Shown in pieces: positions 1-45,437 of a stretch of 45,437 nt of DNA. A program made the position numbers and the translations under genes. The DNA comes from Rubrivivax sp. (GTDB lineage Bacteria > Pseudomonadota > Gammaproteobacteria > Burkholderiales > Burkholderiaceae_C). The stretch spans positions 1-45,437 of the forward strand of contig JADLIA010000076.1 in the NCBI GenBank assembly GCA_020848515.1, in the 5' to 3' direction. A model generated the notes under the pieces. That model worked only from the letters and a program-made list of their open reading frames with translations. It made no database searches and had not been told where the DNA came from. Each line of letters starts with the position of its first letter. Position 1 is the first letter of the stretch.

Positions 1-2
1 AC

Positions 3-632
3 CTGACCGGGCAGGCCTGGCTGCAAGGCGTGCCGTTTCATGTGGACGCGCGCGCCATCGTGCCGCGCAGCCTGATCGCCGAACTGATCGCCGACGGCGG
101 CATCGACCCCTGGCTGTCCGAACGCACCACCCGGGTGCTCGACCTGTGCACCGGCAACGGCAGCCTGGCCGTGCTGGCGGCGCTGGCCTGGCCCGGCGTG
201 CAGGTTGCCGCCGCCGACCTGAGCGCCGACGCGCTGGCGGTGGCGCGCATCAACGTCGAGCGCCACGGCCTGCAAGCGCGCATCACCCTGATCGAAAGCG
301 ACGGCCTGGCCGCCTGCCCCGGCCCGTACGAGTTGATCCTGTGCAACCCGCCCTACGTCAACGCCGCCAGCATGGCCGCGCTCCCGCCCGAATACCGCGC
401 CGAGCCCGCGCTGGCGCTGGCCGGCGGCGCCGACGGCATGGACTTCGTGCGCGCCCTGCTGCGCGACGCCCCCGCACGCATGGCCGAAGGCGCCGTGCTG
501 GTGCTGGAGATCGGCCACGAGCGCGCCCACTTCGACGCCGCCTTCCCGCGCCTGAACCCGGTCTGGCTGGACACCAGCGCCGGCGGCGATCAGGTGCTGC
601 TGCTGACCCGCGAGGACTTGCTGCGGCGCTGA
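3..632 (+). CDS. prmB: PrmB: N5-glutamine methyltransferase for ribosomal protein L3 (5' end missing)
   Basis: This is the C-terminal two thirds of a class I SAM-dependent methyltransferase of the HemK/PrmB group. PrmB methylates a glutamine of ribosomal protein L3 in the cytoplasm. The frame is open from the first bases of the window and starts inside the family's conserved lead-in (LTGQAWLQG, then FHVDARAIVPRSLIAELI), so the true start lies upstream of the window. The SAM-binding loop reads DLCTGNGSLAV. The catalytic NPPY motif follows, in LCNPPYVNAASMAALPPEYR. The YVDERVLVPRSPIAEL-like stretch points to PrmB rather than PrmC. The next gene starts about 16 bp downstream on the same strand. 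The family is certain; PrmB over PrmC is very likely. Confidence 0.9.
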   Translation: MTGQAWLQGVPFHVDARAIVPRSLIAELIADGGIDPWLSERTTRVLDLCTGNGSLAVLAALAWPGVQVAAADLSADALAVARINVERHGLQARITLIESDGLAACPGPYELILCNPPYVNAASMAALPPEYRAEPALALAGGADGMDFVRALLRDAPARMAEGAVLVLEIGHERAHFDAAFPRLNPVWLDTSAGGDQVLLLTREDLLRR

Positions 633-647
633 CGCCGCGCGTGTTGC

Positions 648-1481
648 TTGGTGGTTGCCCAGCTCCAGAACCTCTACGCGCAGGCGCGCGCCTTTCTCAT
701 TCGGGAAATGGCCGTGCCAAATGCCGAATCGATCTTGCTCGGCTATCTGGACCGTCCCGATCGCGGCCCCGGACCCCGCACGCTTCGTGACGTCTACCGG
801 GGCCTGCTCGACTCGGCGCAGAACGCCAACATGAAACGCGGCGTCGTCAGCGGCTCCATCGACGGCATCGACGCGCTGGGCGCCGTGCTGTTTGCGTTCG
901 ACCCGCACAAGACGCGCTCGGTCTATGGACTGGACGACGTGGCGCTGCTGGACGCGATCGAGCGAACGCTGAAGCCGCGCAGCCGCAACGGCATTCGGCG
1001 CACCGCGCGCAGCATCTGGCCCCACTTCTGTCGAGCCGCCCTTTCTGGCGCCGCATTTCTGTCGCAGTTCGAGTCGGTGGACGACTTCTTGTCCTGGGCG
1101 CGTCACTTCTACGGCGACCCGCGCTCGGCCGCTGCCCTGCCGCTGTTGCTGTCCGAGGAAATCCACGGTTTTGGCTACCCGCTGGCCTGCGACTTCCTGA
1201 AGGAGCTGGGGTTCATGAACTACGGCAAGCCGGATGTCCATCTCATCGACATCCTGACCGGCGTCGGCGTGTGTCCGCAGCGCGCCAGCGCCTACCAGGT
1301 TCAGAAAACCATCGTCGAGATCGCCAAAGCCAACCAGGTCACGCCCTACCACGTGGACAAGCTGTTCTGGCTGATCGGCAGCGGGCGCTTCGACCGGCAC
1401 CCCGAACTGGGTACCCTCGGCAGCATAGGCCGCAAGAAACGCAAGTTCATCGAAGCGTTTGGCCACATCGTTACCTCATGA
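648..1481 (+). CDS. Unknown protein with a possible HhH-GPD (DNA glycosylase-like) core
   Basis: A 277-residue protein that I do not recognise by name. Its C-terminal half resembles the helix-hairpin-helix-GPD fold of base-excision DNA glycosylases. Around residues 170-188 it reads SEEIHGFGYPLACDFLKEL, like an HhH hairpin. Next comes KPDVHL at about 194-199, where Asp196 occupies the position of the catalytic Asp in the P-x-D-x-H motif of OGG1-type enzymes. A basic tail (RKKRKF) closes the protein. No obvious catalytic Lys stands before the hairpin, so activity is doubtful. The start is unsure: TTG 648 or GTG 651, neither with a clear ribosome binding site. Its stop overlaps the ATG of the ABC-F gene (ATGA), so the two are probably translationally coupled. 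The fold assignment is inference. Confidence 0.6.
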   Translation: MVVAQLQNLYAQARAFLIREMAVPNAESILLGYLDRPDRGPGPRTLRDVYRGLLDSAQNANMKRGVVSGSIDGIDALGAVLFAFDPHKTRSVYGLDDVALLDAIERTLKPRSRNGIRRTARSIWPHFCRAALSGAAFLSQFESVDDFLSWARHFYGDPRSAAALPLLLSEEIHGFGYPLACDFLKELGFMNYGKPDVHLIDILTGVGVCPQRASAYQVQKTIVEIAKANQVTPYHVDKLFWLIGSGRFDRHPELGTLGSIGRKKRKFIEAFGHIVTS

Positions 1482-3619
1482 TCCAACTGAACCACGTCAC
1501 CCTGCGCCGCGGCGCCAAAGTGCTGCTCGACGGCGCCAGCGTCACCATCCACCCGGGCGAGAAGGTCGGTCTGGTGGGTCGCAACGGCGCCGGCAAATCG
1601 ACCTTGTTCGCGCTGCTCAACGGCACGCTGCACGAGGACGGCGGCGACTTCTCGATGCCCGCCGGCTGGCGCCTGGGACAGGTCGCGCAGCACATGCCCG
1701 AGACCGCCGAGGCCGCCACCGATTTCGTGCTGACGGGCGACGAGCGCTTGTCCCACCTGCGCGAGCAGCTATCGAAAGCAGAGCATGCGCACGACGGCAT
1801 GGCCATCGCCCAGGCCCACAGCGACCTGCACGACGCCGGCGCCCACGACGCCCGCGCGCGCGCCGAGGCGCTGATCCTGGGGCTGGGCTTTCAGGTGGCG
1901 CAGCTCGACCAGGCGGTGGACAGCTTCTCGGGTGGCTGGCGCATGCGCCTGCAGCTGGCACGCGCGCTGATGGCGCCCAGCGACCTGCTGCTGCTGGACG
2001 AACCCACCAACCACCTGGATCTGGACGCCCTGGTCTGGCTGGAAGGCTGGCTGGCGCGCTACCCCGGCACGCTGATCGTGATCAGCCACGACCGCGACTT
2101 TCTGGACGCGGTCACGCGCGTCACGCTGCACATCGAAGGCGGGCGGCTGGCGCGCTACGGCGGCAACTACAGCGCCTTCGAGGACTTGCGCGCCCAGCAG
2201 CTCAGCCTGCAGCAGGCGGCCTACGCCAAGCAGCAGGACAAGATCGCCCACCTGCAGAAGTTCATCGACCGCTTCAAGGCCAAGGCCACCAAGGCCAAGC
2301 AGGCGCAAAGCCGCGTGAAGGCGCTGGAGCGCATGGAACGCATCGCCCCGGTGCTGGCCGAGGCCGAGTTCCAGTTCGAGTTCAAGGCCCCGCTCAGCCT
2401 GCCCAACCCCATGCTGGCGATCCGCGACGCGGCTTTCGGCTACCGTGCCGACGCTATCAAAAAAGAAGCTGCTGGCGCAGACCCGGCAAGCACAAGCGGC
2501 GCTTCCGGCACTGAAGGTGCGGCACCCCCGGCCTACGCCACCAGCGCCACCGTGCTGGCCGAACAGGCCGCGCGCGGCGAGCTGCCGCCCGGCCTGCGGC
2601 CCGGCGACCGCGTGATCCTGCGCGGCGTCAGCCGCACCGTGCTGGCCGGCCAGCGCATCGGCATCCTGGGTGCCAACGGGCAAGGCAAATCCACCCTGGT
2701 CAAGACCATCGCGCGCGAGCTGGCGCCGCTGGCCGGCAGCGTGACCGAGGGCAAGGGCCTGGCCATCGGCTACTTCGCCCAGCAGGAGCTCGACGTGCTG
2801 CACACCGACAGCACGCCGCTGGAGCACATGGTGCGGCTGGCGCGCCAGAGCGGGCGCGAAGCCAGCGAAGAGGCGCGCGAGCAGCAACTGCGCAACTACC
2901 TGGGCAGCTTCAGCTTTCCGGGCGAGATGGTCAGCCAGCCCGTGGGCCAGTTCAGCGGCGGCGAAAAAGCCCGCCTGGTGCTGGCCATGATCGTCTGGCA
3001 GCGCCCCAACCTGCTGCTGCTGGACGAGCCCACCAACCACCTGGACCTGGCCACGCGCGAGGCGCTGGCGGTGGCGCTCAACGAATTCGAAGGCACGCTG
3101 ATGCTGGTCAGCCACGACCGCGCCCTGCTGCGCAGCGTGTGCGACGAGTTCTGGCTGGTGGCGCGCGGCAGCGTGCAGCCGTTCGACGGCGACCTGGAAG
3201 ACTACCAGCGCCACCTGCTGGATGAAGCGCGCCGGTTGCGCGAGCAGGTCGCCGCGCGCGCTCCTGAAACCATAGCTGACGGCGCAAGCCAGGAAAGCGC
3301 CAGGGCCCCAAAACCTGCTGAACCGCCACTCAATCCGGCCGAGCAGCGGCGCGCCCAGGCGCAGCGGCGCCAGCAGCTGGCGGAGCAGACCCGGCCGCTG
3401 CGGCGCGCACTGGCGCAGGCCGAGCAGCGCATGGAACAGCTCGGCGCCGAGCGCAGCGCGCTCGAGCAACGCCTGTCCAGCCCCCTGCCCGCCGGCGACA
3501 TCGCCGACGCCGGCCGGCGACTGAAGGCGCTGGCCGAGGAGCTGCAGACGCAGGAAGACGAGTGGCTGCGCCTGTCGGGTGAGATCGAAGCCATCGAGCA
3601 AGGCGCCGCCGCAACCTGA
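1478..3619 (+). CDS. ABC-F family ATPase, YheS-like, with two repeat-derived insertions
   Basis: A 713-residue soluble protein with two ABC ATPase domains and no membrane segments, as in ABC-F proteins that act on the ribosome. Domain 1 has Walker A GRNGAGKST (residues 34-42), signature SFSGGWRM and Walker B LLLLDEPTNHLD. The inter-domain linker carries the family's helical run KAKATKAKQAQSR. Domain 2 has GANGQGKST, FSGGEKARLVLA and LLLLDEPTNHLD. It matches E. coli YheS more closely than EttA or Uup. It has an extra alanine/glycine-rich stretch at about residues 326-380 inside the second domain, and another at about 595-611 before the C-terminal coiled coil. Both lie on copies of the dispersed palindromic repeat (positions 2453-2507 and 3262-3309). 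ATG 1478 fits the conserved N-terminus MIQLNHVTLRRG. YheS function is not fully known; a translation-factor role is inferred from the family. Confidence 0.92.
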   Translation: MIQLNHVTLRRGAKVLLDGASVTIHPGEKVGLVGRNGAGKSTLFALLNGTLHEDGGDFSMPAGWRLGQVAQHMPETAEAATDFVLTGDERLSHLREQLSKAEHAHDGMAIAQAHSDLHDAGAHDARARAEALILGLGFQVAQLDQAVDSFSGGWRMRLQLARALMAPSDLLLLDEPTNHLDLDALVWLEGWLARYPGTLIVISHDRDFLDAVTRVTLHIEGGRLARYGGNYSAFEDLRAQQLSLQQAAYAKQQDKIAHLQKFIDRFKAKATKAKQAQSRVKALERMERIAPVLAEAEFQFEFKAPLSLPNPMLAIRDAAFGYRADAIKKEAAGADPASTSGASGTEGAAPPAYATSATVLAEQAARGELPPGLRPGDRVILRGVSRTVLAGQRIGILGANGQGKSTLVKTIARELAPLAGSVTEGKGLAIGYFAQQELDVLHTDSTPLEHMVRLARQSGREASEEAREQQLRNYLGSFSFPGEMVSQPVGQFSGGEKARLVLAMIVWQRPNLLLLDEPTNHLDLATREALAVALNEFEGTLMLVSHDRALLRSVCDEFWLVARGSVQPFDGDLEDYQRHLLDEARRLREQVAARAPETIADGASQESARAPKPAEPPLNPAEQRRAQAQRRQQLAEQTRPLRRALAQAEQRMEQLGAERSALEQRLSSPLPAGDIADAGRRLKALAEELQTQEDEWLRLSGEIEAIEQGAAAT
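2453..2507. repeat. Dispersed palindromic repeat, copy A (in frame inside the ABC-F gene)
   Basis: The stretch starts CTATCAAAAAAGAAGCTGC and carries TGGCGCA followed by CAAGC...AAGCG, the core shared with six other places in the window. It sits inside the second ATPase domain and adds in-frame, alanine-rich residues. The right arm is degraded. Confidence 0.7.
3262..3309. repeat. Dispersed palindromic repeat, copy B (in frame near the ABC-F 3' end)
   Basis: It reads CTGAAACCATAGCTGACGGC, then a GCAAGCC...AAAGCGCCAG core matching the family. It lies between the second ATPase domain and the C-terminal coiled coil, a place where extra residues should do little harm. Confidence 0.65.
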
Positions 3620-3677
3620 TGGGCTTGGCGTTCAAAAACCGCGACGCATGACCCCTTGGTCCTCGCGGCGCAGCGAG

Positions 3678-3740
3678 GTCATCCGTCATCCGTCATCCGT
3701 CATTGGTCGTTGGTCGTTGGTCGTTGGTCGTTGGTCATGC
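3678..3740. repeat. Heptanucleotide tandem repeat (nine units)
   Basis: Nine consecutive 7-bp units in one register: three GTCATCC, one GTCATTG, four GTCGTTG and a final GTCATGC. The array lies in the 257-bp gap between the ABC-F gene and the small membrane-protein gene at 3877. Seven-bp arrays can change length by slippage. It is not in a gene, so any effect would be on spacing or transcription. Confidence 0.9.
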
Positions 3741-3876
3741 GAGTTGGCATGAACCGTCACGCCACCGACGGCGCGCCGTGGCGGCCGCCGCGCGCCCCGC
3801 GCGCCCGTGTGGACGACCGATGGGTGCGGTACAGTGCAGGCCGTCCAGCGTTCATCCACCAGGGAAGGCATCCAAC

Positions 3877-4125
3877 ATGAGCATCATCGTCACCCTCGTC
3901 GTCGGCTTCATCGTCGGCCTGATCGCGCGCGCCATCATGCCGGGCAACCAGAGCATGGGCCTGATCATGACCACCATCCTGGGCATCGTCGGCTCGCTGG
4001 TGGCCGGCTACGGCGGCGCCGCCCTGGGCCTGTACGCAGCCGGCACGCCGGCTGGCTGGATCGCCTCGGTGGTCGGCGCCATCATCGTGCTGTGGATCTA
4101 CGGCATGGTGAGCAAGAAGGGCTGA
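3877..4125 (+). CDS. GlsB/YeaQ/YmgE-family small membrane protein
   Basis: An 82-residue, very hydrophobic protein with three predicted membrane segments (about residues 2-20, 28-48 and 58-77) and the glycine-rich pattern GFIVGLIARAIMPG typical of the GlsB/YeaQ/YmgE (transglycosylase-associated) family. Members are linked to envelope or general stress, but their biochemical role is unknown. ATG 3877 has an AGGGAAGG-like purine run 5' to it. The gene faces puuD tail to tail and stands alone. The tandem 7-bp repeat lies about 140 bp upstream. Confidence 0.9.
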   Translation: MSIIVTLVVGFIVGLIARAIMPGNQSMGLIMTTILGIVGSLVAGYGGAALGLYAAGTPAGWIASVVGAIIVLWIYGMVSKKG

Positions 4126-4174
4126 GCGTCGCCTCTGCCCGCCACCGGCAACCCACGCCGGCGGCGCGTCGGGC

Positions 4175-5383
4175 TCACTTGCCCTGACCTTCGAACCAGC
4201 GGCCCACCAAGGCGCGCTCGTCCTCGGTCATCTGGGTCGAATTGGCCAGCGGCATCAGCTTGCTGGCCACCACCTGCTGGTAGATCAGCTGGGCGTTGGC
4301 GCTGACCAGCGCCTCGCTGTCCACGCGCAGGTTCTTCTGCTGCACGGCCTCGCCGTGGCAGACGTAGCAGCGCTGCGCCAGGATCGGCTGGATCTGCGCG
4401 TAGCTCACCTTGGCCGGCAGGGCCGCCGCGGGCACCGCCGGGGCCGGCTTGAGCCAGGCGATCAGCGCCAGCAGCAGCACCACGCCGGCGGCCGCATAGG
4501 GCCAGGGGTTGCCCACGCGGCCCAGCTTGTAGCCGTGGCGCTGCACGAAGAACAGGCGAATCAGCGCGCCGGCCAGCATCAGCACCAGCAGAATCGCCCA
4601 GCGCTGCGGGTGGCTGTAGATGAAGCTGTAGTGGTTGCTGAGCATGGCCACCAGCACCGGCAGCGTGAAGTAGGTGTTGTGCACGCTGCGCTGCTTGCCG
4701 CGCTTGCCGTAGATGGCGTAGTCGGCCGGGTTGTAGGGCTGGCCGCTGGTCATGGCCGCCACCACCTTGCGCTGGCCGGGGATGATCCAGAAGAACACGT
4801 TGGCGCTCATGGCGGTGGCCAGCGACGCGCCCACCATCAGAAACGCCGCACGGCCGGAAAACAGCTGGAACGCAATCCACGACGAGCACACCACCACCGC
4901 CAGCACCAGCGCGCCGACGATGCGGTCGCCGTTCGCACGCTGACCGAAGATGCGGCAGATGGCGTCGTAGATGAACCAGAACGCCGCCAGGAACACCAGC
5001 GCGCCAATGCCGGCGGCCAGCGGCGACCAGTCGAACACCTGTTTGTCGACCAGGAAGATGCCGGCGTTCCACAGGTAGAGCACCACGAACAGCGCAAAGC
5101 CGGACATCCAGGTCCAGTAGCTTTCCCAATAGAACCAGTGCAGGTGGCTGTCGATGCCGCCCTTGGGCGCCACCATGTACTTCTGCGCGTGATAAAAGCC
5201 CCCGCCGTGCACCGACCAGATGGCGCCGTCGACACCCTTGGCCTTCAGGTCGTCGGCGGTGGGCGCCAGCAGGCTGCTGTCGAGAAACACGAAATAGAAG
5301 GACGAGCCGATCCAGGCGATGGCGGTGATGACGTGCAGCCAGCGCAGCAGCAGGTTGGCCCAGTCGAGAAGATATGCTTCCAT
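4175..5383 (-). CDS. puuD: PuuD: membrane urate oxidase with C-terminal cytochrome c domain
   Basis: A 402-residue protein that matches PuuD, a cytochrome-c-linked urate oxidase that makes 5-hydroxyisourate in the inner membrane. It starts MEAYLLDWANLLLRWLHV and has about eight or nine membrane segments up to residue 310, with conserved histidines (His17, His59, His65, His80). A short linker leads to a c-type cytochrome domain with the haem motif CYVCH at 339-343 and a possible axial Met in KLMPLANS. The start at 5383 is preferred because AAGGGA lies 9 bases upstream; an in-frame ATG at 5401 is the alternative. The product feeds HiuH, encoded nearby on the same strand. The TTGTATACAA palindrome at 5513-5522 lies in its upstream region. 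No separate uricase (UOX) is seen in the window. Confidence 0.93.
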   Translation of the reverse strand: MEAYLLDWANLLLRWLHVITAIAWIGSSFYFVFLDSSLLAPTADDLKAKGVDGAIWSVHGGGFYHAQKYMVAPKGGIDSHLHWFYWESYWTWMSGFALFVVLYLWNAGIFLVDKQVFDWSPLAAGIGALVFLAAFWFIYDAICRIFGQRANGDRIVGALVLAVVVCSSWIAFQLFSGRAAFLMVGASLATAMSANVFFWIIPGQRKVVAAMTSGQPYNPADYAIYGKRGKQRSVHNTYFTLPVLVAMLSNHYSFIYSHPQRWAILLVLMLAGALIRLFFVQRHGYKLGRVGNPWPYAAAGVVLLLALIAWLKPAPAVPAAALPAKVSYAQIQPILAQRCYVCHGEAVQQKNLRVDSEALVSANAQLIYQQVVASKLMPLANSTQMTEDERALVGRWFEGQGK

Positions 5384-5512
5384 GCGTGAGTGTCCCTTCA
5401 TCGGGCTTGCCACCGCGGGCGCTGCAAGCCGCTTTCAGGAGATCGCGCTATCGGGGGGCGTCACGCACTGCCTCATGGACGACTCTCGGGCACCGCTGCG
5501 ATCTCGGTCGGA

Positions 5513-5522
5513 TTGTATACAA
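5513..5522. promoter_or_regulatory. Putative GntR-type operator 1 (TTGTATACAA)
   Basis: A perfect 10-bp palindrome (12 bp with the flanking A and T), 130 bp upstream of puuD. The same ten bases recur at 7151-7160 beside the GntR regulator gene. The T-G-T...A-C-A pattern fits operators known for FCD-type GntR repressors. Assignment to the regulator at 7191 is inference. Confidence 0.65.
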
Positions 5523-5582
5523 TTGGGTATGCAACTCGGGGGGCTTGACGCCCAGGTTTTCCCTTGTGCCGAGCTTGCCACG

Positions 5583-5610
5583 TTGGGCTGCGAATCGGCG
5601 ACAATATAGG
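5583..5610 (+). promoter_or_regulatory. Possible sigma-70 promoter for the small gene at 5647
   Basis: TTGGGC at 5583-5588 and TATAGG at 5605-5610, 16 bp apart, precede the small gene by about 37 bases. Both hexamers are only fair matches. Confidence 0.3.
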
Positions 5611-5646
5611 GTTTTCGTCCACACACCACTTCACAAGGATCACACC

Positions 5647-5805
5647 ATGGGCAACAAGATCGTCACCGAGGCCATGCGCAAGGCCACCCCGCCGCTGCCC
5701 GGCGCCCCCCGCGTCAAGCAGGCCGATGGCCAGCGCCGCAGCCTGGAGCGCGGCGTGCACACGCGCAGCAAGAAGAATCCGGGCAAGCGCCCGCATCAGG
5801 GCTGA
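5647..5805 (+). CDS. Small basic conserved-looking protein, unknown function
   Basis: A 52-residue protein starting MGNKIVTEAMRKATPPLPG and ending SKKNPGKRPHQG. It is rich in Arg, Lys, Pro and Gly, with no membrane segment or cysteine. I do not recognise it. The case for a real gene is strong for its size: AAGGA stands 8 bases before the ATG, a promoter-like pair lies upstream, and a textbook intrinsic terminator follows at 5836-5861. The basic, disordered-looking composition would suit nucleic-acid or ribosome binding, but that is a guess. It sits between puuD and xdhC on the opposite strand to both. Confidence 0.72.
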   Translation: MGNKIVTEAMRKATPPLPGAPRVKQADGQRRSLERGVHTRSKKNPGKRPHQG

Positions 5806-5835
5806 GCGACCAGCGGCCTTCGCCCGCCCTCAGCC

Positions 5836-5861
5836 ATGGCGCCCAGCAGGCGCCATTTTTT
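5836..5861 (+). terminator. Intrinsic terminator of the small gene
   Basis: ATGGCGCC and GGCGCCAT form a perfect 8-bp stem around a CAGCA loop, followed by a run of six T. It starts about 30 bp after the small gene's stop codon. On the minus strand no T run follows, so it acts on the plus strand only. Confidence 0.92.
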
Positions 5862-5865
5862 GGCT

Positions 5866-6684
5866 TCAACCTGGCGCCAGCCCCAGCGCCAGCAGTTGCG
5901 CCACCACCGCCAGCGCCACCACCGCCGGCTGCTTGCCCCGGATCTCCGGCAGACCGATCGGGCAGTTCACGCGCGCCAGTTCGGCCTGGCTGAAGCCGCG
6001 TTCGGCCAGGCGATGGCCAAAGCGGGCCCATTTGGTGCGGCTGCCGATCAGGCCGATGTGGCTCAGGTCACCCCGCTCGCGCTGGCGCGCCAGACAGGCG
6101 GCGATGACCTCCAGGTCCTCGGCATGGCTGAAGCTCATCACCAGCACCGCGCTGCCCGCCGGCAGCTCGGCCACCGCCGCCTGAACCGGGTCGGAATGCT
6201 CGGCCTGCACATTCAGCGGCAGCACGGCCGGAAACACCTCGTCGCGGCTGTCCACCCAGCGCACGGCAAACGGCAGCTCCTCCAGCAGGCGCACGATGGC
6301 GCGCCCCACATGGCCGCCGCCGAACAGCGCCAGCGGTCGGGTGGCGGGCATCAGCCGGGTGCGCAGGGCCTCGATGTGCGCCGCCTCGATGCGCTCCTGG
6401 CGCAGCCACACCACGCCGCCACAGCATTGGCCCAGGCTGGGGCCGAGCGCGCAGCGCCGCTCCTCGGGCTCGAACGGGCCGGCGGCCAGCGCCGCCCGGG
6501 CGCGCTCGATGGCCTCCAGCTCCAGGTGCCCGCCGCCGATGGTGCCCAGCACCACGCCATCGCCGAACACGGCCAGCCAGGCGCCGAGCTCGCGCGGCAC
6601 CGAGCCGGCGCTGCGCACCACCGTCACCAACGCCGCGGGGGCCTGTGGCAGGCGCGCCAGCAGCTCGGCCAGCTCGCGCATCAT
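5866..6684 (-). CDS. xdhC: XdhC: xanthine dehydrogenase maturation factor
   Basis: A 272-residue protein of the XdhC/CoxI family. XdhC binds the molybdenum cofactor, helps load its sulfurated form and delivers it to xanthine dehydrogenase. The N-terminal part has AGSVPRELGAWLAVF and GTIGGGHLELEAIERA. The conserved LGPSLGQCCGGVVWL motif, with paired cysteines, lies at about residues 82-96. A C-terminal Rossmann fold begins ALFGGGHVGRAIVRLL. The family ending HIGLIGSRTKWARF and GLPEIRGKQPAVVALAV is present. The start MMREL at 6684 suits the usual length. hiuH lies 79 bp upstream on the same strand, so the two may be co-transcribed. The dehydrogenase subunits xdhA/xdhB are not in the window. Confidence 0.93.
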   Translation of the reverse strand: MMRELAELLARLPQAPAALVTVVRSAGSVPRELGAWLAVFGDGVVLGTIGGGHLELEAIERARAALAAGPFEPEERRCALGPSLGQCCGGVVWLRQERIEAAHIEALRTRLMPATRPLALFGGGHVGRAIVRLLEELPFAVRWVDSRDEVFPAVLPLNVQAEHSDPVQAAVAELPAGSAVLVMSFSHAEDLEVIAACLARQRERGDLSHIGLIGSRTKWARFGHRLAERGFSQAELARVNCPIGLPEIRGKQPAVVALAVVAQLLALGLAPG

Positions 6685-6763
6685 GGTGTGCCGCGCCCAT
6701 GGGGGGCCACGGCCCGGCCGGCCGCCCGGTCATGCCGGCCACCCGGGGCCTGAGCGGGCGCGC

Positions 6764-7117
6764 TCACGAGCCGCGGTAGGTCGAATAGCTCCAGGGGCTG
6801 CACAGCAGTGGCACGTGGTAGTGCTGATCGACCTGGGCGATGCCGAAGTCCAGGTGCACCTGGTCCAGAAACGGCGGCTGCGGCAGCGCCACGCCACGCG
6901 CGCGAAAGTAGCCGGCAACGTCGAAGCTCAGACGATAGGTGCCGACCTTCATGCTGGCGTTGTCGAACAGCGGGCCGTCCGGGTTGCGGCCGTCGGCGTT
7001 GAGCGTGAAGCGCCGAAGCAGCGTCGCCACTTCGCCGTGCGTTTCATACAGCGCCACCGCCATGCCGGCCGCGGGCGTGCCGTGCATGGTGTCGAGAACA
7101 TGCGTGCTGAGTCCCAT
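6764..7117 (-). CDS. hiuH: HiuH: 5-hydroxyisourate hydrolase (transthyretin-like)
   Basis: A 117-residue cytoplasmic enzyme that opens 5-hydroxyisourate to OHCU, the second step after urate oxidation. It begins GLSTHVLDTMHGTPAAGM and ends with the hallmark C-terminal tetrapeptide YRGS. The active-site His in STHVLD and the HYHVPLL strand are present. ATG 7117 is chosen because AAGGAG lies 8 bases upstream and the protein then matches the family's usual length. The gene diverges from the GntR regulator across a 73-bp spacer that holds operator 2. Confidence 0.95.
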   Translation of the reverse strand: MGLSTHVLDTMHGTPAAGMAVALYETHGEVATLLRRFTLNADGRNPDGPLFDNASMKVGTYRLSFDVAGYFRARGVALPQPPFLDQVHLDFGIAQVDQHYHVPLLCSPWSYSTYRGS

Positions 7118-7150
7118 ATCAACCACTCCTTGAATGCATTGTGCACAGGG

Positions 7151-7160
7151 TTGTATACAA
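7151..7160. promoter_or_regulatory. Putative GntR-type operator 2 (TTGTATACAA)
   Basis: The same perfect palindrome as at 5513-5522. It lies in the 73-bp spacer between the divergent starts of hiuH (34 bp away) and the GntR regulator (31 bp away). That is a classic position for autoregulation together with control of the neighbour. Confidence 0.72.
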
Positions 7161-7190
7161 TTTTTGGAATTATGCCTATCATGGCGGGCC

Positions 7191-7889
7191 ATGGAAACCC
7201 TGTCCAGCACCGATGCGATCGTTCAGGCGCTGACCCACGCCATCGTCGATCACCGACTGCAACCCGGCAGCAAGCTGGGTGAGCAGGCGCTGGCGGACCA
7301 TTTTGGCGTCTCGCGCACGCTGGTGCGGCAGGCCCTGTTCCAGCTGTCCCAGAAGCGCCTGGTGACGCTGGCGCCGGCGCGCGGCGCTTTCGTCGCCAGC
7401 CCGTCGGCCGACGAGGCGCGGCAGGTGTTCGCGGTGCGCCGCATGCTGGAGCTGGAGCTCACGCGCGCCTTCGTGCGCCAGGCCAGCCCGGCCGACATCG
7501 ACGCCCTGCGCGCGCACGTGGCGGCCGAGCAGGCGGCGGTGGCCGGTGGCGACGTGGCCGGCCGCACCGAGTTGCTGGGCGACTTCCACGTGCGCATGGC
7601 CGAACTGCTGGGCAACGCCGTGCTGGCCGAGGTGCTGCGCGACCTGCTGGCGCGCTGCGCCATCGCCATCCTGATGTACCAGAGCAGCCACGCCGCGCAC
7701 GATTCGGCCGCCGAGCACGCGGCGCTGGTGGACTGTTTTGCCCAGGGCAACGTGACGCAGGCGGTGAAACTGATGCGCGCCCACCTGGACCATGTGGAAG
7801 CCGGCCTCCAGCTCGACCAGCCGGTCCCCACACACGACATCAAAACAGCTTTGATGACCACCAGTCAAGCGCCAGCAGCTATTGTTTGA
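7191..7889 (+). CDS. GntR-family (FCD) transcriptional regulator of purine/ureide genes
   Basis: A 232-residue regulator. An N-terminal winged helix-turn-helix (LGEQALADHFGVSRTLVRQAL at about residues 28-48, then RLVTLAPARGAFV) is joined to an FCD ligand domain. In the latter, HVRMAELLGN and EHAALVDCFAQGN carry histidines typical of the metal or ligand site. ATG 7191 is preferred because it starts directly before the DNA-binding domain. The flanking TTGTATACAA palindromes fit this class. The surrounding genes suggest the effector is a purine-pathway intermediate, but which one cannot be told. The last 16 or so residues are encoded by copy C of the dispersed repeat, so the C-terminus is probably a recent replacement. 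puuE starts 5 bp after the stop. Confidence 0.9.
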   Translation: METLSSTDAIVQALTHAIVDHRLQPGSKLGEQALADHFGVSRTLVRQALFQLSQKRLVTLAPARGAFVASPSADEARQVFAVRRMLELELTRAFVRQASPADIDALRAHVAAEQAAVAGGDVAGRTELLGDFHVRMAELLGNAVLAEVLRDLLARCAIAILMYQSSHAAHDSAAEHAALVDCFAQGNVTQAVKLMRAHLDHVEAGLQLDQPVPTHDIKTALMTTSQAPAAIV

Positions 7890-7893
7890 ATAG
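7839..7893. repeat. Dispersed palindromic repeat, copy C (3' end of the GntR gene)
   Basis: It reads ATCAAAACAGCT, then CAAGCGCCAGCAGCTATTG and TTTGAATAG. It supplies the last codons and the stop codon of the regulator and most of the spacer to puuE. Confidence 0.8.
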
Positions 7894-7894
7894 C

Positions 7895-8851
7895 ATGACA
7901 CGACCCTCCTACGACAGCACCGCCGCCTACCCACGCGACCTGGCCGGCTACGGCCGCGACGCCCCGCGCGCCCGCTGGCCGGGCGGGGCGCGCCTTGCGG
8001 TGCAATTCGTCCTGAACTACGAAGAAGGCGGCGAAAACTGCGTGCTGCACGGCGACGCCGCCAGCGAGCAGTTTCTGTCCGAGATGTTCAACCCGGCCGC
8101 CTACCCCGACCGCCATCTGAGCATGGAGGGCATCTACGAGTACGGCGCGCGCGCCGGCGTGTGGCGCATCCTGCGCGAGTTCGACGCCCGCGGCTGGCCG
8201 CTGACGGTGTTCGGCGTGGCCAGCGCCCTGGCGCGCCAGCCCGAGGTGCTGCGGGCCTTTCAGGCGCGCGGCGACGAGATCGCCTGTCACGGTCTGAAGT
8301 GGATCCACTACCAGAACGTCGACGAAGCCACCGAGCGCGCCCACATGGCCGAGGCGCTGGCGCTCATCGAACGCCTGTCGGGCACGCGCCCGCTGGGTTG
8401 GTACACCGGCCGCGACAGCCCCAACACGCGCCGCCTGGTGGTCGACGACGGCCGGCTGCTGTACGACAGCGACTACTACGGCGACGACCTGCCGTTCTGG
8501 ATGAAGGTGCGCCGCAGCGACGGCGCGGTGGTGCCGCACCTGGTGGTGCCCTACACGCTGGACTGCAACGACATGCGCTTTGCCCTGCCGCAAGGCTACA
8601 GCCACGCCGAACCGTTCTTTCAGTACATGAAGGACAGCTTCGACGCCCTGTACGCGGAGGGCGACCCGGCCGGTCTGGACCGCCCCAAGATGCTGAGCAT
8701 CGGCATGCACTGCCGTCTGCTCGGGCGTCCCGGGCGCATCACCGCGCTGCAGCGCTTTCTGGACCATGTGGCACGGCATCCGGACGTGTGGGTGTGCCGC
8801 CGCATCGACATCGCGCGCCACTGGATCGCCACCCACCCGCCTCAGGACTGA
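7895..8851 (+). CDS. puuE: PuuE: cofactor-free allantoinase (polysaccharide-deacetylase fold)
   Basis: A 318-residue enzyme that hydrolyses allantoin to allantoate. It belongs to the PuuE group of the NodB-like deacetylase fold, not the metal-dependent AllB group. It shows RWPGGARLAVQFVLNYEEGGE, the strand LTVFGVASALARQPEV, and DEIACHGLKWIHYQ with conserved His and Trp. GWYTGRDSPNTRRLV and DSDYYGDDLPFW are highly typical of PuuE. ATG 7895 gives the usual length. Start and regulator stop are 5 bp apart, and no good Shine-Dalgarno is seen because the spacer is repeat DNA. Translation may rely on coupling. Confidence 0.94.
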   Translation: MTRPSYDSTAAYPRDLAGYGRDAPRARWPGGARLAVQFVLNYEEGGENCVLHGDAASEQFLSEMFNPAAYPDRHLSMEGIYEYGARAGVWRILREFDARGWPLTVFGVASALARQPEVLRAFQARGDEIACHGLKWIHYQNVDEATERAHMAEALALIERLSGTRPLGWYTGRDSPNTRRLVVDDGRLLYDSDYYGDDLPFWMKVRRSDGAVVPHLVVPYTLDCNDMRFALPQGYSHAEPFFQYMKDSFDALYAEGDPAGLDRPKMLSIGMHCRLLGRPGRITALQRFLDHVARHPDVWVCRRIDIARHWIATHPPQD

Positions 8852-8857
8852 CCGCCC

Positions 8858-10648
8858 ATGCCCTACACGCTGGATCAACTCAACGCGGCACCGCTGGCCG
8901 AAGCCGAGCGCATGCTCGACGGCCTGTACGAGCACACGCCCTGGATCGCCGCCCAGGCGCTGCAGGCGCGACCGTTCCAATCGCTGGCGCAGCTCAAGCA
9001 GGCCATGGCCGGCGCGCTGGCGCGCGCCAGCGTGGACGCCCAGCTGGCGCTGATCCGCGCCCACCCGGAACTGGCCGGCAAGGCCATGGAAGCCGGCACG
9101 CTGACCAGCGAATCGACCGGCGAGCAGCAGCGCGCCGGCCTCACCGCCTGCACGCCCGAGGAGCTGGCGCGCATCCGCCAGCTCAACGCCGACTATCAGG
9201 CGCGCTTCGGCTTTCCGTTCGTGCTGTGCGTGCGCGGCCCGCGCGGCACGGGCCTGGCCAAGCAGCAGATCCTCGACACCTTCGAACGCCGCCTGCATCA
9301 CCACCCCGACTTCGAGCGCGCCGAGGCGCTGCGCCAGATCCACCGCATCGTCGAGATCCGCCTGGCCGACAAGTTCGGCGCTCCGCCCACGCTGGGCGAA
9401 CAGGTGTGGGACTGGCACGAGAAGCTGGCCCAGCACAGCGACCCCGGCTGCGCCGAGGCCGGCCAGCTGACCGTCACCTACCTGACCGACGCGCACCGCG
9501 CCTGCGCCCAGCGCATCAGCCGCAACATGCGCGATGCCGGGTTCGACGACGTGCACATCGACGCCGTCGGCAACGTGGTGGGCCGCTACAAGGCCGACCC
9601 GGGGGCGCGCAACCCCAAGACCCTGCTCACCGGCAGCCACTACGACACGGTGCGCAACGGCGGCAAGTACGACGGGCGCCTGGGCATCTTCGTGCCCCTG
9701 GCCTGCGTGCAGGAGCTGGCGCGCACCGGGCGCCGCCTGCCGTTCGACCTCGAAGTGGTCGGCTTTGCCGAGGAAGAAGGCCAGCGCTACAAGGCCACCT
9801 TCCTGGGTTCGGGCGCGCTGATCGGTGACTTTCGCCCCGAATGGCTGGACCAGCGCGACGCCGACGGCATCAGCATGCGCGAGGCCATGCAGCACGCCGG
9901 CCTGTGCGTGGACGACATCCCCAAGCTCAAGCGCCACGCCGCCGACTACCTGGGCTTCATCGAGGTGCACATCGAGCAGGGCCCGGTGCTGAACGAACTG
10001 AACCTGCCGCTGGGCGTGGTGACTTCCATCAACGGCAGCGTGCGCTACCAGGGTGCCTACATCGGCCAGGCCAGCCACGCCGGCACCACGCCCATGGACC
10101 GCCGGCGCGACGCCGCCTGCGCTGCGGCCGAGCTGGCGCTGTATCTGGAGCGCCGCGCCGCGCAGGACGGCGACTCGGTCGGCACCATCGGCATGCTGAC
10201 CGTGCCCAATGGATCGATCAACGTGGTGCCGGGGCGCTGCAACTTCAGCCTGGACCTCCGCGCCCCCAGCGATGCGCAGCGCGACGCCCTGGTGAGCGAC
10301 GTGCTGGCCGAGGCCCAGGCGATCGCCGAGCGCCGCGGCGTGCGCCTGCAGCTCGAAGAAACCATGCGCGCCGCCGCCGCACCCTGCGACGCAGCGCTGC
10401 AGCAGCGCTGGGCCGACGCGGTGGAGGCGCTGGGCCTGCCGGTGTTTCGCATGCCCAGCGGCGCCGGCCACGACGCCATGAAGCTGCACGAGGTGATGCC
10501 CCAGGCCATGCTGTTCGTGCGCGGCGAAAACGCCGGCATCAGCCACAACCCGCTCGAATCGACCCACGCCGACGACATGGAGCTGGCGGTGCGCGCCATG
10601 CAGCACCTGCTGGACGGCATGGCGCGCGATACGCTATCACAATCATAG
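8858..10648 (+). CDS. Fused OHCU decarboxylase (UraD) - allantoate amidohydrolase
   Basis: A 596-residue bifunctional protein. Residues 1-165 are UraD, which decarboxylates OHCU to S-allantoin: the catalytic motif RAHPELAGK holds His69, followed by TSESTGEQQRAG and FPFVLCVRG. Residues 175-590 are an M20-type allantoate amidohydrolase/carbamoylase. Its metal ligands lie in GSHYDTVRNGGKYDGRLG, AEEEGQR and EVHIEQG, with dimer-region TSINGSVRYQG and GQASHAGTTPMDRRRDA, and C-terminal GAGHDA and SHNPLE. The fusion joins the steps before and after allantoinase, whose gene (puuE) lies 6 bp upstream. Allantoate is released as ureidoglycine, CO2 and ammonia. The last codons and the TAG stop come from repeat copy D. 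Such fusions are known in Burkholderiales. Confidence 0.94.
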   Translation: MPYTLDQLNAAPLAEAERMLDGLYEHTPWIAAQALQARPFQSLAQLKQAMAGALARASVDAQLALIRAHPELAGKAMEAGTLTSESTGEQQRAGLTACTPEELARIRQLNADYQARFGFPFVLCVRGPRGTGLAKQQILDTFERRLHHHPDFERAEALRQIHRIVEIRLADKFGAPPTLGEQVWDWHEKLAQHSDPGCAEAGQLTVTYLTDAHRACAQRISRNMRDAGFDDVHIDAVGNVVGRYKADPGARNPKTLLTGSHYDTVRNGGKYDGRLGIFVPLACVQELARTGRRLPFDLEVVGFAEEEGQRYKATFLGSGALIGDFRPEWLDQRDADGISMREAMQHAGLCVDDIPKLKRHAADYLGFIEVHIEQGPVLNELNLPLGVVTSINGSVRYQGAYIGQASHAGTTPMDRRRDAACAAAELALYLERRAAQDGDSVGTIGMLTVPNGSINVVPGRCNFSLDLRAPSDAQRDALVSDVLAEAQAIAERRGVRLQLEETMRAAAAPCDAALQQRWADAVEALGLPVFRMPSGAGHDAMKLHEVMPQAMLFVRGENAGISHNPLESTHADDMELAVRAMQHLLDGMARDTLSQS

Positions 10649-10691
10649 CTGCCGGCGCTTACCCATCGGGCGCCAGAGCCATTTTTCATTC
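10634..10691. repeat. Dispersed palindromic repeat, copy D (end of the UraD-AllC gene)
   Basis: It reads CTATCACAATCATAGCTGCC and then GGCGCTT...GGGCGCCAGAGCC, followed by ATTTTTCATTCAAG. The TAG at its left arm is the stop codon of the fusion gene. The rest fills the gap before the M20 gene. Confidence 0.8.
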
Positions 10692-10702
10692 AAGACCCCG
10701 CC

Positions 10703-11971
10703 ATGACCACTGCCACCGACACCTACGCCCGGCTCGACGCCTGGATCGACCAGCACTTCGACGAGCAGGTGCGTTTCCTGCAGCAACTGGTGCGCGTGCC
10801 CACCGACACGCCACCGGGCAACAACGCACCGCATGCCGAACGCACGGCCGAGCTGATCGCCGCCTGGGGCTTCGAGGCCGAGCGCCATCCGGTGCCCGAG
10901 CAGGAAGTGCGCGACTACGGCATGCAAAGCGTCACCAACCTGATCGTGCGCCGTCCCTACGGCAAGGGTGGCCGAACGATCGCGCTCAACGCCCACGGCG
11001 ACGTGGTGCCGCCCGGCGAAGGCTGGACGCATGACCCGTATGGCGCCGAAATCGAGGGCGGCCAGATGTTCGGCCGCGCCACCGCGGTGAGCAAGAGCGA
11101 CTTTTCCACCTTCAGCTTCGCCGTGCGCGCGCTGGAAGCGGTGGCCAAGCCCACGCGCGGCACCGTCGAGCTGCATTTCACCTACGACGAGGAATTCGGC
11201 GGCCTGCTGGGCCCCGGCTGGCTGCTGGCGCAGGGGTTGACCCGGCCCGACCTGATGATCGCCGCCGGCTTCAGCTACGAAGTCGTCACCGCCCACAACG
11301 GCTGCCTGCAGATGGAAGTGACGGTGCAGGGCCGGATGGCGCACGCGGCGGTGCCGCACACCGGCGTCGACGCGCTGCAGGCGGCGGTGTTCATCATGAA
11401 CGCGCTCTATGCCGAAAACAGCGCCTACAAGAAGGTCAGCTCCAAGGTGCCGGGCATCCGGCACCCCTACCTCAACATCGGCCGCATCGAGGGCGGCACC
11501 AACACCAACGTGATCCCCGGCAAGGTGGTGCTCAAGCTCGACCGCCGCATGATCCCGGAGGAAAAGCCAGCCAAGGTCGAGGCGCGCATCCGCAAGGTCA
11601 TCGAAGGCGCCACGCGCGACTTCAACCGCTGGCGCGGTGTGAAGGGCGAGGACGCCGTGCGCACCGACGTGCGCCGCATCCTGCTGGCCCACGCCATGAC
11701 GCCGCTGCCCGGCAACCGGCCGCTGGTCGAGGCGATCCAGAAGCACGGCGAGGCGGTGTTTGGCGCGCGCCCGCCGGCCGTCGGCACACCGCTCTACACC
11801 GACGTGCGCCTGTATGTCGAGCGCGGCATCCCCGGCGTGATCTACGGCGCCGGCCCGCGCAGCGTGCTGGAAAGCCACGCCAAGCGCGCCGACGAGCGCG
11901 TCGACCTGCAGGATCTGCGCCGCGCCACCAAGGTCATCGCACGCGCGCTGGCCGACCTGCTGCACAACTGA
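10703..11971 (+). CDS. M20-family metallohydrolase (ArgE/DapE type), substrate unknown
   Basis: A 422-residue zinc hydrolase of the ArgE/DapE/ACY1 branch of M20 amidohydrolases. The metal site is visible: His and Asp in LNAHGDVVPPGEGWTHDPY, Glu-Glu in TYDEEFGG, and a dimerisation domain with VQGRMAHAAVPHTGVDA. TNTNVIPGKVVLKLDRR is also conserved. The position, between allantoate amidohydrolase and the purine permease on the same strand, suggests a ureide-pathway amide bond (for example a ureidoglycolate- or ureidoglycine-like compound), but the sequence alone does not prove it. ATG 10703 fits the family length. The spacer before it is repeat DNA with no strong ribosome binding site. Confidence 0.88.
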   Translation: MTTATDTYARLDAWIDQHFDEQVRFLQQLVRVPTDTPPGNNAPHAERTAELIAAWGFEAERHPVPEQEVRDYGMQSVTNLIVRRPYGKGGRTIALNAHGDVVPPGEGWTHDPYGAEIEGGQMFGRATAVSKSDFSTFSFAVRALEAVAKPTRGTVELHFTYDEEFGGLLGPGWLLAQGLTRPDLMIAAGFSYEVVTAHNGCLQMEVTVQGRMAHAAVPHTGVDALQAAVFIMNALYAENSAYKKVSSKVPGIRHPYLNIGRIEGGTNTNVIPGKVVLKLDRRMIPEEKPAKVEARIRKVIEGATRDFNRWRGVKGEDAVRTDVRRILLAHAMTPLPGNRPLVEAIQKHGEAVFGARPPAVGTPLYTDVRLYVERGIPGVIYGAGPRSVLESHAKRADERVDLQDLRRATKVIARALADLLHN

Positions 11972-12022
11972 CCGCCCGCGCCCCCTTTTCTTGCTCAACG
12001 ACGACAAACTTCAGGAGACAAC

Positions 12023-13513
12023 ATGAGCACCACCGCCGTCCATCCCGTCGATGAACGTCTGCCCACCGGCAAACTCACGGCCCTCGGGCTGCAACATGTG
12101 CTGGTGATGTACGCGGGCGCCGTCGCCGTGCCGCTGATCGTCGGCCGCGCGCTCAAGCTGGGGCCGCAGGAGGTGGCGTTCCTGATCTCGGCCGACCTGT
12201 TCTGCTGCGGCATCGCCACCCTGATCCAGGCGCTGGGCGCCACGCAGTGGTTCGGCATCCGCCTGCCGGTGATGATGGGCGTGACCTTCGCCGCCGTCGG
12301 CCCGATGGTGGCGATCGCCAACGGCAATCCCGGCACCGACGGGGCGCGCATGCTGTTCGGCGCCATCATCGGCGCCGGCATCATCTCGATCCTGATCGCG
12401 CCGGTGGTCAGCCGCATGCTGCGCTTCTTTCCGCCGGTGGTCACTGGCACCATCATCGCGGTGATCGGCATCAACCTGATGCGCGTGGGCATCAACTGGA
12501 TCTTCGGCAACCCGGTCGGCCCGACCGCACCGCTGACCTTCTCGCCCGAGCACACCGAATGGCTCAGCACCATGCGTTCGGCCGGCGCCACCGGCCAGCC
12601 CGGGGTGCTGCCGGTGCCGCAGGGCCTGACGCTGGCGCCGACCGTGCCCAACCCCAACTACGCCAAGCTGTCGGGGGTGGCGGTGTCGGCCATCGTGCTG
12701 GCCTCGATCCTGCTGATCGCCAAGTTCGCCAAGGGCTTCATCGCCAACATCTCGGTGCTGCTGGGCATCGTCATCGGCGGCATCGTGGCCACCGCCACCG
12801 GCATGATGAACTTCGACAAAGTCGGCAAGGCCGCCTGGTTCGACGTCGTGACGCCGTTTCACTTCGGCACGCCGATCTTCGACCCGGTGATGATCCTGAC
12901 CATGACGCTGATCATGATCGTGGTGATGATCGAATCGACCGGCATGTTCCTCGCGCTGGGCGAGATGACCGACCGCAGGATCGACCAGCCGATGCTCTCG
13001 CGCGGCCTGCGCACCGACGGTCTGGGCACGCTGATCGGCGGCATCTTCAACACCTTCCCCTACACCAGCTTCTCGCAGAACGTCGGCCTGGTGGCGGTCA
13101 CCGGCGTCAAGAGCCGCTTCGTCTGCGTGGCCGGCGGCCTCATCCTGATCGTGCTGGGCCTGCTGCCCAAGATGGCGGCGCTGGTGGAGTCGCTGCCCAC
13201 CGTGGTGCTGGGCGGCGCCGGCATCGTGATGTTCGGCATGGTGGCGGCCACCGGCATCCGCATCCTGGGTGGGGTGGACTACACCCACAACCGCAACAAC
13301 GCGCTGATCGTGGCGATCTCCATCGGTGTCGGCATGATCCCGCTGGTGGCGCCCAGGTACCTGCAGTGGATGCCGCACGCCATCCACCCGCTGATCGAGT
13401 CGGGCATCGTGCTGGCCTCCATCGCCGCCGTGCTGCTGAACCTGTTCTTCAACGGCGCCCGCGCCGACACCGAAGCTTCCATTCGCGCCGCCCGACAGGC
13501 CGAAGCGCACTGA
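12023..13513 (+). CDS. NCS2-family purine (urate/xanthine/uracil-type) permease
   Basis: A 496-residue inner-membrane transporter with about 12-14 membrane segments. It belongs to the nucleobase:cation symporter-2 family. The start region GLQHVLVMYAGAVAVPLIVG and the signature FPYTSFSQNVGLVAVTGVKSR (about residues 345-365) are characteristic. The Glu in MIESTGMFLALGEMTDR is the usual substrate-binding Glu of TM8. Length and motifs favour a purine (urate or xanthine) importer over uracil permease UraA, as does the location at the end of the ureide cluster. AGGAG lies a few bases before the ATG. The insert at about residues 170-215 is poorly conserved in the family. A hairpin follows the stop. 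Confidence 0.92.
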   Translation: MSTTAVHPVDERLPTGKLTALGLQHVLVMYAGAVAVPLIVGRALKLGPQEVAFLISADLFCCGIATLIQALGATQWFGIRLPVMMGVTFAAVGPMVAIANGNPGTDGARMLFGAIIGAGIISILIAPVVSRMLRFFPPVVTGTIIAVIGINLMRVGINWIFGNPVGPTAPLTFSPEHTEWLSTMRSAGATGQPGVLPVPQGLTLAPTVPNPNYAKLSGVAVSAIVLASILLIAKFAKGFIANISVLLGIVIGGIVATATGMMNFDKVGKAAWFDVVTPFHFGTPIFDPVMILTMTLIMIVVMIESTGMFLALGEMTDRRIDQPMLSRGLRTDGLGTLIGGIFNTFPYTSFSQNVGLVAVTGVKSRFVCVAGGLILIVLGLLPKMAALVESLPTVVLGGAGIVMFGMVAATGIRILGGVDYTHNRNNALIVAISIGVGMIPLVAPRYLQWMPHAIHPLIESGIVLASIAAVLLNLFFNGARADTEASIRAARQAEAH

Positions 13514-13542
13514 TGCTCGCTGGCTGAGCGCTGCCCCAACCC

Positions 13543-13571
13543 ACGAACCGGCCCGCGGTGGCCGGTTTCGT
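13543..13571 (+). terminator. Hairpin after the permease gene (likely terminator)
   Basis: ACGAACCGGCC and GGCCGGTTTCGT form an 11-bp stem with one bulged T, 30 bp after the permease stop. The following T tract is weak, so termination is likely but not assured. Confidence 0.5.
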
Positions 13572-13712
13572 TCGTGTGCCGACGGTTAGGCAACCACCTG
13601 GCGCGCTTATGCCGCTGGCGCATATGGCCAGAACAAACGAATGGTTGGATCCGGGCCGCAGGGTGGCTACAGTGCGCGGGCAGCCCGCCGGGCAATTTCG
13701 ACCGTTCGCCAA

Positions 13713-13726
13713 TTGACTTGCATCAA
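13713..13726. promoter_or_regulatory. FNR/ANR-like box upstream of fdxA
   Basis: TTGACTTGCATCAA differs from the FNR/ANR consensus TTGAT-N4-ATCAA at one base. It lies in the 361-bp gap between the permease and fdxA, about 150 bp before the fdxA start. It could mark anaerobic control, but one near-match can occur by chance. Apart from this box and the 13543 hairpin I see nothing else in this gap. Confidence 0.4.
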
Positions 13727-13874
13727 GTGACCGGCAGTCAGACCACCGTCCAAAACCGCACGGCGACCGGCCGCCGATGCCCCCTCTTAAAATTCGCGCA
13801 TGGCTGCAGGTGCCGGCGCTGAGCATTCAGACCGGCGCCTGCCTGCTTTCACGCTTTGCCCACGAGTTCTGACC

Positions 13875-14204
13875 ATGACCCACGTCGTCACCGAAGCCTG
13901 CATCAACTGCAAATACACCGATTGCGTGGACGTTTGCCCCGTCGACTGCTTCAAGGAAGGCCCCAACTTTCTCACCATCGACCCCGATGAGTGCATCGAC
14001 TGCGCCGTCTGCATTCCCGAGTGCCCGGTCAACGCCATCTTTGCCGAGGAAGACCTGCCCAAGGACCAGTTGCACATGACGCAGATCAACGCCGAGTTGG
14101 CCCGTTCGCCCAACTACCGGACGCTGACCAAACGCAAGGATCCGCTGCCCGACCACGAAGCCTGGGCCAGCCGCACCGACAAGCTGCCCGAGCTGGTGCG
14201 CTGA
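13875..14204 (+). CDS. fdxA: FdxA: seven-iron (3Fe-4S/4Fe-4S) ferredoxin
   Basis: A 109-residue cytoplasmic electron carrier, nearly identical in layout to Azotobacter-type 7Fe ferredoxins. The N-terminal cluster region reads [21 protein letters not shown] (cysteines 9, 12, 17, 21 and 25), and the second is [16 protein letters not shown]. The C-terminal tail with DLPKDQ...INAELA is family-typical. ATG 13875 is chosen because the conserved MTHVVTE begins there; the in-frame upstream extension is not conserved-looking. A strong terminator follows at 14231. A ferredoxin-NADP reductase gene lies just past the mobile-type element, so the two could be redox partners, though the terminator keeps them as separate units. 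Confidence 0.95.
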
Positions 14205-14230
14205 CGCCCTGAATGTCTGCATCAGAATGG

Positions 14231-14275
14231 CGGCTGGCGCAGGCTGGGCCTGCGCCGGCCGCTCCTGTTTTTGGG
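14231..14275 (+). terminator. Intrinsic terminator of fdxA
   Basis: CGGCTGGCGCAGG (14231-14243) and CCTGCGCCGGCCG (14249-14261) make a 13-bp stem with one T-G wobble around a five-base loop. CTCCTG and a run of five T follow. Confidence 0.85.
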
Positions 14276-14280
14276 GTACC

Positions 14281-14547
14281 GGTGCAGTGTCTCGCGCTGT
14301 CAGGCACTTACAGAAGCCAGAACAAGGCTTGCGGCAAGGCGCGGCTCGCAGCCCATGCTGGCGGCCTTGGCAAGAGGCGCAACGCCGCCGCAAGCCTTTT
14401 TCCGGCTTCCCGCAGGGCGAGCCGCCGAGGGGCCATCTGCTTGGTGGCGTGGCCTTGACATGGCTCCACCATGCCTGCGGCCACGCGCCGCCCAGCTGGC
14501 CCCTTGGCGACTCGCTATAAGTACCTGACAGCGCGAAACACTGCACC
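14281..14547. mobile_element. 267-bp element with 30-bp inverted ends and internal hairpins (MITE-like)
   Basis: The first 30 bases (14281-14310) and last 30 bases (14518-14547) are inverted repeats with two mismatches. Inside, 14324-14335 (AAGGCTTGCGGC) pairs with 14387-14398, extended by GAAGCC 14313-14318 with GGCTTC 14404-14409. A second hairpin pairs 14429-14435 with 14497-14503 and 14447-14454 with 14479-14486. The whole can fold as a three-way junction. No convincing protein is encoded on either strand and I see no clear target duplication. It ends two bases before the ATG of the reductase gene at 14550 and fills the gap after the fdxA terminator. A non-autonomous transposable element or a structured RNA would both fit. 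Confidence 0.72.
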
Positions 14548-14549
14548 AA

Positions 14550-15641
14550 ATGAACCCGCACCGCCCTGCCCCCACGCTCGATACCGACGTCGCGATCATC
14601 GGCGCCGGGCCGGTGGGGCTGTTCGCGGTGTTCCAGCTGGGCCTGCTGGAGCTGCGCGCCCATGTGATCGATGCCCTGCCCCATGCCGGCGGTCAGCCGG
14701 TCGAGTTGTACGCCGACAAGCCGATCTACGACATCGCGGCGGTGCCGGTGTGCAGCGGGCAGACGCTGACCGACGCGCTGCTGCGTCAGATCGCGCCCTT
14801 TGCGCCCCAGTGGCACCTCGGTCACCTGGTGGAGTCGCTGCAGCGCCTGCCCGACGGGCGCTTTCTGCTTCAGACCGAGCCTGGCCGGCGCCTGCGGGCG
14901 CGCAGCGTGTTCATCGCCGCCGGCGTGGGCGCCTTCCTGCCGCGACGCCTGAAGGTCGCCGGACTGGAAGCGTTCGAGCGGCGCCAGCTGTTCCACCAGG
15001 CACCGGCAGACGCCGCGCTGGCCGGCCAGCACGTGGTCGTCGTCGGCGGCGGCGAGCCGGCGCTGACGCAGGCCATCCGGCTGGCCACGCTGGCGGCCGC
15101 CGCGCCCGCCAGCGTCACCCTGCTGCACCGACGCGACGGTTTTCAGGCCGCGCCGGCCACCCAGGCGCGGGTGCGCGCGTTGTGCGCGGCCGGCTCGATG
15201 CGCCTTCGGGTGGGCCAGGTGGTGGGCTTCGAGCAGGCCGCGGGGCGCCTGAGCGCGTTGCAGGTGATGGGGCCGGACGGCAGCACGCAGCCGCTGCCGC
15301 TCGAGCTGCTGCTGGTGCAGCAGGGCGTGAGTCCGCGGCTCGGTCCGATCACCGCCTGGCAACTGGCGCTGGAGCGCAAGCAGCTGGTGGTGGATGCGGC
15401 CACCTTCCAGACCAGCGAGCCGGGCATCTTCGCCATCGGTGACATCAACACCTACCCCGGCAAGAAGAAACTCATGGTGTGCGGCTTTCACGAAGCCACG
15501 CTGGCCGCCTACGCGGCGCGGGAGCACATCCACCCGCACGACCCCCTGCCGTTCGAATACACCACCAGCAGCGCGCGCCTGCAGCGGCTGCTGGGGGTGG
15601 CCTCAGGGGCGCGAGAACACGCGGGCGACGGCGCCGGCTGA
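14550..15641 (+). CDS. Thioredoxin-reductase-like ferredoxin-NADP+ reductase
   Basis: A 363-residue FAD/NAD(P)H flavoprotein. It has FAD motif AIIGAGPVGLFAVFQLG (about residues 15-31), an AGGQPVELYADKPIYDI segment, NAD(P) motif VVVVGGGEPALTQAI, and closing FAD motif GIFAIGDINTYPG. There is no CxxC redox pair, so it is not a thioredoxin reductase. The late KKLMVCGFHEA segment and C-terminal HPHDPLPFEYTT fit the YumC-type ferredoxin-NADP+ reductases. It probably moves electrons between NADPH and ferredoxin; fdxA nearby is a candidate partner. ATG 14550 directly abuts the 267-bp element, so the leader is formed by that element and no Shine-Dalgarno is visible. The 3' end overlaps a convergent gene by 39 bp. 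Confidence 0.88.
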   Translation: MNPHRPAPTLDTDVAIIGAGPVGLFAVFQLGLLELRAHVIDALPHAGGQPVELYADKPIYDIAAVPVCSGQTLTDALLRQIAPFAPQWHLGHLVESLQRLPDGRFLLQTEPGRRLRARSVFIAAGVGAFLPRRLKVAGLEAFERRQLFHQAPADAALAGQHVVVVGGGEPALTQAIRLATLAAAAPASVTLLHRRDGFQAAPATQARVRALCAAGSMRLRVGQVVGFEQAAGRLSALQVMGPDGSTQPLPLELLLVQQGVSPRLGPITAWQLALERKQLVVDAATFQTSEPGIFAIGDINTYPGKKKLMVCGFHEATLAAYAAREHIHPHDPLPFEYTTSSARLQRLLGVASGAREHAGDGAG

Positions 15642-16019
15642 AGCGTCCTGCGCGACCGGCGGCACACGCGTGCAGTCGCTGGCGGTGAGCGCGCATCGCC
15701 CCTGCTCGTCGCGCCACGGATGGGCATGGCCGGCGCAACCGGTCTGGCACAGCACCTCGGTGGCGCTGGCCCAGGCCGAGCGGTCGGCCGGCACGGCACG
15801 GGCTGGCGCCGGCGGCTGATCGAAGCCGCCCAGCCCCCACAGGCGGCGCGTGGTGGCGACGATCCAGCGTGCCCGCCATTGCATCAGCTCGGCCTCCAGC
15901 GCCGCACAGCGCTGCGCCTGCGCAAGCATCTGCTCGCTCACGCGCTGCTGCACCCGGCCCAGATGGCGCAGCAGCAGCTGGTGCTCGCGCTGCAGCGCGC
16001 CTGGCTCCAGCGCACTCAT
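15603..16019 (-). CDS. Unknown 138-residue protein, second gene of a putative Fur-controlled pair
   Basis: I do not recognise this protein. The N-terminal half is a probable coiled coil ([19 protein letters not shown], then [14 protein letters not shown]). The C-terminal half has [13 protein letters not shown] and a cysteine/histidine patch, [12 protein letters not shown] followed by CALTASDC, that could bind metal. ATG 16019 overlaps the stop of the gene before it (ATGA), so the pair is probably translationally coupled. Its end overlaps the reductase gene on the other strand by 39 bp. The upstream palindrome at 16387 looks like a Fur box, so an iron-related role is an inference from context only. 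Confidence 0.6.
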
Positions 16020-16339
16020 TGCACCACCGTCGATGCCGGCACCCAGCGCGCCCGCTCGCCGGCGGCGCGGGCTTCGCCACGCGCGGTCTGCACCAGCTGC
16101 TGCCAATGCAGGCCGAGGTGCGCGGCCAGCTGGCGCATGGACCGACTCAGGCCGGGATGGCGCGCCAGTTCATCCAGGTTGGCCAGCACCTTCAGGCTCA
16201 TCGGCCGGACGCAGGCGGCGCCGGGTGCAGCCTCGGCCACGCCCGTCATCAGCGCCAGGGTGGCGGCCAGCAAGGCCTCGGCGGTGGGCCGCAGCTCGTC
16301 GTCGTCGTGGCGGTCGTGGGGGGAGCAGTGAATGCACAT
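16016..16339 (-). CDS. Unknown 107-residue protein, first gene of a putative Fur-controlled pair
   Basis: It starts [18 protein letters not shown], where Cys2, Cys5 and several histidines and aspartates form an apparent metal-binding head. A helical region follows, with [21 protein letters not shown] and HLGLHWQQL. There is no signal peptide or membrane segment. I cannot name the family. It begins 48 bp from a palindrome that resembles a Fur box and is coupled (ATGA) to the next gene. A GAGG run stands before the ATG. A small iron-responsive protein is the best guess from context, not from homology. Confidence 0.65.
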
Positions 16340-16386
16340 AGGGTGGCCTCGGTGAAGGGGTGGAGCGGGAGGGCGAGGTCAGTATA

Positions 16387-16407
16387 TGCGAATAATTCTT
16401 ATTTGCA
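16387..16407. promoter_or_regulatory. Fur-box-like palindrome
   Basis: TGCGAATAA-TTC-TTATTTGCA: nine-base arms with one mismatch, in the 126-bp spacer between the divergent genes at 16339 (minus) and 16466 (plus). Composition and layout match Fur operators of Bordetella/Burkholderia type. It is an AT-rich island in GC-rich DNA. Confidence 0.68.
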
Positions 16408-16465
16408 ACGATGCGCGCGGCATTGCTGGGTACCATTGGCGTTTCCCTCATCTGGAGCAACTCCC

Positions 16466-17224
<759 letters not shown>

Positions 17225-17279
17225 GCCCTGCCACTCCGCCCGGCCGGCTGCGCGGTGGCCACCGCCGGGCATCCCTAGC

Positions 17280-17336
17280 GCTATTGTTTTGATAGCTTTC
17301 GGCGCTTGCCAGACAAGCGCCGCATGCCTGTTTGAG
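17280..17336. repeat. Dispersed palindromic repeat, copy E (intergenic, well preserved)
   Basis: It reads GCTATTGTTTTGATAGCT, then GGCGCTTG-CCAGA-CAAGCGCC, then GCATGCCTGTTTGAG. This copy shows the core hairpin best: GGCGCTTG pairs with CAAGCGCC around a five-base loop. It lies between the SDR gene and the gamma-glutamyltransferase gene. Confidence 0.85.
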
Positions 17337-17412
17337 CAGGAATCACGCCAGGCCGGCGCAGCACCTGCCGTGCGTTACCATGCCGTCTCACCCCACCCAC
17401 CAGGAGACTCGC

Positions 17413-19242
17413 ATGGCCTTGCCCCACCGCCCCACCACCCTGGCCGCCCTGGCCGCCGCCACCCTGCTGGCCGGCTGCGCCAGCAGCTTGAACTACACGC
17501 CGCCGGCGACACCGGTCACCCCCGAAGGCGGCTCGGGCTGGACCGACAAGCCGGGCTGGGCGACGCACAAGTTCGCCGTCGCCGCCGCCAACCCGCTGGC
17601 CACCGACGCCGGCTACCAGGTGCTCAAGGCCGGCGGCAGCGCGCTCGATGCCGCCATCGCGGTGCAGATGGTGCTGACCCTGGTCGAGCCGCAGTCCAGC
17701 GGCATCGGCGGCGGCGCCTTCCTGCTGCACGCGGCCGGGGGTGACGTCACGGCCTGGGACGGACGCGAGACGGCGCCGGCCGCCGTCGACGACAAGCTGT
17801 TCCTGGGCGCCGATGGCAAGCCCCTGCCGTTCCATGACGGCGTGGTCGGCGGCCGCTCGGTCGGCGTGCCGGGCACGGTGCGCATGCTCGAGCAGGCACA
17901 CCGTCAGCATGGCCGTCTGGCCTGGGCCGAGCTGTTCAAGCCCGCCATCGTGCTGGCCGAGCAGGGTTTTGCCGTCAGCCCGCGCCTGCACACCCTGCTG
18001 AAGAACGAGCAGCACCTGAAAAAGGACCCGGTGGCCGCCCGCCACTTCTACGACGCCGCCGGCAACCCCTGGCCGGTCGGGCATGTGCTGAAGAACCCCG
18101 AACTGGCGGCGGTGCTCAAGGGCATTGCCGCGCGCGGCTCGACCGCCCTGCTGGAAGGCCCGGTGGCGCAGGCCATCGTCGACAAGGTGCAGAAGCACCC
18201 CACCAACCCCGGCAAGCTGACGCTGGCCGACCTGGCCGGCTACGCCCCCAAGCGGCGCGCGCCGCTGTGCCACGATCTGCGCGTGCCGGCCAGCGGCAAG
18301 GCCTATGAGGTGTGCGGCTTTCCGCCGCCGTCGTCGGGCGCCATCGCGGTCGGCCAGATCCTGGGCATCCTGGCCCACACCCCGGCGGCCAGCATGGCGG
18401 CCGGCGCCGACGGGTTGCCCACGGCCGATTGGCTGCACTACTACATGGAAGCGTCGCGGCTGGCGTTTGCCGACCGTGCGCTGTACGTGGCCGACCCCGA
18501 CTTCGTGCAGCCGCCCGCCGGCAGCTGGATGAGCCTGCTGGATCCGGCCTACCTGAAGAGCCGCGCTGCGCTGATCGGCACGCAGAGCCTGAAGGTGGCG
18601 CCGCCGGGCAAGCCCGTCGGCACCCGAACCAGCTTCGCCCCCATGGCCAGCCAGCCCGAATACGGCACCAGCCACATCAGCATCGTCGACCCCTTCGGCA
18701 ACGCGCTGGCCATGACCACCACCATCGAGGACCAGTTTGGCGCCCGTCAGATGGTCAAGGGCTTTCTGCTGAACAACGAACTGACCGACTTCAGCTTCGC
18801 CCCGACCGACGCCCAGGGCCAGCCGATCGCCAACCGCGTGCAGCCCGGCAAGCGGCCGCGCTCGTCGATGGCGCCCACCCTGGTGTTCGAAAAGACCACC
18901 GACGGCCGCCGCGGCCCGCTGGTGATGAGCGCCGGCAGCCCGGGCGGCGCCCTCATCATCCACTACACCGCCAAGACCCTGCACGGCGTGCTGGGCTGGG
19001 GCCTGCTGCCGCAGCAGGCCATCAACCTGCCCAACTTCGGTTCGCTCAACGGCCCCAGCCTGCTGGAGGAAAAGAAGTTCCCCGCCGCCACCGTCGAAGC
19101 CCTGCGCTCGCGCGGCGCGGAAGTGCGCGAGATGAATCTGACCAGCGGCCTGCAGGCCATCACCCGCGGCACCGTGCATGGCCAACCGACCTGGCTGGGC
19201 GGCGCCGATCCACGGCGTGAAGGCGTGGTGATGGGCGACTGA
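17413..19242 (+). CDS. ggt: Gamma-glutamyltransferase, predicted lipoprotein
   Basis: A 609-residue Ntn-hydrolase that cleaves or transfers the gamma-glutamyl group of glutathione. It is made as one chain that self-cleaves. The nucleophile is Thr419 in GTSHISIVDPFGNALAMTT, which becomes the N-terminus of the small subunit. The large subunit shows VEPQSSGIGGGAFLL and DGRETAP; the small subunit shows NNELTDFSF, RPRSSMAPT and SAGSPGG. The N-terminus has a signal peptide with lipobox LLAGC (Cys22), so the enzyme is probably anchored in the periplasm as a lipoprotein. ATG 17413 is chosen because AGGAG lies 7 bases upstream and the signal peptide starts there. It stands alone; a hairpin follows the stop. 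Confidence 0.94.
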   Translation: MALPHRPTTLAALAAATLLAGCASSLNYTPPATPVTPEGGSGWTDKPGWATHKFAVAAANPLATDAGYQVLKAGGSALDAAIAVQMVLTLVEPQSSGIGGGAFLLHAAGGDVTAWDGRETAPAAVDDKLFLGADGKPLPFHDGVVGGRSVGVPGTVRMLEQAHRQHGRLAWAELFKPAIVLAEQGFAVSPRLHTLLKNEQHLKKDPVAARHFYDAAGNPWPVGHVLKNPELAAVLKGIAARGSTALLEGPVAQAIVDKVQKHPTNPGKLTLADLAGYAPKRRAPLCHDLRVPASGKAYEVCGFPPPSSGAIAVGQILGILAHTPAASMAAGADGLPTADWLHYYMEASRLAFADRALYVADPDFVQPPAGSWMSLLDPAYLKSRAALIGTQSLKVAPPGKPVGTRTSFAPMASQPEYGTSHISIVDPFGNALAMTTTIEDQFGARQMVKGFLLNNELTDFSFAPTDAQGQPIANRVQPGKRPRSSMAPTLVFEKTTDGRRGPLVMSAGSPGGALIIHYTAKTLHGVLGWGLLPQQAINLPNFGSLNGPSLLEEKKFPAATVEALRSRGAEVREMNLTSGLQAITRGTVHGQPTWLGGADPRREGVVMGD

Positions 19243-19267
19243 ACCCTCTGCGGCGGCAGGCCGCGCA

Positions 19268-19287
19268 CGCCCGGCGTGTGCCGGGCG
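19268..19287 (+). terminator. GC-rich hairpin after ggt (possible terminator)
   Basis: CGCCCGGC and GCCGGGCG form a perfect 8-bp stem with a GTGT loop, 25 bp after the ggt stop. No T run follows, so it may slow rather than end transcription. Confidence 0.4.
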
Positions 19288-19420
19288 GCGCTGCAACACT
19301 CCTTACATAGGGTTTACCTCAGTGGCGCCAACCCTGACCCTCCCTAGACTGAGGGCTGGTGCATCCCGGTCGGCGTGCATGTCGACACGGGCAAAGCATC
19401 CCACGAGAGGAGACCGCCCC

Positions 19421-22400
19421 ATGGACATGAACCGGCGCCAGTTCTTCCGCGTCAGCGGAGCTGGCTTGGCCGCGTCCAGCCTGGTCGCGCTGGGTTTTTC
19501 ACCCACCGCGGCCCTGGCCGAGACACGCGCCTTCAAACTCACCCGTGCCAGCGTGTCGCGCAGCACCTGCCCGTATTGCTCGGTCAGTTGCGGCATGCTG
19601 ATCTACAAGCTGGGCGACACCGCCAAGAACGTCAGGGAACACGTGATCCACGTGGAAGGCGATCCCGACAACCCGGTCAACCGCGGCACGCTGTGTCCCA
19701 AGGGCGCCGGCGTCATGGACATGATCAACTCGCCCGGGCGCGTCATCTACCCGTCGGTGCGCGAGGCTGGCAGCAAGGAATGGAAGCGCATCAGCTGGGA
19801 CGAGGCGCTGACCCGCGTGGCCAGGCACATGAAGGCCGACCGCGACGCCAACTTCCAGGCCAAGAACGACGCCGGCACCACGGTCAACCGCTGGCCCACC
19901 ACCGGTTTTCTGGTGTGCAGCTCGTCGTCCAATGAATCCAGCTATCTGTCCGTCAAGGTGGCACGTGCCTTGGGGATGGTGGGGATAGATACCCAAGCAC
20001 GCGTCTGACACGCACCGACGGTGACCAGTCTGGGCCCGACGTTCGGTCGCGGAGCGATGACCAATTCGTGGACTGACATCCGCAATACGGATCTCATTCT
20101 CGTCATGGGCGGCAATGCCGCCGAAGCCCACCCCGTCGGCTTCCGATGGGCGGTGGATGCCATGGAAAAGCGCAAGGCAAGGCTGATTTCGGTCGACCCG
20201 CGCTTCAACCGCACCTCCTCGGTGGCCGACCTGTACGCGCCGATCCGCAACGGCACGGACATCGCCTTCCTGGGTGGCGTGATCAACTGGCTGCTGAGCC
20301 ACGACAAGATCCATCACGACTACGTCAAGTTCAACACCGACGCCACCTTCCTGCTCAAGCCCGACTTCAAGCTGGAAAACGGCATCTTCAGCGGCTACGA
20401 CGAGGCCAAGCGCAAGTACGACAAGGCCAGCTGGGGCTACCAGCTCGACGAGAACGGCCACGTCAAGGTCGACGACAGCCTGCAGGACCCGCTGTGCGTC
20501 TACCAGCAGCTCAAGAAGCACTACAGCCGCTACACGCCGGAGATGGTCAGCCGCATCTGCGGCACGCCGCAGGACAAGTTCCTGAAGGTGTGCGAAATGC
20601 TGGGCGAGATGTCCGCGCCCGACAAGACCAGCACCATCCTCTACGCGCTCGGCTGGACACAGCACAGCGTGGGCAGCCAGAACATCCGCACCATGGCCAT
20701 GATCCAGCTGCTGCTGGGCAACATGGGGCGGCCCGGCGGCGGCGTGAACGCGCTGCGCGGACACTCCAACGTGCAGGGCGTGACCGACATGAACGCCTAC
20801 GCCGAGGTGCTGTCGGGCTACCTGAGTGCGCCCACCGACGCCGACGACACCTTCGAAAAGTACCTGGCCAAGCGCACGCCCAAGCCGATGCGGCCGAACC
20901 AGTTCAACTACTGGAGCAACTTCCCGCGCTTTCACATCAGCCTGATGAAGTCCTACTACGGCAAGGCGGCCACGGCGGACAACCAGTACTGCTACGACTG
21001 GGTGCCCAAGCTGGCCGGTGGCTTCGATGCGCTGCACATGTTCGAGCTGATGCACCAGGGCAAGATGACCGGCTTCATCTCGCAGGGGTTCAACCCCCTG
21101 GCGACGGTGCCCAACAAGAACAAGCTGTCGGCGGCGCTGTCCAAGCTGAAGTACCTGGTCATCATCGATCCGCTGGAAACCGAAACCGGTGAGTTCTGGC
21201 AGAACCACGGCCCCTTCAACGACGTCAAGCCCGAAAGCATCCAGACCGAGGTGTTCCGTCTGCCTTCGGCCTGCTTTGCCGAAGAGGAGGGCAGCTTCAC
21301 CAACTCCAGCCGCATCGCGATCTGGAAGGAGCGCGCGCTCGAACCCCCCGGCGAAGCCAAGGTGGATTCGGAGATCATGGCGCGGCTGTTCCTCAAGCTG
21401 CGTCAGATGTACGCCAAGGACGGCGGCGCCTTCCCCGACGCCATCGCCGGTCTGGCCTGGGACTACGTGCAGCCCGAGGCCCCATCGGCCACCGAAGTGC
21501 TGCGCGAAATCAACGGCAAGGCGCTGTCCGACGTGCTGGCACCGCCCGACCCCAACAACCCCACGGCGCCGCGCCAGGTGCTGGTGAAGGCGGGTCAGCA
21601 GGTGCCGGGCTTTGCCATGCTGCGCGACGATGGTTCCACCGCCTGCGGCAACTGGCTGTACGCCGGCTGCTGGAGCGAAGCCGGCAACCTGACCGCGCGG
21701 CGCGACGTATCCGACCCCACCGGTCTGGGCGTGTACCAGAACTGGGGCTTTTCCTGGCCGGCCAACCGCCGCATCCTGTACAACCGCGCCAGCGCCGACA
21801 AGAACGGCAAGCCGTGGTCGGAGAACAAGAAGTACGTGTACTGGAACGGCAAGGCCTGGGCCGGCGCCGACGTCCCCGACATGCGGCCCAACGCCGCACC
21901 CGAGGAAAACGTCGGTTCGTTCATCATGAACCCCGAGGGCGTGGCCCGACTGCACGCCATCGGCCTGGCCGACGGCCCGTTCCCGGAGCACTACGAACCG
22001 TTCGAAACCCCGATCGGCGTCAACCCCCTGCACCCCGACAACCCCAAGGCCATCAGCAATCCGGCGGCGCGGGTGTTCAAGGGCGACCTGGAGGCCTTTG
22101 GCAAGAAGGAGGAGTTCCCGTACTCGGCCACCACCTACCGGCTGACCGAACATTTCCACACCTGGACCAAGCACGCGCGGCTCAACGCCATCGTGCAGCC
22201 CGAATCGTTCGTCGAAATCAGCGAAGAGCTGGCGAAGGAAAAGAACATCCGGCACGGCGACCAGGTCAAGGTCAGCAGCAACCGCGGCCACATCGTGACG
22301 CGGGCGGTGGTCACCAAGCGCATCAAACCCTGGAACGTGAACGACCAGAAGGTGCACCTGGTGGGCATCCCCTTCCACTGGGGTTTCAAGGGTCAGACGA

Positions 22401-22501
22401 AGAACGGCTACCTGGCCAACACCCTGTCTCCGTTCGTGGGCGACGCCAACTCGCAGACGCCGGAGTTCAAGGCCTTCCTCGTCAACATCGAAAAGGTGTA
22501 A
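19421..22501 (+). CDS. fdnG: Formate dehydrogenase-N type alpha subunit, selenoprotein (in-frame TGA)
   Basis: A 1026-residue periplasmic molybdenum enzyme subunit that oxidises formate to CO2. The Tat signal is NRRQFFRVSGAG. A 4Fe-4S site follows at CPYCSVSCGMLIY...CPKG. The TGA at 20006-20008 is codon 196, the same number as selenocysteine in E. coli FdnG. The flanking residues (ARV-U-HAPTVTSLGPTFGRGAMTN) match FdnG, and the frame continues unbroken to 22501. A hairpin after the TGA matches bacterial SECIS elements. selA, selB and selC lie downstream, so this is recoding, not a pseudogene. Software that stops at TGA will split it into two. AGGAG precedes ATG 19421. It forms an operon with the beta and gamma subunits. 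Confidence 0.96.
20009..20050 (+). promoter_or_regulatory. Bacterial SECIS element directing selenocysteine insertion
   Basis: Directly after the TGA at 20006-20008. ACCGA 20014-20018 pairs with TCGGT 20043-20047, and CCA 20025-20027 pairs with TGG 20031-20033 around an apical GTC. The GTC sits where E. coli fdnG has its SelB-binding loop, and the spacing from the TGA is the same. The pairing was judged by eye. Confidence 0.8.
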
Positions 22502-22504
22502 GCC

Positions 22505-23413
22505 ATGTCCAGCCTGCAATCCCAGGACGTGGTCGCCCGCTCGGCCACGACGACCCCCCCGCCTCAGGCGCGCAGCAGCACGCCGCAGGTCGCCAAGCTC
22601 ATCGACGTCTCCAAGTGCATCGGCTGCAAGGCCTGCCAGGTGGCGTGCATGGAGTGGAACGACCTGCGCGACGAGGTGGGCAGCAACATCGGGGTGTACG
22701 ACAACCCGACCAACCTCACCGCCCAGTCCTGGACGGTGATGCGCTTCTACGAGGCCGAGCCCGAGCAGGACAAGCTCGAATGGCTGATCCGCAAGGACGG
22801 CTGCATGCACTGCGAGGACCCGGGCTGCCTGAAGGCCTGCCCGTCACCGGGCGCGATCGTAAAGTACGCCAACGGCATCGTCGACTTCATCAGCGAGCAC
22901 TGCATCGGCTGCGGCTACTGCATCAAGGGCTGCCCGTTCGACGTGCCACGCATCAGCCCGCAGGACAACAAGGCCTACAAGTGCACCCTGTGCTCGGACC
23001 GCGTCGGCGTGGGGCTGGAGCCGGCTTGCGTCAAGACCTGCCCGACCGGCGCCATCAGCTTCGGCACCAAGGACGACATGGTGAGCTACGGCCAGCAGCG
23101 CGCCGCCGACCTGAAGGAGCGCGGCCATCAGAACGCCGGGCTGTACAACCCGCCGGGTGTCGGCGGCACGCACGTCATGTACGTGCTCAAGCACGCCGAC
23201 CGGCCCGAGCTCGCCGGCCTGCCCAAGGAGCCGAGCATCAGCCCGTGGGTGTCGGTCTGGAAGGGCTGGACCAAGCCGGTCGCCATGGCCGCGATGGCCG
23301 GCGCCGCCCTGGCGGGCTGGTTCCACTACCTGCGCAAGGGCCCGCTGGAAGTCCCCGAGGACGCTGAAGCCACCGCGGGTGGCGCGACCCGCACGGAAGG
23401 AGAGTCGTCATGA
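22505..23413 (+). CDS. fdnH: Formate dehydrogenase iron-sulfur beta subunit
   Basis: A 302-residue electron-transfer subunit with four 4Fe-4S clusters. The cysteine motifs run [11 protein letters not shown] (about residues 38-48), [27 protein letters not shown] and CTLCSDR...CVKTCP. A single C-terminal membrane helix ([15 protein letters not shown]) anchors it beside the cytochrome b subunit. It passes electrons from the alpha subunit to the gamma subunit. It starts 3 bp after fdnG stops and overlaps fdnI (ATGA). The first 27 residues are low-complexity ([13 protein letters not shown]) and unlike the E. coli protein. Confidence 0.95.
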
Positions 23414-24063
23414 AGCCGATGTACCTGCAACGCTACAGCGCCGGCCAGCGATCCAACCACTGGGCGGTGGTGGCCTGCTTCGTGCTGGCCGCCGTGTCCG
23501 GCTTCGCGCTGTTCCATCCGGCGCTGTTCTGGCTGAGCGCCCTGGTCGGCGGCCCGCAGTGGACACGCATCCTGCACCCCTTCCTGGGTGCCGCCATGTG
23601 CCTGCTGTTTCTGGGCATGTTCTTCATGCTGGCCGGCGCCAACGTCTGGCGCAGCGAAGACTCGCAATGGCTGGGATCGGCCGGCAAACTGGTGTCTTCC
23701 GAGGGCGGACACGCCGACATGCCTCCGGTGGGCAAATACAACGGCGGGCAGAAGCTGGTGTTCTGGCTGTTCGCGCTGAGCCTGCTGGTGCTGCTGATCA
23801 GCGGTCTGGTGGTGGTCTGGCCGCAGTGGTTCGGCGGCGGCGCATCGATCGGCATGCAACGCATGGCGATCGTGCTGCACGCCGTCGCCGCCGTGGTGCT
23901 GGTGCTGGCCGTGATCGTGCACGCCTACGCCGCCTTCTGGGTCAAGGGCACGCTGCGCGCCATGACGCGCGGCAGCGTCAGCGCCAGCTGGGCTCGGCAC
24001 CACCATCCGCTGTGGTACCGTGAACGCATGCAGAACCCATCGGCCGACGCGCGCGTCAAATGA
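23410..24063 (+). CDS. fdnI: Formate dehydrogenase cytochrome b556 gamma subunit
   Basis: A 217-residue integral membrane protein with four membrane helices. It carries two haem b and passes electrons to quinone. Histidines in [27 protein letters not shown] and VIVHAYAAF are the expected haem ligands. The conserved FDH gamma opening [10 protein letters not shown] is present. The loop [12 protein letters not shown] matches the family. The start ATG overlaps the stop of fdnH. After the stop the next gene begins within about 50 bp, so the transcript probably runs on into fdhE, selA and beyond. Confidence 0.95.
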
Positions 24064-24108
24064 GGTTGTCCTGATTTCCCCCACCCACCCCCACTGCCTG
24101 CCGGTGCG

Positions 24109-25128
24109 GTGCGCCGGCGGCAGTTCTTTTTTGCCTTGACCACCACCCATCCCCCCACTCTGCCCTCGCCCGAAGAGATCGCTCTGCAGGCCGGCGCCGA
24201 CATAGCCGCCGTGCGCGCGCCGCAGGCCGACACGCTGTTTGCCGAACGGGCGCTGCGCCTGCGCGAGCTGGCCGCCGGCCATGCCATGCGCGACTACCTG
24301 CTGTTGCTCGCGTTGGTGAGCGAGGCGCAGCACGAGCGCGCGCGCCGCTACCCGCAGGTAAGGCTGCCCGACGCGGCGCAGATCGATGCCAGCGCCGCCA
24401 CCGGCCAGCCGCTGCTGGCGGCCACCGCCTGGCCGCGCGAGCCGCTGTGGCGCACCGAGCTGCGCGCGCTGCTGGCCCAGGTGCTGCAGCAGCTGCCGGG
24501 CGACAGCCCGGCCCGCGCCACGGTCCAGGCCGTGATCGGCCTGCCGGATCAGGCGCTGGAGCAACAGGCCGATCGCCTGCTGGCCGGCATCACGCTGGGG
24601 CTGGGCATGGCGGCGGCGCCGCTGATCGCCGCCGGCCTGCAGCTGTACTGGGCGCATCTGGTGGCAGGCACCGCGAGCGCCCACCCGGGGCTGTGGCGAC
24701 ACCTGGAGAGCCGCGGCACCTGCCCCTGCTGCGGCAGCCTGCCCACCAGCAGCATCCGGCGCGTCGGCCCGGGCATGAAGGGGCAGCGCTACCTGCACTG
24801 CACCCTGTGCCAGACCGAATGGCACATGGTGCAGGTCATGTGCACGCACTGCCTGGGCACCCAGGGCATCCACTACCAGGCGCTGCAGGCGCTGGCCGCG
24901 GCCGCACCGACGTCAGAACGGGCTGCGGTCGAAGCCGAAACCTGCGATCACTGTCACCACTACCTGAAGCTGCTGCACATGGAGCGCGAGCCGCACGCCG
25001 ACCCGGTGGCCGACGACTTGGCCACACTGACGCTCGATCTGCTGGTGTCCGATGCCGGCTTCACGCGCCACGGCACCAACCTGCTGCTGCTGTTCGGTGA
25101 CGCCGAGGCGCCGGCCGGGGAGCGCTGA
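24109..25128 (+). CDS. fdhE: FdhE: formate dehydrogenase maturation factor
   Basis: A 339-residue cytoplasmic protein needed to assemble respiratory formate dehydrogenases; FdhE proteins bind iron through cysteine pairs. The pairs are visible: CPCCGSLP near residue 205, then CTLC...CTHC, and CDHCHHYLK. The repeated GTCPCCGS/YLHCTLC pattern is that of the rubredoxin-like folds. The start is uncertain: GTG 24109 or TTG 24136. Neither has a strong ribosome binding site, and the family N-terminus is variable. The stop overlaps the ATG of selA by one base. Its place between the fdn genes and selA fits its job. Confidence 0.9.
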   Translation: MRRRQFFFALTTTHPPTLPSPEEIALQAGADIAAVRAPQADTLFAERALRLRELAAGHAMRDYLLLLALVSEAQHERARRYPQVRLPDAAQIDASAATGQPLLAATAWPREPLWRTELRALLAQVLQQLPGDSPARATVQAVIGLPDQALEQQADRLLAGITLGLGMAAAPLIAAGLQLYWAHLVAGTASAHPGLWRHLESRGTCPCCGSLPTSSIRRVGPGMKGQRYLHCTLCQTEWHMVQVMCTHCLGTQGIHYQALQALAAAAPTSERAAVEAETCDHCHHYLKLLHMEREPHADPVADDLATLTLDLLVSDAGFTRHGTNLLLLFGDAEAPAGER

Positions 25129-26615
25129 TGACGGCGCCTGAGCAATCCGTGGTTCACGGTACGCCGGCCCCGCCAGACGCCCCGACCACCGCCGCCCCCC
25201 ACGCCCTGCCCGCCCTCGACCGCCTGCTGCGCCTGCCGGCGGTTGCTGCGCTGGAGGCCGAACATGGCCGCAGCCTGCTCACGCACGAGGCACGCGCCCT
25301 GCTGGCCGAACTGCGCCAGCAGGCCCTGGCCGGCCGGCTGCCGGCCGCCGAAATCGCCCCCGACGCCCTGGCGTGCGCCCTGGCGCGCCGCCTGCACGAC
25401 CGACTGGCGCCGCGCCTGAACACCGTGATCAACCTGACCGGCACGGTGATCCACACCAACCTCGGCCGCGCCCTGCTGCCCGAAGCCGCGCTGGCCCACG
25501 TGCAGGCCACGATGGCCGGGCCCAACAACCTCGAATACGACCTGGCCAGCGGCGGCCGGGGCGACCGCGACAGCATCGTCGAGGGTCTGTTGTGCCAGCT
25601 GACTGGCGCCGAGGCCGCCACCGTGGTCAACAACAACGCCGCCGCGGTGCTGCTGATCCTGGCCGCGCTGGCGCGCGGGCGGCAGGTGATCGTCTCGCGC
25701 GGTGAACTGGTGGAGATCGGAGGCGCCTTCCGCATGCCCGACGTCATGACCAGCGCCGGCGCGCGGCTGGTGGAGGTCGGCACCACCAACCGCACCCACC
25801 CGCACGACTACGAGCGCGCCATCACCGCGCGCACCGCTCTGCTGATGAAGGTGCACACCAGCAACTATGCGGTGCAGGGCTTCACCCGCGCGGTCGACGA
25901 AGCCACGCTGGCCCCGATCGCGCACGCCCACGGCCTGCCCCTGGTGACCGACCTGGGCAGCGGCGCCCTGATCGACATGACGGCCTACGGTCTGCCGGCC
26001 GAGCCGACGCCGCAGCAGATGCTGCGCGCCGGCTGCGATCTGGTCAGCTTCAGCGGCGACAAGCTGCTGGGCGGCCCGCAGGCCGGCCTGATCGTCGGCC
26101 GCCGGGCGCTGGTCGAGCGCGTGCGCAAGCACCCCATGAAGCGCGCCCTGCGCATGAGCAAGCTGCCGCTGGCCGCCCTGGAAGCCACGCTGCGCCTGTA
26201 CCTGCGCCCCGAGCGGCTGGCGCGCGAGCTGCCCACGCTGCGCCTGCTCACGCGCCCGCTGGCCGACATCGAAGCCACCGCCCGCGCGGTGCAGCCGGCG
26301 CTGGCAGCGGCGCTGGCGCCGCGCTTCACGGTCGAGACGGTGGCGCTGCAAGGACAGATCGGCTCCGGCTCGCTGCCGGTCGAGCGCCTGCCCTCGGCCG
26401 GCCTGGCCATCGCGCCGGTGGCCAGGACCGGCCGCGGTCGCGCACTGGACGAGCTTGCCACGACCCTGCGTCGGCTTCCGGTGCCGGTCATCGGCCGCAT
26501 TGCCGACGACGAGCTCATTCTGGATTGCCGCTGCCTGGAAGACAGCACCCTGCTGACCCGCCAGCTGCGGCAGTTGTCTCCGCAAACAACGACCGTTCCG
26601 CCTGCAACCAAGTAA
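25128..26615 (+). CDS. selA: SelA: selenocysteine synthase (L-seryl-tRNA(Sec) selenium transferase)
   Basis: A 495-residue PLP enzyme that converts seryl-tRNA(Sec) to selenocysteyl-tRNA(Sec) using selenophosphate. The PLP lysine is Lys312 in SFSGDKLLGGPQAGLI. Flanking signatures are VINLTGTVIHTNLGRALLPE, EYDLASGGRGDRD, VNNNAAAVLL, SRGELVEIGGAFRMPD and TDLGSGALID. The N-terminal 30 residues (PGTPAPPDAPTTAAPHALP-like) are low complexity. The start ATG overlaps the fdhE stop by one base. selD, which makes selenophosphate, is not in the window. Confidence 0.96.
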   Translation: MTAPEQSVVHGTPAPPDAPTTAAPHALPALDRLLRLPAVAALEAEHGRSLLTHEARALLAELRQQALAGRLPAAEIAPDALACALARRLHDRLAPRLNTVINLTGTVIHTNLGRALLPEAALAHVQATMAGPNNLEYDLASGGRGDRDSIVEGLLCQLTGAEAATVVNNNAAAVLLILAALARGRQVIVSRGELVEIGGAFRMPDVMTSAGARLVEVGTTNRTHPHDYERAITARTALLMKVHTSNYAVQGFTRAVDEATLAPIAHAHGLPLVTDLGSGALIDMTAYGLPAEPTPQQMLRAGCDLVSFSGDKLLGGPQAGLIVGRRALVERVRKHPMKRALRMSKLPLAALEATLRLYLRPERLARELPTLRLLTRPLADIEATARAVQPALAAALAPRFTVETVALQGQIGSGSLPVERLPSAGLAIAPVARTGRGRALDELATTLRRLPVPVIGRIADDELILDCRCLEDSTLLTRQLRQLSPQTTTVPPATK

Positions 26616-26619
26616 ACCC

Positions 26620-28014
26620 ATGACCATCGATCGTCGCCACTTCGTCGCCGGCCTGGCTGGCTGCGCCGCACTGGCGGGCTGTGCCGCCGCACCTCCGGTA
26701 TCCGGCGTTGGCGTTCAAACCGCGCCGATGCCCGCGTTCATCGGCCAGTCGACCCAGACCTTGCTTCCCAGAGGCAAGGCGCCGCGCGTGCTGGTCGTGG
26801 GCGGCGGCTGGGGCGGTCTGACCACGGCGGCCAACCTGCGCAAGCAGGCGCCAGGCGCAGAAGTGGTTTTGATCGATCGCAACCCGCAATTCTTCTCCAG
26901 CCCGTTGTCGAACATGTGGCTGGTCGGCATGGTGGATGGCGAACTGCTCACGCAGGACTACCTGCGTGTGTCGGAGCAGCTGGGCTATCGGTTCGTGCAG
27001 GCCGAGGTTCAGGCCATCGACCGCGCGCAGCGTCGTGTGACCACCAGCCTGGGGACGATCGACTACGACTGGCTGGTGCTGGCACCGGGCATCCGTTACC
27101 AGTACGAAGCCTGGTTCGGCAACGACCGCGTGGCGGCCGACGCCGCACGCACGCGCTTTCCCTGCGCCTATGCCAGCAACAGCGAGTTCCTGGCCATCAA
27201 GCGATCGCTGCAGGACTTCAAAGGGGGCGAGCTGGTGATGAACCTGCCGCCTCCCCCGCAACGCTGCCCACCCAGCCCCTACGAGCGCGCCTGCCTGATC
27301 GCCTGGTACTTCAAGACGAACAAGATCAAGGGCCACATCACCATCCTCGACCACAAGCCCGCCATCACCCCCATCGGACCCGGCTACCGAGCCGCGTTCG
27401 ACGAGCTGTACAAGAACTACATCACCTATGTGCCCAACGCACACGTGCAGGAGGTGGACCCATTCAACCGCCGCATCCGTACCCGCGCCGGTGATCAGCG
27501 CTTCGACCATGCCATCCTGATGGCACCGCACAAGGCCGGCGACCTCGCCTGGCTGGCAGGCACCGTCAGCGACCGCAGCGAGGGCTGGGCCGACGTCGAT
27601 CAGGTGACCATGCAGGTCCGGGGCGACGAGCGCACCTTCGTCATCGGTGACGCCATCCAGGCGGTTTCGTCTCTGCCCTTCCGCTACTACCCCAAGAGTG
27701 CCCACATTGCCAACCGCCTGGGTCGCATCGTCGCCTACCAGATCAGCGAACGACTGGCAGGTCGCGCGCCCGAGCGGCGCCTGCCCGACAACCTGTGCTA
27801 CATGGTGGTCAATGGCACGCCGGGGCAGGCGCTCAACGTTCAGTTCGACTACGACTTCGACCCTGAAGGTCGCGTGCGCCAAGTACAGCGCGACTTCAAC
27901 GAACGAACGCCGGCCCTGTTTCAGGACGACTTCCGCTGGCTGGACTTCATGTTCGGAGAGATGTTTGGCGGCATAGCGCCGCCGGTGCGGCCCAACCCGG
28001 CCTTCCGGACCTGA
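26620..28014 (+). CDS. FCSD-like flavoprotein lying between selA and selB
   Basis: A 464-residue FAD/NAD(P)-fold protein resembling the flavoprotein subunit of flavocytochrome c sulfide dehydrogenase (FccB/SoxF). It starts with a Tat-like signal (DRRHFVAG) that overlaps two possible lipoboxes (LAGC at Cys15 and Cys21), so it is probably exported and perhaps lipid-anchored. FAD motif RVLVVGGGWGGLTTAANL is followed by DYDWLVLAPG. The FCSD hallmark CPPSPYERAC and a later Cys in LPDNLCYMVV could form the redox disulfide. FVIGDAIQAV closes the FAD site. It is close-packed in the sel cluster: 4 bp after selA and 13 bp before selB. No cytochrome subunit is encoded beside it. A role with sulfide or selenide is inferred from neighbours and family. 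Confidence 0.85.
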   Translation: MTIDRRHFVAGLAGCAALAGCAAAPPVSGVGVQTAPMPAFIGQSTQTLLPRGKAPRVLVVGGGWGGLTTAANLRKQAPGAEVVLIDRNPQFFSSPLSNMWLVGMVDGELLTQDYLRVSEQLGYRFVQAEVQAIDRAQRRVTTSLGTIDYDWLVLAPGIRYQYEAWFGNDRVAADAARTRFPCAYASNSEFLAIKRSLQDFKGGELVMNLPPPPQRCPPSPYERACLIAWYFKTNKIKGHITILDHKPAITPIGPGYRAAFDELYKNYITYVPNAHVQEVDPFNRRIRTRAGDQRFDHAILMAPHKAGDLAWLAGTVSDRSEGWADVDQVTMQVRGDERTFVIGDAIQAVSSLPFRYYPKSAHIANRLGRIVAYQISERLAGRAPERRLPDNLCYMVVNGTPGQALNVQFDYDFDPEGRVRQVQRDFNERTPALFQDDFRWLDFMFGEMFGGIAPPVRPNPAFRT

Positions 28015-28027
28015 CTGCGGCGAGCTC

Positions 28028-29929
28028 ATGATCGTCGGCACCGCCGGTCACATCGACCACGGCAAGACCACGCTGGTGCGCGCGCTCACCGGCGTGGACA
28101 CCGACCGCCTGCCCGAAGAAAAAAAGCGCGGCATCAGCATCGAGCTGGGCTACGCCTTCCTCGAACCACCGAGCGGCGCGCGCATCGGCTTCATCGACGT
28201 GCCAGGCCACGAGCGGCTGGTGCACACCATGGTGGCCGGCGCCAGCGGCATCGACTTCGCGCTGCTGCTGGTGGCGGCCGACGACGGCCCCATGCCGCAG
28301 ACGCTTGAACACCTGGCCGTGCTCAGCCTGCTGGGCCTGACGCGCGGCGCCGTCGTCATCACCAAGGCCGACCGCGCCACGCCCGAGCGCGTGCAGGCGG
28401 TGCGCGAGCAGACGCGCGCGCTGCTGGTCGGCACGACGCTCGAAAGCGTCCCGGTGCTGGCCGTGTCGGCCCACACCGGGGCCGGCATCGACGACCTGCG
28501 AGCTCTTCTTTTTGTAGCTGCTGGCGCAGAACAGGCAAGCGCCGAGGCCGGATCTGACTCCAAAGCGCTGCGCCTGGCGATCGACCGCGCCTTCACCCTG
28601 CAGGGCACCGGCACGGTGGTCACCGGCACCATCCACGCCGGCTCGGTGGGGGTGGGCGACGAGCTGGCGATCGTGCCTGGCACCTTGCGCGCCCGTGTGC
28701 GCAGCCTGCACGCGCAGAACCAGGCGGTGGCACGCGCCCACGCCGGCCAGCGCTGTGCCGTGGCCCTGTCCGGGCTGGCGCGCGACGAGGTGACGCGCGG
28801 TCAATGGCTGACCGCCCCCGCCGTGGCGCTGGCGAGCGAACGCCTTGACCTGCGCCTGACGCTGTGGCCGGGCGAAGCCCAGGCGCTGCGCTCGGGCACC
28901 CGGGTGCAGGCCCACCTGGGCGCGGCCCACGTCAACGCCACCGTGGCTCTGCTGGACAGCGACGCACTGGCGCCCGGCGCCACCGCCCTGGCGCAGTTGC
29001 TGCTGCAGGCCCCGGTGGGCGCCTGGCATGGCGAACGCGTGCTGCTGCGCGATGCGGCAGCCAGCCGCACGCTGGCGGGCGGTCGCGTGCTCGACCCCCT
29101 GGCCCCCGCCCGCTACCGGCGCACGCCGCAGCGGCTGGCCGAGCTGAGCGCCCTGGGTCTGCCGAGCGCTGCCGAGCGCCTGACGGCGCTGCTGGCGGTG
29201 GCGCCGCACGGCGTCGATCTGAAGCGATTTGCCGCCGCCCAGGGCCTGGCCCACCCGCCCGACCACGCGCTGCCGGCGCCGGCGCTGGTGCAGGACGGCC
29301 TGGCCCTGGGCGCCGACCAGGCGCACACGCTGGCGGCCGCTGCGCTGGCGGCGCTGCAGCGTTTTCACGACCAGCAGCCCGACGAGCTGGGCCCCGACAG
29401 CGCCCGCCTGCGCCGCCTGAGCGCACCGCGCCTGCCAGCCCCCTTGTGGCAGGGCTTGCTGGCGCGTCTGGCGACCGAAGGGCAACTGGTGCTGCACGGG
29501 GCGGTGGTGCACCTACCCAGCCACGGCGCGCAGCTGTCGGCCACCGAAGCGCGCATTGCACAGAAGGTGGCGCCGGCGCTGGTGCAGGCCGGCTTTCAGG
29601 GCGCCTGGGCGCGCGATCTGGCGCGCGACGCCGCCGAGCCCGAGCCGCTGGTGCGCACCACGCTGGCGCGGCTGGCGCGGCGCGGCGAGCTGCACCAGAT
29701 CGTCAAGGACCTGTACTACCCGCCCGACACCCTGCAGCGGCTGGCGGCCCTGGCGCGCCAGGTGGGCGCCGCACACCAGGGCATCGTGCGGGCGGCCGAC
29801 TTCCGCGACGCGACCGACCTGGGCCGCAAGCGGGCGATTCAGATTCTGGAATACTTCGACCGCATCGGTTTCACGCGCCGCATCGGCGACGAGCACCGAT
29901 TGCGCACGGACTGCGCGCTGTTTTCGTAG
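28028..29929 (+). CDS. selB: SelB: selenocysteine-specific elongation factor
   Basis: A 633-residue GTPase that carries Sec-tRNA(Sec) to the ribosome and binds the SECIS hairpin. G1 is GHIDHGKTT (7-15), G2 is [10 protein letters not shown]3 is DVPGHER, and G4 appears as TKAD. Domains II and III follow from [18 protein letters not shown]. The C-terminal winged-helix repeats that bind the SECIS are visible, ending [22 protein letters not shown]. Repeat copy F (28500-28550) encodes the alanine-rich stretch at about residues 158-175, exactly where the GTPase domain passes into domain II. The reading frame is kept. The tRNA-Sec gene starts 6 bp after the stop. Confidence 0.96.
28500..28550. repeat. 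Dispersed palindromic repeat, copy F (in frame inside selB)
   Basis: It reads CTTTTTGTAGCTGCTGGCGC, then AGAACAGG and CAAGCGCC. It lies at the joint between the G domain and domain II and adds about 17 alanine/serine-rich residues without breaking the frame. Confidence 0.8.
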
Positions 29930-29935
29930 GTCAAC

Positions 29936-30031
29936 GGAAGGGCAACCATCCTGGTGGGTGGGCCGGGCTTCAAACCCGGTGGGTGGCGCCAAGCGTCGCC
30001 GGGTGGGTTCGACTCCCATGCCCTTCCGCCA
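29936..30031 (+). tRNA. selC: tRNA-Sec (anticodon TCA)
   Basis: A 96-base gene including the encoded CCA. Acceptor GGAAGGGC pairs with GCCCTTCC, an 8-bp stem typical of bacterial tRNA-Sec. The anticodon loop CTTCAAA reads UGA, in stem GGGCTTCAAACCC. A long extra arm (GGGTGGCGCC...GGCG-like) and T-loop GGTTCGACTCCC follow. The layout matches E. coli selC closely. It lies 6 bp after selB, so the two are probably transcribed together. Confidence 0.96.
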
Positions 30032-30176
30032 CCCCGGCGTCCGACGGGGCCGCCCACCGCCACACCACGCGCTTCAGGCCGCGCCTGGGATCACCGGCGC
30101 TGCCGCATGACCGATGCGTCCGCGGTGCGCCGCGCGGTCATCCTGGATACGGCAGGTACCGAAGGCGCACCCGGCA

Positions 30177-30656
30177 TCAAGGCCGCAGCGGGATCGGTGT
30201 GGCGTGATCGATCGGCACCGCCGTGATGGCGTTCTGCGGCGAGCCTTCGATCAGCTTGTCGGAGTAGGTCAGATACACCAGCGTGTTGCGCGGCGCATCC
30301 ACCATGCGCACCACGCGCAGGCGCTTGAACAGGATCGACATGCGTTCGCTGAACACCTCGTCCTCGCGCCGCAGCGGCTCCTTGAACTGCACCGGCGCCA
30401 CCTGGCGACAGGCGATGGAAGCCTCGGCACGGTCTTCGGCCAGCCCCAGCCCGCCCTTGATGCCGCCGGTGCGCGCGCGCGAAACGTAGCAGGTCACCCC
30501 CTGCACCAGCGGGTCGTCGTAGGCCTCGACGACGATCTTGTGGTTGGGGCCGATCCACTGGAAGGCGGTGCTGACGTCGCCGATCTTCTGCGCCAGCGCG
30601 CCGGTGCAGGCGGTGCAAGCCAGCGCCAGCAGCACGATCCGAGAACCCTTGGTCAT
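30177..30656 (-). CDS. creA: CreA-family periplasmic protein
   Basis: A 159-residue protein with an N-terminal signal peptide ending near ALAQ. The mature part follows E. coli CreA nearly word for word in its motifs: [64 protein letters not shown]. Two cysteines (in VTCYV and ASIACRQV) may form a disulfide. The molecular function of CreA is unknown. It faces the selB-selC unit tail to tail across about 145 bp, in which I see no further gene, and its upstream region is repeat copy G. Confidence 0.93.
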
Positions 30657-30665
30657 CGCTTCAAT

Positions 30666-30725
30666 TCCAATAAAAAATGTTGTTGGCGCAAGTGTAGTTT
30701 GCGCCAGCAGCTATGGTTTTAATAG
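30666..30725. repeat. Dispersed palindromic repeat, copy G (between creA and the GcvH-like gene)
   Basis: It reads CCAATAAAAAATGTTGTTGG, then GCGCAAG-TGTAG-TTTGCGCC, then AGCAGCTATGGTTTTAATAG. Both arms are well kept. It fills most of the 97-bp spacer between two divergent genes and so overlaps their promoters. Confidence 0.85.
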
Positions 30726-30753
30726 TGTCCCAGGGCCTGCCAGAATACCCCTC

Positions 30754-31221
30754 ATGTCGAACGCGCCGCTGCAGCACCCTGCCGACCTGCACTACCTGAT
30801 GGAGCACCAGGTGTGGGCCCGTCTGGCCGGCGACGGTACGGCCACCGTGGGCATCACCGAGCTGGGCATCCGGCTGTCGGGCGAGATCTACATGTGCCGC
30901 GCCAAGCGCATCGGTACCGAGGTGGCACAGGGCGGCACGTTGGCCGTGGTGGAGCTCGCCAAGGCCATCGTGGCGGTCAAGTCGCCGGTCACCGGCACCG
31001 TGATCGAAGCCAACGCGGCGCTGGCCGATCGCCCCCAACTGGTGCACCGCGACCCCTACGGCACCGGCTGGATCGCCCGACTGCGGCTGGCCAACTTCCA
31101 GGCCGACCAGCCGGCCCTGCTGCACGGTGACGCCGTGGCGCCGGCCATGGCGCGCCACGCCCTGGCGCATGGCCAGCAACTCGCTGGCACCACCCGCGAC
31201 CCGAGCCACCCCGCACCATGA
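30754..31221 (+). CDS. GcvH-like lipoyl-domain protein
   Basis: A 155-residue protein with the lipoyl fold of glycine-cleavage H protein. TVGITELGIRLSGEIYM and GGTLAVVELAKAIVAVKSPVTGTVIE align with GcvH, and Lys70 sits where GcvH carries lipoate. No other glycine-cleavage gene (gcvT, gcvP) is present here. Instead its last codons overlap the start of a DsrE-like gene. That pairing recalls the lipoate-binding proteins (LbpA) that work with DsrE/TusA sulfur carriers in the sHdr sulfur-oxidation system. The C-terminus after residue 115 is unlike standard GcvH. A carrier role is inferred; a plain GcvH paralogue is the alternative. Confidence 0.82.
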   Translation: MSNAPLQHPADLHYLMEHQVWARLAGDGTATVGITELGIRLSGEIYMCRAKRIGTEVAQGGTLAVVELAKAIVAVKSPVTGTVIEANAALADRPQLVHRDPYGTGWIARLRLANFQADQPALLHGDAVAPAMARHALAHGQQLAGTTRDPSHPAP

Positions 31222-31613
31222 GCTTCGTCGAACACAGCGCCGCCGGCGTGGCCATTCTGCTGTGGGCCAGCGACCCGGCCCAGCCCGAACGGCTGGCCAC
31301 GCCGTTCTTTCACGCCGCCGCCGCGGCCGCCATGGACGTGCCGGTGGAGATTTACTTCAGCGCCGCCAGCGTGCAGCTGCTGGTCCCGGGCGTGGCCGCC
31401 GCCCTGCGCTCCAGCCCGCAGCACGACAAGACCATCCTGGACGCGTTGCGCGAGGCGGTCACCCACGGCGCGCGCCTGCTGGCCTGCACCGACGCGCTGC
31501 ACGCCCATGGCCTGGCACCGTCCGGTCTGATCCCCGAATGCCACGGCCAGGGCGGCGCGGTGCAGTTCATGGCGCGGGCGCTGGACACACGCTGGCGCAC
31601 CCTGGTGTTCTGA
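31218..31613 (+). CDS. DsrE-like protein coupled to the GcvH-like gene
   Basis: A 131-residue protein with the alternating strands and helices of the DsrE/DsrF fold: VAILLWASDP, then VPVEIYFSAASVQLLVPG, then HGARLLACTDALHAHGL. Cys90 in ACTDALHAHG is at the place where sulfur-carrying DsrE/TusD proteins hold their reactive cysteine; Cys108 (PECHG) is a second candidate. The start ATG overlaps the stop of the lipoyl-domain gene (ATGA), so the two products are probably made together. The pair suggests transfer of a sulfur (or selenium) atom between protein carriers. That is inference from family and context. Confidence 0.75.
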   Translation: MSFVEHSAAGVAILLWASDPAQPERLATPFFHAAAAAAMDVPVEIYFSAASVQLLVPGVAAALRSSPQHDKTILDALREAVTHGARLLACTDALHAHGLAPSGLIPECHGQGGAVQFMARALDTRWRTLVF

Positions 31614-31673
31614 CCCCGGGTCCGGCACAACCCCGCCACCTCGCACAGCCGCCGATCGCTGCACCGGTTTCGG

Positions 31674-31688
31674 GCACCACACTGGTGC
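31674..31688. promoter_or_regulatory. NtrC-binding site 1 upstream of glnA
   Basis: GCACC-ACACT-GGTGC, an exact match to the NtrC consensus GCACC-N5-GGTGC. Its centre is about 150 bp before the predicted transcription start. A weaker half-matched copy (GCACC-GGTTT-CGGGC) lies just upstream at 31661-31675. Confidence 0.85.
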
Positions 31689-31691
31689 GAC

Positions 31692-31706
31692 GCACCGTTT
31701 TGGTGC
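31692..31706. promoter_or_regulatory. NtrC-binding site 2 upstream of glnA
   Basis: GCACC-GTTTT-GGTGC, a second exact NtrC match, centred 18 bp from the first. A pair at this distance from a sigma-54 promoter is the usual enhancer layout of glnA. Confidence 0.85.
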
Positions 31707-31802
31707 ACCATATCCTGGCTCCGCGCATGTTTGTGGTGCAACGCGCACCCACATGTCGCACGCACCGCAGGCGTGGCGTGGCAGCACAGGCACCACAGAA
31801 GC

Positions 31803-31818
31803 TGGCACGGTTTCTGCT
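31803..31818 (+). promoter_or_regulatory. Sigma-54 promoter of glnA
   Basis: TGGCACG-GTTT-CTGCT fits the -24/-12 consensus TGGCACG-N4-TTGCW with one mismatch. The GG and GC are correctly spaced. It lies 39 bp before the glnA start and about 100 bp downstream of the NtrC sites. Confidence 0.85.
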
Positions 31819-31856
31819 TGAACCCTGGCATCCCAACCCTTCATGGAGCCAACCCA

Positions 31857-33272
31857 ATGAGCCACACCGCCGCCGACGTCATGACGATGATCCAGGAGCA
31901 GAACATCCGCTACATCGATCTGCGCTTCACCGACACCCGGGGCAAGGAGCAGCACGTCACGGTGCCGGTGTCTGCCTTCGACGAAGACAAGTTCAGCAGC
32001 GGGCACCCGTTCGACGGCTCGTCCATCGCAGGCTGGAAAGGCATCCAGGCGTCCGACATGCTGCTGCTGCCCGACCCTGCCACCGCCAACGTCGACCCGT
32101 TCTTCGACGACCCCACCCTGATCCTGACCTGCGACGTGCTGGAGCCGGGCGACGGCAAGCCCTACGACCGCGACCCGCGCTCGCTGGCCCGGCGCGCCGA
32201 GGCCTACCTCAAGAGCAGCGGCATCGGCGACACCGCCTACTTCGGCCCCGAGCCCGAGTTCTTCGTCTTCGACGGCGTGCGCTGGCAGGCCGACATGTCG
32301 GGCTGTTTCGTCAAGATCGACTCCGAGGAAGCCGCCTGGAACACCGGCACCGCCTACGAGCAGGGCAACCACGGCCACCGCCCGGGCGTCAAGGGCGGCT
32401 ACTTCCCGGTGCCGCCGGTGGACAGCTTCCAGAACATGCGCTCGCAGATGTGCACGCTGCTCGAATCGCTGGGCATCCCGGTCGAGGTGCACCACCACGA
32501 GGTGGCCACCGCTGGTCAGATGGAGCTGGGCACCAAGTTCAGCACCCTGGTGCAGCGCGCCGACTGGCTGCAGTTGCAGAAGTACGTGATCCACAACGTG
32601 GCCCACGCCCATGGCAAGACGGCCACCTTCATGCCCAAGCCCATCGTCGGCGACAACGGCTCGGGCATGCACGTGCACCAGTCGGTGTGGAAGGACGGCC
32701 GCAACCTGTTCGCCGGCGACGGCTACGCCGGCCTGAGCGAGTTTGCGCTGTACTACATCGGCGGCATCATCAAGCACGCCCGTGCGCTCAACGCCATCAC
32801 CAACCCCGGCACCAACAGCTACAAGCGCCTGGTGCCCGGCTTCGAAGCGCCGGTGAAGCTGGCCTACAGCGCGCGCAACCGCTCGGCCTCGATCCGCATC
32901 CCCTACGTGGCCAACCCCAAGGGCCGGCGCATCGAGGTGCGCTTCCCCGACCCCACCGCCAACCCCTACCTGGCCTTCTCGGCGCTGCTGATGGCGGGTC
33001 TGGACGGCGTGGAAAACCGCATCCACCCCGGCGAGGCGATGGACAAGGACCTGTACCACCTGCCGCCCGAAGAGGACGCGCTGATCCCCACCGTGTGCCA
33101 CAGCCTGGATCAGGCGCTGGAGCACCTGGACAAGGACCGCGGCTTCCTGACCAAGGGCGGTGTGTTCTCCGACGCCATGATCGACGCCTACCTCGAACTC
33201 AAGATGGCCGAAGTCACGCGCTTTCGCATGACCACCCACCCGATCGAGTTCGACATGTACTACAGCCTGTAA
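31857..33272 (+). CDS. glnA: GlnA: type I glutamine synthetase
   Basis: A 471-residue enzyme that makes glutamine from glutamate, ammonia and ATP, working as a dodecamer. Landmarks are [17 protein letters not shown], the metal/ATP region [43 protein letters not shown] and NRSASIRIP. Tyr400 in [11 protein letters not shown] is the adenylylation site, so GlnE control is expected. ATG 31857 has GGAG upstream. A sigma-54 promoter and two NtrC sites precede it. dapF follows after 12 bp and ntrB-ntrC lie 2.3 kb downstream, so read-through from the glnA promoter may feed all of them. Confidence 0.97.
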
Positions 33273-33284
33273 GGAACGGGTGGC

Positions 33285-34121
33285 ATGAAATTCACCAAGA
33301 TGCATGGCCTGGGCAACGACTACGTCTACGTCAATGCCTTTGACGAAACCGTGGCCGACCCGGCGGCCATGGCCGTCGCCGTGTCACGCCCGCACTTTGG
33401 CGTCGGCGCCGACGGGCTGGTGCTGATCGGGCCCTCGGCGGAGGCCGACTTCGCGATGCGCATGTTCAACGCCGACGGCTCCGAAGGCGAAATGTGCGGC
33501 AACGCCGTGCGCTGCATCGGCAAGTACGTGCACGACCGCGGGCTGACGCGCAAGACCGAAGTCAGGCTGTCGACCCTGGGCGGCATCAAGACCCTGCAAC
33601 TGCGGCTGAAGGATGGCAGCGTCGACCAGGTGACGGTGGACATGGGTGAACCGGCGTTCAGCCCGGCCAGCCTCCCGGTCGAGTGGCCCGGCGAGCGCAT
33701 CGTCAACCAGCCGCTGACGATCGACGGCCAGACCCACCACATCACCTGCGTCAGCATGGGCAACCCCCATGCGGTCATCTTCGTCGACGACCCGAAGGCG
33801 ATCGACGTGCACGGCATCGGCCGGCAGATCGAGAACCACCCGCTGTTCCCGCGGCGCACCAACGTCGAGTTCGTGCGCGTGCGGCGGCGCGACCTGCTGG
33901 AAATGCGGGTATGGGAGCGCGGCAGCGGTGAAACCCTGGCCTGCGGCACCGGCGCCGCGGCCAGCCTGGTGGCCGCCGTGCTGAACGGCCTGGCCGATCG
34001 CAACGCGGTGGTGCAGCTGACCGGCGGCGATCTGCAGGTCACCTGGGACAGCCGCGACAACCACGTTTACCAGACAGGCCCCGCCAGCTTCGTGTTCGAT
34101 GGCGTGTGGCTCGGAGATTGA
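33285..34121 (+). CDS. dapF: DapF: diaminopimelate epimerase
   Basis: A 278-residue cytoplasmic enzyme that converts LL- to meso-diaminopimelate for lysine and peptidoglycan synthesis. The two catalytic cysteines are Cys71 (GEMCGNAVRC) and Cys220 (LACGTGAAAS). KMHGLGNDYVYV, FNADGSE and SMGNPHAVIFV are diagnostic. A GGAACGG run precedes ATG 33285. It is followed one base later by dapL, whose enzyme makes DapF's substrate directly. It sits in the glnA-ntrBC region, so it may share nitrogen-responsive transcription with glnA. Confidence 0.96.
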   Translation: MKFTKMHGLGNDYVYVNAFDETVADPAAMAVAVSRPHFGVGADGLVLIGPSAEADFAMRMFNADGSEGEMCGNAVRCIGKYVHDRGLTRKTEVRLSTLGGIKTLQLRLKDGSVDQVTVDMGEPAFSPASLPVEWPGERIVNQPLTIDGQTHHITCVSMGNPHAVIFVDDPKAIDVHGIGRQIENHPLFPRRTNVEFVRVRRRDLLEMRVWERGSGETLACGTGAAASLVAAVLNGLADRNAVVQLTGGDLQVTWDSRDNHVYQTGPASFVFDGVWLGD

Positions 34122-34122
34122 A

Positions 34123-35340
34123 ATGCGTCTGAACCCCCACCTGGTCGCCATGCCCGGCGACTACCTGTTTGCCGAAGTGGCGCGCCGCGTCCAGGCCTAT
34201 GCGCCCTCGGCACCGCGTCCGATCATCCGCCTGGGCATCGGCGACGTGACGCAGCCCCTGGCCCCCGCCATCACTCAGGCCATGGTCGAGGCGGCCCAGG
34301 AAATGGGCACGCCCGAGGGCTTTCATGGCTACCCGCCCGATCAGGGCTACCCGTTCCTGCAGCAGGCCATCATCGATGCCGACTACGCCCCCCTGGGCGT
34401 GCGGCTGGAGCTGGACGAGGTGTTCGTCACCGACGGCGCCAAGACCGACACCTCGGCCCTGCCCGAGCTGCTGGCCGCGGACGCGCGCATCGGCGTCACC
34501 GACCCGGTCTATCCGGCCTACATCGACGCCAACGCCATGGCCGGCCGGCTCGGACGCCATGAGGGCGGCGCATGGAGCGCACTGACCATCCTGCCGTGCC
34601 GGGCCGAGAACGACTTCGAGCCCGAGCTGCCGGCACAGCCGGTGGACATGCTCTACCTGTGCTACCCCAACAACCCCACCGGCACCGTGCTGACCCGCGA
34701 GCAGCTGACCCGCTTCGTCAGATACGCCCAGGACACCGGCACGCTGATCCTGTTTGACGCCGCCTACAAGGCCTACATCACCGACCCGGCGATCCCGCGC
34801 TCGATCTACGAAATCGAGGGCGCCGACCAGGTGGCGGTGGAGTGCTGTTCGTTCTCCAAGTCGGCCGGGTTCACCGGCACGCGCTGCGCCTACACCATCA
34901 TCCCCAAGGCGCTCAAGGCCCGCATCGACGGCCAGTCGGTGTCGCTCAACGCGCTGTGGCGTCGCCGCGTGGCGTGCCGGCAGAACGGCGTGTCCTACCC
35001 GATCCAGCGCGCCGCCGCGGCGGCCCTGTCGCCGCAGGGGCAGCGCCAGGTGGCGGCCCAGGTGCAGACCTACATGGACAACGCCCACCACATGGTGGCG
35101 ACACTCCAGGGCGCGGGCCTGCAGGTGTTCGGCGGTGTGCACGCACCCTACGTGTGGCTCAGGATTCCGGGCCAGCGCAGCTCGTGGGAGTTCTTCGACC
35201 ATCTGCTGCACCAGGCTCAGGTGGTCGGCACCCCCGGGTCGGGCTTTGGCCAGGCCGGCGAAGGCTACCTGCGCCTGACCGCGTTCAACACCGCTGCCAA
35301 CACGCGCGAAGCGCTCGAGCGCGTGCTGGCGGTGCTGTGA
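34123..35340 (+). CDS. dapL: DapL-like LL-diaminopimelate aminotransferase
   Basis: A 405-residue PLP aminotransferase, fold type I. Lys246 in CSFSKSAGFTGTRCAY is the PLP lysine. DapL-type features are MPGDYLFAEVARRVQAY, IIRLGIGDVTQPLAPAI, GYPPDQGYPFL, VDMLYLCYPNNPTGT and the late GSGFGQAGEGYLRLTAF. DapL turns tetrahydrodipicolinate into LL-diaminopimelate in one step, bypassing DapD, DapC and DapE. The neighbour dapF, one base upstream, fits this. ATG 34123 has GGAG upstream. Whether the genome also has the succinylase route cannot be told here. Confidence 0.9.
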   Translation: MRLNPHLVAMPGDYLFAEVARRVQAYAPSAPRPIIRLGIGDVTQPLAPAITQAMVEAAQEMGTPEGFHGYPPDQGYPFLQQAIIDADYAPLGVRLELDEVFVTDGAKTDTSALPELLAADARIGVTDPVYPAYIDANAMAGRLGRHEGGAWSALTILPCRAENDFEPELPAQPVDMLYLCYPNNPTGTVLTREQLTRFVRYAQDTGTLILFDAAYKAYITDPAIPRSIYEIEGADQVAVECCSFSKSAGFTGTRCAYTIIPKALKARIDGQSVSLNALWRRRVACRQNGVSYPIQRAAAAALSPQGQRQVAAQVQTYMDNAHHMVATLQGAGLQVFGGVHAPYVWLRIPGQRSSWEFFDHLLHQAQVVGTPGSGFGQAGEGYLRLTAFNTAANTREALERVLAVL

Positions 35341-35556
35341 CACTGTGGCGGGGCGCCCATGGCACGCCCGAACGGGCAGACCGGAGCAGCGGCGCGACGC
35401 CCCCTGTCGCCGCCGCCCCTGCACCCCCGGGGGCGGGCACGGCGGGTGCCGGCCAGGCCAGCAGCGCCCGCTACACTGACATGCCCTGCCCCCGAACCCG
35501 GTGCCGCTGACGCCCAGGCACCACGCCCCTTGGATCCGACTCGCACTGCCTTCGTC

Positions 35557-36735
35557 ATGACCAGGTCGACCCCAAGCCCTGAGCCGCCTGCTCCCGTGGC
35601 GGCTGGTGCGGAGGCGGCACCCACTGCGATCTCCCCACAGGACCAGGAGGCCTACGATCGTCTGGCCCTGATGGTGGCGCTGGTGCGGGTCGATGGCACC
35701 TGCCTGCTGGTCAACGCGGCGCTGGAGCACGCGGTTCGGCAATCGCGCCGCAAGCTGGTGCAGGCGCGCGCGCTCGATTGGTTCGTCGACCCGGCGCCGC
35801 TGCAGGCGGCGCTTCACAGCACCGCCAGCCATCACCTGGCGGTCAGCCGCTTCGAAGGCGCCCTGTTGCGCCAGCCCCCCGGCGCGGGTGAATTGCCGGT
35901 GCATGTGGTGGTGACCCCGGTAGGACGCGGCGGCCCGGAGGGCGCGGTGATGGTCGAGATGATCGAGATCGAACGGCAGGTGCAGCTCGACCGCGAGGAG
36001 CGCGCACAGGACCTGATCCAGGCCCACCAGGAACTGCTGCGCAATCTGGCCCATGAGATCAAGAACCCGCTGGGCGGCATCCGCGGCGCCGCCCAGTTGC
36101 TGGCGATGGAATTCACCTCCCCCGAGTACGGCGAGTACACCGAGGTCATCATCCGCGAGGCCGACCGGCTGCAGGCGCTGGTCGACCGGCTGCTGGCACC
36201 GCACCGCGGCATGCCGCAGTGGAGCGACTTCAACATCCACGAGGTCTGCGAGCGCGTGCGTGCGCTGGTGCTGGCCGAGTTTCCGCGCGGCCTGCAGGTG
36301 CAGCGCGACTACGACACCTCGCTGCCGGAGCTGCGCGGCGACCGCGAGCGGCTGATCCAGGCGCTGCTCAACATCGTGCGCAACGCCGCGCAGGCGCTTG
36401 CCGCGCGCATCGTCACCGGCGATGCGCGCATCGTGCTGCGCACCCGCATCGCGCGTCAGGTCACGCTCAACGGCCGGCGCTTCCGCCTGGCGATCCAGCT
36501 GCAGGTGGAGGACAACGGCCCCGGCATCCCCCCCGCCCTGCGGGAGCGCATCTTCCAGCCGCTGGTGTCCGGCCATGCCGCCGGCAGCGGGCTGGGTCTG
36601 ACGCTGGCGCAGGGGTTCATTCAACAGCATGGCGGCACGATCGAATGCGAAAGCCAGCCGGGCGCCACCCGCTTTACGCTGCTGATCCCCCTGCCCGACC
36701 CTACCGCCTGCCGCGACATCGAGGGCCCGCCATGA
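35557..36735 (+). CDS. ntrB: NtrB (GlnL): nitrogen-regulation sensor kinase
   Basis: A 392-residue cytoplasmic histidine kinase/phosphatase that acts on NtrC under control of PII. An N-terminal PAS-like domain (LMVALVRVDGTCLLVNAALE...) precedes the H box NLAHEIKNPLGGIRGAAQLL with His166. The N box is LIQALLNIVRNAAQAL, and the G boxes are EDNGPGIPP and GSGLGLTLAQGFIQQHGG. ATG 35557 was chosen as the last ATG before the conserved domain; a longer in-frame start at 35359 would add 66 Pro/Arg-rich residues unlike the family. No strong ribosome binding site is seen. The 216-bp gap upstream may hold its own promoter. The stop overlaps the ntrC start. Confidence 0.94.
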   Translation: MTRSTPSPEPPAPVAAGAEAAPTAISPQDQEAYDRLALMVALVRVDGTCLLVNAALEHAVRQSRRKLVQARALDWFVDPAPLQAALHSTASHHLAVSRFEGALLRQPPGAGELPVHVVVTPVGRGGPEGAVMVEMIEIERQVQLDREERAQDLIQAHQELLRNLAHEIKNPLGGIRGAAQLLAMEFTSPEYGEYTEVIIREADRLQALVDRLLAPHRGMPQWSDFNIHEVCERVRALVLAEFPRGLQVQRDYDTSLPELRGDRERLIQALLNIVRNAAQALAARIVTGDARIVLRTRIARQVTLNGRRFRLAIQLQVEDNGPGIPPALRERIFQPLVSGHAAGSGLGLTLAQGFIQQHGGTIECESQPGATRFTLLIPLPDPTACRDIEGPP

Positions 36736-38195
36736 AGCCGATCTGGGTCGTCGACGACGATCAATCCATCCGTTTCGTACTGGAACGCGCGCTGAGCCGC
36801 GAGCACCTACCCGTGCGCAGCTTCAGCCGACCGCAGGACGTGCTCAACGAGTTCGATGCGGGGGTCGAGCCCCAGGTGCTGGTGACCGACATCCGCATGC
36901 CGGGCAGCAGCGGCATCGAGCTGCTGACCGAAGCCAAGCGCCGCCACCCCCAGCTGCCGGTCATCATCATGACCGCCTACAGCGACCTCGACAGCGCGGT
37001 GGGCGCGTTTCGCAGCGGCGCCTTCGAGTACCTGCCAAAACCCTTCGACGTCAACCGCGCGGTCGAACTGATTCGCCGCGCCGCCGAAGACCACAGCCTG
37101 CGCGATCAGCCGCACGCCGACGACAGCGATCAGCAGCCCCTGATGCTGGGCGAGGCGCCGGCCATGCAGGAGGTGTTTCGCGCCATCGGACGGCTCAGCC
37201 AAAGTGAAAGCACGGTGCTCATCACCGGCGCCAGCGGCACCGGCAAGGAGCTGGTGGCGCTGGCCCTGCACCGTCACAGTCCGCGGGCGCGCGGGCCGTT
37301 CGTGGCCATCAACACGGCCGCCATCCCCAAGGACCTGCTGGAGAGCGAGCTGTTCGGCCATGAACGCGGCGCCTTCACCGGCGCGCAGGCCATGCGGCGC
37401 GGTCGCTTCGAGCAGGCCGCCGGCGGCACCCTGTTCCTGGACGAAATCGGCGACATGCCGCTGGAGTTGCAGACCCGCCTGCTGCGCGTGCTGAGTGACG
37501 GGCAGTTCTATCGGGTCGGCGGCCACCAGCCGCTGCGGGCCGACACCCGGGTGATCGCCGCCACGCACCAGGATCTCGAAGAGCGCGTGCGCCAGGGCAC
37601 CTTCCGGGAAGACCTGTTCCACCGCCTCAACGTCATTCGACTGCGGCTGCCGCCGCTCAATGAGCGACGCGAAGACATCCCCCTGCTGACGCGCCATTTT
37701 CTTGCCCGCAGCGCACGCGAGCTGGGGGTGGAGAGCAAGCACATCAGCCCCGCCGCGCTGGAACGGCTGACGCAGTTCGACTTTCCCGGCAACGTGCGCC
37801 AGCTGGAAAACCTGTGCCGCTGGCTGACGGTGATGGCCCCTGGCCAGCGGATCGAGGCGGAAGACCTGCCGGCCGACCTGCTGCCGCGTGGTGAGCCACG
37901 TCCGCTGACGGGCGAAGAGAAGGCGACGGCGGCCATCACGCCACCCCACCCCGACGCCCCATCCAGCGCCGCCGCGCCCGCCGACTGGACGGTGGCCCTG
38001 GCTCAGGAGGCACGCACCCGGCTGACGGCCGGTGAGTCCGGGGTGTGGGACAGCCTGGCGGGTCGCTTCGAAGCGGCGCTGCTGCACACCGCCCTGGGGT
38101 TGACCCACGGGCGCCGCGCCGAGGCCGCCCAGAAGCTCGGCATCGGACGCAACACCATCACCCGCAAGATCCAGGAGCTGGGACTCGATGACTGA
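36732..38195 (+). CDS. ntrC: NtrC (GlnG): sigma-54-dependent response regulator
   Basis: A 487-residue transcription activator. The receiver domain has [10 protein letters not shown], phospho-acceptor Asp53 in VTDIRMPG, and Lys in LPKPF. The AAA+ domain has Walker A GASGTGKE, the sigma-54 contact loop GAFTGA, and Walker [14 protein letters not shown]. The Fis-type helix-turn-helix at the C-terminus reads [23 protein letters not shown]. The AAA+ domain matches NtrC more than other enhancer-binding proteins, and the gene overlaps ntrB (ATGA). Its likely targets include the two GCACC-N5-GGTGC sites upstream of glnA. Confidence 0.96.
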
Positions 38196-38319
38196 ACGCT
38201 CGCCACGCCCTGCGGCACGCCCCCACACGCGCAGGCGGCGCGAGCCCACGGTCAGACCCGCGCCCTGAACAAGTCAAGTGGGAGCGAACCCCTTCTTGTC
38301 CACCTTCTGAACGCTTCCC

Positions 38320-38991
38320 ATGGCGCGCCTGCCCCGCCTTGTGCTGCCCGGCCAGCCCCATCTGGTGCTCCAACGCACGCTGGACCACCGTCCCGCCTTC
38401 GTCGACGACGAGGATCGTGCGCAGTTCATGGTCGTGCTGCGCACCGCCCTGGAAACGGAAGCGGTGCAGTTGCACGCCTTTGCACTGCGCGACCACGAGT
38501 TGCTGTTTCTGGTCACGCCGGACCAGCCCGACGCGCTGGCGCGGCTGATGCAGGCCATCGGTCGGCGCTACGTGACGGCCTACAACCGGCGGCACGCACG
38601 CAGCGGCCCGCTGTGGGACGGGCGGTTTCGCACCAGTGCCGTGGAACCCGGGGAACACACCCTGACCGCCATGACCTGGATCGAGCAGGCCACGCTGACA
38701 CCTGGCATCACCAGCGCGCCGCACCATGCCGGGACACAGCCCAACCCCCTGATCACCGACCCGCCCGAATACTGGCAACTCGGCAACACCCCCTTCGAAC
38801 GCGAATCGGCCTGGCGGGAGCGCCTTGCACGCGGCGTGGCCGGCACCACGGAGGCGCGGCTGCGCCGCCTGGTGCTGGGCGGCTGGGCACTGGGCTCGCC
38901 CGAATTCATCTGCAGCGCGGATGCCACCGGGCGACCCGCGGCCCCACGCCGACCTGGGCGCCCCAAGCGCGCCGCCAGCAACCCGCGCTGA
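38320..38991 (+). CDS. Y1-transposase (RAYT-like) domain protein with degenerate HUH motif
   Basis: A 223-residue protein with the layout of REP-associated tyrosine transposases: PHLVLQR, then the LHAFALRDHELLFLV strand, LARLMQAIGRRYVTAYNRRHARSG and LWDGRF. The HUH motif that holds the metal should read H-x-H; here it is HEL (residues 59-61), so the second histidine is missing. The Tyr in GRRYVTAYN is kept. The usual RYIELNPVRA is also altered (TWIEQATLTPG). No flanking insertion-sequence ends are visible. It lies alone between ntrC and gltB, so it is more likely domesticated or decayed than a live mobile element. An RNA or DNA binding role is possible. Confidence 0.75.
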   Translation: MARLPRLVLPGQPHLVLQRTLDHRPAFVDDEDRAQFMVVLRTALETEAVQLHAFALRDHELLFLVTPDQPDALARLMQAIGRRYVTAYNRRHARSGPLWDGRFRTSAVEPGEHTLTAMTWIEQATLTPGITSAPHHAGTQPNPLITDPPEYWQLGNTPFERESAWRERLARGVAGTTEARLRRLVLGGWALGSPEFICSADATGRPAAPRRPGRPKRAASNPR

Positions 38992-39041
38992 GCGCCCGCG
39001 TCCGTCGGCGGCACCTGGTGAACACCAGCGGCGGTCGACAA

Positions 39042-39210
39042 AAAAGCCGTTTCATAACCAACACTTACGTCACCATCGGTCGCACCCGAGATCAGGCGGC
39101 GCACCATTGGTACACCCTTAGTTGTTATGTCCCCCATTTTTATGAAATCCAACCTTTTGACATTTATTTATGTTCCGACCCCGTTTTATATTTCTTGTAG
39201 TCCCCGTTTG
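39042..39210. other. AT-rich intergenic stretch upstream of gltB
   Basis: Within the 266-bp gap before gltB, from about 39042 the sequence turns AT-rich (for example TTTTGACATTTATTTATG near 39153 and TTTTATATTTCTTG near 39183). TTGACA is a perfect -35 hexamer, but no well-spaced -10 was found. It is the likely promoter region of gltBD. I see no gene in it. Confidence 0.5.
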
Positions 39211-39257
39211 CGCATGCTAGCCTCCATGCCTCATCACGCCCACGTTGGAGTCAAGCC

Positions 39258-43994
<4,737 letters not shown>

Positions 43995-44018
43995 CAACCA
44001 TTCAAGCAAGACAGCATC

Positions 44019-45437
44019 ATGGGAAAGATCACCGGCTTTCTGGAATTCGAACGCATCGAGGAACGCAGCGAGGCCGTGCCGGCGCGACTGAAGACCTGGA
44101 AGGAGTTCGTCATCGGCCTGGACGGCGCGCAGGCGCGCACGCAGGCGGCACGCTGCATGGATTGCGGCACCCCGTTCTGCAACCACGGCTGCCCGGTCAA
44201 CAACCTGATTCCGGACTTCAACGACCTCATCTATCACGACGACTGGCGCCGTGCCATCGACGTGCTGCACCAGACCAACAACTTCCCCGAGTTCACCGGG
44301 CGCGTCTGCCCGGCACCCTGCGAAGCCGCCTGCACGCTCAACATCAATGACGACGCCGTCGGCATCAAGAGCATCGAGCACGCCATCATCGACCGCGCCT
44401 GGGCCGAAGGCTGGGTGACGCCGCAGCCGGCGGCCATCAAGACCGGCAAGAAGGTGGCGGTGATCGGCTCCGGACCGGCCGGGCTGGCGGCGGCCCAGCA
44501 GCTTGCCCGCGCCGGGCACGCGGTGACGGTGTTCGAAAAGAACGCCCAGCCTGGCGGCCTGCTGCGCTATGGCATTCCGGATTTCAAGCTGGACAAGGGC
44601 CACATCGACCGCCGCATCGCGCAGATGAGCGCCGAGGGTGTGGTGTTCCGCACCGGCGTGCTGGTCGGCGAGCTGGACCCGGACAGCAAGATCACCCGTC
44701 ACGGCGAACAAACGCTCAGCGCCGAGCAGTTGCTGGCCGAGTTCGATGCGGTACTGCTGGCCGGTGGCAGTGAGGTCAGCCGTGACCTGCCGGTGCCGGG
44801 TCGCGCGCTCGACGGCGTGCACTTCGCGATGGAGTTCCTGCCGCAGCAGAACCGGGTGGTGGCCGGTGACAACCTCAAGGGGCAGATTCATGCCAAGGGC
44901 AAGCACGTGATCGTCATCGGTGGTGGCGACACCGGCAGCGACTGTGTCGGCACCAGCAACCGGCAGGGCGCTGCCAGCGTCACCCAGTTCGAGCTCATGC
45001 CCATGCCGCCCGAGCAGGAGGACAAGCCCCTGACCTGGCCGTACTGGCCCTACCGCCTGCGCACCAGTTCCAGCCACGAAGAAGGTTGCGAGCGCCAGTT
45101 CGCCATCGCCACCAAGGAATTCGTCGCCGGCACCGGCAAGGACAAGGGACGCATCGTCGGGCTGAAGACGGTCGAGGTCGAATGGGCCGGCGGCAAGATG
45201 ACCGAGGTCCCGGGCACCGAAAAGACCTGGAAGGCCGATCTGGTGCTGCTGGCGATGGGCTTCGTGCACCCGGTCGGCCGTGTGCTGGACGCCTTCGGCA
45301 TCGACAAGGATGCGCGCGGCAACGCCCGCGCCGGCACCGATGTGGTCCACGGTTACCGCACCAGTGTGGAGCGCGTGTTTGCCGCCGGCGACATGCGTCG
45401 CGGCCAGAGCCTGGTCGTCTGGGCCATCCGCGAAGGC
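44019..45437 (+). CDS. gltD: GltD: glutamate synthase small subunit (3' end missing)
   Basis: The first 473 residues of the NADPH-accepting subunit, cut by the window end. The frame is open from ATG 44019 to the last base. The two 4Fe-4S cysteine sets are [15 protein letters not shown] and [12 protein letters not shown]. The FAD site is [18 protein letters not shown], the NADPH site is [17 protein letters not shown], and the closing FAD site is [16 protein letters not shown]. coli GltD is 472 residues, so only a short piece of the end should be missing. It pairs with GltB directly upstream. Confidence 0.96.

Follow-up and report, generated by a model that had tools for sequence, protein, structure and literature searches.

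A long two-dyad DNA motif in Rubrivivax and its relatives as a candidate self-recognition signal

Rubrivivax sp. and some of its relatives carry a DNA motif of about 68 bp, analysed here from a 45,437-nt stretch of one genome (the window) and from related genomes. At most in-gene sites open to testing, the motif has apparently overwritten coding sequence that was already there. This points to a recognition signal used across the genome, which may serve to recognise own DNA. Judged from the sequence comparisons, it is quite possible, if tentative, that the motif works like DNA uptake sequences while being several times longer. On the same reading, its role would most likely be self-recognition in natural transformation, as with USS and DUS. 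If this is right, core enzymes (Dxr, LpxB, SelB) across part of a bacterial family bear in their coding sequence the imprint of a signal of about 68 bp.

Copies in the window and abundance among relatives

The seven repeat copies listed in a preliminary description of the window are real. A covariance model (R1) made from 49 copies from elsewhere in the same genome, two of 51 seeds having been discarded as false, recovers all seven at 34.9 to 64 bits (E 3.7e-11 to 2.2e-22). The core palindrome given in that description is exact in one copy only and therefore the full profile was required; at up to three mismatches the core has five matches, against 1.69 expected. The sites in the window, with their R1 scores, and a transposase-related gene are as follows.

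1719-1790, minus strand: weak eighth copy of the motif, length-neutral, within the first ATPase half of the ABC-F gene (26.3 bits)
2447-2518, plus strand: motif copy in the ABC-F gene 1478-3619 where the linker domain adjoins the second ATPase domain, in frame and stop-free (36.3 bits)
3254-3325, plus strand: motif copy in the ABC-F gene at the junction of the second ATPase domain and the C-terminal domain (39.1 bits)
7829-7900, minus strand: motif copy that ends the called GntR-family gene 7191-7889, giving it its final codons and stop (34.9 bits)
10627-10698, plus strand: motif copy that gives the UraD-AllC fusion gene 8858-10648 its stop (10646-10648) (64 bits)
17274-17345, plus strand: intergenic motif copy between called genes 16466-17224 and 17380-19242 (50.7 bits)
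28496-28567, plus strand: motif copy in selB, in the linker behind the GTPase domain (56.3 bits)
30661-30732, minus strand: intergenic motif copy between called genes 30177-30656 (minus) and 30754-31221 (plus) (51.6 bits)
38320-38991, plus strand: transposase-related gene, matched once in this genome, for which no tie to the motif was seen here

As first described, three copies lie in frame inside genes, two in the ABC-F gene and one in selB, and two supply stop codons, at 7889 to the GntR gene (Pfam GntR and FCD) and at 10648 to the UraD-AllC fusion (Pfam OHCU_decarbox and Peptidase_M20). The suggestion that in-gene sites mark domain joints holds for three copies that lie in linkers, the one in selB and the two strong ones in the ABC-F gene, but other sites fall in conserved enzyme domains. 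The ABC-F loop at 2447 exceeds that of congener G026 by about 12 residues, is far longer than in other genera and is perhaps insertion-like; congener G015 also carries the motif at the equivalent position. At 3254, linker length varies so widely among 30 orthologues that insertion is not judgeable. The weak site at 1719-1790 adds no residues in the two congeners. Its position weight matrix (PWM) scores are 28.0 in G000, 38.1 in G015, 16.7 in G004 and 14.8 in G003; the remaining 26 orthologues score -17 to -55. Like the intergenic copy at 30661-30732, a copy of 47.8 bits lies at a matching distance downstream of selB in the nearest named relative. A further, doubtful match in the window, at 14212-14294 (25.1 bits), contains an internal insert.

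The motif consists of two adjacent dyads, GCTAT-N7-ATAGC and GGCGC-N11-GCGCC, with A/T tracts at both ends and sharp edges. It holds 50-62 bits of information, and its consensus is relaxed, with the 18-base core perfect in 10 of 85 sites. The arms do not covary, so the unit looks like a double-stranded DNA recognition site.

The repeat family is large, as a scan for copies above chance confirms. The 2.48-Mb draft genome contains 615 pattern matches (310 and 305 by strand), against 34 (17 and 17) for the reversed control. A PWM scan found 108 positions of at least 15 bits in 394 kb, its own training sequence, and 232 sites of at least 25 bits in 800 kb of G015, outside the training; the reversed control gave none in either. 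Strands are balanced in both the G000 pattern matches and the G015 scan, and site density in two congeners is 0.24-0.29 per kb. Genomes with at least 10 matches number 46 of 150 in the family and 20 of 29 in the genus; of 250 genomes sampled across the order only four reach this number, all from the same family. The remaining nine of the 29 congeners have 0-4 matches, and three of these are 97-99% complete. Motif abundance has changed more than once among relatives.

Plasmids gave five weak records only. In complete genomes the top matches listed appear, by eye, dispersed and not confined. Of the three largest stretches without the motif in 800 kb of G015, one holds phage and defence genes among host-like genes and another giant surface-protein genes, both of which count for an uptake signal; the third, a cobalamin-type operon, counts against it. 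Even spacing is not counted as support, because it is nominal in G000 (114 of 3000 simulations) and was not repeated in G015 (coefficients of variation of 1.16 and 0.92, judged on this coefficient alone).

Conservation and placement of the motif inside genes

DNA-level conservation of the motif holds at the three orthologous gene sites compared, in dxr, lpxB and a trmH-like gene. In the motif-bearing species chosen (11, 10 and 10, respectively), the A/T third-base measure is 0.50-0.53 inside the motif and 0.08-0.11 outside, and the share of A/T third bases common to another species is 0.69-0.74 inside and 0.20-0.42 outside. From the same A/T split, the values in species without the motif are 0.26, 0.15 and 0.50, the last from four cases. 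Pooled over all bases, synonymous identity in the motif-bearing group does not rise clearly within motifs (inside versus elsewhere: dxr 0.737/0.694, lpxB 0.727/0.746, trmH 0.686/0.757), which is attributed to G+C-biased third bases.

Copies inside genes number 22 of 85, in both orientations (one formate dehydrogenase gene, split over two stretches, was counted as two hosts), and 53 of 232 in G015. One reading frame per strand is favoured (9 of 10 and 11 of 12 copies), as in 24 of 28 copies in G000 and 38 of 53 in G015. Copies are also biased toward gene 3' ends. Among the 63 outside genes, 15 lie between convergent genes, which account for 48 of 393 gene pairs, and four between divergent genes, which account for 51 of 393.

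The in-gene copies had been taken for insertions into coding sequence, a view that fails as a general rule: most testable sites have no element-sized extra stretch relative to motif-free relatives or solved homologues. The comparisons show that at most of these sites the motif appears to replace existing codons with length unchanged. The compared stretch is 43 residues in 20 of 21 congeners for dxr (42 in one; of 26 other dxr loci found, six were left out), in 15 of 15 for lpxB and in 14 of 14 for the trmH-like gene. Among motif-rich species, motif scores are at least 27 in 12 of 15 for dxr, 11 of 12 for lpxB and 12 of 12 for the trmH-like gene; in every motif-poor species (six, three and two) they are at most 5.2. 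The motif-rich G155 and G165 have no motif in dxr.

In SelB the linker position stood but insertion did not: the compared stretch of 37 residues is the same length in motif-poor G156, and overall the selB stretches of species with and without the motif are nearly equal in length. R1 matches of at least 23 bits occur at this site in seven of the 14 motif-rich congeners searched, the genome of the window included. For dxr, lpxB, trmH, selB and three further ORF sites at the selB locus, the largest excess over motif-poor congeners is 4 residues; rows on non-coding ORFs were left out of this comparison, and the frame of the three further sites was taken as given. Nine in-gene proteins were compared with solved structures: Dxr, LpxB, TrpF, NadD, GcvP and an RlmB-like protein have at most about 5 extra residues, and GluQ-RS and NnrDE were not counted because the motif site falls in an unaligned stretch. 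MutL and DnaX are further in-gene hosts.

Of the in-gene sites that could be evaluated between G000 and G015, 11 of 12 and 11 of 18 occur in both, counts that leave out two sites (60.5 and 50.1 bits) without an aligned counterpart. Six of the eight differing sites are gap-free (five viewed in alignment; one differing site, of 25.3 bits, lies outside the viewed alignments) and two are gapped. In-gene repeats, then, need not be insertions, and length comparison with motif-free relatives tells the two apart.

Possible roles of the motif

If the motif is an uptake signal, a sequence-specific receptor would favour motif-carrying DNA, and recombination with DNA of its own kind, or selection for such DNA, would drive motif-like sites toward the consensus. 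Lineages that lost the recognition system would lose their motifs by decay. Selective transformation has been described in Acidovorax temperans and Verminephrobacter eiseniae, and the available part of that report names no uptake sequence (PMC4212676). It is conceivable, though somewhat doubtful, that the motif is a Comamonadaceae-type self-DNA uptake signal, outside Pasteurellaceae and Neisseriaceae and with a new, long two-dyad architecture, that would explain this selectivity. The motif would then be a concrete, testable candidate for the sequence that makes DNA uptake selective in that family. ComEC is present in 26 of 29 congener genomes, motif-rich and motif-poor alike, and its presence does not separate the two among these 29. 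Against an uptake role, the motif is much longer and richer in information than uptake sequences of 9-12 bp, its consensus is relaxed, some motif-rich species lack it at a given site, and some copies look inserted.

It is unlikely, but worth weighing, that the motif is instead bound by a protein that organises the chromosome or acts as a regulator (nucleoid-associated, gyrase-type or other), with selection maintaining it at many sites and no connection to uptake. The two dyads, A/T tracts and relaxed consensus resemble the site of a dimeric protein, and DNA-level conservation inside genes and balanced strands would also fit. So would the independent variation of the arms, for which RNAalifold predicts two pairs, none covarying. 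A housekeeping site would hardly be expected, however, to be nearly absent from nine of 29 congeners or to hold so much information, and the spread seen by eye among the listed top matches does not point to confinement.

It is less likely still that the copies are REP- or MITE-like mobile elements, inserted as units of about 66 nt, some in frame like Rickettsia palindromic elements, with later trimming giving the in-place look. A few copies do look inserted: a 21-residue loop stretch of formate dehydrogenase that has no counterpart in two solved enzymes, the two gapped sites, and the spacer after dxr, where G015 has 96 nt and a copy of 69 bits, against 30-49 nt in nine congeners. Five of seven spacers compared are longer with the motif (median +15, +19, +65, +232 and +491 nt; gene names other than dxr, namely rseP, lpxD and fabZ, are inferred from gene order), and the sharp edges would also suit an element. 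However, length is unaffected at most testable in-gene sites and in two of the seven spacers, whose medians differ by -4.5 and 4.5 nt; one of these two measures 55-61 nt in 11 motif-bearing species, and 43, 61, 66 and 80 nt in four species that lack the motif. Long spacers after dxr (170-401 nt) also occur in three species lacking the motif and in two whose copy is no more than weak, and in one case this spacer is 14 nt.

The arms, moreover, do not covary, and the motif shows no link here to the RAYT-like gene. The idea of a REP/RAYT-like origin, raised earlier from the gene at 38320, is not supported. Its protein has no Pfam match and scores 25.8 bits against the NCBI REP-associated transposase model NF047646 (cut-off 80). 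Homologues occur in 142 of 150 family genomes, with the motif present or absent, and a motif copy adjoins one in two of nine motif-rich genomes. By eye, the catalytic HUH and Tyr look absent from this protein.

An RNA element at gene ends (a terminator or mRNA-end stabiliser, with in-gene copies tolerated) is improbable: the preference for gene 3' ends and convergent pairs and the G+C-rich dyad followed by a T-rich stretch would fit, but the 63 copies outside genes show no compensatory pairing (core stem paired 0.787, shuffled 0.785), an RNA fold was rejected for lack of covariation on copies outside and inside genes separately, genes contain 22 of the 85 copies, in both orientations, and no Rfam family reaches gathering score at motif sites.

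Comparison with known repeats and uptake sequences

REP sequences with their RAYT transposases are likewise short, imperfect palindromes in many copies, plentiful 3' of genes. Unlike these extragenic repeats, the motif is longer, has about a quarter of its copies inside genes (22 of 85; 53 of 232 in G015), does not keep its pairing and has no shown tie to a RAYT. Rickettsia palindromic elements (about 150 bp) are described as integrating and encoding an extra peptide (PMC10969869), and they too are repeats that sit in frame within metabolic genes unrelated to one another. Most testable motif sites, by contrast, add no residues; formate dehydrogenase would fit. The Beta-proteobacterial repeat element (BRE) is found in Comamonadaceae, with some copies inside genes, and is described as about 90 bp, with a mean of 69% G+C in Bordetella and at most 29 copies per genome (PMC3110155). 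It is set apart from a motif of about 68 bp with hundreds of copies by this published description, as far as available, and not by sequence.

The motif is also close to USS of Pasteurellaceae and DUS of Neisseriaceae. According to the accessible parts of two papers, USS are not insertions (PMC1626085), and uptake motifs prefer one frame and, in Pasteurellaceae, also gene ends (PMC2346458). The motif has hundreds of copies, above chance on both strands and inside and outside genes, a favoured frame for each orientation, a gene-end bias, an apparent in-place origin at most testable coding sites and sporadic loss, all as in USS and DUS. Known USS and DUS occur at higher density than the motif. 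They are 9-12 bp with a strong consensus, whereas the motif is about 68 bp and relaxed (10 of 85 perfect) and includes some insertion-like copies.

Architecture, abundance and range of the motif

The motif profile was built from 51 seed copies, which were taken from 394 kb of contigs other than the window, all from a 2.48-Mb draft genome that is 77% complete. Information in the seed profile begins approximately 17 bases 5' of the TAGCTG core and ends approximately 50 bases 3' of it, indicating a unit of about 68 bp, which comprises GCTAT-N7-ATAGC, followed by CTGCTGGCGC-N11-GCGCC and an A/T-rich end. When 49 of the 51 seeds were used to build a covariance model (R1), it recovered all seven palindromes of the preliminary description (34.9-64 bits), and also an eighth, weak site at 1719-1790. 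The arms of the motif do not covary (paired 0.787 versus shuffled 0.785 in the 63 copies outside genes), and copies inside genes have inner pairs below chance. The lack of covariation argues for recognition of the motif as duplex DNA, rather than as an RNA or single-stranded DNA hairpin.

The predicted excess over chance was borne out, with 310 + 305 matches to a short pattern in the genome versus 17 + 17 for the reversed control. In 800 kb of congener G015, which is outside the training set, 232 sites reach at least 25 bits, versus none in the reversed control. Any match was found in 87 of 150 genomes sampled from the family, and at least 10 matches in 46, with counts limited to 33 per genome. 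Among 29 genomes of the genus, 19 have at least 38 matches, with counts limited to 150; a single genome has 11, and the remaining nine range from 0 to 4. Three genomes of this last group are 97-99% complete. Across 250 genomes sampled from the order, where the window's family is thinly represented, the four genomes with at least 10 matches all belong to that family; outside it, the maximum is two matches per genome, and the strongest match, in a single draft, scores 45 bits. G299, a draft genome from another family of the order, contains strong matches at C557:1871-1942 and C44:7506-7577, for which contamination or transfer are suggested alternatives.

Motif-rich and motif-poor states require six changes on an ABC-F tree of 30 rows, three forced by well-supported branches, and they cluster on that tree (4 of 500 shuffles equally low). 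A Dxr tree of 21 rows requires four changes, two of them forced (67 of 500 shuffles equally low). The nearest named relative by SelB is "Burkholderiales bacterium 68-10" (85%), and we infer that "Comamonadaceae-type" is a suitable label for motif-bearing bacteria.

Placement relative to genes

With gene calls from a simple caller (90.8% coding), the 85 copies of at least 30 bits in 439.5 kb comprise 36 intergenic copies, 23 over a gene 3' end, four at a 5' end and 22 within genes. Fifteen of the 63 copies outside genes lie between convergent genes (48 of 393 gene pairs) and four between divergent genes (51 of 393). Within genes, 9 of 10 copies on the same strand occupy one reading frame and 11 of 12 on the opposite strand another; a larger position-weight set places 24 of 28 copies (window's genome) and 38 of 53 (G015) in the favored frames. 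Host proteins include MutL, DnaX, LpxB, Dxr, HemD and TrpF by Pfam domain, and a NadD-like protein.

Judged by third codon bases, the motif is maintained as DNA at the sites in dxr, lpxB and trmH. In motif-bearing species, A/T third bases occur in 0.50-0.53 of codons inside the motif versus 0.08-0.11 outside, and where the residue is unchanged, another species has the A/T third base too in 0.69-0.74 of cases inside versus 0.20-0.42 outside. An unsplit synonymous measure gave no clear excess inside the motif.

In G015, the three longest stretches lacking the motif, whose contents have descriptive value only, contain a recombinase, phage terminase and methylase amid host-like genes (10 of 20 genes scanned), giant surface-protein genes (5 of 8) and a cobalamin-type operon (3 of 22).

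Length comparisons at motif sites

Among the sites tested, a length-neutral origin of the motif inside genes was commoner than insertion. Whether or not the motif is present, the compared stretch of dxr, lpxB and trmH is 43 residues in every row save one (42). Scores are at least 27 in motif-rich species (dxr 12 of 15, lpxB 11 of 12, trmH 12 of 12) and at most 5.2 in every motif-poor species (six, three and two, respectively). Among motif-rich species, G155 and G165 lack the dxr copy, which is weak in G151 (16), and G155 also lacks that in lpxB. No element-sized gap relative to solved homologues was found in Dxr, LpxB, TrpF, NadD, GcvP or an RlmB-like protein. At the ABC-F site 1719-1790, two congeners score 28 and 38 and representatives of two other genera 15 and 17, versus -17 to -55 for 26 others; the two congeners carrying the motif have no extra residues there.

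The window's selB belongs to what is, by its predicted features, a selenocysteine locus:

20003-20061, SECIS_3 element (Rfam)
28028-29929, selB (Pfam)
29936-30027, selenocysteine tRNA (Rfam)

The proposed insert in SelB was not upheld, since motif-poor G156 equals the window in length; relative to the window, SelB is 4 to 10 residues longer in five congeners and 17 longer in another. The 112 orthologue pairs compared between the window's genome and G015 have a median identity of 80%; in them, the former shares 11 of its 12 evaluable sites and the latter 11 of its 18. Six of the eight differing sites have no gap (five inspected by eye) and two are gapped. Insertion into coding sequence, as first described, is not supported at most tested sites and is possible at the two gapped sites and some others.

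One such case is formate dehydrogenase, where a 67.6-bit copy coincides with 21 residues absent from two solved enzymes. The motif may or may not have brought this stretch, since every congener with a close orthologue has some stretch there, six with the motif. Four other congeners have longer in-frame inserts (L263 in G150, L264 in G166, L265 in G164 and L261 in G167), the first three containing a different, C+T-rich palindromic repeat of the CCCTCTCCC type; it is possible that the loop is a hotspot for unrelated repeats. In G015, a 69-bit copy lies in the spacer 3' of dxr, which measures 96 nt; nine species have 30-49 nt there, but one has 14 nt and five have 170-401 nt (a weak copy in two). 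For seven spacers, the median length in species with the motif, less that in species lacking it, is -4.5, 4.5, 15, 19, 65, 232 and 491 nt, some values representing a single species. Given this mixed picture, both insertion and length-neutral routes may exist.

A REP/RAYT-like origin through the gene at 38320 gains no support: its protein resembles NCBI's REP-associated transposase below the cut-off and has no Pfam match, and homologues occur in 142 of the 150 family genomes irrespective of the motif, copies of which adjoin the homologue in two of nine motif-rich genomes. The whole G015 genome has 20 matches to Y1 transposases, of which several score identically; they may be read as an IS200/IS605-like family. 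Separately, a 267-bp element at 14281-14547, between two called genes, has 33-nt terminal inverted repeats (91% complementary) and folds nearly end to end. The first 28 bases of contig L046 of the same genome are identical to the end of its repeat, which suggests a multi-copy MITE.

Comparison with uptake sequences

The motif shows the pattern of uptake sequences: it arises in place, prefers certain frames, is biased to gene ends and is lost sporadically. An uptake-type self-DNA signal is the leading reading, ahead of a chromosome-organising site, yet we place it slightly short of an even chance because the motif is longer than uptake sequences, its consensus is relaxed, and ComEC is present in motif-poor species. 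No prior description of the motif was found in searches of an open-access library. One report describes transformation of A. temperans only by own-species DNA and resistance of V. eiseniae to foreign DNA competition (PMC4212676), and Van Passel describes frame bias and gene-end bias of uptake sequences (PMC2346458). In the same gap test, Redfield and colleagues found 24% of 474 alignments gapped and judged USS not to be insertions (PMC1626085). Treangen and colleagues found many Neisseria DUS opposite unrelated sequence or gaps and inferred recombination (PMC2397512), in line with the mixed lengths at sites of the motif.
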